DNA from: Chaetoderma sp. LZ-2023a
Taxonomy: Eukaryota > Mollusca > Caudofoveata > Chaetodermatida > Chaetodermatidae
DNA: 64,000 nt
NCBI GenBank assembly: GCA_034401795.1
Contig: CM067369.1
Span: 87,384,506-87,448,505 of the forward strand
Reading direction: 5' to 3'
Part shown: piece after piece, positions 1 to 64,000 of the stretch
Layout of the letters: every line of letters starts with the position of its first letter
Position numbering within the stretch: the stretch's first letter is position 1
Program-made: the position numbers and the translations under genes
The notes under the pieces: model-generated
The model's database searches: none
Told to the model about the DNA's origin: nothing
What the model saw: only the letters and a program-made list of their open reading frames with translations

Positions 1-815
1 GAATATGTTTCTTGATCCGTCTCAGGTGTAGTTACGATTCGGTAGTCATTTTTGTGACGTCATAATATGATGTCATTAGTATGAATTTCGGAATCGCCTC
101 TGTATTTATTGTATTGTTTGGAGTCCCGTATCAGTTGGACTCGGTCCGGTGAAATCATGTTTGTTTTTCTTTCCTTTCATTAATTTATTATACTTTCTTG
201 TTTGCGATGTAACCTGTCTTTTAAGACCACTCTTGTTGCCCCGAGTAGATGGTCTTGTTGCGAAAGGTTGATTGTAAACATTCCGAATGTCAGTTTATTC
301 CCAACATTTTCTTGCCTTTGGTTGTATTTGATTTCCCTTTACTACTTCAAGTAAGGTCATGTATTCTTTGGGTTTTGGATTTTGTCATTGGCCATCCGTG
401 GGTGCCCTTATGTGGACTTAATGTCATTAGGCCCCCTATATGGGATCATGGGGTTTCGGGTTAATATTTAGTTTCATTTTTAGCGTCTCCATCTGCATCT
501 CTTTATGGCATGCTTGGCCTTTTATAGGATTCAATCCTTGATGTATTCACGATTTTACTTATACATTCTCATGCACATACTTTCGCGTTTACACTTGCGC
601 TTTTGCATTCTTACACATATATCTTATCTGCACTCGTGCTTTCGCGTAGGCTGCAGCCGCAATCTCTCTATATGTATTGTGTACTTGAATATATATGTAT
701 ATGAATGTATTACAGTCTACCGTCATGTTACATTGATGTGTTGGAATAAATTGACATAAAACTTCATGGCATCTTCTGTCTCCTTTCGTCCCGCGTTCAC
801 TATAGTAGAATGATG
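1..815 (+). other. T-rich region, possible LTR remnant upstream of BEL/Pao fragment
   Basis: No conserved protein is visible here. The strand is T- and G/T-rich, with an AATAAA signal at 745-750. It ends abruptly where BEL/Pao RNase H coding sequence begins (about 825). Retroelement LTRs often look like this, but no second copy lies in the window to compare, so the LTR reading is inference. The short open frames here resemble nothing I know. Confidence 0.3.
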
Positions 816-824
816 TTTCTTCCC

Positions 825-1463
825 TCAAATTTGATCGATGTGTCGTTCCTAGTGAGTTTGACGATGGGGCTATCGAGTTAGATAACTTAAGGTGTTTGTA
901 CATATGTTAGGATTTTGAGTAAGTCTGGTTCCATTCATGTTCAGCGCCTTATGAGCAAGGCACGTTTGACTCCAATGAACCCTATTACCATTCCTAGAAC
1001 TGAACCTTGTGCTGCAGTCATGGCTCTTAAGGTTGATGAAATGTTACGTAATGTATTGGAGCTTTATCTTTTGCCTTCTGTATTTTGGACGGATAGCCAG
1101 GTAGTCCTTCATTATATTAATAGTGACGCCCTTAGATTTCGTGTGTTTGTGGCTAACTGTGTTTCTCTTATACGTTCTAAGACTCGTGTTGAACAATGGC
1201 ATCATGTTCCATCTCAGTGTAATCCCGCTGATGTTTTGTCTAGAGGTTGTACCCCTGGAGCATTGCCCAACAGTTGGATTGGTGGTCCTGATTTCCTGCA
1301 CCATCACCGTGATTCCTGGCCTAAAATGTGTATTGAGTGTCCGATCTTCAGTTCTGATGATTGTGAAGTGAAAAAGGATCATTGTGTGGCATCAATTGTT
1401 GAGGTTAAGGAAGACGCCTTGGATATGCTGATTTCTCATTACAGTGATTTTTATCGCCAGTGA
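825..1463 (+). pseudogene. BEL/Pao retrotransposon RNase H fragment
   Basis: This is a broken piece of a BEL/Pao-type LTR retrotransposon polyprotein. The clear part runs from about 897 and reads through the family hallmarks LMSKARLTPM, a degenerate IPRTEPCAAVMA (usually IPRLEL), FWTDSQVVLHYI and QWHHVPSQCNPADVLSRG. These mark the RNase H domain and the start of the integrase linker. Short pieces of the RT/RNase H junction (residues like EFDDGA) are visible from about 827 but are out of frame and deleted. The end at 1463 is artificial: the reading frame runs directly into the minisatellite, whose first unit supplies the TGA. No RT core or integrase core is present, so this copy is dead. Confidence 0.88.
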
Positions 1464-3492
1464 AGCTACCATAACCAGTGAAGCTATCATAACCAGTAAA
1501 GCTGCCATAGCCGGTAAAGCTATCATTAGCTATCATAGCCAGTGAACCGCATAGCAGCTACAATAACGAGTGAAGCTACCATGAGCTATCATAGTCAGTG
1601 GAGCTATGACGAACCAATGAAGCAATCATGAGCCAATGAAGCCAAACTACGAACCAGTGAAGTTTTCAGAGCGACAATAGACAGTGACGTTACTAGAGCC
1701 AGTGAACCTATCATAGACAGTGAAGCTACCATAGCCAGTGAAGCTACCATAGACAGTGAAGCTAGCATAGCCAGTGAGGCTATCACGAGCCAGTGAAGCT
1801 ACCATAGCCAGTGAAGCTACCATAGACAGTGAAGCTACCATAGCCAGTGAGGCTATCATGAGCCAGTGAAGCTACCATATCCAGTGAAGCTACCATAGCC
1901 AGTGAAGCTATCATAGCCAGTGAAGCTACAATAGCCAGTGAAGCTACAATAGCCAAGGAAGCTACCATATCCAGTGAGGCTATCATGAGCCAGTGAAGCT
2001 ACCATAGCCAGTGAAGCTACCATAGACAGTGAAGCTACCATTGCAAGTGAGGCTATCATGAGCCAGTAAAGCTACCATAGTCAGTGAAGCTACCATAGCC
2101 AATGAAGCTATCATGAGCCAGTAAAAGCTACCATAGCCAGTGAAGCTATTGTGAGCCAGTGAAGCTACCATAGCCAATGAATCTATCATGAGCCAGTGAA
2201 GCTATCATAGTCAGTGAAGCTACAATAGCCAAGGAAGCTACCATATCCAGTGAGGCTATCATGAGCCAGTGACGCTACCATAGCCAGTGAAGCTACCATA
2301 GCCAGTGAAGCTACCATAGCCAATGCAGCTACAATAGCCAAGGAAGCTACCATAGCCAGTGAGGCTATCGTGAGCCAGTGAAGCTATCATAGTCAGTGAA
2401 GCTAACATAGCCAGTGAAGCTACCATAGCCAGTGAGGCTATCATAGCCAGTGAAGATATCATGTGCCAGAGAATCTACCATAGCCAGTAAATCTATCATG
2501 AGCCAATGAAGCTATCATGAGCCAGTGAAGCTGTCATAGTCAGTGAAGCTACCATAACCAGTGAAGCAACCATAGCCAGTGAGGCCATCCTGAGCCAGTG
2601 AAGCTACCATAGCCAGTGAAGCTACCATAGCCAGGGAAGCTATCATAGCCAGGGAAGCTACCATCGCCAGTGAAGCTACCATAACCAGTGAGGCTATCAT
2701 GAGACAGTGAAGCTACCATAGCCAGTGACGCTACCATAGCCAGTGAAGCTATCATGAGCCAGGGAAGCTACCATAGTCAGTGAAGCTATCATGAGCCAGT
2801 GAAGCTACCATAGCCAGTGAAGCTACAATAGGCAATGAGGCTATCATGAGCCAGTGAAGTTACCATAGGCAGTGAAGCTACCATAGCCAGTGAAACTACC
2901 GTAGTCAGTGATGATACCATAGCTAGAGAAGCTACCATAGCTAGTGAAGTTACCATAGCCAGTGCATCTAGTATAGCCAGTGAAGTTACCATGGCCAGTG
3001 AAGCTGTCATAGTCAGTGAAGCTACCATAAACAGTGAAGCGACCATAGCCAGTGAGGCCATCATGAGCCAGTGAAGCTACCATAGATAGTGAAGCTACCA
3101 TAGCCAGGGAAGCTATCATAGCCAGGGAAGCTACCATCGCCAGTGAAGCTACCATAGCCAGTGACGCTACCATAGCCAGTGAAGCTATCATGAGCCAGTG
3201 AAGCTACAATAGTCAGTGAAGCTATCATGAGCCAGTGAAGCTACAATAGGCAGTGAGGCTATCATGGGCCAGTGAAGTTACCATAGGCAGTGAAGCTACC
3301 ATAGCCAGTGAAGCTACCGTAGTCAGTGATGCTACCATAGCCAGTGAAGCTACCATAGCTAGTGAAGTTACCATAGCCAGTGCATCTAGTATAGCCAGTG
3401 AAGCCACCATAGCCAGGGCAGCTACCACAGCCAGTGCAGCTACATAGCCAGAGAAGCCAAATTCCAAGCCATGAGCCAGTGAAGCTACCATA

Positions 3493-3715
3493 GGCAACAA
3501 CATCTCCCAGTCAAAATAGATTCAAAATATTCAACAGATTAGCTGTATAATTACCTAGAAAGTAAGATTCTGTGAATTTAGGTTTCGAAGAGAGTATATA
3601 ACTTGATTCCAACACACATAACAAAGTGGGCATAGCTTACATAGAAATGGATGTCTTATTGCTAGAAATGCATTGCTTTATTACCCAGTGAAACTAGGAC
3701 TTGACAGTGAAGCGA
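3493..3715. repeat. Spacer module inside minisatellite, copy 1
   Basis: This stretch of about 210 bp does not follow the 18-bp pattern. It begins GGCAACAACATCT, continues with AAATATTCAACAGATTAGC and ends near TTTATTACCCAGTGAAACTAGGA. Very similar modules lie at 7640-7855 and 8884-9100, with a shortened one at 6887-6970. Its first part matches the right arm and outer flank of the foldback family seen at 48646-48735, which ties the array to a foldback element. Confidence 0.85.
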
Positions 3716-6700
3716 GCATAGCAAGTGAGGCTCCCATCAGCCGGTAAAGCTACCATATCCAGTGAACCTCACAGTCGCTACCATAGGCAGTGAAACTACC
3801 ATAAAAAGTGAAGCTATCATGCGCTATCATAGTCAGTGGAGCTATGACGAACCAATGAAGCAATTATGAGGCCAAACTACGAAACAGTGAAGTTATCAGA
3901 GTGACCATAGGCAGTGAAGCTACTAGAGCCAGTGAACCTATCATAGACAGTGAAGCTACCATAGTCAGTGAAGCAACCATAGACAGTGAAGCTACCATAG
4001 CCAGTGAGGCTATCACGAGCCAGTGAAGCTACCATAGGCAGTGAAGATATCATAGCCCATGAAGCGATCATGAGCCAGTGAAGCTACCATAGCCAGTGAA
4101 GCTATCATGAGCCAGTAAAAGCTACCATAGCCAGTGAAGCTATCATGAGCCAGTGAAGCTACCATAGCCAGTGAAGTTACCATAGCCAGTGAAGATACCA
4201 TAGCCAGTGAGGCTATCATGAGCCAGTGAAGCTATCATAGCCAGTAAAGCTACCATAGCCAGTGAAGCTATCGTGAGCCAGTGAAGCTATCATAGTCAGT
4301 GAAGCAATCATAGCCAGTGAGGCTATCATGAACCAGTAAAAGTAACCATAGCCAGTGAACCCATCATAGCCAGTGAAGCAACCATAGACAGTGAAGCTAC
4401 CATAGGCAGTGAAGCTATCATAGCCAGTGAAGCGATCATGAGCCAGTGAAGCTACCATAGCCAGTGAAGCTACCATAGCCAGTGAAGCTACCATAGCCAG
4501 TGAAGCTATCATGAGCCAGTAAAAGCTACCATAGCCAGTGAAGCTAACATGAGCCAGTGAAGCTACCATAGCCAGTGAAGCTATCATGAGCCAGGGAAGC
4601 TATCATAGTCAATAAAGCTACCATGGCCAAGGAAGCTACCATAGCCAGTGAGGCTATCATGAGTCAGTGAAGCTATCATAGCCAGTGACGCTACAATAGC
4701 CAGTGAAGCTATCATAGCCAGTGAAGCTACCATAGCCAGCGACGATACCATAGCCAGTGAGGCTATCATGAGCCAGTGAAGCTACCATAGTCAGTGAAGC
4801 TATCATAGCCAGTGAAGCTACCATAGCCAGTGAAGATACCATAGGCAGTGAAGCTACCATAGCCAGTGAAGCTATCATGAGCCAGTGAAGCTACCATAGC
4901 CAGTGAAGATACCATAGGCAGTGAAGCTATCATGAGCCAGTAAAAGCTACTATAGCCAGTGAAGCCATCATGAGCCAGTGAAGCTACCATAGCCAGTGAA
5001 GCTATCATGAGCCAGTGAAGCTATCATAGTCAGTGAAGCTAGCATAGCCAAGGCAACTACCATAGTCGATGTGAAGCTACCATAGCCAGTGAAGCTACCA
5101 TAGCCAGTGAAGATATCATAGCCAGTGAAGATACCATAGCCAGTGAAGCTACCATAGCCAAGGAAGCTACCATAGCCGGTGAGACTATCGTGAGCCAGTG
5201 AAGCTATCATAGTCAGTGAAGCTACCATAGCCAGTGAAGCTACCATAGCCAGTGGAGCTATCATGAGCCAGTGAAGCAACCATAGCCAGTAAAGATATCA
5301 TGAGCCAGTGAAACTATCATAGTCAGTGAAGATATCATAGTCAGTGCAGCTATCGTGAGCCACTGAAGCTACCATAGCCAGTGAAGCTACCATAACCAGT
5401 GATGCTATCATGACACAGTGACGCTACCATAGCCAGTGACACTACCATAGACATTGAAGCTATCATGAGCCAGTGAAGCTACCATAGCCAGTGGAGCTAG
5501 CATAGCCAGTGAATCTCCCATAGCCTGTGAGGCTATCATGAGCCAGTGAAGCTACCGTAGCCAGTGAAACTACCATAGGCAGTGAAACTACCATAGCCAG
5601 TGAAACTACCATAGCCAGTGAAGCTACCATAGCCAGTGATGCTACCATGATACAGTGACGCTACCATAGCCAGTGACGCTACCATAGACATTGAAGCTAT
5701 CATGAGCCAGTGAAGCTACCATAGCCAGTGAAGCTATCATAGCCAGCGAGGCTATCATAAGCCAGTGAATATCCCATAGCCTGTGAGGCTATCATGAGCC
5801 AATGAAGCTACCGATGCCAGTGAAACTACCATAGCCAGGGATGCTACCATAGCCAGTGACGCTACCATAGCCAGTGATGCTACCATGACACAAAGACGGT
5901 ACCATAGCCAGTGACGCTACCATAGACATTGAAGCTATCATGAGCCAGTGAAGCTACCATAGCCAGTGGAGATAGCATAGCCAGTAAATCTACCATAGCC
6001 AGTGAAGCTACCATAGCCAGCGAGGCTATCATGAGCCAGTGAAGCTACCGTAGCCAGTGAAACTACCATAGCCAGTGAAACTACCATAGCCAGTGAAGAT
6101 ACCATAGCCAGTTAAGCTACCATAGTCCGTGAAGATACCATAGCCAGTGAAGCTACCATAACCAGTGAAGCTATCATAGCTAGTGAAGCTATCATTAGCC
6201 AGTGAAGCTACCATAGACACCGAAGCTACCATAATCAGTGAAGCCACCATTGCCAGTGAAGGTACCATAGCCAGCTAATCTACTATGGCCAGTGAAGTTA
6301 CCATAGCCAGTGAATCTACCATAGCCAATGAAGCTACCATAGTCGGTGCAGCTACAATAGCCAGTGAATCTACTATAGCCAGTAAACATACCATAGACAG
6401 TGAAGCTCCCCTAGCCAGGGAAGTTACCCTAGCCAGTGCAGCTACCATAGCCAGTAAAGCTACTATAGCCAGTGAAGCTACTATAGCCAGTGAAGCTACC
6501 ATAGCCAGTGAATCTACTATAGGGAGTAAACATACCATAGCCAGTGAAGCTACCATAGCCAGTGATGCTACCATAGCCACTGCAGCGAACATAGCCAGTG
6601 AATGTACTATAGCCAGTGAAGCTACCATAGCCAGTGAAGCTATTATAGCCAGTTACGCTACCATAGCCAGTGTGGCTATCATGAGACAGTGAAGCTACCA

Positions 6701-6886
6701 TAGCCCGTGACGCTACCATAGCAAGTGACGTTACCATGAGCCAGTGAAGCTACCATAGCCAGTGAAGCTATCGAGAGCCAGTGAAACTACCATAGCCAGT
6801 GCAGCTACCACAGCCAGTGCAGATACATAGTCAGAGAAGCGAAATTACAAGCCAGTGAAACTATAATGAGCCAGTGAAGCTACCAT

Positions 6887-6970
6887 AGGCAACAACATCT
6901 TCCAGTCAAATTAGATTCAAAATATTCAACAGATTAGCGGTATAATTACCTAGAAAGTAAGATTCAGTGA
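6887..6970. repeat. Spacer module inside minisatellite, shortened copy
   Basis: The module begins like the copy at 3493 but breaks off after GAAAGTAAGATTC, where minisatellite units resume. The truncation suggests recombination between the module and the surrounding units. Confidence 0.8.
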
Positions 6971-7639
6971 AGCTACAATAACCAAGGAAGCTACATAGCC
7001 AGTGAGGCTATCATGAGCCAGTGAAGATACCATAGCCAGTGAAGCTACCATAACCAGTGAAGCTATCATAGCCAGTGAAGCTACCATAGCCAGTGAGGCT
7101 ATCATGAGCCAGTGAAGCTATCATAGCCAGTGAAGCTACAATAGCCAAGGAAGCTACCATAGCCAGTGAAGCTATCATTAGCCAGTGAAGATACTGTAGC
7201 CAGTGAAGGTACCGTAGCCAGTGAAGCTACCATAGCCAGTGAAGCTGCCATAGCCAGTGAAGCTATCATGAGCCAGTGAAGTTACCATAGCCAGTGAATA
7301 TATCATGAGCCAGTGAAGCTATTATAGTCAGTGAAGCTACCATAGCCAGTGAAGCTACCATAACCAGTGAGGCTATCATGAGCCAGTGAAGCTATCATAG
7401 TCAGTGAAGCTATAATAGCCAAGGAAGCTACCATAGCCAGTGAAGCTATCATTAGCCAGTGAAGCTACCATAGCCAGTGAAGCTATCATAGCCAGTGAAG
7501 CTACCATAGCCAGTGAGGCTATCATGAGCCAGTTAAGCTACCATAGCCAGTGCAGCTATCACAGCCAGTGCAGCTACATAGTCAGATTAGCCAAATTACA
7601 AGCCAGTGAAACCATCATGAGCCAGTGAAGCTACTATAG

Positions 7640-7855
7640 GCAACAACATCTTCCAGTCAAATTAAATTCAAAATATTCAACAGATTAGCTGTATAATTAC
7701 CTAGAAAGTAGGATTCTGTGAATTCAGGTTTCGAAGTATATAACTTGATTCCAACACACATAACAAAGTGGGCATAGCTTACATAGAAATGGATGTCCTA
7801 TTGCTAGAAATGCATCGCTTTATTACCCAGTGAAACTAGGATTTGACAGTGAAGC
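7640..7855. repeat. Spacer module inside minisatellite, copy 3
   Basis: This is nearly identical to the module at 3493-3715, apart from small substitutions and a short deletion near GTTTCGAAG. It is flanked by minisatellite units on both sides. Confidence 0.85.
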
Positions 7856-8883
7856 TAGCATAGCAAGTGAGGCTCGCATCAGCCAGTAAAGCTACCATAT
7901 CCAGTGAAGCTATCATGAGCCAGTGAATCTACCATATCCAGTGAAGCTATCATGACCCGGTGAAGCTATCATAGTGAAGTTACCATAGCCAAGGAAGCTA
8001 CCATAGCCAGTGAGGCTATCATGAGCTAGTGAAGCTACCATAGTCAGTGAACCTCTCATAGCCAGTGAAGCTACCATGAGCCAGTGAAGCTACCATGAGC
8101 CAGTGAAGCTATCATAGTCAGTGAAGCTATCATGAGCCAGTGAGGCTATCATGAGCCAGTGAAGCTACCATAGCCAGTGAAGCTACCATAGTCAGTGAAG
8201 CTATCATAGCCAGTGAAGCTACCATAGCCAGTGAGGCTATCATGAGCCAGTGAAACTATCATAGTCAGTGAAGCTACAATAGCCAAGGAAGCTACCATAG
8301 CCAGTGAAGCTATCATGAGCCAGTGAAGCTATCATAGTCAGTGAAGCTACCATAACCAGTGAAGCTACCATAGCCAGTGAAGCTATCATGAGCCAGTGAA
8401 GCTACCATAGCTAGTAAAGCTGTCATGAGCCAGAGAATCTATCATAGTCAGTGAAGCTACCATAGCCAGTGAAGCTACCATAGTCAGTGAGGCTATCATG
8501 AGCCAGTGAAGCTATCATAGCCAGTGAAGCTACCATAGCCAGTGAAGCTATCATGAGCCAGTGAAACTACCATAGCCAGTGAAGCTACCATAGCCAGTGA
8601 GGCTCTCATGGGCCAATGAATCTACCATAGCCAGTGAAGCGACCATAGCCAGTGCAGCTACCATAGCCACTGAAGCTATCATAGCCAGTGATGCTACCAT
8701 AGCCAGGGAAGCTACCATAGCCAGTGGAGCTACCATATCCAGTGAATCTACAATAGCCAGTACAGATACCATAGTCACTGAAGCGACTATACCCAGTGCA
8801 GCTACCACAGCCAGAGCAGCTACATAGTCCGAGAAGCCAAATTACAAGCCAGTGAAACTATCATGAGCCAGTGAAGCTACCAT

Positions 8884-9100
8884 AGGCAACAACATCTCCC
8901 AGTCAAATTAGATTCAAAATATTCAACAGATTAGCTGTATAATTACCTAGAAAGTAAGATCCTGTGAATTCAGGTTTCGAAGTATATAACTTGATTCAAA
9001 CACACGTTACAAAATGGGCATAGCTTACATAGAAATGGATGTCCTATTGCTAGAAATGCATCGCTTTATTACCCAGTGAAACTAGGATTTGACAGTGAAG
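8884..9100. repeat. Spacer module inside minisatellite, copy 4
   Basis: This is nearly identical to the module at 7640. The downstream stretch (CATAGCAAGTGAGGCTC, then units leading to GAGCTATGACGAACCAAT) also matches downstream stretches of the earlier modules, so large blocks have been duplicated. Confidence 0.85.
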
Positions 9101-10399
9101 CTAGCATAGCAAGTGAGGCTCATATCAGCCAGTAAATCTACTATAGCCGGTGAAGCTACCATAACCAGTGAAGCTGCCATAGCCAGTAAAGCTATCATTA
9201 GCCACCATAGCCAGTGAACCTCATAGCCGCTACCATAGGCAGTGAAGCTACCATAACAAGTGAAGCTATCATGAGCTACCATAGTCAGTGGAGCTATGAC
9301 GAACCAATTAAGCAATCATGAGCCAATGAGGCCAAACTACAAAACACTGAAGTTATCAGAGCGACCATAGGCAGTGAAGCTACTAGAGCCAGTGAAGCTA
9401 CCATAGCAAGTAAAGCTATTATTAGCTACCATAGCCAGTGAACCTCATAGCCGCTACCATAGGCAGTGAAGCTACCATAACAAGTGAAGCTATCATGAGC
9501 TATCATAGTCAGTGGAGCTATGACGAACCAATGAAGCAATCATGAGCCAATGAGGCCAAACTACGAAACACTGAAGTTATCAGAGTGACCATAGGCAGTG
9601 AAGCTACTAGAGCCAGTGAACCTATCATAACCAGTGAAGCTACCATAGCCAGTGAAGCTACCATAGGCAGTGAAGCCATCATGAGCCAGTAAAAGCTACC
9701 ATAGCCAGTGAAGATATCATAAGCCAGTGAAGCTACCATAGCCAGTGAATCTATCATGAGCCAGTGAAGCTTTCATGAGCCAGTGAAGCTACCATAACCA
9801 GTGAAGCTACCATAGGCAGTGAAGCTATCATGAGCCAGTAAAAGCTACCATAGCCAGTGAAGCTATCATAAGCCAGTGAAGCTACAATAGCCAGTGAATC
9901 TATCATGAGCCAGTGAGGCTCTCATAGTCAGTGAAGCTACCATAGCCAAAGAAGCTACCATAGCCAGTGAGCCTATCATGAGCCAGTGAAGCTATCATAG
10001 CCAGTGAAGCTATCATAGTCAGTGAAACTACCATAGCCAGTGAAGCTACCATAGCCAGTGAAGATATCATAGCCAGTGAAACTACCATAGCCAGTGAAAC
10101 TACCATAGCCAGTGAAGCTATCATGAGCCAGTAAAAGCTACCATTGCCAGTGAAGCTACTATAGCCAAGGAAGCTACCATAGCCACTGAAGCTACCATAG
10201 CCAGTGAGGCTATCATGAGCCAGTGAGGCTATCATGAGCCAGTGAAGCTACCATAGCCAGTGAAGCTATCATTAGAAGGAAAGCTATCATAGTCAGTGAA
10301 CCTACCATAGCTAGTAAACGCTATTATCACTAGTTAAGCTACCACAAGACAGTGAAGCTATGATGAGTCAATGAAGCGAGCACATTCCAGTAACATTAC

Positions 10400-11830
10400 T
10401 GATATATGTGTTGAAAGAACGATATACAACATGGGGGAATACAATGTCAATAGAACAAGTTTTCTTATATATACCTTTAGGTACGTGTATTGAGTAAAAT
10501 TATGCACAGATCATGGAAATGAACATATAAAATACATCAATCATATTCATTAACAAAAGAACAAGGCTGATAATAATGATAATAATAATGACAAGGATGA
10601 TAATAATGACATAATAATGGCAATGGTAAGAATAGTGATAATGATGATGACAGTAACAATGTGGTTGATGACATAAGAGAAGCTAAAAAACAAATAAATA
10701 GAAGAGTAATGAGAGATTGTATACATTCGCCCATTTTTGTCACATTGTAAAAAGTTTTCTGATTTTCCGGATTTTTTTCTTCGGATTTCCCGGATCACAC
10801 CCAAAGTTCTGGAATCCTATTGTATGTGCACACTCTTTCTTATGTTAAAATTTGAGCTAAAACAAAGTAGTTTCCACGATATCCATAGCTCATCAATTTA
10901 TTTGATCCAGATCCAGGTTTTTTTATCTGGATCAGAGTCAAAATCTGGAAATCTTAAAATAAAGCATGTTCTTTCCTTGTTGAAATTTCAGCCAAATTGG
11001 ATTAGCAGTTTTTTAGTTACAGCTCTGGAAATGCAGACAGACCAACACACAGACAGGCGGACAAACAGACAGACAAACAGACAGATCCGATTGCGATACC
11101 CTACATGGGGAGGGTAAAGATAGTCATACAATCCCTCGACTACAGTGGCCATTATCGAACCTCATCTGGTAGAACTTGAGATACCAAGTGGAAAGAAACA
11201 TTCATTGATTAACAACTGTGACCGTGACAACTTAACCCCAAGATAAGAGAGGTCATCATATGACAATGAGAAGGAATAGATCAACAGTTGTAAGTTATTA
11301 AAATAGATTTGGTAGAACTTGATGAATTGTGTAAAAATCAAAATTCAATTTCTTTGCAAAGTTCAATGACCATGACCAATTGAGCCAAATTATTGAAAGA
11401 TGACATTGACCAATTGAGCTAGGTTATTGAAAGAAGCCCAAAATCTGCTCAGGTAAATGGCACAGATGTGCCATGATAGAGAAATGAATGAATATGTGCT
11501 CTCATAGACACCCACAAAGAAACATAACCACACAACAAACATACACAAACAGTTGAAGATTGGTGAGATAAATAACTGTATGCACCTTTGTCCCTGAAAA
11601 TGCTTAAAAAGATTAATGACAAAGAAAATCAACTCGTAAAAAATAATGAAAATAAATTATATAAATTTTCATGATCTAGAAATCATTGTACAGTAATTAT
11701 GTCTTCCATAATTTGTGTAATAATTAAATAAACACAATGTCAAACTTTCTACACCTATTACTTTAGATCAGGTGGTCACTAAAGAGAGATGAGCACTTAA
11801 ACAAGAATTCCGTGGAATTAAATGTCTTGC
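10400..11830. other. Intergenic DNA with AAT/GAT microsatellite and a dispersed repeat
   Basis: No supported gene. 10565-10660 is an impure AAT/GAT-rich microsatellite. 10840-11125 looks like a dispersed invertebrate repeat ending in a run of ACAGACAGGCGGACAAACAGACAGAC and then a GGGGAGGGTAA-like end. The rest is A+T-rich without recognisable features. Confidence 0.6.
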
Positions 11831-12430
11831 CTCTTTGTCAGAGTGACCTTGACCTTTGACCTCAATGTTATGCTGCTTTCTAACATTATAAGTAACCATG
11901 TATTCAAGTTTTGTTGTAATACGATTAATCAATCCTGACATGAGACAGTGACCTTTGACCTTGTGATGTCGTTGTCATCATGCTGCTTTCTAACAGCATA
12001 GGGTTAGCTAACCATGCAGCCACCGTTTTTCGCAACAGATTTAACAGGTTCAGAAATAAAAGCTGATAAGTTTTTCTAAAAGCAAAAATTTAATATTGAA
12101 AAAAAAGTTTTGTATCAAGGGCAGTGACCTTGACCTTTGACCTTGTGATGTCATTGTCATTATGATGTTTCCTAACAGTATAGGCAACCATGTAGCCAAG
12201 TTTAGTTGCAATAGGATTAACCGATCCTGAAATATAAGCGAAGTTTTGCTAAACGTAAAAACTTAACATTGTTGATGCCATCAGAAAAGTGATGTGTTCT
12301 TCAAGACCCAAAGAGCAACCTCCAACCCAAATTTGCTGAACACACCTCCAGTAGAACTGCGAGTTATTCTGCTGTACACACAGATAGACAGACACTGACA
12401 GCAAGGCAAACAGGGTAATTGCAATAGTCT
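11830..12430. repeat. Dispersed repeat with GACCTTGACCTTTGACC modules
   Basis: Three diverged modules start with GTGACCTTGACCTTTGACC or a close variant, near 11841, 11948 and 12122. Each is followed by a conserved tail such as AACCATGTAGCCAAGTTT. The repeat ends near 12400 in ACAGATAGACAGACACTGACAG. Related sequence is present at 24022-24420, so this is an interspersed family. It has no coding potential. Confidence 0.65.
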
Positions 12431-12855
12431 TGCACACATTGTGCCGAGAATAACAATTAGTAAACAGAATATGCCTTAAATATCGCAAAGAGATTGTCAT
12501 TTCTCCTCTGTCATGTCAGTCTGCAGTGGTGACTGGATTCCCACAACATAGACAGTGGATGATTATATACTCGAACTCTGCAGACTGCATATTTGTTTAA
12601 AATGACATCTCATAGTTTATCAAACTAGAGGCTTGGGCCTGCATGCAGTCTTAAGGACATTTTTTTAGATCGGATGCTGTACACCGATTAGATCCCTATG
12701 TCGAGCCATCTTCCACTTCGCATAGCGCCTAACAAAACAAGATGATAACGGGTTGTCTCACTACATATGATATCTCAAACTGTTCTTTATGTACCATTCT
12801 CCATAGTATTAACTACATCCAATAGCTAAACACCTAGTGGTTACTTAAATTATTG

Positions 12856-12944
12856 TTCATTTTCAAATTAATTTGACTAAAAGTTACTGCTGCCCGAGGC
12901 ATCAATAACTTTTAGCCAAATCATCTTCAAAATATTCAATTGCA
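12856..12944. repeat. Foldback (hairpin) element, family 1
   Basis: An imperfect inverted repeat runs from TTCAAATTAATTTGACTAAAAG on the left to CTTTTAGCCAAATCATCTTC on the right, joined by a short ACTGCTGCCCGAGGC-type centre. The same arrangement recurs at 14531, 48646, 49481, 50822, 57179 and 57480. Confidence 0.75.
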
Positions 12945-13251
12945 TTAATATCTATGCTTTCTCCAAACTTGATAATCCCGAATGAAATCGGTAAACATAT
13001 TCTTCGAGAATGATAGTTATGGAGAAGCCAGACATTGGCGACCGAGCAATAGAGTCCACTTCAGCTTTAGGTGACATTTCTTAATCCATCCGTAGCGTGA
13101 CAGAATCAAGACCTAAAACATGCCACATGACTCAAATGCCAATGCAGCCCGCAAACTGTTTCCGGAAAGCATGGCTTCCAAGGAATAAGCTTCACAACAT
13201 ACTCGAGTCAACATCTGAAAAGATAAAAAAATTTAATTCTAAGAATAAGGT

Positions 13252-13412
13252 CTCTTCAGTGGTCTTGAGGAATGTCCATTTGAATATGAAGAGAAGAGTA
13301 AGAAGACTGGTTTTGAAATTTCACCACTGGAATGACTGGTGATAAATTTTCAAAAATAATCAGTTGGTCTGCAAATGGACATTTTCTATGAGAAAATTGA
13401 AATTTTCTTGAG
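13252..13412. repeat. Foldback element, family 2
   Basis: The outer motif AATGTCCATTTG (13270) is inverted as CAAATGGACATTTTC (13372). The centre is a degenerate palindrome around ACCACTGGAATGACTGG. Family members at 15101, 48885, 51408 and 58548 have a fuller centre, with GGAATGACTGGCT paired to AGCCAGTCATTCC. Confidence 0.7.
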
Positions 13413-14250
13413 CAAGTGTGTGTGAGTGCATGCATGCATGTGTGCATGCATGCGTGAGCACCTGTGTGCACGCTCGTATGCGTGCATGTAATTAAATTGT
13501 ATCTGCTTTGGCTCAATAAACAACAATGAATAATCTTAGGTAGCGGGCAACCAGCATGTAAATGCCACAATAATATAAATATTATAAACCAACACTGATT
13601 TCAAAGTCTGGGATTTAAAATTATAGACTATAGAGACTGGTGTCAACTTCCTTTATACACACACATTCATTGAGCAGATTAGGACATGTACACCGATTGT
13701 CATCGATAATTTATTGCAGGTTCACATTGTATCACATGGGGTAGGGTACAGGAGGATCCTTCTGGATCCCTACTGACACTTGCCTGAATGGAACATCTAG
13801 GAATTGGGTTGAGTGCAGTGTTTCTCATGGCGTCTAAATTTTGGAGATCCCAGGGACAACCACCCCCCCCCCCCCACCCCACCTTGAGATCTGGGGGTAC
13901 GAAACTGAAAATTTGGGGTTCCAAAGGAGTTTTTCATCCAATTACAATTAGAAGATACCATGAACTCACACCTATGAATTATAGGTGCCATATGCTAGAT
14001 TTTGTGCATATTTTTGTACAAAAACCTATAAAATTAATTACATATTTAACAATCATACCATATTTTCAGTGGTCCCATGAGACCCACTACTAATAATTCA
14101 GGGGGAGAGGGGGTTCCAAGTTGCATTTTGCGGGTATATATACCGTCAAACGGACCATTATGAGAATCCCTGGGTGAGCGCTTCAGCATCTTCTAAGACT
14201 ATGTATAAAATAATCCTAAACAAAACCTCTGAGAATTATGTCTAGGGTTA
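13413..14250. other. Non-coding DNA near the 3' end of BAP18
   Basis: Contains a TG/CATG-rich tract (13418-13490) and a C homopolymer at about 13863-13877. I see no convincing exon. If BAP18 has a short terminal exon, or its 3' UTR, it could lie here; the minus strand carries an AATAAA near 13710. Confidence 0.45.
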
Positions 14251-14251
14251 C

Positions 14252-14347
14252 CTGAATCAAAATCCAGTTTCTTGGCAGCACTTCCATCACCCAATCCCTC
14301 TATATCAACATCACTCTCTGGCGCATTCAAGGCACTCAAGGTCACAT
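14252..14347 (-). CDS. BAP18: BAP18 chromatin-complex subunit, C-terminal coding exon
   Basis: Read on the minus strand, TTAATTTCCAG precedes the exon and its first two bases complete a split Asp codon (G from the previous exon plus AT). The exon then reads VTLSALN, DVDIEGLGD and AAKKLDFDS. This matches the conserved C-terminal tail of vertebrate BAP18, which reads DVTLSALN, VDIEGLGE and KKLNFDQA. The exon may end at 14252 with donor CAG|GTAACC. Alternatively it reads through for about 17 more codons to a TAG at 14199-14201. In the vertebrate protein only one or two residues follow, so a very short last exon or a changed C-terminus are both possible. The preceding intron, about 10.8 kb, contains DIRS-1. 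Confidence 0.9.
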
Positions 14348-14530
14348 CTGGAAATTAAAAAAGAAATCATCTCAAAAGTCATTACAGGAGACTAACACTA
14401 CATGTACATGGCAGTGATACACTAATGTCACTCTGCAAATAAAATACATGTGCCCATATCAAAATATATTTTAACCCATTCACCGACAAAGCCCTGAAAC
14501 TGTAAATTCTTTACAATATAAAACTTATTC

Positions 14531-14622
14531 TGTTGAATATTTTTTAATTACTTTGGCTGGAAGCTGTTGCTGCCTTCGGGAGCAATAGTTTCCAGTCAAA
14601 TTGATTTTAAAATATTCAACAG
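14531..14622. repeat. Foldback element, family 1
   Basis: The left arm GTTGAATATTTT...TTTGGCTGGAAGCTGTTGCTGCC is mirrored by GGAGCAATAGTTTCCAGTCAAATT...AAAATATTCAAC. Arms are about 43 bp with a few mismatches. It lies just upstream (gene sense) of the last BAP18 exon. Confidence 0.85.
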
Positions 14623-15100
14623 TTTTCCTGTCTGGTTGGCTTCATAATGAGATACGGGGAATTCCTTGGTGAAAGGGTTAAGCTACAATATCCCGCATCA
14701 CTAAATAAGTACCGCCCATATTGAATTTTGGAGTAATGTCAATTTCAAAATTTGTTAAGAAAATTTAAAAGATATCTTAGTGAATATCAATTTGCCGGTC
14801 AACAAGAGCAAGCTTTCCACTGAAATGACTGGGTCAGTTATCGAGCCAGTCAATCAAGTGTTAACATTTCAAAAATAGGTCAGTTTTGGCTGGCATCATT
14901 ATGAAAGGCTTAATGTTTCAAATTCCATGAGTACATGTACTGTCTGTCCATGAGTTTCTTCACCAATGTGAAGCTGTGATCGTCTTACTTTAAATTAGAC
15001 AGCAACAGCTTATAGGAATTATTTTCAAAATGGCCTCCATTTTGTCTACAGAAATGTCCCGACTTGAAAATTGAGGCCAGTTTTGAGTGGCTTAGCCATT

Positions 15101-15322
15101 AAAGGGTTACTCCTTTAACCCTTGAATTTGGTCAAGAAGTCCTCTCATTGAAAATGTCCAGAAGACTGTTTTTGAAGATTTACCTATGGAATGACTGGCT
15201 TGGTTATCGAGCCAGTCATTCCAGCGATAAATTTTCAAAAATAGTCTTCTCTTGTTCAGCAAATGGACATTTCTCAAGATGACTGCAGAAGCCATTTTTG
15301 GCTGATATGAGTGTTAAAGGGT
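15101..15322. repeat. Foldback element, family 2, best full-length example
   Basis: The outer parts are AAAGGGTTACTCC on the left and TGTTAAAGGGTTA on the right. Inside, GAAAATGTCCAGAAGACT pairs with AGTCTTC...AATGGACATTTC. The centre is the palindrome GGAATGACTGGCTTGGTTAT next to CGAGCCAGTCATTCC. Related but more decayed copies flank it at about 14745-14920 and 15380-15560. Confidence 0.8.
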
Positions 15323-15559
15323 TAATTAATACGCAAAATTGATCAGGAAAATAAAATTTTATCATAGAAAGTGTCCAGTCACAGACATAGAAAATAATAT
15401 TTTTGAAAACCTATAACTGTAATAACTGGGTCAGTTAGTAATCCAGTCGTTCCAGTGGTGTGGTTTACTAAAATATTCTTCTTTTGGTCTGCAAATGGGC
15501 ATTGCTCAAGGACAAAGTTTGCAGAGGCAATTTTGTTTCATTTTACCATTAATCCTTCA

Positions 15560-16180
15560 ATGGGAAAGATTGGTTAAGAAAGTAAAATCAACTAGATTGG
15601 ACGGTCAACAGCACAATGTAAAGTAGTAAATCTGCACGCTCACCGCATCAACCTATCCTCCATCCACCCGGGAGTGAAGCCAAATGTAAATGTCTGTAAC
15701 CATATGGGTAACTCATATACCAAATTTGGTTGAATTCTGATCAATGATTTTGGAAGAGTTGTGTTACAATCAATTTTGGCACAAATGGACAGAATGATGG
15801 ATGGACGGGTCGAAAGGGATTCACAGTATTAGAAAAATTTCTATACCAGTATACCTTTAATATTGGTATTATTGCGATGGGCAAAATAGAGTGAATAGAT
15901 TCAATATCCAACTTATGTCAGCGCTCCCGAAATACATTTGTAGTTGCTGATCATTATGAATTTCCACAATAAAACAAAGAAATTACATGAATACCGATAT
16001 TAAACGCTAAATTATAACCATCTTCAGTTAAATCATATCCCAACCAGAAATGTGGTTGCAATGCAATCATGAAGCTCGACTTTACGTCTTTGCAATGAAC
16101 TATGACGCTTGACTTCAAACATAAGAAATAAATATAGAAGGCCTTACCAGGGCCTCTAACGCTAACCTGGACCATTAGGA
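15560..16180. other. Intronic DNA with a dispersed repeat end
   Basis: No gene is supported. 15690-15830 reads like the end of a dispersed repeat (ACCAAATTTGGTTGAATTCTGATC, then GATGGATGGACGGG). The rest is A+T-rich without features I recognise. Confidence 0.5.
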
Positions 16181-16497
16181 TTTAAACCATTTGCATTTGA
16201 ATACTGGTAGACATGCTGGATAATTTTTGAAAAAATCCAAGATGGACACCAAACAGATTGACCAATCAAAATTCTCGCTTGATATGTTGAAACCTATCAC
16301 CATAGGATCATTTCCCCCAAGTTTCGTTGAAATTGGTCCACCAATTAAGGGGTAGTGTTTTAAATGGTTCTGGAAAGTTTTCAAAAAATCCAAATGGCCA
16401 CCAAAAAATTAACCAACCAAAATTCTGACTACAACTTCTAGAGCCCACTACTATAGAATCCTTCCAGCCAAATTTGGATAAAATTCCCCAAGAGGTT
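16180..16497. repeat. Tandem repeat of about 150 bp, left part (interrupted by DIRS-1)
   Basis: The units contain AAATCCAA(G/A)ATGG, ACCAATCAAAATTC and a closing CCAA(T/G)(A/T)(A/G)GGGGT or CCAAGAGGTT motif. The period is near 155 bp. The same unit continues after DIRS-1 at 23438, so the DIRS element landed inside this repeat. Confidence 0.7.
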
Positions 16498-16535
16498 TAA
16501 ACGAAATCACGGATTTCTTTTTTCATGAGAGTTGA

Positions 16536-16712
16536 TACTTACCTCCCTCCTTACTCTTTGATATTGCTAAATATCGGCTTTCACTCAATAAACACTCAGA
16601 ATAAAAACAGTTAGGTGCCCCTACTGGGCAGGGAGTCAGAGAGCAGTCCGCGGATGCCAGCCCCACCACCGTGCATGCACAGACTAGCACTTCCTCTGAC
16701 TAATTTATTGGC
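16536..16712. repeat. DIRS-1 left inverted terminal repeat
   Basis: This is the reverse complement of 23244-23421 with few mismatches. It begins TACTTACCTCC and includes CAGTTAGGTGCCCCTACTGG. Confidence 0.9.
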
Positions 16713-16784
16713 TGACACATGCAACTATTAGGAGCCTGAAGACCGAGCCTCTGTGGGGTGGAGAGGCCGGGTCCGTATTAGGGA

Positions 16785-16860
16785 GGTAAGTATCAACTCT
16801 CTCGTGAAAAAAGAATTCCGTGATTTCGTTTATCTCCCTAATACTCTTTGATATTGCCAG
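16785..16860. repeat. DIRS-1 internal complementary region, damaged
   Basis: Up to 16832 (GATTTCGTTTA) the sequence is the reverse complement of the element's left end. In DIRS-2 this is followed by TTTCACTTCAAGAGTATAC, the complement of the right end. In DIRS-1 that block of about 22-23 bp is missing and the text goes straight to TCTCCCTAATAC. Without it the presumed template for regenerating the right end during replication is lost. Confidence 0.85.
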
Positions 16861-17386
16861 AATTCGACAGGGAATTCGGCGGGAGGGAGGCGAGGTCAAA
16901 AGACCAGCTCTTCCCTATACGCTTTTCTGCGTTTAAGGCACTTAAACCTCTGAAACTGTGTGAAAACACAGTCAGGATTTGAAAAAACATCGGCTAACAC
17001 AAACCGATGGATGAGAGATGACCGAATGTCATATGCGCGCGCCCCCCTTCCCGGGAGGAAGACTCGAATGACCTCAATGTCCGATACGCTCTCTACGTAC
17101 AAGTGCCATGTACTATAGGACAGAGACGAAAAAGCTCCATTTTCGTATACTCTCAATGATGAACCACATAAAAACACATACCATCACCATTTTAATAACA
17201 AAGGGTCACGTGACAATACAATTAACAATGAACAACACATAAACCAGACTGACCTTGTTGAACTTGGCTGCTGACATCATCTCCCCAGTGGTGAAGGCTG
17301 ATGCAGTCCCAAAAAGTGGTTGTTCCCATTAATTAATTGTGATATATACAAGCAATGAGGAAGCCTATTAAAAAAAGTACACCTGA

Positions 17387-18401
17387 TTATCTTTTCAAAA
17401 TCGATAAGGCGAGAGGATTAGAGGTGTCATGGAGATAATGGTCTGTAAAACTTGACTCACAGTGCCACTGAGCAACTGACATAATGTCATCCACAGGGAC
17501 CCCATTAAATAGGGCAGTGGAAGTCACTACGCCCCGGACACTGTGAGCCTTGGCCATGTCAACTTGCTTACCGGTGGCGGATTTATGACAAAACTGAATA
17601 CATTCTACAATCCACCTGGAAATGGTGTCCTTAGACGCCCTGCCATGGGGTTCAATATATGACAACCATAACGCTGACTGGTCCGTCCGCCACTCCTGAG
17701 TACGTTGTTTGTACCGGATCAGCGCTCGGACGGGACACCATGCTTTAGAATTAGGATCATATCTAGTTAAAGCTGGAAAAAAAATAGGTTGACCTGGATA
17801 TTTCAAAGACTGATTTTTAGCCAAGAAATTTATCCTAGGTAGAAGCTTAAGGCCTTCCCCTGTAACCACGAAACGGTCTTCCTCGGCTGGTAAGGCATGC
17901 ATTTCACTCCTACGCCTAGCCGAGGCCGCAGCAATTAAAAATACAGTTTTAAGAGTCAACATTTTCATAGAAATGGAACTAAGTGGTTCAAAAGGCTTAT
18001 CGCCTAGTACCTGAAGCACTAGAGATAAACTCCAAGATGGAATCACTGGGGGATTCCTTGGTCTTAGATTGCCCATGCCTTTAATTAATACATTTAATGT
18101 ACTTACTTCATCACTTCCCCTATTAGCCAAGCAAGGGATAACTGTCATTAAAGCTGATTTATAACCAGCAATAGAGTTAGGCTTGAAGGCTATAGGCATC
18201 ATACAGGTGACAGAGGAAATCAGCTACTACCTGAATAGATGAATCCATTGGATCAATACATCTTTTTGAGCACCATTCTGCAAATCTGTTGATTTTATAA
18301 TTATATGCTCTGGAGGTTGACCCCCTCCTGGCTTTGGCCATAAACATGGCTGCTTGCTCAGAAAAGCCCTCCTTAATTCTAGATTCCTTGACAACATCCA
18401 T
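17387..18401 (-). pseudogene. DIRS-1 tyrosine recombinase, frameshifted
   Basis: This encodes the site-specific tyrosine recombinase that DIRS elements use in place of integrase. The N-terminal core-binding part (RAYNYKINRFAEWC) runs to about 18185. A one-base insertion (GCTTGAAGGCT against GCTTGAGGCT in DIRS-2) then shifts the frame. The catalytic part continues with ASARRRSEM (first Arg), AHSVRG (His-x-x-Arg), AQWHCES and TDHYL (Tyr nucleophile), so the R-H-R-Y set is still readable. Apart from the frameshift it is very close to the DIRS-2 protein. The stop is at 17387. Confidence 0.9.
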
Positions 18402-20220
18402 GCAGTCAATCTGAACATTGACAGATTGTTGTGAAGGGCCTTGCCCTGGAAGATAATGTCGTCCATCAGAGGCAGAGGAAGGTCCAGCAGATCCGTATAC
18501 TTCGCCAATTTGGGGTGATCAGAAGCATTGGCACTCCTCCTGTCTGATTTTCTGAAGAATTTTTGGAATCAGGATTGCTGGAGGGAATGCGTATGCATAC
18601 ATTCCCACCCAGCTGATAGCTAATGCATCTGTTACGAAAGCGCTTGGATCTGGAATCGGAGACGTACGTCGTCATCTTCGCATTCTTCTTCATTGCGAAC
18701 AAATCAATGATGGGTTTCCCCCAATGGTCGAACAGATGATCCGCCACACATTGATTTCGTTGCCATTCCGTCAGTAAAACACTCATCCTTCGGCTCAATG
18801 AGTCTGCTAGCAGATTTAACCTTCCCGGAATATGAACTGCTTTCAAGGTAATCCTGTGATCCAGGCACCAACAAAGCAGTCTCCATGTCATCATACAGAG
18901 ACTGGGCGACTTCATTCCGCCCTGGCGGTTTATGTAAGTCACAACTGTTGAGTTGTCTGATCGAATAAGAACAATCTTGCCGTGAACTTTCTGTAAGAAA
19001 TGTTCCAGGCCCAGGACTACTGCTCTTAACTCCAGTAGATTGATATGTTCCTTTGACAGTTCCAGATTCCAAAGCCCTGATATCGTGGATTCTTCCAGGC
19101 AAGCTCCCCACCCCTCCATCGAGGCATCTGTATACACAGTTACTTGAGGGTGAGGAGGGGTTAGCATAACCCGCGCCAGGAGATTCTCTGTCTTCAACCA
19201 CCATTGCAGGTGGTGAATTAGAGGCTCCAACACTGACACGTTCGAGTCCAGTGAACCTGTACTCTGCGTCCATTGCGTCATGAGAAATAACTGGATCAGC
19301 CGCCTGCGTAAGGCCGCTTGAGGAATGACTGGTTCCAAAGAAACCATCAACCCCAGCATTCTCAAGTAAACCCGTGCCAGGACATGACAACTGTTGCACA
19401 CTGACTGTATCACTGAGATGAGTATCTGAACCCTCTCCTGAGTAGGATAAACATATCCTGTCTCTAGATCGAAGAACATCCCCAGGTAAACAAACTTCCG
19501 GGATGGAGTCAGCTCTGATTTTTGGAAATTGATTATCCAGCCTAAGTCTGTGAGATTGGCCGATAAACTTTCCTGGGTGTGTGCTTTTAACAGCCAGTCG
19601 TCTATGTACGTGTGGACTGCTATGCTTCTCCTGCAGAGGTATGCTGTAATCGCAAGAACCACTCTGGTGAAAACCCGAGGAGCCGTGAAATTCCGAAGGG
19701 TAACACCCTGAATTCCCACTGTCTGCCCTGGAATGCAAATCTCAGGAAGCGACGGAAACTCCTCGCTATGGGGATGTGGAAAAAGCATCCTTCAAATCTA
19801 TTGAAGCTGTCCACATTCCCCTCTCCAACCCTGCAAACACCGACTTCACAGTCTCCATCTTGAAACTGGGTGTCTCTATGAACTTGTTCAATGGCTTGAG
19901 GTTGAGAATTGGTCTCCACCCTCCGGTGTTTTTTGTCACTAAGAACATGGTTGAATAGAAGCCCGGACACTTCTGTGCCGGCTTAATTGCTCCATTTTGT
20001 ATGAGGGAGTTTATTTCCTCCTCTATACACAACCTTTGATCTGGATCTCTCGGAATTTGAGTCCAGATTGGCACCAGAGACAGTCGCGATGGTGGGCCTG
20101 TCATCCAATCGGGATGATACCCGACTGAAAGCCATCGCAAGACTAAACGGTCCTGAGTCAACCATTCCCACTCTTGCATGTGGTTGGCCAGACGCCTCCC
20201 ACTGGTCCACCTAGGGAGAG
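18227..20220 (-). pseudogene. DIRS-1 reverse transcriptase/RNase H, frameshifted
   Basis: The RT part begins near LANHMQEWEWLTQDRLVLRW and continues through FLVTKNTGGWRPILNLK and SIDLKDAF, where a small deletion near 19785 breaks the frame. Downstream the YIDDWL catalytic motif, VYTDASMEGWG, LLELRAV, RSDNSTV and HIPGRLNLLADSLSR (RNase H) are all readable. There is also an in-frame 21-bp loss near 19555 (LEIVLKIL reduced to L) and further indels near 18500-18540. The gene cannot make a full protein. Confidence 0.9.
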
Positions 20221-20285
20221 AGGTGGACATAAGGAGTGCAAGAGCCAGAAACACCGGAGTGGTTCTCACCGTGGTAACCGACCCA

Positions 20286-22361
20286 TCAGGCACGATTACC
20301 ACGACCAGATCCTCGCGCGCCACGACCAGCACCACGCACACCTCGGTGCGTGGGTGGCTGCCTGGCTGGCTGCGCCTGAGGAGCCTGCACCCCCCTCACT
20401 GCTGGCCGAATCACACGCGGCCAAGGCCGACGCTGCGATGGTGGCTGGCCTCTGACATGGCCACCTCCACCTCGAGCCTGCAGGGGATGGTACGCAGGGG
20501 GTGCAGCGCGAACGCGCTCCCTACGGAGCACCTCAAACTGTTCGTGCAGCACCCTCCGGTTGTTGACCAGAGTGCCTGTCTCCTGGAGGTGCCTATATCC
20601 CTCACCCCCAAAGAGACCAGGACCTGCCATAGGCGTACGCAGAAGCCTATTGTACAGGTCCTGGGAAGGGCACAGGTTATCTAACGCAAACGTGCGCCTC
20701 GCCCGGACACTTCTGGTCACCGCCCGAGTCATACAGTCCAGAGCCAGGTTGATACCATCCTGGATGGCTCTCTGGACTGTGACCGGGCTCGGCTGGCGTG
20801 ATGCGGATGCTGTTACTACCCCCTGTAACAGCTGGGAGACGTGAGAAAGCGCCGCAATAGACGCTCTCCCACTCTCCTCCGCATCACGCAACGCGGCATT
20901 GGCTGAACGCCGCGCGTTCGAACACAAGGCTCCCGTGTCAGAACGGGAGCCTGGACGCGTATCCTCACCTAAAGCCGCGCGATCATCCATGCTGGGCTTA
21001 GGTACCACACCGTACCTCTGGTAGTCCACGAGTACGATGCGGCAGCGCCTTGCAACCTCGCGAGGGGCCTTCGCGAGACGCCCATTCGCCTTGATGGACG
21101 TCTCCGCCACCGAGAACATATCAACGATATGCTCTGCTAGCGGCAGAGATGGCATGGTGCTAACAGTCGACTTTCCAGCTAACCACGGCCTGTGGTCTCG
21201 CTGGCTAGCCGACTGCTCCATGGGCAGGTCTGGCCTGACATTTATCAGCCATTGACAAGCGTCAGACCGATCCTCCTCCGTGGCTAACTGCGAAAGCTCT
21301 ACTAGACGAGGGCCTTCATCTTCCTCCTGAGCTAACGCAGTCGAGCTTGACATTGGATATACTGACACTCCTGGCAAGCCAGAGAAAGCATTCGGGCCCG
21401 AAAGAGCAGGCATGTTAATCTGACTGGCTTGTCCAGGAGCAGGCGCTGTGGTAGAGCGTGGGGAAGTTACCGCCACACCACGGCCCCGGCCAGCACCACT
21501 CTCGGCAAGCCGAGGTATGCGGAATAACTGACCATCAGATCCAACCAGGGCCACCTTCTGAGCCATGAATTCTACTCCTGCGTGAGTAGAACCGTGGATC
21601 ATGTTGCCTGTATTCCCCGCGAGGGGTGCACAGACGTCAAAATCCATGGCCACGGCATCAGAAGGGGAACCCAGCAGATAATCCTCTTCTTCCTGGCCAG
21701 AAAGATTAGACTCCGGGTCAGCAAAGAGAGCTAACCCGGACTGGTCAGGAAAGGTGCCATAGGAGGTACTGGCACCTGCAGTGTGCGGATACCCCTGGGC
21801 TGATAAGCAGCCAGCAGGTTCCAGCGACAACCGTCCACGGACCACCGGCGCGGCAAGCCTGCTGCCAATGTCGTGGAACGCCCCCTCTAATGGGGCCACC
21901 TCTGAATCGTCGAAAACTGGTAACGGCCTATGGAAAGTCGATTCAGAGGCAGGGATTATCTGCTCCGAAGCAGATGACGAGGACAACGAAGGATTTGGTC
22001 CAGGAAGCATGCCACGGAGCAACTCTGGTACCAAATCCTTTATTGTCCTCTTCATCTTTCCCAACATCTCACTACGGAAGGCCTCCATGTCCACTGAGGA
22101 CGAGGCCTTCCTCTTACCCTTTTTACCTACACCCTCTCGTTTCATCTTCCTCTCTTCCTCCACAACCGTGTCCTTCGCCTGTACGCACAAAAACTCTTTC
22201 ATTAGTTCGCTCCCCCCCCCCCACTGCTTACACACATCACAATTAAGTAATGGCCCACAGGGGCTACATTGGAAACACAGGTGGGGAATAAACTTCTCTT
22301 TCAAGAAGCGACCACAGGACGGGCAACCAGGTCTCTGAAACAGGACAGAAGACGAGGACAA
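20286..22361 (-). CDS. DIRS-1 gag-like protein (691 aa)
   Basis: The open frame covers the putative Gag of the DIRS element. Near the N-terminus is a cysteine-rich segment (CPSC, CFQCSPCG, CDVCKQWG; residues about 13-47) that looks like a zinc-binding module. A lysine-rich stretch with VEEERKMKREG and KKGKRK follows. The middle part (LAEHIVDMF, APREVARRCRIV) matches DIRS-2. The C-terminus is Gly/Arg-rich (RGARGSGRG), typical of RNA binding. Unlike RT and recombinase in this copy, this frame is uninterrupted. It ends 65 bp before the RT region starts, the same spacing as in DIRS-2. Function is by element context. Confidence 0.8.
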   Translation of the reverse strand: MSSSSVLFQRPGCPSCGRFLKEKFIPHLCFQCSPCGPLLNCDVCKQWGGGSELMKEFLCVQAKDTVVEEERKMKREGVGKKGKRKASSSVDMEAFRSEMLGKMKRTIKDLVPELLRGMLPGPNPSLSSSSASEQIIPASESTFHRPLPVFDDSEVAPLEGAFHDIGSRLAAPVVRGRLSLEPAGCLSAQGYPHTAGASTSYGTFPDQSGLALFADPESNLSGQEEEDYLLGSPSDAVAMDFDVCAPLAGNTGNMIHGSTHAGVEFMAQKVALVGSDGQLFRIPRLAESGAGRGRGVAVTSPRSTTAPAPGQASQINMPALSGPNAFSGLPGVSVYPMSSSTALAQEEDEGPRLVELSQLATEEDRSDACQWLINVRPDLPMEQSASQRDHRPWLAGKSTVSTMPSLPLAEHIVDMFSVAETSIKANGRLAKAPREVARRCRIVLVDYQRYGVVPKPSMDDRAALGEDTRPGSRSDTGALCSNARRSANAALRDAEESGRASIAALSHVSQLLQGVVTASASRQPSPVTVQRAIQDGINLALDCMTRAVTRSVRARRTFALDNLCPSQDLYNRLLRTPMAGPGLFGGEGYRHLQETGTLVNNRRVLHEQFEVLRRERVRAAPPAYHPLQARGGGGHVRGQPPSQRRPWPRVIRPAVRGVQAPQAQPARQPPTHRGVRGAGRGARGSGRGNRA

Positions 22362-23243
22362 TGAGTATTTTAGTTACGGTTAGAAAACTCAAAACCAAAA
22401 ATAAAAGAGAGGGAAACTGATCATAAAGATCACTATCCATATGAGAAACCAGCGTTGGGCAAAACTTTAATTGTTAATAAAGAGCAAGGCTGATTATGAC
22501 GTCATAATTTCAAGACAGAAATTAAATCGATCCGAAAACAAACATCCAGGTGTAAGGACGAATTGTATTCATATCCAGAACATCTAACTATTCAGGATAG
22601 ATATTCAGACTACACAAACATCAGATACACAATGATAATAGTGGCAATTTATAGTTTACATAATTATCATCACCTCATATCATTAACCAGAATACCTGAC
22701 TCTTTGTATAGACAAACCATCCAATGTGATGAACTGGAGCACTCCACCAAGACTATGACCTCTTAACTCTCTCCACCTTAGGGGGAAGGAATTGGATCAA
22801 GAGGGCAAAGTGAGAAGACCTTCTTACGAGGCCTCCGAGTCACTGGACATAGACTTTTTGGTTAGATAACCTAACAGTATTAGTAGGAAATGGAACCTTG
22901 GTGGAGAGAAACAAACCCTCTGTTGATGTGATGTCCCATACATATCCAGACAGATACCTGTGGACATAAACACAAAGAGAGATTAGTATTATATAGCGCC
23001 ATGTTGACATAAAACAACTATACTAGGCGCTTATCATGATAAATGCGAGTCCCGGAAACACATTACACCGGGAAAGACTCGCTAATTATAATAGAAGTCA
23101 CCTGATGGATAGATCCTGGGCCCTCCTCTGGTGAAGTAATCCTTTCTGCCATCTTAATCAGGGGTTATCAACTTCTATAAACACTCAAAAGACTTAGAAA
23201 AACACTTGAGAAAAGCTCTAGCACAAAAACATGTGGACTCTCT

Positions 23244-23421
23244 GCCAATAAATTAGCAAAGAGGAAGTGCTAGTCTGCGCATGCGCGGTGGTGGGGCTGG
23301 CATCCGCCGGACTGCTCTCTGACTCCCTGCCCAGTAGGGGCACCTAACTGTTTTTATTCTGAGTGTTTATTGAGTGAAAGCCGATATTTAGCAATATCAA
23401 AGAGTATTAGGGAGGTAAGTA
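23244..23421. repeat. DIRS-1 right inverted terminal repeat
   Basis: Reverse complement of 16536-16712. It is followed by the extension GTATACTCTTGAAGTGAAA to the element end at 23437. Confidence 0.9.
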
Positions 23422-23437
23422 TACTCTTGAAGTGAAA

Positions 23438-24010
23438 ATAGAGAAGATGCATTTTCACAATTTCCCGTAAATTTTTCATAAAATTTATGATTTTCACCAA
23501 AGAAATTGATCGACCCATTAAAATTCTGAATAGATCCTCTGGAGCGTACCGTGATAGGGTCTGTCTAGCCAACGAGGGTTCAAATCTTTCAAGCGGTTAA
23601 TGACGAGTAGTGTTTAGACAATTTCTGGTTAATTTTTCAAAAAATCTAAGGTTTTCACCAAAAAACTTGAACAGTCGAAATGCTGTATATAAGCTCTGAA
23701 GCATAAGGTCCTTCCAGCAACTGTAAGTTGAAATCTGCCAAGCGGTTAATGAGGAGTCGCGCAATGACAATTTCCGGTAAATTTTTCACAAAATCTAGTT
23801 TCCTCCTAAAAACATGACCAATTAAAATTACGTATATACCTTCTGAAGTATAGCCCCATAAGGTCATTCCAGCCAAAGTAAGTTGAAATCTGCCAAGTGG
23901 TTAAGAGGAGAGCAAAGTTTTGACAATTTCCGGTAAATTTTTCATAAAATTGGATTTTCACACAAATAAATTGACCAATCAAAATTCTGTATACGGTACA
24001 TGTTCTGAAA
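23438..24010. repeat. Tandem repeat of about 150 bp, right part
   Basis: Units recur with AAGCGGTTAATGA or AAGTGGTTAAGAG near 23592, 23740 and 23896. Each is followed by CAATTTCCGGTAAATTTTTCA and CCAATTAAAATT. This continues the array that DIRS-1 split. Confidence 0.75.
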
Positions 24011-24021
24011 GTGAAAGCATT

Positions 24022-24195
24022 AGGGTCCTTCATTATAAGGAGGGATGTGTCCAAGTTTGGCTCCAGTATGATTAACCAAACCCGAGATATAAACAGAAAA
24101 GTTGATCTAGGGTCCTTTATTATAAGGAGGGATGTGTCCAAGTTTGGCTCCAGTATGATTAACCAAACCCGAGATATAAACAGAAAAGTTGATCT
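24022..24195. repeat. 87-bp direct tandem duplication
   Basis: The block starting AGGGTCCTT at 24022 is repeated at 24109 almost without change, including GAGGGATGTGTCCAAGTTTG and AACCCGAGATATAAACAG. A more diverged third version lies near 24285-24375, so the duplication sits in a dispersed repeat related to 11830-12430. Confidence 0.9.
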
Positions 24196-24419
24196 AAAGG
24201 GAAAATGTTAATGTTTAAAAAAACCTAGGTTTTTACCAAGGTCACAGTGGCATTGACCATTGACCTTTTGACACCAAGGTCATCAAGAGATGCTGTATCA
24301 TTGTAAGGAAGTACATGCCCAAGTTTGGGTCCAGTATGATTAACCAAATCTGAGATATAAACAGAAAAGTTGAGCTAAACGCAAATTGGACACCGCCACC
24401 GCCGGATGACGTGCAGAGT

Positions 24420-25090
24420 ATCACAATAGCTCCTTTTACTTTTAAGTCGAGCTAAAAATTCCCCCATAATTAACCCATTCAAAAGATTCCAATTTGCCAG
24501 GAAATTACAACTATTTCCGTGACTGAGCAGAAATCACCGTTTTAATAGGATCAGCCTGGAGATCACGACATAACCAGTGACCATCTCATCCCAAATAAGC
24601 TCACCAAATGAGACTTTACGAACAGCTAAACCTGTTAATAGTTGACTGGTAAATTATATCAATGTTATAAGTTAAAAACATTGGAGATGGATGTAAACAT
24701 AGTCGGAAGGCAGCAAGAATTTGTACCAGCAAATTGTTCAATTTTCATGTTAGTGTCTATCAGTTTAACCATTTTAGAGAATGGATTTCAACTTTTCCTT
24801 GAAATATACCTAAAATAAGCCCACCCACTTTCTCAGAGATGTTTGTATGGAAATTGAACAGCTCTTGTCTTAATAGAATACTAGGCTACTAATAGACGAT
24901 GTACAATGTATGTTACTTTACATTTTGAAAAACAACTATCTTGGAGATTGAAAATCTTTGATTGTGCAAGCTGCATCCACTATTTTCCTTCTAAAAATGG
25001 GGGGATAACTAACAACAAACATGATCCTGTGGTCAAAATATCGGTCATGGAAAATGCCAGAAGGGTGAGATTCTGAATTCTCTGCATGTT
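24420..25090. other. Intronic DNA without recognised features
   Basis: A+T-rich sequence between the dispersed repeat and the BAP18 exon. I see no gene or repeat structure that I can support. Confidence 0.5.
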
Positions 25091-25119
25091 CATAGAGAAT
25101 GGATTACCCAGATACTGAC

Positions 25120-25346
25120 CTGCGGTTTTCTGCTTCTTGCCCGGTGGTGGTTGTCCTGCTGATGTTGCCGTCACCACAGCAACAACACCAGCTTGCTGTT
25201 GTTGTTGAACTATTTTACCAGCAACTATTGAAACTTGAGGCATTACAGCTACTTTCTTTGGTGGACTTTTACCATCTATAGCAATCGGCTGAGGTAAACC
25301 TGCACTTTCAAATGCTTTTCTTTTTAACTGGGCTCGAATTTGTGAC
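25120..25346 (-). CDS. BAP18: BAP18 chromatin-complex subunit, internal coding exon
   Basis: Minus-strand exon of 227 bp. The acceptor is AAATGTAG|G; its first base completes a Val codon begun in the previous exon. It reads SQIRAQLKRKAFESAGLP, matching the vertebrate stretch AQIKATVKRKVYEDSGIP. Then follow SPPKKV, a QQQQQ run with an Ala/Val-rich low-complexity linker, and PGKKQKTA next to donor GCAG|GTCAGT. The basic KRK and KKQK stretches may act in nuclear import or DNA binding (inference). A (GTA)n array starts only about 32 bp upstream of the acceptor, so the normal polypyrimidine/branch-point region abuts simple repeat. A CTGAT branch-point-like site lies right at the array edge. Confidence 0.95.
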
Positions 25347-25377
25347 CTACATTTAACATAAAATATTATTATAACAT

Positions 25378-25386
25378 CAGTAGTAA

Positions 25387-25428
<42 letters not shown>

Positions 25429-25430
25429 AC

Positions 25431-25488
<58 letters not shown>

Positions 25489-25547
25489 ACGTAGTAGTAG
25501 TAGTAGTGGCAGCAGCAGCAGCAGCAGTAGCAGTAGCAGTGGTAGTG

Positions 25548-25641
<94 letters not shown>

Positions 25642-25664
25642 CAGTGGTAGTGGCAGTGGCAGTG

Positions 25665-25738
<74 letters not shown>

Positions 25739-25841
25739 TGTGGTAGTAGTGGTGGCAGTAGTGGTGGTAGTAGTGGTGGTAGTAGTGGTAGTAGTAGTAG
25801 TGGTAGCAGTAGTAGTGGTGGTAGTAGTGGTAGTAGTAGTG

Positions 25842-25896
<55 letters not shown>

Positions 25897-25903
25897 CAGC
25901 AGC

Positions 25904-25999
<96 letters not shown>
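25378..25999. repeat. (GTA)n microsatellite, about 620 bp, 5' flank of LINE-1
   Basis: Nearly pure GTA/TAG triplets, with interruptions by GGT, GCA and single GAC variants. Frames here give poly-Val, Ser, Thr or Leu and are not genes. It ends exactly at the LINE-1 5' end (GTAGT|CGAAGTG). On the BAP18 sense strand the whole tract reads (TAC)n and contains no AG dinucleotide. Confidence 0.97.
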
Positions 26000-26698
26000 C
26001 GAAGTGAACGCACGCATTTATTAGCTCTGCAATTGCTGCCCGAATTTGCTAGTTTCTAGCGTGATTTTGTAGATAAATTTTTTACATATATTTCGTATTA
26101 GTATTTCCTTTCAAACTTTATGTTTAATTTATAAATTCTTGTCTTGGTTGGAGAGGATTTTGTGTCTCCATTTTCTAAAAGCACTCCTCTTAGCTGGCCA
26201 TTTCCGCCATTTAATAGGGCTCCTCTTACTGCATTCAATGCAATACATTTCTCCCCGCGCCAGTATGCTCTTTCTATAGTTCATTGGGTAGCGCATTATA
26301 TTTGCCAAGATCGCTAGGGTGAGTAGATTTAATTCCTTTGTCATTTGTAAGCGCAAGCCTAGTTCTTTAATTATATAAAACCGTATAGTCAGTTGGCTGT
26401 CCTCAGTCAACTCGAACAGACTAACAAATATATGACTGTACTATCTATTCATATATCTGTTAGTATACTTTAATCAGTTAGGTGTCAGTGAACCACTTAA
26501 CAAGTGGTTCAAACTAACAAATATACGACTGTACTCTCTATTCATATATTTGTTGGTAGATGTCAGGGTTTCAAAAGGGGACACTATTTATTTAGTGTTT
26601 AGCTCTTTCCCTGATGTCTTGGTACATTGTATTTTATATTTGTATTATCGCCATTATATATTGTAGTAGTATGGGTTTCCTCTTTTTTTAATAACACC

Positions 26699-28057
26699 AT
26701 GGCAACCTTCTTTAAGCGTACCCTAAGCCTTAAAATAACAACAAAATGGTGGGGTGTCACGGCTATCGACGTGTATCATTGGTTAAAGGGCGTCGTTGGC
26801 GCGGGACCTGCTGTTTTGCAGGGGCTTATCAATGTTACTAAAACTGTATGGAATGTGACTGTGGCGAATGAAAGTATTAAGGAGAAGCTGCTAGAAGAGG
26901 TCCTTGTTGTGAAAGGCGAAGTGTGTAATGTAGAAAAAATCGAGTCGGATAGGTTGTTAGTTAAAATGAAAGTTCCATTGGAGATTCCAGATGAACGAAT
27001 CATGAATGAACTGAAAAAGTATGGTAAAATACAGAAAATTGAAAGGGAAACATATCTGTTTGACAGAACTTTGGAGAATGGTGTAAGGCGCATCTGGTTT
27101 GAAAAAGTGGATATCACTTTGCTAAACAGATTGACGCTTGATGGCAGCTTTGTTCTGCCATTATGGTATAGAGGGCAGATAAAAGAATACAGAATCTGCC
27201 TTAGTACTGACCATCTTGCAGCAGATTGCCCAAATAGAAATAAATGTTTGCTCTGTGGTTCAACTGGCCATTGCTAATGGCGCTGTCCAAACAACAAAAA
27301 CAACCGCACAGTAGAAGTACGCAATCCTACATTAAAGGATGCACCTGAGACAAATGCTTCTGATGACATCGCTGCAGAAGCTACCGTCGAAGTTCATGCC
27401 ACTATAAAGGTGACAGAAAAGGCAGCAAATCCTATTGAAGTAACTGCGGATGATGAGATAGAAATATTAGAGGAGGGAATAACTTTAACCCCAGAAATTA
27501 ATCAAAATGTGGTGAGGCCCATTATGGATGTAAATGAAATACACACGAATGATGATAGTAATGGAGACGCAGATCATTACTCTTTAGAAGAGGACTTAAT
27601 ATTAGGACAGAGTAAATTTAGGTCACAGAAAACAGAAAGCGCTGTCGATTTCCCGCTAAGCCCGATTGATCTAAGTCAGCTTGAAGTTATGGGGGATGGT
27701 GTTGCTGCCAAATGTAATTCAAGTGGCAGTAAGCTCCAGAGAGAAGACAATAGCTCAGAATCTGAGATTGACGAAAATGATATGGATGATGATACAATGT
27801 CAATTGCAGAATCAAATGTGTCAATACAAACACAGAGTTCACAGATGAGAGATGAAATGGTGATGTACCGATCAGAAGGTGGTGAAGTGTTAGTGCCCTA
27901 TGTAATGGCGAGAGGCGTTAAATATCGTCTACTGCGCCATGATTCTGATATTTCCAAATATGAATATTTGTCTGTGGTAGAACTAGGAAACATTGAATTC
28001 GCAGGAAAATTAGGTAAATGGTCTAAGAAACGAGCTAAAAAAACCAAACCAAGTTAA
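26699..28057 (+). pseudogene. LINE-1 ORF1 (nucleic-acid chaperone type), internal stop
   Basis: Begins MATFFKRTLSL, matching LINE-2 ORF1, so the more upstream in-frame ATG at 26627 is not used here. The first about 190 residues form a conserved globular part ending in CCHC-like motifs: CLSTDHLAADC, and CLLCGSTGH with a final C after the break. A TAA at 27274-27276 interrupts the second knuckle. The frame continues as an acidic tail with SSESEIDENDMDDD and ends with a basic KWSKKRAKKTKPS. ORF1 proteins of this type bind element RNA. Without the stop the frame would be about 453 codons. Confidence 0.85.
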
Positions 28058-28061
28058 TCTA

Positions 28062-31000
28062 ATGATGGCGGTTGTAAACATCATTTTACTAATTATGATT
28101 ATCTGCACCATAAATTGCAGAGGATTAAACACCGAAGTCAAGCAGCGTCACTTGCTTGAAGAATTAGCAAATGAGAGGGTTGATATTGCTTTTCTACAAG
28201 AGACCAAAATTCAAAAACATGAAGTTATGAATCTCTCAAAAATATTTCAAAAGGGCAGATTTTTGATTTTTTATCACAAGACAATAGTGCGGGAGTGGCC
28301 ATTCTTATCCTGTTGTTGGAGGCATTGGGATGAAAAGAGAAGTTTGTATGAATGTATAACAGACTGGTGGGAGGATGCTAAATCCGACCGGAAACATATT
28401 TCAAGGCAGTATCCCATCAGGAAAGCACGAGAAATGCGAAAGCGTAAAAAGGCGCCTCAGAGGTCGGTGTGTAAAATTAATAAGAAAATTAATGATGGAG
28501 AATATAATTATTATGAACTATTAGTTAAATTAAAAGGTAGACTAAATGAACTAGAGCAATATCAGTTTGATGGCACCAAAATAAGGGCAAGAGCACAAAT
28601 GCACACCGAGGGTGAAAAGCCTACAAGTTACTTTTGTAAAAAGCAAGAGGTATAGAGAAATTAATGCGCTCACAGAAGACTAATGATGGTGTATCAGTGT
28701 CCTCAAATGCAGAGATGATGGAAACAGTATCCAAATTTTACACATCATTGTATAAATCTTAGGGAAGTGATGAAGCTGCAACTAGAGATATTTTAGCTAA
28801 TATAACGCAAAGACTTCCAGATTCATGTCGCGAAAGTTGTGACCAATCACTAACAATTGATGATCTGACAAAATCCCTCAAAGGTATGAAGTTAGAAAAG
28901 TCTCCTGGCTGCGACGGACTTCCAGTCGAATTTTAGCAAACATTCTGGCACATATTTGGTCCAGTATTAGAAGAAATAGCAGCTAGCATTTTTAAGCAAG
29001 GGCATCTCCCTCCATCGATGGCCCAAGCATATGTTCGGCTTATATACAAGAGGGGTGAGAGAAATAAAATACAGAATTATAGACCAATCTCTCTACTCTG
29101 TGTAGACTATAAGATTATTACTCGGGCACTAACATTAAAACTTGGCGCAGTCCTAGGTGAAATAATTGATGATGATCAAAAGTGCTCTGTACCAGGAAGA
29201 ACAATATTAAACAACACACTGCGTGTACGAGACCTTATTCAATTGGTTGAACAGGATTGCATCCCAGCAGCAATAATAGCACTTGATAACGAGAAGGCGT
29301 TTGACAGACTTGAATGGGATTTCTTGTTTAAGTCTTTAGACCATATTGGCTTTGGTCCCAGATTTATTAAATGGGTCAATATTTTACATACTGATATAAC
29401 AAGTTGCTATTTTTAAATAATCATCTATTTGAACCTGTAGTGTTGGAACGAGGTGTCAGACAGGGTTGCTCATTGTCTCTGCTTCTATTCGTCAGCTATG
29501 GAATCGTTTGGGGCCACATTGAGGCAACGTAATGATTTTCAGGGAATATATATACGTGGGATAGAAAGGCCACCAAAGGTGTCTCAATATGCAGATGATA
29601 TGACTGTGTTTGCAGGTAAAAATTCAGATTTTAGAATTTTAAATGGAATATTATCAGATTTTCAAAAGGCATCAGGGCTTAAGGTCAATAGAGACAAATC
29701 TAAGAGATTATTTATGGGCGCTTGGAAGGACTGGAAAGAAAGGCTATCCAAGCTAAAGTGTGCATTAGTAAATTGGAAACGACGTCGCCTAACTGTATTT
29801 GGCAGGACATTTGTCCGCAATAATTAAATTTTATCTGGACTGTGGTATACCGCTTCTGTAGTTCATATGCCCAAATAAGTAGAGTCAAAGATCAGCACAT
29901 TACTTTTGTCATTCTTATGGGAGGACAAAGCCCATTTAGTATCGCAGTCCATCCTCACCAATGAAGAGCATGATGGAGGCCTGGATTTGGTCAATGATTT
30001 AGCAAAGTGTGCTTCTTTAAAACTGAAATTCTTGCATAAGTTACTCACTTCAAACTCATCTTGGTCAAGTGTTGCAAGGACACTTCTACAAAGGTACGTA
30101 GATCCATTTCCAGTAGAATGTTTATTTTTGTGCAATAAATTGCCACCTAACCATCAGAAGATACCAAACATATATAAAGAACAGCTCGAAGCTTTACAAA
30201 TATTTAGACGATCAATGCCACAACCCAGTTGTTGGGAAGATGCCTTAGAGCAACGTCTTTGGCGCAACGAGTTGATTCGTGATAATGATGCTGTATTATA
30301 TTTGCCCTCCATGGCCAAAAATGGCACTCAATATTTACATGATTTAGTAAATCCAAAATCTCGCAAATGGATTGCGATGCGAGATGTAGCAAGAGCAACA
30401 TTAATGCGGCATATTGATGCTCAACGCTTATTTCTTAGAATAAAGAGTGCAATACCTGGTGAATGGTTCAAATTGCCAAAAGCATGTGGCAACAGAGATA
30501 TGTTGCAACCAACATTAGTATTTAAGTCAGAGCATATAAAATACAACATGGCATCTAGAGACTGGTATGGAATGTTAATGCAAAGTCGGAGACAATCTCC
30601 TATTGCAGTTAGGCATTGGAACAATTTAGGATGCACGCCAAAGAACTGGAAAAATGCATGGAAAACAATACATCTACCTTGTCTACCAACAGATGCACAG
30701 GACCTGGCATGGCGATTACTCCATCGAAGGCTATGGGTCGGCCATCTGACTTATATGTGCAAAATAACAGGTACAGACCGGTGCTTATTATGTAATACTG
30801 AGGAGGAAACAATAAACCATCTGTTTACACAGTGTTGTACAGTTACAGGCTTTTGGGTATATATCAATATGCTCTTTGCTAAATTTGGAATCAAATATGT
30901 GAAATTAATGGCTGAAACAATTATGTTCAAAGATTGCTCAACTATCGGACGAATCATTAATAGCAAGGAGAAAGAATTTTGACCATTGTTGATATAATGC

Positions 31001-31129
31001 ATTCATTGTGAATTTTACAGGCTAGTGGAACATGGAAAAGAAAGTAGATTTAAAGATGTATGGTGCAAAACTGGCCTAGTATCAATTGAACACGGATATC
31101 TAAAAATAGCAGAAGCAGAACTTATATAA
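28062..31129 (+). pseudogene. LINE-1 ORF2 (endonuclease/RT), disrupted
   Basis: Starts just after ORF1. The N-terminus shows the APE endonuclease start (CTINCRGLN, FLQETKIQ). About 590 bp of the endonuclease core present in LINE-2 is missing after 28315, removing the GDFN and SDH motifs. RT motifs follow: [51 protein letters not shown] and the catalytic QYADDMTVFA near 29587. The C-terminal part (29906-30982) carries WRLLHRRLWVGHLTY and a CLLC...H...C zinc-like motif. Several stops and frameshifts (e.g. 28934, 29414, 29824) break it. The family end reads WCKTGLVSIEHG up to the stop at 31127-31129. Confidence 0.88.
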
Positions 31130-32082
31130 GCTAGCACACTCGCTGCTTGTTGTATATTGATATATGGTATTTTATTTAATTTAATTGACTTTATTTAAAA
31201 AATTTTAATATCTGAGGAGATGATAATGTTGATAATGTTAAGCCTACATGTAACCTTGGGAATCGGTATATTAAAACATCAAATGAGCATCGCGTCAATA
31301 TTCTGGAGGTGATCCGACTTTCGAGTTCATTAGGCTAACAGAGTATGACATCTTACATATATACAATTAGCATCCTGTTGTAAATGTTTACTGTAGGTGT
31401 ATTTGTTCCAGGGTAATTTGCAAAAACTTACAATGAAGTAAATTTAGAATGTGAACCCAAAGCACCATCTATGTAGTCATAGTTTGTATACTTTTGCTTT
31501 GTGCATTATACGACATAAAGGCTACTACACCTGTCCGGTATTTAAGAATCAGCTAACTGGCGTCAGTGAGTGACCTTTTGTTACTTATTGACGAGTCACC
31601 TCGCCAGTTGTTGGCGAGCTGCACTCGCCTTTTTTTTTTGGGCCTAATACTATGCGGTGTGCTACGTTAACCTACATATGATCTACTGAGCTTGCCGGTC
31701 ATGAATCGGCTCAATGGCATCAATGAGTAGCAATAACTTACTGCTAATTATTGATGAGTCGCTTTACCACTTGTTGTGTAACTATGCTCGCCATTTGGGC
31801 CTACTACTACTACACTGTGTGCAAATAGTAATGGCTTTGTTGAATTATATTATGTTATCAGCTCTTTATTAAGTTTTTTCTATGTAGTTATGCCATGGGT
31901 GTGGTATATGGTAGTAGAGTATTTTAGCTTGCACTGTTTTGATATGTTAAGTTTGTATTGTTATTCATATACTAGTAATAACGCCTGCTATTTCACCCGA
32001 TTTTTTATGGGGTTTGTAAGCCTTTTTTAAAGGAGTTCCTCCGTGAAGTGTGTCCGACTGCGTCAGCGTCGGATTTTCAAAA

Positions 32083-32084
<2 letters not shown>
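31130..32084 (+). other. LINE-1 3' UTR
   Basis: Non-coding. It includes two diverged versions of a block around GGCGTCAGTGAGTGAC and GACGAGTCAC (near 31560 and 31715), the counterpart of the tandem duplication in LINE-2. It ends CTGCGTCAGCGTCGGATTTTC and then A6 next to (GTA)n. Confidence 0.8.

Positions 32085-32142
<58 letters not shown>
32085..32142. repeat. (GTA)n microsatellite after LINE-1
   Basis: A pure run of 19 triplets directly abutting the LINE-1 3' end. It could be part of the original target or be made by the LINE during insertion. Confidence 0.97.
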
Positions 32143-33306
32143 GTGACGGTAGCGGTATGTATGTATGATTACTGTACTCTGAGGCTGTAGTAGTAGAAAC
32201 ATCCTACAGCTGCAATCAGTCCTTCGTTTTTGCCCACTGTGTCTTGTCCTCTGCCAACATCCTTACAGTAGCTTCCTCAGGTCCATTCTTGACTTGAGTG
32301 TACCTAATCCTGCTTTCTTGAGGTTACCTCGTAGCACGCTTAGCAGATTTATGCAATGACGTTCTCTCCTGGCTCTGTATTTGCTGGCTCCGAGTAGGGA
32401 GAATTCCAAGGCTCTCTGTGCTGGTGTGTCTTCTGGCATCCTTAGCACAGGGCCAAACATGGACCATCTTTGCTGGGCGACCTTTACAGACAGCGGCAGC
32501 ATATTACACATCTTGTATAGTGCATCGTTGGAAATTATCCTCTCTGGCCATCGGTGTCCAGTGACGGTGCGAAGGTGTTTGCGGTGGCAGGCGTCAAGTT
32601 TGTCTAGAGCTGCCTTTGGAGCTGCCCAGCTGTTAGAGTTATACATCATCAAGGATACGCAGGTTGCATTGTATAAACGTAGTCTTTTTACCAAGGGCAT
32701 GCTTGATCTACGAATCCATAGCTTCCAGAAGGACTGGAAAGCTATGTTCCCCATGATGCAGCATGCAGCAATGTCAGCAGTACTGCAAAGCAGTGAGCCC
32801 AGGATTTTACTTTTCCTCCATGGATCGCCGCCGTGGAGTGCATCGTCATTTTCTATTAAAAGCACAGGGGATAGACCATCTCCCGGTGCGGAGCTGATTG
32901 ATGTTTCAAACTCTACAGACTTCACTGACATGTCTGCAGGCATTAGTCTCACTAGTCGTAGCTCATCTTCAATGCAACTGGCCTGGCATAGGACATCTAG
33001 GATCTTTGAGCGTTTAATTGTGTTGAAGGCTCGTGACATGTCAATGCCTATTTTGTGGAAATCCCAGTGTTTGGACATGACTACAGACACAAGCATGCAT
33101 TGAGATCATACAATGTCTGTGCAGCTGCGTCCACATTTGAAGCCACTTTGACATGATCCGGTGAAGTCGTCGATCTTGTCTCAGATGCGGCATAGAGTAA
33201 CATTGGATAGGATTTTCCGTATGCTGTTAAGGAGCACAAAATGGGCCACAGATTGGCTGGGGGGGCCAGGTGGCTTCTTGGGCTTGGGTAGCGCGATATG
33301 GATGCC
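32143..33306 (-). pseudogene. Second LINE family, 5'-truncated RT fragment
   Basis: Minus-strand fragment of a different non-LTR retrotransposon. Near 33300-33180 it reads PKPKKPPGPP and VLLNSIRKILSNVTL (early RT motifs), then GIDMSRAFNTIKRSKILD (RT motif A region). The catalytic YADD region has been deleted. The C-terminal part carries RLRLYNATCVSLMMYNSNSW, LDACHRKHLRTVTGHRWP and FGPVLRMPEDTPAQRALEFSL. The clade is uncertain. The 3' end is a CATA-type tail (32150-32165 on the plus strand). A second piece of the family lies at 52145-52508. Confidence 0.85.
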
Positions 33307-33357
33307 TTGGTGGTGGTGGTGGTGGTGTTGGTGGTGGTGGTGGTGGTGGTGGTAGTG

Positions 33358-33418
<61 letters not shown>

Positions 33419-33472
33419 TGGTGGTGGTTGTAGAGGTAGTGGGAGTGGTGGTAGTGGTGGTGGTGGTGGTGC

Positions 33473-33548
<76 letters not shown>
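33307..33548. repeat. (TGG/GTA)n microsatellite, 5' flank of LINE-2
   Basis: GGT-rich at the left and centre, with (GTA)n runs between and at the right. It ends exactly at the LINE-2 5' end (GTAGT|CGAAGTG), as at LINE-1. Confidence 0.96.
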
Positions 33549-34219
33549 CGAAGTGAATGCACACGTTTATTTAGCTCTGCAATTGCTGCCTGAATTTGCT
33601 AGTTTCTAGCGCGATCTGGTAGATAAATTTTATACATATATTTCGTATTAGTATTTCCTTTCAAACTTTATGTTTAATTTGTAAATTCTTGTCTTGGTTG
33701 GAGCGCATTTTGAGTCTCCATTTTCTAAAGGCACTCCTCTTAGCTGGCAGTTTCAGCCATTTAATAGGTCTCCTCTTACTGTGGTCAATGCAATACTTTT
33801 CTCCCGCGCCAGTATGCTATTTCTATAGTTCGTTGGCTAGCGCATTATATTTGGCAAGATCGCTTGAGTGAGTGGATTTAATTCCTTTGTCATTTGTAAG
33901 CGCAAGCCTAGTACTTTGATTTTATAAATCTTTATAGTCAGTTGGCTGTTCTCGGTCAACTCGAAAAGACTACAAATATATGACTGTAATATGTTAGTAT
34001 GCATTAGGAAACCACTTTAATCGGTTAGGTGTTAGTGAACCACTTAGAAAGTGATTCTAACTAACAAATATACGACTGTACTATCTATTCGTATATTTGT
34101 TGCAAAAGGGGACACTATTTATTTAGTGTTTAGCTCTTTCCCTGACGTCTTGGTATTATATATTTGTATTACCCCTTATATATTGTAGTAGTATGGGTTT
34201 CCTCTTTTATTAAAACACC

Positions 34220-35629
34220 ATGGCAACCTCCTATAAGCGTACCCTGAGTCTTAAATTCACGACAAAGGCTTGGGGTATTTCGGCAATTGAGGTGTATCAT
34301 GGGTTGAAGGATGTAGTTGGGGCAGGGCCACGGGTCCTTCAAGGTCTCATTAACGTTTCCAAATCTGTATGGAATGTCACCGTAGTTAATGAAAGTGTGA
34401 AGGAAAAGTTGCTCGACGAGGTCCTTGTCGTGAAGGGTGAGGTGTGTAATGTGGAGGAAATAGATTCTGATCGTCTATTAGTCAAGATGAAGGTTCCATT
34501 AGAGATCCCAGATGAATGGGTTATCAATGAATTGATCAAGTATGGCAAAGTGGACAAAGTAGAACACGAGACCTATCCATTTGATCGAACCTTAGAAAAT
34601 GGCATCAGAAGAATTTGGTTTGAAAAGGTAGAACAACCTCTCCCAAGTAAGGTCACGATAGATGGTCGATTTGTCTTGCCATTATGGTACAGGGGGCAAA
34701 TCAAAGAGTGTAGAATCTGCTTAAGCACAGAACATCTTGCAACAGATTGCCCTAACAAAAACAAATGTCTAGTTTGTGGATCATCTGATCATCTTAAGTA
34801 GCGATTCCCGCAGAACAAATATGTCAAAAAGGGTGCTGATAAAAGTGCCGAGCAAGTTGTCTCTAAAGAGAATGTCATAGAACCGGTAGCTGCTGAGATT
34901 GTAGCTGAAATCCATGTTAATGGGAAGCACGTTGCTAAAGAAAATGTCATCGAACCAGTAGTTGCTGAGATTGTAGCAGAAGTCCATGTTAATGAGAAGC
35001 ATGGTGAAAAAACTAAGAATCCAATCGCTGTAGTTGCAGGCGATGAAATAGAGGTTCTAGATGAGGGGCTAAGTCTTACTCCAGTAACAAGTCAATCCAA
35101 GTCTGATGTCAGAGAGGCTAATTCCACACAAGTTGAAGATGATGATCAATACCCTCTGGAAGAGAGTTTTAATTTAGAACAAGTAAAATTCAGGTCGCAA
35201 GATACTGAAACTAACTTTGATTTTCCACTCAGTACACTCAATCTAGACAATTTAAATAATATAGAGAAAGTAATTGGTGTCTCGGATCGATTGAGTGGAA
35301 CAAAGCGACAGAAAGATGGAGATAGTCCTGAATCAGAAATAGAGGAAAGTGATATAGAAGACGATAATATGTCAGAGGCTGAATCCGATATATCCATTGA
35401 AACACAGAGTCCTAAGTCACCCGATGAAATGGTCATGTACAGGTCAGAGGCAGGAGAGGTGTTAGTTCCATATGTGATGGCAAAAGGGGTTAAATATAGG
35501 CATCTGCGTCATGATTCAGATATATTAAAATGTAAGCATTTGGAAAAAGTTGAGCTAAGTAGTGCAGCGTTTGCGAGTAAAATAGGTAAATGGTCTAAGA
35601 GAGGGGCGAAAAAAACAAAATCTAGTTAG
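34220..35629 (+). pseudogene. LINE-2 ORF1, internal stop
   Basis: Starts MATSYKRTLSLKF, as in LINE-1. The conserved part ends in CLSTEHLATDC and CLVCGSSDH. A TAG at 34799-34801 stops the frame one codon later than the TAA in LINE-1. The aligned LINE-1 codon is TGG (Trp), so this is a separate G-to-A change. After the stop an internally duplicated block is visible (VSKENVIEPVAAEIVAE and AKENVIEPVVAEIVAE, 34855-35000), absent from LINE-1. The tail is acidic (ESEIEESDIEDDNMSEAESD) and ends in KWSKRGAKKTKSS. About 470 codons in all. Confidence 0.85.
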
Positions 35630-35636
35630 CTTAATA

Positions 35637-38047
35637 ATGGCGGTTATACACATCATTTTATTACTTTTTATGCTAATTTGCACACTCAATTGTACAGGAA
35701 CATCACTTACTAGAGACTCTAAAAAATGAGCAGATTGACATTGCTTTGATACAGGAAACAAAAATTCAGAAGTCAGAATCATACGATAATTTAGAAAAGA
35801 TTTCTGGATCCCGAATATTCTATTCGTTGTCTCAAGATAATAGTGCTGGCGTAGCAATTCTTATACTCCCTCATTGTTCAGCCTATGTAAATATAATCTC
35901 ATCAGTATCAGATGCAAATGGTCGCTGGGTGAGAGTCACACTAGATATACAACAAACACGTTTCACGTTGCTGTGTATATATGCACCTGCATCTCATCAA
36001 CTACGTCGTAATTTTTTTAATGAGATGTCCACAACAGCAATAGATAACATCACTGAGAACTTAGTAATGGTGGTGACTTTAATTGTGTCATAGACAAAGA
36101 AAATGACAGGAATGCAACTTCAACTTATACTGATACATCACGTAGACTCTTAAAACAAATATGTGATAATGAAAATTTAGTTGACACCTATAGAATATCA
36201 AAACCTCACAGTAAAGATCTTACATGTTTTTCGGCAGATGGTAAAGTTGGTTAAAGGATCGACAGAATTTATGTGAATAGTTTGTTGACAGGGTACGGGA
36301 GAGATGTTAATATTAAGCCAGTCGCATTCTCAGATCACAACATGGTTTGTGTAACCTTTGTCAATGCTGATTGGGTAACAAAAGGGGTTGGGTTTTGGAA
36401 ATTAAACACAACACTGTTGGGAGATGAATTTTATAAGAATAATATGGAGAGTTGTTGGCAGCATTGGATTAATAGAAAAGCATTATATAAGAGCACATTG
36501 CAATGGTGGGAGGTTGTAAAACTGGATTTAAAGTATGTTTCCTGACAGTATGCTATTAGAAAAGCATGGAAAATACGCAAACGCAAGAAAACACTTCATC
36601 GATCACTGATGAAAATTAATGCTAAAGTAAATAATGGTGAAAATAATTATTATGAATTACTGGTTAAAATTAAAAGTAAAAGAAGAGATATAGAACAATA
36701 TGAGTTTGAGGGTGCAATAATTAGAGCAAGAGCCCAGATGCACGCAGAAGGGGAAAAGCCAACCCGATATATTTGTACATTAGAAAAAGCACGGGCAATA
36801 GATAAGGTGATGTGCTCATTAAACATGCCGAATGGTTCAACCGTCTTTACCAACAATGAAATGAGTACTATTGTATGCAATTACTACATTGTACAAGTCA
36901 GAGGGAATTGATGAAGATGCAAAATTGGATCTGTTAGCAAATATAGACAAAAAGGTGTCAGACACAGGCAGTTAATTTTGTGATCAACCCTTAACACTAG
37001 AAGATTTAACTAAATCCCTTAAAGGTATGAAACTAGAAAAATCACCGGTGTGATGGCCTTCCAGTTGAATTTTACCAAACGTTTTGGCACCTTGTAGGTC
37101 AAATAATGGAAGAGTTAGCCACTGAAATTTTCGAGAAAGGCCATTTACCACCAACTATGGCTAGGGCATACGTAGGGCTAATATAGAAACGAGATGACAA
37201 ACGTCTAATTCAGAATTGCAAATCAATTTCTCTACTATGTATAGACTACAAAATAATATCCAGAGCACTAACATTTAAACTTAGTAGTGTTTTAGGAGAA
37301 ATTATTGGAACAGAGCAGACATGTGCTGTACCTAGGAGGACAATTTTAACCAATACCATGTTAGTAAGAGACCTTATACAATTGGTTGAGAAGGATAGCA
37401 TCCCTTCAGCTGTGATTGCCTTGGACAACGAAAAGGCATTTGACCGTGTGGAATGGGATTTTCTTTTTAATTCTTTGCAATCGTTTGGGTTAGGCTCAAA
37501 CTTTATTAAATGGGTTAAGATTTTATAAATGGATATCAAGAGTAGCTATTTAGTGAACAATCAATTATCCAGAGAAATTGTCTTAGAACGTGGTGGTGTT
37601 CCCTATCGACATTATTATTTGTTATTGTGATGGAATCCCTTGGCATAGCATTGAGGCAAAATAATAACTTTCGAGGCATATGTATTCGTGGCATAGAAAC
37701 ACCACTTAAGCTGTCACAATATGCTGATGACACAACTGTGTTTGCTTGTTCATACAATGATTTTACAATTTTAAACCAAGTACTAGAAAAGTTCCAAAAT
37801 GCGTCTGGTTTGAAAATCAATAAGGGAAAATCCAAAGGATTAATTTTGGGGCCATGGAAAGAGCGGAATGACCAGCCACTTGAAATCAATTGGTCTAATG
37901 ATCCCATTAAGATTTTAGGCATCTATTTTAGCAGGAAACTGAATACAACACAAAATTGGAATGAACGAGTATCTAAGCTTAAGAGAATATTAGAAAATTC
38001 GGAAGCGTCATCTTTCAATTTTTGGTAGAGTGTTTGTTGTCAACAAC
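35637..38047 (+). pseudogene. LINE-2 ORF2, part before DIRS-2 (endonuclease and RT)
   Basis: Begins MAVIHIILLL and CTLNC. A frameshifting deletion follows, and the APE endonuclease continues with IQETKIQK, LLCIYAPASH, DFNCVID, RIDRIYVN and SDHNMV. RT motifs include [41 protein letters not shown] and QYADDTTVFA (near 37712). Stops at several places (e.g. 36090, 36252, 36543, 37182, 37525) and frameshifts show decay. The last codons before the insertion read VFVVNN at 38047. Confidence 0.9.
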
Positions 38048-38087
38048 TAAACGAAATCTAGGATTTCTTTTTTCACGAGAGAGTTGA

Positions 38088-38263
38088 TACTTACCTCCCT
38101 AATACTTTTGATATTGCTAAATATTGGCTTTCACTCAATAAACACTCAGATTTAAAACAGTTAGGTGCCCCTACTGGGCAGGGAGTCAGAGCGTAGTCTG
38201 GCGGATGCCAGCCCCACCACCGCGCATGCGCAGACTAGCACTTCCTCTGACTAGATTATTGGC
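38088..38263. repeat. DIRS-2 left inverted terminal repeat
   Basis: Reverse complement of 44881-45057. It includes TACTTACCTCCCT, CAGTTAGGTGCCCCTACTGG and CGCGCATGCGCAGACTAG. Confidence 0.93.
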
Positions 38264-38332
38264 TGACACACATGCAACTATTAAGAGCCTGAAGACCGAG
38301 CCTCTGTGGGGTGGAGAGGCCGGGTCCGTATC

Positions 38333-38435
38333 TAGGGAGGTAAGTATCAACTCTCTCGTGAAAAAAGAAATCCTAGATTTCGTTTATTTCACTTCAAGAG
38401 TATACTTACCTCCCTAATACTTTTGATATTGCCAG
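38333..38435. repeat. DIRS-2 internal complementary region (ICR)
   Basis: 38333-38386 is the reverse complement of the left end of the element (38048-38101). 38387-38435 is the reverse complement of the right end (45025-45073). The junction reads GATTTCGTTTA|TTTCACTTCAAG. This is the hallmark of DIRS elements, in which the ICR templates restoration of the ends. Confidence 0.92.
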
Positions 38436-38963
38436 AATTCGAAAGTGAATCTGGCGGGAGGGAGGCGAGGTCAAAAGACCAGCTCATCCCTATACGCTTT
38501 TCTGCGTTTAAGGCACTTAAACTTCTGAAACTGTAAGAAAAAACAGTCAGGATTTGACTAACCATCGGATAACACCACCGATGTATGAGAGATGACCGAA
38601 TGTCATATGCGCTCCCCCCCCTCCTTCCTGGGAGGAAGAGTCGACTGACCTCAATGTCCTATACGCTCTCTACGTACAAGTGCCATGTACTACAGGACAG
38701 AGACGAAAAAGCTCCATTTTCGTAACTCTCAACAATGAACCACACAAATACACAAACCATCACCATATTAATAACGGGTAATCGTGACAATACAATCAAC
38801 AACGGACAACACATGAACAAGACTGACCTTGTTGAAAATGGCTGCTGACATCATCTTCCCATTGGTAAAGACTGATGCAGGCCCAAAAAAGTGGGTGTTT
38901 CCATAAATTAATTGTGAAATATATAAGTAATGAGGAAAACCTCCTCAAAAAATATAAACCGAT

Positions 38964-39977
38964 TTATTTTTTCAAAACCGACAAGGCGAGAGGATTAGAG
39001 GTGTCACGGAGATAATGGTCTGTAAAACTTGACTCACAGTGCCACTGAGCCACCGACATAATATCATCCACAGGGACCCCATTAAATAGGGCCGTGGATG
39101 TCACTACGCCGCGGACACTGTGAGCCTTGGCCACGTCAACCTGCTTCCCGGTGGCGGATTTATGGCAAAACTGAATGCATTCCACAATCCACCTGGAAAT
39201 GGTGTCCTTAGAAGCCCTCCCATGGGGTTCAATATATGACAACCATAACGCTGACTGGTCGGTGCGCCATGCCGCCGTACGTTGTTTGTACCGGCGCAGC
39301 GCCCGGACGGGACACCATGCTTTAGAATTAGGATCATATCTAGTTAAAGCAGGCAAAATAATAGGTTGACCTGGATATTTCAACGACTGATTTTTAGCCA
39401 AGAAATTAATCCTAGGTAGCAGCTTAAGGCCTTCCCCTGAAACCACAAAACGGTCATCCTCGGCTGATAAGGCATGAATTTCACTCCTACGCCTAGCCGA
39501 GGCCGCAGCAATTAAAAACACAGTCTTCAGTGTTAATAGTTTCATAGAAATGGAACTAAGTGGTTCAAAAGGCTTATCACCTAGTACTTGAAGCACTAGC
39601 GATAAACTCCAAGACGGAATCACAGGTGGATTCCTTGGTCTTAGATTGCCCATGCCTTTAATTAATACATTCAATGTATTTACTTCATCACTTCCCCTCT
39701 TAGCCAAGCAAGGAATAACAGACATTAATGCTGACTTATAACCAGCAATAGAGTTAGGCTTGAGGCTATAGGCATCATAGAGGTGACAGAGGAAATCAGC
39801 TACTACTTGAATAGATGAATCCATTGGATCAATACATCTTTTTGAGCACCATTCTGCAAATCTGTTGATTTTATAATTATATGCTCTGGAGGTTGACCCC
39901 CTCCTGGCTTTGGCCATAAACATGGCTGCTTGCTCAGAAAAGCCCTCCTTAATTCTAGATTCCTTGACAACATCCAC
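38964..39977 (-). CDS. DIRS-2 tyrosine recombinase
   Basis: The domain reads VDVVKESRIKEGFSEQAA at its start and RAYNYKINRFAEWC in the core-binding region. The catalytic set follows: ASARRRSEIHAL (Arg), AHSVRGV (His-x-x-Arg), AQWHCES and TDHYL (Tyr). The recombinase would integrate the circular DNA intermediate. There is no ATG at the domain start: the Met of DIRS-1 at this place is Val here. The frame stays open upstream without a stop as far as 42161, overlapping the RT/RNase H gene. Expression may therefore use an upstream start, splicing or a frameshift (inference). About 338 codons are counted from the conserved start to the stop at 38964. Confidence 0.93.
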   Translation of the reverse strand: MDVVKESRIKEGFSEQAAMFMAKARRGSTSRAYNYKINRFAEWCSKRCIDPMDSSIQVVADFLCHLYDAYSLKPNSIAGYKSALMSVIPCLAKRGSDEVNTLNVLIKGMGNLRPRNPPVIPSWSLSLVLQVLGDKPFEPLSSISMKLLTLKTVFLIAAASARRRSEIHALSAEDDRFVVSGEGLKLLPRINFLAKNQSLKYPGQPIILPALTRYDPNSKAWCPVRALRRYKQRTAAWRTDQSALWLSYIEPHGRASKDTISRWIVECIQFCHKSATGKQVDVAKAHSVRGVVTSTALFNGVPVDDIMSVAQWHCESSFTDHYLRDTSNPLALSVLKK

Positions 39978-41845
39978 GCAGTCAATCTGAACATTGACGG
40001 ATTGTTGTGAAGGGCCTTGCCCTGGAAGATAATATCGTCCATCAGAGGCAGAGGAACCGGATTGCAGACCAGAAGGTCCAGCAGATCCGTATACCATGAT
40101 CGGCTTGGCCAATCCGGGGCGATCAGAAGCACTTGGCATTCCTCTTGTCTGATTTTCTGAAGAATTTTTGGAATCAGGATTGCTGGAGGGAATGCGTATG
40201 CATACATTCTCCCCCAGCTGATAGCTAACGCATCTGTTGCGAAAGCGCTTGGATCCGGAATCGGAGAGACGTACGTCGTCATCTTCGCATTCTTCTTCGT
40301 TGCGAACAAATCGATGTTGGGTTTCCCCCAATGGTCGAACAGACGATCCGCCACACATTGATTTAGTTGCCATTCCGTGGGTAAAACACTCATCCTTCGG
40401 CTCAATGAGTCTGCTAGCAGGTTTAACCTTCCCGGAATATGAACTGCTTTCAAGGTAATCTGGTGATCCAGACACCAACAAAGCAGTTTCCATTTCATCA
40501 TACAGAGACTGGGCGACTTCGTTCCGCCCTGGCGGTTTATGTAAGTCACAACTGTTGAGTTGTCTGAACGAATAAGAACAATCTTGCCCTGAACTTTCTG
40601 TAAGAAATGTTCCAGGCCCAGGACTACTGCTCTTAGCTCCAGTAGATTTATATGTTCCTGTGACTGTTCCAGATTCCAAAGCCCTGATATCGTGGATTCT
40701 TCCAGGCAAGCTCCCCAGCCCTCCATCGATGCATCTGTATACACAGTCACCTGAGGGTGGGGAGGGGTTAGCAAAACCCCCGGCAAGAGATTCTCTGTAT
40801 TCAACCACCATTGCAGGTGGTGAATCAGAGGCGCCAACACTGACACATTCGAGTCCAGCGAACCTGTACTCTGGGTCCATTGTGTCATGAGAAACAACTG
40901 GATCGGCCGCCTGCGTAAGGCGGCCTGAGGAATGACCGGTTCCAACGAAACCATCAACCCCAGCATTCTCAAGTAAACCCGTGCCAGGACATGACGACTG
41001 TCGCACACTGACTGAATCAACGAGATGAGTATTTGAACTCTCTCCTGAGTAGGATAAACATATCCTGTCTCTAGATCGAAGAACATCCCCAGGTAAACAA
41101 ACTTCTGGGATGGAGTCAGCTCTGATTTTGGGAAATTGATCATCCAGCCCAAGTCTGTGAGAATTTTCAAAACAATCTCCAGATTGGCGGACAAACTTTC
41201 CCGGGTGTGCGCTTTCAACAGCCAGTCGTCTATGTACGTGTGGACTGCTATGCTTCTCCTGCGGAGGTATGCTGTGATCGCAAGAACCACACGGGTGAAA
41301 ACCCGAGGAGCCGTGGAAATTCCGAAGGGCAACACCCTGAATTCCCACTGTCTGCCCTGGAATGCAAATCTCAGGAAGCGACAGAAACTCCCGTGGATGG
41401 GGATGTGGAAATAAGCGTCCTTCAAATCTATCGACGCCGTCCACATCCCCCTCTCCAACCCCGCCAACACCGAGCGCACCGTTTCCATCTTGAAACTGGG
41501 CGTCTCGATGAACTTGTTCAATGGCTTGAGGTTGAGAATCGGTCTCCACCCACCGGTGCGTTTTGTTACTAAGAACAGGGTTGAATAGAAGCCCGGACAC
41601 TTTTGTGCCGGCTGAATAGCTCCCTTTTGTATGAGGGAATTTATCTCCTCCTCGATACACAACCTTTGCTCTGGATCTCTCGGAATGGGAGTCCAGACTG
41701 GCACCAGAGACAGTCGCGACGGCGGGCCTGTCACCCACTCTGGATGATACCCGACGGAAAGCCATCGCAAGACTAAACGGTCCTGAGTTAACCGTTCCCA
41801 CTCTTGCAGGTGGCCGGCCGAGGGACCGCGGTGGACACGAGGCAT
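39803..41845 (-). CDS. DIRS-2 reverse transcriptase/RNase H (680 aa)
   Basis: Complete frame from ATG at 41845. RT motifs: FLVTKRTGGWRPILNLK (residues about 91-107), SIDLKDAYFHIP (about 138-149), LPFGISTAPRVF, and the catalytic YIDDWL (about 204-209). RNase H motifs: VYTDASMEGWGACLEE, NLLELRAVVLGLE, RSDNSTVVTYINRQGG and HIPGRLNLLADSLSR. The C-terminal about 170 residues overlap the start of the recombinase in another frame. The start lies 65 bp after the gag stop, so translation may be coupled or reinitiated (inference). No stop or frameshift is visible. Confidence 0.94.
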   Translation of the reverse strand: MPRVHRGPSAGHLQEWERLTQDRLVLRWLSVGYHPEWVTGPPSRLSLVPVWTPIPRDPEQRLCIEEEINSLIQKGAIQPAQKCPGFYSTLFLVTKRTGGWRPILNLKPLNKFIETPSFKMETVRSVLAGLERGMWTASIDLKDAYFHIPIHGSFCRFLRFAFQGRQWEFRVLPFGISTAPRVFTRVVLAITAYLRRRSIAVHTYIDDWLLKAHTRESLSANLEIVLKILTDLGWMINFPKSELTPSQKFVYLGMFFDLETGYVYPTQERVQILISLIQSVCDSRHVLARVYLRMLGLMVSLEPVIPQAALRRRPIQLFLMTQWTQSTGSLDSNVSVLAPLIHHLQWWLNTENLLPGVLLTPPHPQVTVYTDASMEGWGACLEESTISGLWNLEQSQEHINLLELRAVVLGLEHFLQKVQGKIVLIRSDNSTVVTYINRQGGTKSPSLCMMKWKLLCWCLDHQITLKAVHIPGRLNLLADSLSRRMSVLPTEWQLNQCVADRLFDHWGKPNIDLFATKKNAKMTTYVSPIPDPSAFATDALAISWGRMYAYAFPPAILIPKILQKIRQEECQVLLIAPDWPSRSWYTDLLDLLVCNPVPLPLMDDIIFQGKALHNNPSMFRLTAWMLSRNLELRRAFLSKQPCLWPKPGGGQPPEHIIIKSTDLQNGAQKDVLIQWIHLFK

Positions 41846-41910
41846 GCAAGAGCGGCACTGTCTCCGCCGCCATACACACCGGAGTGGTTCTTACCGCGGT
41901 AAGCGTCCTG

Positions 41911-44040
41911 TCAGGACCGATAACCACGCCCAGATCCTCGCGCGCCCCGCCCCGCCCCGCGCGCACCTCGGTGCGCGGGCGGCTGCCTGGCTGACGGCGC
42001 CTGAGGAACCTGCGCCCCCCTCGCTGCTGGCCGAATCGCACGCGGCCGAGGCCGACGCTGCGACGGTGGCTGGCCACTGACCTGGCCAGCACCACCTCGA
42101 GCCTGCAGGGGACGATACGCCGGGGCCGCGGCGCGAGCGTTAGCACGACGCAGCACATCAAACTGCTCGCGCAGCGCCCTCTCGTTATTCACCAGGGTGA
42201 CCGTCTCCTGGAGGTGGCGACATCCCTCACCTCCAAAAAGACCAGGGCCCGTCATAGGCGTACGCAGTAGCCTATTGTACAGGTCCTGAGACGGGCACAA
42301 ATTGTCCAGGGCAAACGTGCGTCTTGCCCTGACACTCCTGGTCACCGCCCGAGTCACACAGTCCAGTGCCAGGTTAATACCATCCTGGATGGTTCGCTGG
42401 ACAGTGACCGGACTTGGCTGGCGCGATGCGGATGCCGTTACTACCCCCTGTAACAGCTGGGAGACGTGGGACAGAGCGGCAATCGAAGCCCTCCCACTCT
42501 CCTCCGCATCACGCAACGCGGCATTCGCCGAACGCAACGCGTTCGCGCACAAGACACCCGTGTCAGAACGGGAGCCTGGCCGCGCATCCTCACCCAAAGC
42601 CGCGTGGTCATCCACGCTGGGCTTGGGTACCACACCGTACCGCTGGTAATCCAGGGGCACGATGCGACAACGCCTGGCCACCTCGCGAGGGGCCTTCGCG
42701 AGCCGTCCACTCAACTTAATGGACGACTCCGCCGCCTTGAACATGTCAACGACATGCTCCGCCAGCGGCAGAGAAGGCATAGCGTTAGCAGTCGGTTTCC
42801 CAGCTAACCACGGCGTGTGAACACGCTGGCTAGCCGACTGCTCCACGGGCAGATCAGGCCTAACGCTCACCAACCACTGGCAAGCGTCATACCAATCCTC
42901 CTCCGTGGCTAACTGCGAGCGCTCTACAAGACGGGGTCCTTCGTCTTCCTCCTGAGCGCAAGCAGTAGAGCTTGACGGCGGGTATGCTGATACACCTGGC
43001 AAGCCAGGGAAAACACGCGGGCCTGACAGCACCGGCATGAGAATATCACTGGTTTGACCAGGAGCAGGCACCGTGGCAGAGCGCGGGGTATATATAGTCT
43101 CACCACGGGCCCGGCCAGCACCAGCAACACCCTCGGCAAGCCGAGGTATGCGGTACCGCTGGCCATCAGCAGCGCCCTGGGCCACCACCTGAGCCGCGGA
43201 CTTTACTCCAGGGTGAGTAAAACCGTGGAACAAGGCGCCTGTATTCCCCGCGAGGGGTGCACAAACGTCTTCATCCATGTCCACGTCGTCAGACGGCGAC
43301 CCTAGCAGGTAATCCTCATTACCCTGGTCAGAAAGATTAGACCCCGGGTCAGCAAAGAGAGCTAACCCGGGCTGACCAGGAACGGTGCCATAGGAGGTAC
43401 TGGCCACCGCGGCGTGCGGATACCCCTGGACTGATAAGCAGCCCGCGGGTTCCAGCGACAACCGTCCACGGTCCCCTATCGGCGCGGCAATAAGCCTGCT
43501 GCCAGGGCCGTGGAACGCCCCCTCTAATGGGGCCACCTCTGAATCGTCGGACAACGGAAGCGGACTAAGGAAAATCGATCCAGAGGCGGGGATTACCTGC
43601 TCCGAAGCCGATGATGAGGACAGTAAAGGATTTGGTCCAGGAAGCATGCCACGAAGCAACCCTGGAACCAAATCCTTTATTGTCCTCTTCATCACTCCCA
43701 ACATCTCGGTCCGGAAGGCCTCCATATCCACCGCGGACGAGACCTTCCCCTTACCCTTCCTACTTACAACCTCTCGTTTCCGCTTCTTCTTCTTCTCCTC
43801 TTCTACCACCTTGTCCGTCGCCTGTAAACAGCACAAGAATTCGGACATTAACTCGCCCCCCCAGTGCTTACATATGTCACAATTAACCAATGGACCACAA
43901 GGGCTACATTGACAGCACAGATGCGGCCAGAACTTATCCGGCAGAAAACAACCACAGGACGCGCAACCCGGTCCCTGAAACAGGGCAAAGGACAAGGAGT
44001 ATGAGCAACTAGTTAAGCTTAGAAACTCAATCCAACTCAA
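41911..44040 (-). CDS. DIRS-2 gag-like protein (709 aa)
   Basis: The N-terminal cysteine-rich segment reads CASCGCFL, LCCQCSPCGPL and CDICKHWG (residues about 28-65), probably zinc-binding. A basic stretch follows (EEEKKKKRKREV, RKGKGK). The central region is polar and low in complexity. Conserved blocks shared with DIRS-1 are LAEHVVDMF, APREVARRCRIVPLDYQRYGVV and RTFALDNLCPSQDLYNRLL. The C-terminal end is RG-rich (RGARGAGRGARGSGRG). By position and composition this is the capsid/RNA-binding protein of the element. The start at 44040 is the first ATG of the frame; the DIRS-1 frame starts closer to the Cys cluster, so the true start may lie further in. Confidence 0.82.
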   Translation of the reverse strand: MSWIEFLSLTSCSYSLSFALFQGPGCASCGCFLPDKFWPHLCCQCSPCGPLVNCDICKHWGGELMSEFLCCLQATDKVVEEEKKKKRKREVVSRKGKGKVSSAVDMEAFRTEMLGVMKRTIKDLVPGLLRGMLPGPNPLLSSSSASEQVIPASGSIFLSPLPLSDDSEVAPLEGAFHGPGSRLIAAPIGDRGRLSLEPAGCLSVQGYPHAAVASTSYGTVPGQPGLALFADPGSNLSDQGNEDYLLGSPSDDVDMDEDVCAPLAGNTGALFHGFTHPGVKSAAQVVAQGAADGQRYRIPRLAEGVAGAGRARGETIYTPRSATVPAPGQTSDILMPVLSGPRVFPGLPGVSAYPPSSSTACAQEEDEGPRLVERSQLATEEDWYDACQWLVSVRPDLPVEQSASQRVHTPWLAGKPTANAMPSLPLAEHVVDMFKAAESSIKLSGRLAKAPREVARRCRIVPLDYQRYGVVPKPSVDDHAALGEDARPGSRSDTGVLCANALRSANAALRDAEESGRASIAALSHVSQLLQGVVTASASRQPSPVTVQRTIQDGINLALDCVTRAVTRSVRARRTFALDNLCPSQDLYNRLLRTPMTGPGLFGGEGCRHLQETVTLVNNERALREQFDVLRRANARAAAPAYRPLQARGGAGQVSGQPPSQRRPRPRAIRPAARGAQVPQAPSARQPPAHRGARGAGRGARGSGRGYRS

Positions 44041-44880
44041 AGAGAAGGAAAACGATCATAAAGATCAATATACATCAGAAACCAGCATAGCGCTTGAATT
44101 GCTGATAAACACATAGCCAGGCTGATTATGACGTCATCAATCCCGTGACAGGAAAAATTCGATCCCAACAAAACATCCAAGTGCAAGGACGAATTGTATG
44201 CTGAATGGATAAGTTGACTACACAACCATCAGATACATATAGATAACTCTTTTCTGGCAAAAATGTTAATTATCTCCCTTTGTTTGTTTACAATAATTAA
44301 CATCACCACATTATCAATAACTAGATACCTGACACTTTGTATAGACAAACCATCCAACGTGACGAACCGGAGAACTCCACCATCTGCACGCCTCTTAACT
44401 CTCTCCACCTCATGGGGAAGGAATTGGATCAAGAGGGCAAAGTGAGAAGACCTTTATACTAGGCCTCCAACTCACTGGACATATTTTTCATTTGGTTAGA
44501 TAACCTAACAGTGTTAGTAGGAAATGGAACCATGGTGGAGAGAAAACTAACTCTCAGCAACTGTGATGTCACCACCTAGCGTCATACAGACCTGTGGACA
44601 TAAACAGAAAGAGAAATTAGTCCTAGGTAGCACCGAGTTGACCTAAACCAACTAACTAAGGCGCTTATCACGGTAAACGCGAGTCCCGGAAACACAATAC
44701 ACCGGGAAGAAAACTCGCTAATTTTACTAGAAGTCACCTGATTTAAAGGTCCTAAGTCCTTCTTTGGCGAATTGAAACTTCCCGCCATCCAAAAAAGTGA
44801 CTATCACACCAACCAACACCACTTAAACTAGTTTAAGATAAAGAAAAGCTTCAGCACAAAAAGACATGTGTGAACTCTCT
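44041..44880. other. DIRS-2 5' leader region
   Basis: Non-coding sequence between the right inverted repeat and gag. It matches 22362-23243 of DIRS-1, including CAATTGTATGC/CGAATTGTAT stretches and GGGGAAGGAATTGGATCAAGA. A promoter is expected here or in the terminal repeat, but I cannot point to a specific site. Confidence 0.6.
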
Positions 44881-45057
44881 GCCAATAATCTAGCAAAGAG
44901 GAAGTGCTAGTCTGCGCATGCGCGGTGGTGGGGCTGGCATCCGCCAGACTACGCTCTGACTCCCTGCCCAGTAGGGGCACCTAACTGTTTTAAATCTGAG
45001 TGTTTATTGAGTGAAAGCCAATATTTAGCAATATCAAAAGTATTAGGGAGGTAAGTA
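44881..45057. repeat. DIRS-2 right inverted terminal repeat
   Basis: Reverse complement of 38088-38263, followed by the extension up to GAAGTGAAA at 45073. Confidence 0.93.
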
Positions 45058-45073
45058 TACTCTTGAAGTGAAA

Positions 45074-46487
45074 TTGGCATTTTCTGGGCTATGGTATACA
45101 GCATCTGTTGTACACATGCCAAAACATGTGGAAAAGGAGGTTAATGAGTTGATATTGTCATTCATATGGGAAGAAAAGAATCATTTAGTTTTCCATCGTG
45201 TTCTCAATAATGCTAAGTTAGAAGGAGGACTTGATTTAATCCATATCAAAGTGAAATGTGTTTATTTAAGGTTAAAATTTTTGAATGATCTTATTACATC
45301 AGATGCGACATGGGCATGATGTGTTTCACGAGCTCTTGTGGAGAGAATTGTAAAACCATTTCTGGCGGAGTGTGTTTTTACCTCAAAGAAGCCACCTCTG
45401 AATAGCCAAATGATACCAGATGTGTTTAAAGATCAAGTTAAGGAGTTAGACATATTTAACAGATATATGCCTCCACCTACGTGCTGGAAGGAAGTACTAG
45501 AACAGCAATTGTGGGCAATAGTAATATATGTTATAACAATGCAGTACTTTATCTACAGGCCTTTGCAAAATATGGCATTCAACATTTGTCTGATATGATA
45601 CACCCTCAAACACATAGATGGATTTCAATGCAAGAAGTAGCTAGAAAAACACATATGAGGCATATAGATGTCCAGCGGTTGCTAAATAAAATAAAACATG
45701 CTGTACCAATTGAATGGTTTCGTCTGCCAAATGTAAATCATAATAATTTGACTCCTCAACCTGCATTAGTTCCTGATAATGAGATGTTAAAATACGAAAT
45801 GAGATCCAAGGAATGGTACCACATTATGAGACGAAACAAGTAACACCTCCCATAGCAATTAGGAGATGGGATGACTCAAGCTATAAACCATCCAGTTGGA
45901 AAAATGTATGGAAAATCTTACATTCTCCATACATACCAAATATGGCTCATGATTTATTGTGGCAATTACTACATCGACGGCTATGGGTGGGACACTTGAC
46001 ATACAAGTTCAATATTCCCACTTCTGATAGGTGTTACTTATGCCAAACAGATGAGGAAACAATCGAGCATTTACTTGCAGAATGTCCAATATCGTCACAA
46101 TTTTGGGAGTATATCAGCCAAATCTTGGCACAATTTGGAGTGAAGCCCATTGCTCTAGAAACACATGTAGTCTTATTTAGAGAATTTGGATCAAGCGGTG
46201 TAAATATCGTAAAGTTTGATAAGACTACTTTAATAACAATGCTAACCATAGGTTTTTGGGCCATTTGGAAACATCGGTGTGCGCAGATGAAAAATCCATC
46301 TATGGGCAATCACAATAGAGCAATAAAGGCAATATTTCGTTCATTGCTGCTGAATCATATTCCTTGCGAATATTTTAGATTAAAGCAGCATGGTAAAGAA
46401 AAAGTATTCAAGGACATATGGTGCAAAACAAACATAGTTTCAATAGAGTTGGGAACTGTAAAAATAAATGAGCCTGCACTAGCTTAA
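45074..46487 (+). pseudogene. LINE-2 ORF2, C-terminal part after DIRS-2
   Basis: Resumes in frame with LAFSGLWYTASVVHMPK, matching LINE-1 at 29830. It continues through WQLLHRRLWVGHLTYK and CYLCQTDEETIEHLLAECP, a zinc-finger-like C/H pattern seen in L1-type ORF2 tails. It ends WCKTNIVSIELGTVKINEPALA at 46487. A stop near 45317 and frameshifts near 45510 and 45830 break it. Confidence 0.88.
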
Positions 46488-47480
46488 ATCATTTAATTAC
46501 TACAGCTGATTTATCTGTGTCTTTTAATTAATCTGTGTCCTGTAATTCATTTTAGTCTGCACTTTGATATTGTTATGTTTAATAATTCATGGTAACAAAT
46601 AAACAGACTGGGGTAATTTAATAATCAATCGATAAAGTAAGTTGCCATTGAATTATAAAATCGTCCCAGATAATTTTAGAAACTTGCACAGGGTTTTATA
46701 GGGTTCCTGGGTAATTTACAAAACATTACAACAAAGTAAATCGAAAATGTAAACAAGAGCGCCATCTATTTCCATCTATTTTTCTGTAATTTTCCTGCCG
46801 ACTATATGTGTTATACTACCCAAATGCTACTACACCCGCTGATCTTTAAAGAATCAGCCCACTGGCCTCAATGATTGACTTATTTGTCATTGATTGACGA
46901 GTCACTTTTCATTTGTTGGATAGTTGCACTTGCCACACGAGCCTACTACCACACCTGGATTGAATAGTAATTTACAAAACCTTACAATAAAGTAAATCAA
47001 AAATGTAAACAAGCGCGCCATCTATTTTTCTGTAATTTTCCTGCCAACTGTATGTGTTATACTACCCAAATGCTACTACACCCGCTGATCTTTAAAGAAT
47101 CAGCCCACTGGCGTCAATGATTGACTTATTTGTCATTGATTGACGCGTCACTTTTCATTTGTTGGATAGTTGCACTCGCCACACGGGCCTACTACCACAC
47201 CTGGATTGAATAGTAATGCCTTTGTTAAGTTTTGTTTTGCTATCAGATCTTTATCAGCTTATTGTTTTGTATCTATACCATTTAAGCGGTATGTATTTAT
47301 AGATTGTATTAATGCTCATTAGTTAGATATGTTATTTATCTTTTGTTTTGGTGTAATATTAATCAGGCTTACTAATTCACCAGGGTTTTTCTGGGGGTTT
47401 GCAAGCCTTTTTAAAGGAGTTCCTCCGTGAAGTTTGTCAGACTGCGTCAGCGTCTGATTTTCAAAAAAAAAGGAAAAAAA
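46488..47480 (+). other. LINE-2 3' UTR with 256-bp tandem duplication
   Basis: 46711-46966 and 46967-47222 are tandem copies (GTAATTTACAAAAC, AGCGCCATCTATTT, CTACTACACCCGCTGATC). The duplicated unit includes a hairpin-like stretch around GTCAATGATTGAC and TCATTGATTGACG. The 3' end reads GTCAGCGTCTGATTTTC followed by an A-rich run and (GTA)n. Confidence 0.88.
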
Positions 47481-47524
47481 GTAGTAGTAGTAGTAGTATT
47501 AGTAGTGGCAGTGGTAGTAGTAGC

Positions 47525-47587
<63 letters not shown>

Positions 47588-47591
47588 AGTG

Positions 47592-47660
<69 letters not shown>

Positions 47661-47678
47661 ATGGTGGTGATGGTGGTG

Positions 47679-47743
<65 letters not shown>

Positions 47744-47774
47744 GGTGGTGGTGGTGGTGGTGGTGGTGGTGGTG

Positions 47775-47822
<48 letters not shown>

Positions 47823-47841
47823 CTAGTAGTACTAGTAGTAC

Positions 47842-47897
<56 letters not shown>

Positions 47898-47907
47898 CTA
47901 GTAGTAC

Positions 47908-47985
<78 letters not shown>

Positions 47986-47993
47986 CAGCAGCA
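47481..47993. repeat. (GTA)n microsatellite after LINE-2, about 510 bp
   Basis: Blocks of pure GTA with inserted GGT and GAT blocks and repeated ACTAGT interruptions. It starts at the LINE-2 3' end. The long Ser, Val and Leu frames here are simple-sequence artefacts. Confidence 0.97.
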
Positions 47994-48206
47994 TTACATT
48001 TAACCGTTTAATGGCTAAATTTGGTCAAGAAATCAACATATAAGCAACAGCTTATTTTCAGAATGGGTGCCAGTTGGTCTACAGTGATGTCCATACCTGA
48101 ACATGGCAAAAAAATCCAACAAGACCTGTACAAGAAATAATTTAAGAAAACTTCAGAGAAACGATCCCAATAGATGTGTGAGAGTGCAGGCATGTGTTAT
48201 ACATAC

Positions 48207-48308
48207 ACAGTGCGTGATTTCATGATGTCACTGATTTTATTTAGGTCATCCCCAAATCTCTTGACTGACTGCCGCAGCATCTCAACTTCATGGTCTGTCC
48301 ATTTGCCA
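48207..48308 (-). CDS. BAP18: BAP18 chromatin-complex subunit, SANT-domain exon
   Basis: Minus-strand exon of 102 bp. The acceptor is ATTCACAG|T, whose first base completes a split Ser codon. It reads GKWTDHEVEMLRQSVKRF, then GDDLNKISDIMKSRT, with donor ACTGT|GTATGT. The vertebrate counterpart reads KWTETEIEMLRAAVKRF and GDDLNHISCVIKERT. This is the SANT/Myb-like helix bundle, with the conserved Trp and the FGDDL motif. The exon is only about 210 bp from the (GTA)n array at the LINE-2 3' end. Confidence 0.97.
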
Positions 48309-48645
48309 CTGTGAATGACAATTAAAGAAATATATCATACCATGAATACAGTCCAGCATGGTTAAACAATTACCTTTTGGGAACAATGGATAAGTCTATC
48401 TGATTGACTGGTGGGTGAAAGATCACATTCTTAACAGATTCATCATCAAGCTAGCCAAAAATAGCTTCTGAAAAATGTCAATTTCCAGTCTATCCATCCA
48501 GATGACATCATAATCAACTATGTGACATGAAGCTATAGGATGACGACTTCATGAATGAAGTATTTAAATAGGTCACGAATGCATAATTGGTGACGGACTA
48601 AGCGTTGATGTACGTCGTTGTCTTTACTATTTAATAATGATGCCA

Positions 48646-48735
48646 TTGAATATTTTGAAACTAATTTGACTAGGCGCTGTTGCTGCCATTGGCAACAACG
48701 TCACCCAATCAAATTAGTTTAAAAATATTCAACAG
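48646..48735. repeat. Foldback element, family 1
   Basis: The left arm TTGAATATTTTGAAACTAAT pairs with ATTAGTTTAAAAATATTCAA. The centre reads GCTGTTGCTGCCATTGGCAACAACG. The right flank (ACCTGTATAGTTTTCTGGAA) recurs inverted beside the partial copy at 54442, so the full element is longer than the hairpin core. Confidence 0.85.
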
Positions 48736-48884
48736 CTTACCTGTATAGTTTTCTGGAAATTGATTGTCCAGGAGTTCAGGGATCGAACAATCCCAACACG
48801 AGTGAGTTGTAGCTGGAACTTATCTAGAGATGGGTGAGGCATAGCTAAAACTGGAAAGATCCACTTACATGGCAAGATAAGACT

Positions 48885-48982
48885 TTTTTAACTTACAACT
48901 AGAATGACTGGCTTGATAACCGAGCCAGTCATTCTAGTGGTAAATTTTCAAAAAAGTTCTATTGACTGGTAAATGGACATGT
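48885..48982. repeat. Foldback element, family 2
   Basis: The palindromic centre AGAATGACTGGCTTGATAAC next to CGAGCCAGTCATTCT is followed by GTAAATTTTCAAAAA and AAATGGACATG. Confidence 0.8.
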
Positions 48983-49099
48983 CAAGCCGAGCTCATATAT
49001 TTTTTATTTTCTTAACCAGTGTTGAATACTATTAACCCTTTAACACTCATATCAGCCAAAAACGGCATCTGCAGTGGACAGGGATGGGGTCAATTACAT

Positions 49100-49210
49100 T
49101 GCATCTATTACTATTACTATTGTTTCCAATTCCTTCTATTACTATTACAATTACTCAGATTTGATCTATTACTATTACTTGCATGTCCATTACTATTACT
49201 ATTACGTTTG
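49100..49210. repeat. (ATTACT)n-type microsatellite
   Basis: Interrupted runs of CTATTACTATTACTATTA. A similar tract lies at 51268-51400. Both sit next to family 2 foldback sequence and the motif CAGGGATGGGGT, in opposite orientation to each other. Confidence 0.8.
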
Positions 49211-49480
49211 AACAATAGGTATCGCTCACACACATGCACTCCTACATACATGCATGCAAATGAAAACAAGTCAGATATTTGGAGATCCAGGGGTCGAAAT
49301 AAGGCCCTTTTACTTGCACAATGCAGGTAAAAAAATAGTTGGTGCAGGTAAATTTGTAAAAATCCAAATGTTAGAGGCACTTAGTTCACTTAGATCAAAA
49401 TTCTTATTTCTACCCTGATATCAACCCTTTCACTGATGAAGTCCTTTATCTCAATTTCATTGAAACCAAATAGGACAGCT

Positions 49481-49570
49481 TTTGAATATTTTGAAAATAT
49501 TTTGACTGATCAAAGGGTGTTGCTGCAGGCTGTAGTATCTTCCAGGCAAATTGATTTCAAAATATTCAAC
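49481..49570. repeat. Foldback element, family 1
   Basis: TTTGAATATTTTGAAAATATT on the left is mirrored by TTGATTTCAAAATATTCAA on the right. The centre (GTGTTGCTGCAGGCTGTAG) is diverged. Confidence 0.75.
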
Positions 49571-49579
49571 TAATTGTTT

Positions 49580-50820
49580 CCTACATCATAAACAAGTTGC
49601 TACATGGGTTAATGATAAAAGTAATGAGTGTAGACTCTTACCTATATTCCCCCCAGTTCACCATACATGTTTTATTTACTGATACTATGTTAGTGAATAG
49701 CAGACTTCCTGAGCTGTGGTCACATAGTAGACTATGCTTGAATGATTTTAACCTGTTTAGCTCTCTGGGCAAATCTCACCATTCTATATTCTACAAGATC
49801 AGGAAGACCACATAATATTATGAAATTTCTGTTGCTGAAAGTAGTTGATGTATATAAAACAACAACTTACAGCAATATGAATTTTAAAGGGAACTTGAAT
49901 GTTGGTTAATAAAGAATATACAGTTATTAGCCCATGGATATTTCAAAAGTCCATGTAAATAGATTAGTTATAGACACAATCTCTGTTCCCCAGACACCGT
50001 GCTGGGAATCAATACACCTTTCCCACATTGACGTCATTATGCCAGGATTCCCTAAATCAATGCTCAGAGCAAAGCTGCTGGCTGGTATAGACGCCAACAA
50101 GCCGCTGACCCGCGTTGAGTCACTTTTGCACTAAAATACACCGCAATCTAAACCGTTCCTATGATAAAATAAAATCATTATATTATTTAAATCATATATC
50201 ATTACACAGCGCATTCAATTGTCGAAACATTAATGCATTATATTTTTGTAACGTTTTCACTGACTTATTTGCGTATATAAAATGGACCATTCGACTTTGA
50301 TTCATTAAATCAAGTGGACAATAGGGGATATTTTAAAATTGCAATCAACTGTATTAAATTTTACGAAACTATAAAAACTAATATAGAAATGTATAGAAAA
50401 TTAGCTTAGATTTCCAATGATGTATGACTTCAATAATATCACGAATGTAGTTTTTCATACGCACTGCTTAAAGTGCGCTGCATCTGATTCCCATAGTAAA
50501 GTAATGCTGTTTGCGTGTCGGCTATCACGGTTACCAGGTTACCAGCCAGAAGTGGCGGGAAAGTATTTCCCCAAAATACGCTAATGTGGGAAAGGTCTAT
50601 TTGACTAGAACTAAGCCTTTAACCATTATGTAAGATATAATGAGAACTATTGAATGTAAAGGTGTTAGTAGACCTGATTCACCTTTTCACAGCCATGCAT
50701 AATTAGTTTATTTATCCACATAATGGCTATTTAAAATATAAAATGTTATTTAAGAATGAACCCTTTCACCTATGCAAACCAGATAAACCAAATGTATTAT
50801 TCTGTAACAAATATTGTTTA
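49580..50820. other. BAP18 intronic DNA without recognised features
   Basis: A+T-rich. A G+C-richer patch at about 49975-50130 and another at 50460-50600 carry no frame or motif I can name. No exon is supported. Confidence 0.5.
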
Positions 50821-50821
50821 G

Positions 50822-50904
50822 TACTCTGAAATTAATTTGAAATGAAGCAGTTGCTGCCTTAGAAAGCAACAGCTTCTAGCCAAATTAGTTTCAAAATATT
50901 CCAC
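50822..50904. repeat. Foldback element, family 1
   Basis: AATTAATTTGAAATGAAGCAGTTGCTGCC is mirrored by AGCAACAGCTTCTAGCCAAATTAGTTTC. Partial copies follow at 51018-51060. Confidence 0.75.
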
Positions 50905-51267
50905 AAATTTCCTGCATGGTTGTTTGGAAATAGATAGAAAGAGTGTTTCATCGGTGAAAGGTTACCCTGTTGATTCTGAAACTCTGAGGTATAAGATTCA
51001 ATACAACAAATATTATATTGAATATTTTGAAACCAATTTGACTGGCAGCTGTTGCTCCCTAAAGCCTACGGTCTTGCTGCAAACTGTTGTTGTCTTACAA
51101 GAACAGTTTAATGACACAGAGACCTTCAGAATTAAACAGTTAAACAGCAGATACCATGTTTGACTGTTTCATTCTGTCTGTTGCATAGATTAAAAAATAT
51201 GTGGAAGCAGAATTTTGTGGCTTGTATACTGAACATATAAGATACCCCGGTAATAGACAAGTAATAG

Positions 51268-51600
51268 GCTATTACCTATTACTTTTCAATCTATTACTAT
51301 TACTATTACATTGTAAAATTAAGGATCTATTTCTATTACTATTACATGGAAATCACTGTAATAGCCTGTTACTATTACTATTACATATTACTATTACCCC
51401 ATCCCTGGCAGTGGTCTTGAGAAATGTCCATTTGCAGACCAAGAGAACTGTTTTTGAAAATTTACCATTGGAATGAGTGACTCGATAATAGAGCCAGTCA
51501 TCCCAGTGATAAATTTTCAAAGATAATCTCTTAGTCTGCAAATGGACATTTTCCATGAGAAAATTCAAATTTTCTTAAACAAATTTAATGGTTAAAGGGT
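51268..51600. repeat. (ATTACT)n microsatellite joined to family 2 foldback element
   Basis: The microsatellite runs to about 51400. The foldback from 51408 pairs AATGTCCATTTGCAGACCAAGA with CTTAGTCTGCAAATGGACATT around a centre with GGAATGAGTGACT and AGCCAGTCATCCC. Confidence 0.75.
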
Positions 51601-51962
51601 TGAGGAATTAATAAATCACAAATCTGGTGGCCACAAAAAATGCTTCCTATTGAAAGATGGTTATGTAGACGCCAGCGCAGTAATCCTTACCACTTTGATG
51701 TCAATATTCTATCTTTTACTGTGTCAATATCAAAGAAACTGGCGTACATTTTTCAACAATTTTGATGGAAGATTTTGCTGTCTATGACAACAGCATCTCC
51801 CACCAAATTTGTTGAAAAATGAACACCTGGCATGCCTGGGTTCATCTTTTAATTTATTTTGAATATTTAAAGATTTGACACCAGAGTGGTAAGGATTAAG
51901 AGTCGATTTCGATAAACAATATTTATGGCTTGAAGTGGTCATTTTTTAAATTATTGACTAAC

Positions 51963-52057
51963 CTTGATGGTGATGGTTCAGCAGTTGGATGTAGCTGCAT
52001 AGTAAGCTCCCCTAATCTGCTAAACGCAGCACCAGCAGCAGTAAAGATCTCACCAAC
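51963..52057 (-). CDS. BAP18: BAP18 chromatin-complex subunit, N-terminal conserved exon
   Basis: Minus-strand exon of 95 bp. The acceptor is TTTCATCAG|G, phase 0. It reads VGEIFTAAGAAFSRLGEL, then TMQLHPTAEPSPS, with donor TCAAG|GTTAGT. The vertebrate protein reads VGEIFSAAGAAFTKLGEL and TMQLHP directly after a short MTSASTK start. A first exon ending in a complete codon should therefore lie upstream (above 52057). The match is near-identical over 20 residues, so identification is secure. Confidence 0.97.
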
Positions 52058-52144
52058 CTGATGAAAGAAACAATGACATTATTATTTTTTAACATTACCT
52101 TGCAGAGTGCCATTCATTCTAGGCATGGAAATAGACAATTTAGA

Positions 52145-52508
52145 TACATACATAGTATGTATGATTACTGTATTCTGCGGCTGTAGTAGTAGAAACATCC
52201 TACAGCTGCAATCGGTTCCTCTTCGCTTTTGCCCACTGCGTCTTGTCCTCAGCCAAAACCTTTAGCTTACTCAGGTTCATTCTTGACTTGCGTGTACGGA
52301 GTCCTGCTTTCTTGAGGTCAAGATTTATGCAATGAGGTCCTCTCCTGGCTTTATATAAATTGCTGGCTCCAAGCCATTGCCAGTAGGGCGAATTCCATGG
52401 CTCTCTTTGCTAGTGTGTCTTCTGGCATCGTTCGCACAGGACCAAAGATGGACCATCTGTGCTGGGTGACCTTTAATGACAGCAGTGATCTATTACATAT
52501 CTTGTATA
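52145..52508 (-). pseudogene. Second LINE family, 3' end fragment
   Basis: Reads LSLKVTQHRWSIFGPVRTMP and related C-terminal sequence of the family at 32143-33306, with one internal deletion and frameshifts. The 3' tail is again CATA-like. It is cut off on the 5' side about 12 bp before Tc1 copy A. Confidence 0.82.
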
Positions 52509-52520
52509 ATTTTATATATA

Positions 52521-54177
52521 CACCTGTGCAAAAGTTAAGCACCACCCTATTTTTACGCACATGCGAGGGTATATTCATGTGCTATGAAGAAAGCAATAGC
52601 ATAAACATTTATGTACCCATCCATCTTAGTGCAAGAGGTAATAATGCAACTAGAGGAATGCTGATTATGATGGTGGGGAAACACTGTATGTTTTTGTTTG
52701 AACTTGAAAACGAGGCCTGAATATGGTTACGTTGACACAACTGACAACTATTGCCCTACAGTTGACACACGTGGCTAGATTGTCATTAATGGTGTCTGAA
52801 AACGAAGTTTAACATCTGTGCACGAGTTTGAGACTGTCATTATTAATACCGGGTATATCCACCTTGTGCCTGGATGACGGCCTGGACACGACGTCTCATG
52901 CTGGTCACCAACCGACTGATACGCCATTGTGGTATTCGTTGCCATTCAAGATGGAGTGCGTCTGTTAATTCCTGTAGGTTCTGCACAGGAGGATCCCGCC
53001 TTCTCACCATGTTTCCCAGAATGTCCCAGATATGCTCAATAGGGTTCATGTCAGGGCTCCTTGCTGGCCATGGTAGGGTTTCGATGGAATTCTGGCGGAG
53101 GTATTCATGCACAGCTCTAGCACGATGTGGTCGGGCGTTGTCATCCATGAATATAGGGTGGGTTCCAGGTGCATGATTTACAAAATGAGGGACCACAACT
53201 CTATCCAGTATGGAATCTTGATATCTTTGTCCATTTAGTGTTCCAGGTACAGTCAACAGATCCAGCTTACAATCAAATGAGATGCACCCCCATATCATAA
53301 CGGAACCTCCACCAAATGGATCTTCTTCCATGATGTTACGTTGGTCGTACGCCGTGCGTCTGGACCTCCATACACGAGTTCGACCATCTGTGGCATGAAG
53401 CAGGAACCGACTTTCATCGGACCAGTGTACCCGTCTCCAGGATCTCATGTTCCAGTGTCTTCTTTCGTTGCACCACCTCAGACGCTCCTCTTTGTGGTGT
53501 GCAGTGAGGAGAGGACGTCTGACAGGTCTCCTAGCTTTCATGCCAGCAGCATACAGTCTCATTTTGACGGTAGACATTGACACTCTATTGCGCGTTTCCC
53601 ATTGCTGGCTGAGCACTCTGCTGTTGGTGAATGGAGATCTCCTAACAAGGCGTACTAGGGCTCGATCATCACGGGCAGTAGTCTTCTTCGGTCTTCCAGA
53701 TCTAGGCCTGTCCTTCACCTCGTTAGTTTGCCCATGTTTTGCAATCAAACGACTGATTACAGTATGGTTAATGTTCAGCTGTCTGCCAATCTCTCTGCAT
53801 GACATACCAGTGGTATGCATGCCTATGATTTGCCATTTCACACGATCACTTAACCTTCGTCTTGCCATAGCGGTTCACAATCAAGAGCTAATTCTCTCTG
53901 TACAAATAAACCACGGTCATGAACACAAAATTCCTAATCTTGTTGCCTAAATCTGTATGTAATGTTCTACACCTCAAACTGGACTTTTACATAACTGAAC
54001 ACGTGTGCTGTTTCCCGCCACGCACGGACATCAAGCGGCGTGAAGTCATGCATGCATGTGCATTTCGTACTTGGAATTATGTCAGCTAACGCGGGGACAA
54101 AAAGTATGGCAGCCTAGTTGTACCATCATGTTTCTACGTTCTATTGTTTTTGCTGGTGCTTAACTTTTGCACAGGTG
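52521..54177 (-). mobile_element. Tc1-like transposon, copy A (1,657 bp)
   Basis: Ends with inverted repeats CACCTGTGCAAAAGTTAAGC (left) and its complement at the right, bordered by TA on both sides, as expected for Tc1/mariner target duplications. It contains one full transposase gene. Exactly the same length as copy B at 58944-60600. Confidence 0.96.
52843..53868 (-). CDS. Tc1-like transposase, DD34E (341 aa), copy A
   Basis: Intact frame. N-terminal helix-turn-helix with MSCREIGRQLNINHTVISRL (residues 22-41), then the GRPKKT hook (59-63) and a second DNA-binding part. Catalytic residues: HWSDES (Asp151), FMDDNARPH (Asp243) and SPDMNPIEH (Glu278). The second Asp and the Glu are separated by 34 residues, the DD34E of the Tc1 group. 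The 341-residue length is normal for the family. It differs from copy B at only about nine positions (e.g. STVKM against STVKR, EEDPF against EEVPF). No stop or frameshift, so the protein may be functional. Confidence 0.96.
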   Translation of the reverse strand: MARRRLSDRVKWQIIGMHTTGMSCREIGRQLNINHTVISRLIAKHGQTNEVKDRPRSGRPKKTTARDDRALVRLVRRSPFTNSRVLSQQWETRNRVSMSTVKMRLYAAGMKARRPVRRPLLTAHHKEERLRWCNERRHWNMRSWRRVHWSDESRFLLHATDGRTRVWRSRRTAYDQRNIMEEDPFGGGSVMIWGCISFDCKLDLLTVPGTLNGQRYQDSILDRVVVPHFVNHAPGTHPIFMDDNARPHRARAVHEYLRQNSIETLPWPARSPDMNPIEHIWDILGNMVRRRDPPVQNLQELTDALHLEWQRIPQWRISRLVTSMRRRVQAVIQAQGGYTRY

Positions 54178-55630
54178 TATAGTTAGTCCCATGCAATTTT
54201 GAAATACCCACTATTGGTCAGGACCCCTATCCAGCAGGGCCACTGAGCATGACTATTATACTTGACCTCACCCCGAGTACCTGTCAGAATCGGATGATAA
54301 TGGACCTATCCATTTTTAGCTATGCCCCGCCCATCTCTAGCCAAGCTCCACCCACCCCTCGCTCATGTTCAGATTGATCGATCTCTGAGCTCTCTGACAT
54401 GTCTGACTATCAATTTCCAGAAAACTATACAGGTAAACTATTGAATATTTTAGAACTAATTTGGCTGGGCGCTGTTGCTACCTATGCATGTAATAGAGAG
54501 ATACAATTTGCACAACGTGTCGGACTATTAAGAGTTAAATATAGGCCAAATAGAATGACGTAATAATTATGATGTAATCCTACATGCTGCTTAACTGATT
54601 ATGATGTCATATGATGTCAGATGATAGATGGATACTCCAGAAAGGTGAATTATATTTAACCATTATACAGCAATGGTGTCCCTGTTCATGTGAGACGATG
54701 TGTCGTCACCAATGGAAAATATGTGAGACATTTGCCTAACAAAGTGAGACAGCATATATTTATTTAATAATGAAGATTCAACAATCACTCATTCTGGATC
54801 TTACACATTACCGTAAAAAAAAATTTGTCGGTGACATCATTTTGTAACGTATTAAGATTATCATGTTGGATTAGCATACAGATTATTCAAGTTTATCTCG
54901 CAAAGCTTTCAATGGACCTTTCTAGTTTATCCATCAATCATATGATGTCATAATCAAATACATGACGTGTATGATGGCGTCATAATAAATGATGTCATGA
55001 ATGACGTAGATCTATAAGTTCGTCACAAACACTTAATTGATAATGGACTAAGTGTTGTAGTACGAATTGTATACATGTCTGATGCCGCTACTATTTAATA
55101 AAGATGCTGATCTGAATAGCTTGAAACTAATTTAACTGGGTGCTGTTGCTGCAAAATAGTCCACAGCTTGGCTGTCTAGTTTTCTGTTGTAGTTGTTGCT
55201 GTTATTTTTATTGTTGATAATGATTACTATAGTGACGATAGATCAAGAGAAAGTTGATGACAATAGTGATTTCTCTGGCTCCCATCCTGTATCTGATTTC
55301 TAAAAATTTCTTGAAATTCATTGAAACATCACTCATCCTCAAGTAACGGCCCGGCTTCAACAAAACGTTAATGAAAGGATTCTATGGTGGTGGGTTTCGG
55401 CACTTCTCGCAGGAATCTTGATTTATCCAAGCTTGTTGAGGTCCAACTTGCACTTTCTGAAAATCCTCTAAAAACTTACCTGCTAACCACCAGTTTAAGC
55501 GATCAGTAGTTTCAGGTGAAAAAACATGATTTTCAGTAGTTTCACACGCTCTTTCAGTAGTGGATTTTCAGTAGTTTGAGGAACCTTTCAGCAGTTCAGT
55601 AGTGATTAAAAAAGCAGCAAAACATGATTT
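54178..55630. other. Dispersed repeat DNA with partial family 1 foldbacks
   Basis: Left arms of family 1 without complete right arms occur at 54442-54485 and 55112-55160. The flank at 54400-54435 is the inverse of the flank at 48736-48770. TGATGTCAT-type direct repeats recur at 54600-54620 and 54945-55010. No gene is supported. Confidence 0.55.
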
Positions 55631-55639
55631 TAAACAATA

Positions 55640-56888
55640 GGCCCCGGCCCAAGGGGCCTGTGTCACTCACCTGGACTCCTGGAGCACTCACCTTTTTGTC
55701 AAAATTGTTGGTGGGTTGTTTAGTCTTTTAAATGAGTTTGTGGACATTTTTGCAACTCCAATATGGCCGCCAAACATGCTACATTTTGATTGGTCCACTG
55801 CGGCCATGTTTTTGATGTAGCTCCTTCCCTTGAACAAACTTTAATGGCACTCAGAGACTAATAATATTGCCCAGGTTTCGGCTCAATCCGTTTAGTGGTT
55901 CTGGAGTAGTTTTGGCAAAAAATAGGTTATCCAAGATGGCCTCCAAAACCATTTGGCCAATCAAGTTCCCTTCAACAAACTTGGTGCAGCTCTTGTCCTA
56001 GATGATATTTCATGAGTTATGAATCGATCCCTCAAATGGTTCCGGAGAAGATTTTTAAAGACATTTCTAAAAATCAGACAAAATCTGATGGCCGCTGGCT
56101 CAATTGGCCGATTGCCTTCATTTGAACAAACTTGCATCCCTATGCCCTAAGGATGCTTCCGACTAAATATAATTGAAATCGGCCTAGTAGTTCTCAAGAA
56201 GAAGACATTTTAAAGTTCCCATTGCTTTAGCATGGGCGCCTTTGGCAGGAAAATAATCCAAGATGGCCACCAAACCGTTTATCCGACAGTTTCAAAAATG
56301 GCAAATTTGAGCTCAGAATAACCAAAAACAAATATTGAACCAATTTTGGCCTCAAATTCCATCAAATAAAAAAATTCAATATGGTCGCCAAACAAGCTAC
56401 ATGTTTTCTGATGGATTAACTTCCCTTGAACAAAGTTTAATGGCCCTTAGTCCATAATGATATCACCCTAATTTCGGCCCGATCCCTTCAGCGGTTCTGG
56501 AGGTCGTTTTCGGGAAAACTATGTCATCCAAGATGGCCACCGAACCATTTGGTCAATCAAGTCTTCTTGAATAAACTTGGCTTACCTCTTTCCCTAGATG
56601 ATGTTTCATGAGGTTTTAATCGATTCCCTAAGCGGTTTTGGAAAAATTTTTTAAAGACGTTTCCAAAAACTGGTCGAAGTCCACGATGGTCACCGGCCAA
56701 ATTGGCCGATCGGCTTCATTTGAACAAAGTTGGATCCCTATGCCCTAAGGATGCTTTCTGCCAAATATAATTCATATTGGCCCAGTGGTTCTTGAGAAGA
56801 AGTCGTTTAAAGGAAAAGTTGACGGATGGATGACGGACTGTCGCCATGGCATAAGCTCACTTGGCCTTTCAGGCCAGGTGAGCTAACA
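55640..56888. repeat. Dispersed repeat with GGCCC...GGGCCTG start and CCAGGTGAGCTAA end
   Basis: Starts AGGCCCCGGCCCAAGGGGCC, then TGTCACTCACCTGG; the end is TTGGCCTTTCAGGCCAGGTG followed by AGCTAA. The ends form a short inverted repeat (TCACCTGG and CCAGGTGA). The body has two tandem versions of a block with CAAGATGGCC, CCAATCAAGTT and GGTTCTGGAG, each about 660 bp. Another copy ends at 58542 and a new start lies at 56889. No coding capacity; class unknown. Confidence 0.7.
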
Positions 56889-57178
56889 AGAGGCCCAATG
56901 GGCCTGTATCGCTCACCTGGAACATTGGCATATCAAACTAATCTTACTTAAGTTTTACATCTATCGGTGTCACTTCCAATGACTTTCAGTCAAATGATTT
57001 AGTTTTCGAGATATTGACAACAATCTCTGGACTGGTTTTTTTTGCATTAGTGATTTTGAACAATGTTTAAGTGAAAATAGATGATATCAGTGCTAACAAC
57101 AGCTGGTTTCTTAACTGTCTCACTGCTGCAAGCCAGTGCAGCCAATAATTTCAATTTTCAAAAGCTCTTGACTTGTTG

Positions 57179-57259
57179 AATATTTTGAAAACAATTGGAC
57201 TGAAAGTTGTTGGTGGCTTAGCCACCAACAACTTTCAGTCCAATTGTTTTCAAAATATT
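57179..57259. repeat. Perfect 81-bp palindrome, family 1 foldback
   Basis: Arms 57179-57218 and 57220-57258 (plus 57259) pair without a single mismatch around one central T at 57219. I checked each of the 40 pairs. It belongs to family 1 by the sequence AATATTTTGAAAACAATTGG. Confidence 0.95.
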
Positions 57260-57479
57260 TATCACGTTCAGAGATATAACCTTTGGAATATGTCGTCTGC
57301 AAAAACTCAGTCAAACGCTTACTAGAGGTTTAAATACAATTTGAAGAAAATGGTCTCTAAAGGCAGGTAGGTGGTCTTTATAGCAGGTTATTCCCCACCA
57401 CCACACAATCCATTTAACACATGCACATCTGGCTGAATCACCAAGTTAGCAGCAGGGGTAGGGTGAGCCGGAGTTGATT

Positions 57480-57558
57480 TAGAAAATAATTTGACTGAAA
57501 GTCATTGCTGCCAAAGGCAGCAACAAATTTCAATCAAATACATTTCAAATATTTTTAA
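57480..57558. repeat. Foldback element, family 1
   Basis: ATTTGACTGAAAGTCATTGCTGCC and GGCAGCAACAAATTTCAATC pair with a few mismatches. Confidence 0.75.
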
Positions 57559-57599
57559 GAGCATAGATGTCAGAGCACATAATACATATCTTAAATATT

Positions 57600-57930
57600 T
57601 CTGCAGTATTGGAAAGGTTAATCTGTTAATTGGAATTTAATATCTAGTTTGACAATAAAATCTGACATGGTGATAAGACGGTGGGAACAAACCATTTGCC
57701 CTATGAAAGTGACACTGCAAATATTTAAGGAGTGATAACTCTGGCATTTGACGTCCTATCAGTTTCATTTTCACAACACAGATATTAGATGCCGTCATTA
57801 ACATTGTGACAAAGTTTGGTGTCAATCCGAAATAACAAAATGAGCCGTCATTGTTGGTGACGGACAAACAGATGGATGGACGGACATACAGAAGACGGAT
57901 AGGGTTATCGCTATACGATAGCTGACTGAC
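57600..57930. repeat. Dispersed repeat end with GACGGAC-type tail
   Basis: Non-coding; it closes with GTGACGGACAAACAGATGG and GGACGGACATACAG. The same kind of end is seen at 15780 and 11040. Confidence 0.5.
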
Positions 57931-57939
57931 AAGTAAGCG

Positions 57940-58542
57940 GAGTTAAGAAAACCAATTTCGGCTTCACAATCCATGAAATAAAAAAATTGAATATGGCAGT
58001 CAAACACGCTAAAATTTGATTGGTCCACGATGGCCATGTTTCTTACCTATCAACTTCCCATGAACAAACTTTAATGGCCCTTAGTCCATAATCATATCCC
58101 CAAAATTTCAGCCCGATCCGTTCAGCGGATCTGCAGAATAAGTCATTTTTACGAAAACTAAGTCATCCAAGATGGCCGCTGAACCATTTGGCCAATCAAG
58201 TTCCTTCGAACAAACTTTGTTCAGCTCCTGCCCTATATGATATTTCGTGAGTTTTGAATCAATCCACCAAGCGGTTTCGGAGAAGAAGATTTTTAAAGCC
58301 ATTTCCTAAAATTGGCCAAAATCCAAGATGGCCACAGGCCAAATCGGCTGATCGGCTTTGTTTGAACAAACTTGGATCCCTATGCCCTAAGGATACTTCC
58401 TGCCAAATATAATTGAAATCGGCCCAGTGGTTATTGAGAAGAAGTCGTTTAAAGGAAAAAGTTGACGGACGGACAGACAGACGGACGCCGGACGGTCGCC
58501 ATGACATAAGCTCACTTGGCCATTCTGGCCAGGTGAGCTAAC
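57940..58542. repeat. Second copy (3' part) of the CCAGGTGAGCTAA dispersed repeat
   Basis: Matches 56340-56888, including TGGCCACGATGGCC-like stretches, AACTTGGATCCCTATGCCC and the end GGCCAGGTGAGCTAA at about 58540. Confidence 0.8.
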
Positions 58543-58547
58543 AAGGA

Positions 58548-58640
58548 AAGAGAACAATATCTATGAAATTTTGTACCACTGGAATGATTGGCTGAGTTAT
58601 CGAGCCAGTCCTTCCGGTGGTAAAATGGAAACATAGTCAT
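58548..58640. repeat. Foldback element, family 2
   Basis: ACCACTGGAATGATTGGCTG and CGAGCCAGTCCTTCCGGTGG form the palindromic centre; the outer arms are short. Confidence 0.7.
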
Positions 58641-58943
58641 CTTGTATTGTGTCAGGTCATTGTCAGTTACATTTTTGGATAGAAATTTGTTACGGTATTG
58701 ATTTGCAATGTGCATTTAAGTATCACATTTTTCTGTTCTTTAAAACCGTCCATCTTCTGTATATTCTCGCTTATACACATGTCTTCTGAACTGTTTTTTA
58801 TTCGTACTGCAGCATTATCAGGTTGCGCTGAGCGCTTCCATGAAGTTTGGTGATTATTTTCCATATTTAGACACCAAATTCGGAAAACAAAGACTGACAT
58901 CCACTGTGCACAAAATCTCATACAGCGATCACGGAAATATATA

Positions 58944-60600
58944 CACCTGTGCAAAAGTTAAGCACCGGCAAAAACAATAGAACGTAGAAACATGATGGTA
59001 CAACTAGGCTGCCATACTTTTTGTCCCCGCGTTAGCTGACATAATTCCAAGTACGAAATGCACATGCATGCATGACTTCACGCCGCTTGATGTCCTTGCG
59101 TGGCGGGAAACAGCACACGTGTTCAGTTATGTAAAAGTCCAGTTTGAGGCGTAGAACATTACATACAGATTTAGGCGACAAGGTTAGGAATTTTGTGTTC
59201 ATGACCGTGGTTTATTTGCACAGAGAGAATTAGCTCTTGATTGTGAACCGCTATGGCAAGACGAAGGTTAAGTGATCGTGTGAAATGGCAAATCATAGGC
59301 ATGCATACCACTGGTATGTCATGCAGAGAGATTGGCAGACAGCTGAACATTAACCATACTGTAATCAGTCGTTTGATTGCAAAACATGGGCAAACTAACG
59401 AGGTGAAGGACAGGCCTAGATCTGGAAGACCGAAGAAGACTACTGCCCGTGATGATCGAGCCCTAGTACGCCTTGTTAGGAGATCTCCATTCACCAACAG
59501 CAGAGTGCTCAGCCAGCAATGGGAAACGCGCAATAGAGTGTCAATGTCTACCGTCAAAAGGAGACTGTATGCTGCTGGCATGAAAGCTAGGAGACCTGTC
59601 AGACGTCCTCTCCTCACTGCACACCACAAAGAGGAGCGTCTGAGGTGGTGCAACGAAAGAAGACACTGGAACATGAGATCCTGGAGACGGGTCCACTGGT
59701 CCGATGAAAGTCGGTTCCTGCTTCATGCCACAGATGGTCGAACTCATGTATGGAGGTCCAGACGCACGGCGTACGACCAACGTAACATCATGGAAGAAGT
59801 TCCATTTGGTGGAGGTTCCGTTATGATATGGGGGTGCATCTCATTTGATTGTAAGCTGGATCTGTTGACTGTACCTGGAACACTAAATGGACAAAGATAT
59901 CAAGATTCCATACTGGATAGAGTTGTGGTCCCTCATTTTGTAAATCATGCACCTGGAACCCACCCTATATTCATGGATGACAACGCCCGACCACATCGTG
60001 CTAGAGCTGTGCATGAATACCTCCGCCAGAATGCCATCGAAACCCTACCATGGCCAGCAAGGAGCCCTGACATGAACCCTATTGAGCATATCTGGGACAT
60101 TCTGGGAAACATGGTGAGAAGGAGGGATCTTCCTGTGCAGAACCTACAGGAATTAACAGACGCACTCCATCTTGAATGGCAACGAATACCACAATGGCGT
60201 ATCAGTCAGTTGGTGACCAGCATGAGACGTCATGTCCAGGCCGTCATCCTGGCACAAGGTGGATATACCCGGTATTAATAATGACAGTCTCAAACTCGTG
60301 CACAAATGTTAAACTTCGTTTTCAGACACCATTAATGACAATCTAGCCACGTGTGTCAACTGTAGGGCAATAGTTGTCAGTTGTGTCAACGTAACCATAT
60401 TCAGGCCTCGTTTTCAAGTTCAAACAAAAACATACAGTGTTTCCCCACCATCATAATCAGCATTCCTCTAGTTGCATTATTACCTCTTGCACTAAGATGG
60501 ATGGGTACATAAATGTTTATGCTATTGCTTTCTTCATAGCACATGAATATACCCTCGCATGTGCGTAAAAATAGGGTGGTGCTTAACTTTTGCACAGGTG
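58944..60600 (+). mobile_element. Tc1-like transposon, copy B (1,657 bp)
   Basis: Same terminal inverted repeats as copy A, bordered by TATA on both sides. Opposite orientation to copy A, with about 4.8 kb between them. The near-identity suggests recent transposition. Confidence 0.96.
59253..60278 (+). CDS. Tc1-like transposase, DD34E (341 aa), copy B
   Basis: Intact frame with the same architecture as copy A: HTH pair, GRPKKT, and catalytic Asp151 (HWSDES), Asp243 (MDDNARPH) and Glu278 (NPIEH). The start ATG matches copy A, with MARRRLSDRVKWQ. About nine substitutions separate the two proteins; His replaces Arg in TRVWRS and RRRVQ, and Leu replaces Pro in RRDPPV and Gln in VIQAQ. All catalytic residues are kept in both. 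Confidence 0.96.
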   Translation: MARRRLSDRVKWQIIGMHTTGMSCREIGRQLNINHTVISRLIAKHGQTNEVKDRPRSGRPKKTTARDDRALVRLVRRSPFTNSRVLSQQWETRNRVSMSTVKRRLYAAGMKARRPVRRPLLTAHHKEERLRWCNERRHWNMRSWRRVHWSDESRFLLHATDGRTHVWRSRRTAYDQRNIMEEVPFGGGSVMIWGCISFDCKLDLLTVPGTLNGQRYQDSILDRVVVPHFVNHAPGTHPIFMDDNARPHRARAVHEYLRQNAIETLPWPARSPDMNPIEHIWDILGNMVRRRDLPVQNLQELTDALHLEWQRIPQWRISQLVTSMRRHVQAVILAQGGYTRY

Positions 60601-60605
60601 TATAT

Positions 60606-61175
60606 ATTACCATGAAATTCATGTTACAATATTTCAGTAAAAACTTATTATATTAAAATATGAAAAGATTATTCTGATTTTCTCACGCTTTGAATGGATA
60701 ATTTCTGATTTACATTAGTATATTTATATAGTTCAATTGCATATCTGTGGCCATCATATCAATAGTCCTGCGGCCAAATGGGGTGCTTGGGAGCCCCGTT
60801 GCACCCCTCTAGGTATCAAATGAAAGGGCTATATCTCTTCTTTCAGAAAATATATGTTAGATATGTGGCTGAGTGGTTAACTAAAGATATGAATCATTGA
60901 AATAGGTGACCAGACAAACAAAATTCTTGTATGCACAGGAGAAATTTATAATGATTTAAGTGAAGTCGTATATTCAACCAACAATAAAAAAAACATAACA
61001 TGCAAGTTATAATGACAATCAGTCAAAAGCATAAATCTTTAGAAATATATTGATGCAGAGATGTGGTTGTTCGCCCTATTTTAGGATTGGAAACACGTTT
61101 GTTATACATGTATGTATGCTCATTTATTTTTGTGCACTCAAATTTGCATGTCATGACATTCAAGTTTTTTCTAGT
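60606..61175. other. A+T-rich DNA without recognised features
   Basis: No gene or repeat that I can support. A G+C-richer patch at 60770-60830 carries no motif that I recognise. Confidence 0.5.
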
Positions 61176-61335
61176 TGATGTGCCCTTCACATCTCCATTA
61201 ACAAAGATCCTGTCTTCTGGTAAAAGGTCACTCAAGGAGAAGATGAGATCTGTTGACTCTGACAGAGAATTGTTTGGTAGGTTATTGATCGTATCAAAAG
61301 AGAGAAAGCTTGATCTCCAACAGCGCTTCACATAA
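61176..61335 (+). pseudogene. Inverted piece of the multi-copy protein family at 62943-61340
   Basis: The plus strand reads KILSSGKRSLKEKMRSVDSD followed by RELFGRLLIVSKERKLDLQQ, nearly the same as RSVDSDRELFGRLLIVSKER on the minus strand at 62190-62090. It stops at a TAA at 61333. It is an inverted partial duplication, not a separate gene. Confidence 0.85.
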
Positions 61336-61339
61336 GAGC

Positions 61340-62943
61340 TATCTAGTACATGTAGACCCAATGATGATAAGTGTTCATCTGGTGCTGCAGCTTTAGTCAT
61401 CAGTAGTGACACTAGTCTGTCGCCGTCCATGTTCCATCCATGTTCAGCTTCCAATGGCACATTGATAACTAGCCCTGTGAAGATGGATGTTGAACTAGAC
61501 TGTCATAACATGGAGGAAGATGTTCATTCTGTTTTGGGGTCTTGCAGAATATCTTGTATCGCAAATTGTTGACATCTACTACATGTATATATCTGATTTG
61601 GGCTGACAAATTCTACACATCTGGAAGATTAAATGTGTCTCCCAATTTTGCGATGCCCTGTAATTTCTTTAGATCAACAGTGAGAATTTTCCAAACAGTC
61701 TTCTTTCCCAGGCCCTTGGAACAACTTGTACTGGGGACTTGACAGTTTGGCCGCTTCTTCTCCGCTCACCAGCCTTGATTGAGTTTTTCACATCATACTT
61801 ATCGGCTTTGACATGCACAATATAGCATAATTTAAAGGTACTCTTGACAAACTCTTCCATGCCATCAAGTAAAGCCCCAACAGTCTTGATTCCATCACGC
61901 AATGATATCTTATGGAGACACGCCATATAATCTGCTGTCTTTGATTTTCTTTCAGGTGTCAGTGATCCACTGAGGAAGACGTTAAACTTTCCAGGTCTCT
62001 AAGCAACTGTGCTTTGTTTGTTTTTGCCAAAGATCTATCCATGTTCACTATAGCGAGGGGTTTACTAGATAGCTCATAGGTAAAGAGCTGTTGGAGATCA
62101 AGCTTTCTCTCTTTTGATACAATCAATAACCTACCAAACAATTCTCTGTCAGAGTCAACAGATCTCAGCTTCTTCTTGGGTGACCTTTTACTAGAAGACT
62201 GGATCCTTGCTAATGTGGCAAGTTTGAGGTTCTTTATGGGCATCCTAAATAGTTCTGTATTTGACTCTAATCTGTCTTTAACATAGTTTTTTAGTGCATT
62301 TTGCCCTTCCTTCTTTGCTGAGACTAGAGCATTTGCTATATCACATGGTGCTACTACACCAGTAGCAATATTTGTTAGAGGTTTTGGCTCTTCTGCCTCA
62401 TCAGACACATCAATTGAAAAAGGATTTCCATGTCAGTCCTTTATAATTTTAATTACTGTTTGGAAATGTTTTTCATCCTTATTGATTTCAGCTGGATGCA
62501 AATCTTGGTGAATTAGTTCTTGGTGATTATCCAGGCTGCAGATTACCTTAAAATTTCTCATGATGGCGCTTGTCACAACCACAGTAAGATACCACATTAG
62601 AGTAGTTTTTTCCTACCTGCTGATGCCAATGATACCCCCTTGTCATGATTTGGAATCTCTGACAAGCGACTGCGCAAGGCCTAGATTATAACTACACACT
62701 GTTGAATGTTGTTCCCTCTTATCGTGTCACAACATGCTTACCATCTTGGAATAGTTGATGAACTTCAGGTGATGTTTCTGGTAGCATTTTCAGCTCAAAA
62801 AGATATACCAGGCCCCATCTTGAGTATTTATGATGGTCATGTGCGAAGGCATAGCGCAATATTTCCGCTACACACCTAAGGTGATCAGCCTCATCAATAT
62901 ACTGGTTCCAAAATCTGGAATGTGAGAGATTCTTTATCTCCAA
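61340..62943 (-). pseudogene. Decayed copy of an uncharacterised multi-copy invertebrate protein
   Basis: Minus-strand remnants can be followed in order. They are FWNQYIDEADHLRCVAEILR with DHHKYSRWGLVYLFELKMLP (62910-62730), GGIIGISR and SAIMRNFKVICSLDNHQELI (about 62640-62500), and EEPKPLTNIATGVVAPCDIA to LLRDLESLTSS (62400-61970). Then follow DKYDVKNSIKAGERRRSGQT and VQVVPRA (61810-61700), and finally LRYKIFCKTPKQNEHLPPCY (about 61560-61480). Stops and frameshifts separate the pieces. From general knowledge, similar proteins are abundant in marine invertebrate genomes with no assigned function. They behave like genes carried by mobile DNA, which is inference. The copy is cut at 62950 by DIRS-3. 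Confidence 0.75.
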
Positions 62944-62950
62944 TCTCTTG

Positions 62951-64000
62951 GAATGCAGGAAATTTCAATTTCCCTTTCTCCGAGATCTAACAATACTCAC
63001 CATTCTGTTACTTTCTGATACACAGCTGGCCTTGACAGCTGGCTCTAGGACTATAGACTTAGAAAGCTTTACCGACTCCTTGGAACCGGGTACTCGGCTC
63101 CCAACTGCCGAGTACCCGTCTACCATAGAGCTCATATTGTTTGCATAGCCACCAAACAAGAGAAATCCATGGCTTGCCTCCGTGGGGCTGGGAGGCTGGG
63201 TCCGTAACAGAATGGTGAGTATTGTTAGATCTCGGAGAAAGGGAAATTGAAATTTCCTGCATTCTCCTTCGATCAATACTCACCATTCTGTTACTTTCTG
63301 ATATACACCAGATTTGTTCAGTAACCTGGTGGGAAGGGGCAAGCCAGAAATGCTACTTTTGACCCTTGGAGAAAGATTTAGACATAACAACTTGACTAAC
63401 GGAGACCTAAAAGGACCGTCAAGTTATTGGAACCGAATCACATTCGCGTCACTGCCCCCCCCCCTTTTTTCTCCTAAGAAAAGGGAGAGAACTCACGAAC
63501 ATGTACCTCGCCTGAAACACAAATATGCCAAGAGGGTTAACTGCTCTTTGCATATATTAGCCTGGGAATGAGCATGAATATATAAGATGAATGATCATGA
63601 TATATAGACATAATACAAAACACTCTCAATCGTGAATTACCTCATGATATTTGGAATTCAGACCTGGAGCCTCCAACCATTCACTTGTCCGGCCTCAGTG
63701 ACACAACTGGTTGATATCCTCTCGCTCGACCATGCCTGCTTCTAAATTCTCTCTTACAAATGCCAAAAAAGGAAGAAGAATTTCGTTGAGGAATCCTTGG
63801 TAGTGTACTCATATCTTCGCTAGTAAATACGCTACTAAAAACCTGGTTCCGCACCTCATTGTTTACTAGGTCTGCTATCCCTTCCTTGACTCGTAGCTTG
63901 CTGCATGCATATGCATAGAAAGCCTTCACTTCCCGTGCCACACTCCTCTCAAAGTCCCTTAGAGCTTTTTTGCATGCCCACTTTGTTTGGTTTCTAGCTT
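62951..64000 (-). mobile_element. DIRS-3: terminal part of a second DIRS family (continues beyond window)
   Basis: The left end (62951-63017, GAATGCAGGAAATTTCAATT then ...ACTCACCATTCTG) is inverted at 63196-63264. It is followed by TCCTTCGATCAATACTCACC, the expected complement of the unseen other end. This is the same arrangement as the left end plus ICR of DIRS-2 (38048-38435). The middle also matches in style (GCCTCCGTGGGGCTGGGAGG and GGGTCCGTAACAG). No recombinase frame is visible before the window ends, and strand is assigned by analogy with DIRS-1 and DIRS-2. Confidence 0.75.
63725..64000 (-). pseudogene. LINE fragment (linker before RT), partial at window edge
   Basis: The minus strand reads NQTKWACKKALRDFERSVAR then EVKAFYAYACSKLRVKEGIA, followed by DLVNN and VFSSVFTSEDMSTLP. 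This resembles the stretch between endonuclease and RT of CR1/Jockey-type LINEs (KAFYRYVNSK, FFSSVFT). It has a deletion after DLVNN and ends in unrelated sequence. It appears to sit inside DIRS-3 sequence, so it is either nested or marks the end of DIRS-3. Confidence 0.6.

Follow-up and report, generated by a model that had tools for sequence, protein, structure and literature searches.

LINEs that insert specifically into microsatellites are already known. Kojima and Fujiwara reportedly described two such elements of the Tx1 clade in 2004, Kibi and Koshi, with (TC)n and (TTC)n as targets. These have an apurinic-type endonuclease and insert inside a simple repeat, as the LINEs reported here appear to do, but here the target is (TAG)n and at least three diverged families use it in one genome. 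Tx1 itself inserts into another transposon. In the passages cited here, the Togen families are (TG)n-specific relatives of the NeSL clade with a restriction-like endonuclease, and some Hero families are also confined to microsatellites (PMC4640811). Like our LINEs these are non-LTR elements confined to a microsatellite, but their restriction-like endonuclease differs from the L1-type match obtained here (PMC4640811). The same sources place site-specific members of the L1 group, among them Tx1 and Keno, in a target-specific branch of the L1 clade (PMC4640811, PMC3747384), and Keno targets U2 RNA genes (PMC4640811). Neither the target of Keno nor that of Tx1 is a trinucleotide repeat, in contrast to (TAG)n. 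Some families of CryptonV are described as microsatellite-specific, indicating that an unrelated class can choose microsatellites too, although these are DNA transposons with a tyrosine recombinase, unlike the LINEs here (PMC8869645). In the literature on microsatellite-specific LINEs and Penelope-like elements, we found no (TAG)n-specific element in titles and the starts of abstracts, a coverage outside which most subscription papers fall. The newest part of our findings is the proposed shared landing zone.

The window, by which we mean the whole stretch of 64,000 nucleotides that was analysed, contains two of these LINEs, LINE-1 and LINE-2, each between (GTA)-type arrays detected by TRF. Perfect (GTA)-type runs of at least 15 bp account for 951 of its bases, which, together with the zero controls of the genome-wide pattern searches below, indicates more than a chance arrangement. 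All features are on the forward strand unless stated otherwise. The first-pass annotation claimed that both elements start at the same base, and the junction GTAGT followed by CGAAGTG indeed opens LINE-1 at 26000 and LINE-2 at 33549. It also claimed a common end at an A-run before (GTA)n; in both elements an A-run gives way to the repeat, but the two runs are alike rather than identical. The 3′ boundary is CGGATTTTCAAAAAA followed by GTAGTAG in LINE-1 (near 32083) and CTGATTTTCAAAAAAAAAGGAAAAAA followed by AGTAGTAG in LINE-2 (near 47479).

LINE-1 (26000–32083) lies 3′ of an array with GTG and GCA variant units (25379–25999). Both of its ends are present; it is decayed, and some 585 bp of the endonuclease region, present in LINE-2, are missing from it. 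Its ORF1 (26699–28054) is a single frame with a stop at 27275 and a CCHC knuckle recognised by eye; in the LINE-2 homologue the Pfam zf-CCHC match is weak (E 0.0023, under the cut-off). The reverse transcriptase (RT; 28937–29824) is in two open pieces that match Pfam RVT_1 (E 7e-13 for the first; E 3.6e-06, narrowly short of the cut-off, for the second), and the C-terminus of ORF2 (29879–30979) carries zf-RVT (PF13966, E 2.5e-09). A 3′-terminal hairpin (32053–32073; fold −12.8 kcal/mol, z −1.84), with the A-run next to it, precedes an (AGT)19 array (32084–32142). LINE-2 lies 3′ of a (GGT)n/(GTA)n array (33308–33548, mixed GGT/GTA from 33308 and (GTA)-type at 33352–33548). Its 5′ part (33549–38047) holds the 5′UTR, ORF1, the endonuclease and part of the RT. 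A reverse-strand element of about 7 kb (38048–45073), which we tentatively call DIRS-like because of how its ORFs appear, splits LINE-2, and self-comparison of the window found another copy, 86% identical, at 16498–23437. The 3′ part of LINE-2 (45074–47479) includes zf-RVT at 45783–46484 (PF13966, E 7.3e-14) and a hairpin at 47437–47457 (fold −17.2 kcal/mol, z −2.88), and is followed by an (AGT)n array (47480–47985).

Between the LINE-1 and LINE-2 arrays is an antisense fragment (32143–33306, reverse strand, with an uncertain end boundary) that was labelled as another LINE by eye. It has an ORF at 32266–33105 on the same strand, and a Pfam search of the fragment returned no match. A further (TAC)n-specific element is not supported, as the flanks of other copies vary: at one place (L048) the match reaches nearly the end of the fragment and then meets other DNA, and at another (L078) the match is shorter and ACT repeats come after it.

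Among solved structures, the best match to the first piece of the LINE-1 RT was human L1 ORF2p (E 2.3e-15, against E 0.75 for R2), a comparison in which no other LINE clades were among the matches. The first half of the endonuclease also matches the L1 endonuclease among solved structures (E 6.7e-07), whereas the second half is weak (E 0.029) and Pfam Exo_endo_phos was below the cut-off (E 0.017). The predicted proteins match an L1-like RT and an apurinic-type endonuclease, with L1 the best likeness among solved structures. The passages cited describe a short hairpin in the same place, before the 3′ tail, in a plant L1 lineage (PMC3747384); the hairpin here has another sequence. One compensatory change separates the two hairpins of the window (C-G in LINE-1, A-T in LINE-2), which is weak as proof of structure, being a single pair and not recurring in 70 copies.

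The first-pass annotation held that the two LINEs differ in age and sequence, and that they are not one event duplicated, and it suggested repeated landing in one microsatellite. LINE-1 and LINE-2 do differ in sequence, being 86.5% identical in the 5′UTR and about 67% identical in ORF2. Their RT regions have a dS of about 2 and a dN of 0.21, and for ORF1 pS is 0.77 and pN is 0.13. Because synonymous sites are saturated or nearly so while the protein is conserved, which local duplication of one insertion within the window would not give, such duplication is ruled out, and the divergence supports the claim that LINE-1 and LINE-2 inserted independently.

To collect other copies we searched the 2.44-Gb genome with a 5′ pattern internal to the element, excluding the flank, and found 2,828 places (control, 0); a 3′ pattern matched 2,703 places (control, 0). 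The 30 5′ ends and 70 3′ ends that were read are exact-match places, chosen by their order on the contigs rather than at random. The two samples mostly represent different copies; both flanks were scored jointly only for LINE-1 and LINE-2 of the window. All 30 of the 5′ ends have (GTA)n upstream, 22 of them with the exact junction of AGTAGT and CGAAGTGAAC, and in 70 of 70 3′ ends an A-rich run is followed by GTAGT. Genome-wide, GTAGTAG occurs 3–33 nt downstream of 434 out of 458 exact forward-strand 3′ ends; the remaining 24 lack it within 33 nt. The earlier observation is confirmed for both window copies, its reading as a strict insertion habit is supported, and the pattern generalises across the genome: the collected copies were not flanked mostly by other DNA, nor was (GTA)n found only on the 3′ side. 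Since the 5′ ends also adjoin the repeat, (GTA)n is not merely a 3′ tail.

Among the 70 copies read at the 3′ end, the alignment stops inside the stretch examined in 10, three of which adjoin (GTA)n within 12 bp, and one (L093) is interrupted by a DIRS-like element. For 28 3′ places on contig C1, a 5′ partner was found within 12 kb in 15 and was absent in 13, among the 5′ matches listed.

We consider it highly probable that these non-LTR retrotransposons with L1-like enzymes insert into pre-existing (TAG)n, with a single orientation and a constant phase. The apurinic-type endonuclease would nick the array on its (ACT)n strand. From that nick, target-primed reverse transcription would copy the A-tailed RNA, which has a short hairpin at its end, and the element's 5′ end would be rejoined into the same array. 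Target-site duplications are invisible inside a microsatellite, so we infer the cleavage positions. Since the two strands of the array differ, which gives it a polarity, later landings in the same array would place neighbours head to tail, the arrangement found in the window. Among the matches listed, nine neighbour pairs within 15 kb have the same orientation and none the opposite, where 1.5 pairs were expected in all.

Alternatively, the repeat could be borne by the element, whose RNA would carry (GUA)n at either end or at both, so that insertion creates or lengthens the array. The identical repeat on 5′ and 3′ flanks in every copy read would fit this, as would the abundance of (GTA)n in the genome (26,639 starts of (GTA)10+ runs, compared with 3,759 when the pattern is reversed; at least 0.8 Mb of (GTA)n). 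At one place (L008/L015), CGA units resembling the element's first bases are scattered through the upstream array. However, the 3′ tail is rich in A (83% on average, with the first GTAGT at a median of 19 nt), so that expansion of the repeat by a (GTA)n tail, which the first-pass annotation raised, is not established, and the upstream arrays of the 30 5′ ends differ among copies, with their own variant units and lengths. Moreover, (GTA)n also lies upstream of three 5′-truncated copies (L045 and L092, and L075 with 12 other bases in between), and although a LINE-1/LINE-2 end adjoins 7 of 20 sampled array clusters, the other 13 have none in the flanks examined. The truncated copies and these 13 arrays favour a pre-existing target, and we regard an element-borne repeat as unlikely.

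It is less probable still, indeed very improbable, that the clustered copies descend from a single insertion, with unequal exchange between arrays producing segmental or tandem duplicates. Five of the nine neighbour pairs among the matches listed have near-constant spacing (6,954–7,042 bp), and two copies 14 kb apart (L052 and L053) share one internal deletion, so duplication may add to the neighbour count. However, LINE-1 and LINE-2 belong to different families, between which synonymous sites are saturated; among the matches listed, copies occur all along C1 and on C2–C5; and isolated copies, all in (GTA)n, would be left unexplained. That the endonuclease is unspecific and copies survived only inside neutral microsatellites is scarcely credible: selection against genic insertions is usual, but most of a 2.4-Gb genome presumably tolerates insertion, and survival would fix neither strand nor phase, whereas nearly every end lies in (GTA)n with the same phase, and the neighbours listed have one orientation.

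Ends that adjoin (TAG)n are not limited to LINE-1 and LINE-2. A third LINE group with a different 3′ hairpin has GTAGTAG within 33 nt in 116 of 131 3′ ends (15 lack it), and several diverged LINE families share both (TAG)n and the same habit. A second, putatively Penelope-like element, known from 1.2 kb read at L052, has a candidate GIY-YIG domain (Pfam E 0.00099; 19.8 bits against a curated cut-off of 22.6). Its end occurs 1,495 times genome-wide, and (GTA)n adjoins 18 of 20 sampled ends. A search for its presumed other end next to (GTA)n, allowing up to 2 mismatches, gave only three matches; either that side does not usually lie in the repeat or the true end was missed. According to Craig et al. 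in 2021, some Penelope-like elements are said to prefer (CA)n. Passages on Penelope-like elements describe a GIY-YIG-like domain, for which our second element has a candidate, same-orientation tandems, as in our second element, and a preference for AT-rich targets, whereas ours abuts (ACT)n at one end (PMC11167929, PMC3846280).

We tentatively suggest, while slightly more doubtful than confident, that (TAG)n is a polar landing zone used in common by an unrelated, Penelope-type GIY-YIG element and by L1-like LINEs of at least three diverged families, all of which would accumulate in the same arrays with a constant orientation to one another. On this reading, exchange would explain the 5′ ends that LINE-1 and LINE-2 have in common, and the elements may contribute to renewing the arrays. 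The arrangement would resemble rDNA or telomeres, each of which hosts several site-specific elements.

A simple and abundant repeat as a LINE target would be easy to study, because a short duplex could serve as endonuclease substrate and insertions could be scored without a special locus. The presence of several diverged families on one target suggests that the specificity has lasted. If an unrelated element uses (TAG)n too, the microsatellite itself would be the niche, and the abundance of the repeat may partly be a product of the elements. TAG microsatellite markers in this lineage could then often adjoin LINE copies, as 7 of the 20 sampled arrays did.

The two LINE copies of the window (LINE-1, 26000-32083; LINE-2, 33549-47479) start at the same base after a (GTA)n microsatellite, equivalently (TAG)n, and both end at an A-run followed by (GTA)n, as the first-pass annotation had described and as is seen directly in the window sequence. 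In LINE-1, about 585 bp of the endonuclease region are missing. LINE-2 is interrupted at 38048-45073 by a ~7-kb element that we take, from the look of its ORFs, to be DIRS-like; a second copy of this element occupies 16498-23437. Between the arrays lies an antisense fragment (32143-33306), identified by eye as another LINE, and relatives were seen near arrays at two other places (L078 and L126). The window also includes a tandem array of ~476 copies of a degenerate 18-bp unit (8.7 kb, 1677-10360) and two inverted, 99% identical copies of a transposase gene (52514-54181 and 58940-60607), 4.8 kb apart and Tc1/mariner-like by eye.

We searched the 2.44 Gb assembly, window included, for the ends of these elements. 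The junction GTAGTAGTCGAAGTG occurs 1,860 times, and its reversed control 15 times. A 33-nt pattern taken from ~34 bases inside the element, which keeps the flank out of the search, found 2,828 places with up to three mismatches (control 0). We read the first 30 places, which are exact matches and lie on one contig (C1); in every one, a (GTA)-type repeat is found upstream of the element start. This repeat fills all 75 displayed bases in most cases, is only ~18 bp in L033, which has a head-to-tail neighbor, and ~30 bp in L022, and is partly degenerate in L030 and L031; in L017 an additional piece of the 5′ end stands between repeat and element. The junction of AGTAGT with CGAAGTGAAC is exact in 22 of the 30, and the remaining eight deviate either at this point or in the final repeat units. 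LINE copies separated head-to-tail by just ~15-25 bp of GTA-type repeat were observed in L033, L059, L095, and L097. At one place (L008/L015), CGA units resembling the element's initial bases are dispersed in the upstream array. In the arrays of L123 and L131, GTAGT is directly followed by other sequences that by eye faintly resemble the LINE 5′ end and are possibly further families.

At the other terminus, a 27-nt pattern (up to two mismatches) matched 2,703 places genome-wide (control 0), a total near that of the 5′ ends, although patterns and mismatch limits are unlike. Seventy of the first 100 listed places were read (30 + 40, all exact), and all have an A-rich run and then GTAGT, whose onset is 7-36 nt past the pattern (median 19), with a mean of 83% A ahead of it. 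The exact 21-nt 3′ end, counted on the forward strand because reverse places are reported several times and forward places once, occurs 458 times, with GTAGTAG 3-33 nt further on in 434. At least 15 of 28 3′ places on C1 have a same-orientation 5′ end 5.3-9.3 kb upstream, and the other 13 have no partner among the 5′ ends listed; the pairing is a lower bound because only part of the 5′ ends is listed. The proposal that the family inserts specifically into (TAG)n is thus borne out on both sides, as (GTA)n is not limited to the 3′ flank and adjoins 30/30 5′ ends and 70/70 3′ ends.

By best match, 36 of the 70 3′ ends are LINE-1-like and 34 LINE-2-like, although this assignment cannot be relied on for the shortest pieces. 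The ORF1 proteins of the two window copies are 77% identical (pS 0.77 and pN 0.13 over 192 codons), and their RT regions have a dS of about 2 and a dN of 0.21 over 113 codons, as calculated with our own Nei-Gojobori script. These values point to an old divergence under purifying selection and thus to independent insertions, in line with the earlier view that the window LINEs are not one duplicated event. The 5′UTRs (26000-26698 and 33549-34219) share 86.5% identity across 704 aligned positions, whereas synonymous sites in the coding regions are saturated; the contrast suggests that 5′ ends were exchanged between the two families. A further group of LINEs, with a 3′ hairpin unlike that of LINE-1/-2, was first met upstream of LINE-1/-2 copies in L012, L020, L022, L027, and L030 and is also present in L044. 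Its ORF2 C-terminus is 34-46% identical to that of LINE-2 over 39-115 residues in L012, L022, L030, and L044, and there is no such match within the stretch compared in L020 and L027. The 3′ end in the exact form of L020, L022, and L027 occurs 250 times genome-wide, with GTAGTAG within 3-33 nt in 116 of 131 forward-strand occurrences. A short hairpin before the A-rich run can fold in LINE-1/-2 and in the further group (-12.8, -17.2, -11.3, and -12.1 kcal/mol, with moderate z values of -1.6 to -2.9). Other LINEs, and one L1 lineage of plants, are described as having hairpins at this position (PMC3747384).

An element-borne repeat would be expected to be missing upstream of 5′-truncated copies. 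Within the upstream sequence fetched (1.5 kb at 30 places and 0.7 kb at the other 40), the alignment stops short of the edge in 10 of the 70 3′ copies. (GTA)n is at the truncation point or within 5 bp of it in L045 (78 bp) and L092 (591 bp), and is reached after 12 other bases in L075 (122 bp). L093 is interrupted by the DIRS-like element, and in L044, L062, L078, L082, L097, and L109 the LINE match stops in other sequence, with a (GTA)n array farther upstream in L078, L082, and L109. Starts of (GTA)10+ runs of the kind searched number 26,639 genome-wide, versus 3,759 for the reversed pattern, and 100 listed starts form 50 clusters. Among the first 20 clusters on C1, a LINE-1/-2-family end is present in the flanks of seven and absent from those of 13 (~100-450 bp per side). 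Thus, arrays are more numerous than these LINEs. Truncated copies and array counts favor (TAG)n as a target that existed before insertion; the elements may additionally lengthen the arrays. Short copies in L075 and L082 share an unusual start, GTAGTA followed by CAGCTCAGACA, joined to the 3′ region at different internal positions, and may derive by deletion from another family.

If LINEs land repeatedly in a repeat that has strand polarity, neighbors should face the same way. Among the first 100 listed 5′ ends (C1, 0-100 Mb), nine pairs lie within 15 kb and all nine share orientation; uniform placement would give 1.5 pairs of any orientation. Some of these pairs may instead be tandem duplications.

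A second, apparently unrelated element, which by eye resembles Penelope-like elements, occurs at the same arrays. An element starting CAATATTGTCAAC (CAATTTTG in L126) directly follows the repeat in four of the 20 sampled clusters and at two more loci (L052:1810-3027; further loci L109, L118, L121, L126, and L129). An ORF on its opposite strand in L052 matches GIY-YIG at E 0.00099, which does not reach the curated Pfam cut-off. The end of this element occurs 1,495 times genome-wide (control 0). In 20 further places (L133-L152) spread down a list of 100, read with ~100 flanking bases each, (GTA)n ending in GTAGT before CAATATTG precedes the element in 18; in L133 and L147 another sequence does, which is probably the opposite end of a copy in tandem. 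The presumed other end joined to GTAGTAG has only three matches (up to two mismatches), so (GTA)n could be either target or tail of this element. Among the 100 places listed, its ends within 15 kb of each other form 23 same-orientation pairs and one opposite pair, where 0.8 adjacent pairs would be expected. Where a LINE end and a GIY-YIG element end lie within 15 kb of each other, among listed places, the two are on the same (GTA) strand in 10 pairs and opposed in none (1.7 pairs expected).

For the LINE enzymes, the comparison covered solved structures and Pfam. The RT matches RVT_1 and, among solved structures, human L1 ORF2p (E 2.3e-15) better than R2 (E 0.75); the endonuclease matches that of L1 (first half E 6.7e-07, second half 0.029), as does the LINE-2 endonuclease piece in the window (E 5.3e-06), and zf-RVT is at the C-terminus of both LINEs. 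In combination, these insertions are bounded by the repeat in a constant phase, share orientation with their neighbors, belong to several families and have L1-type enzymes. In the most likely mechanism, the endonuclease would nick the (ACT)n strand of the array, the A-tailed RNA would be primed at the nick and the 5′ end would be rejoined within the array.

Kibi and Koshi are microsatellite-specific LINEs of the Tx1 clade; like them and Togen, the LINEs described here have a microsatellite target, in this case (TAG)n. Togen is specific for (TG)n (PMC4640811). Target-specific elements are described in the L1 group (PMC4640811, PMC3747384), and by analogy with them our LINEs likely belong to the Tx1 clade. 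In the literature searched, coverage of which is incomplete, we found no (TAG)n-specific LINE. Microsatellite-specific LINEs are a kind already known, to which these LINEs add members; the surprising part, if true, is a landing zone that an unrelated element has in common with several families of LINEs.
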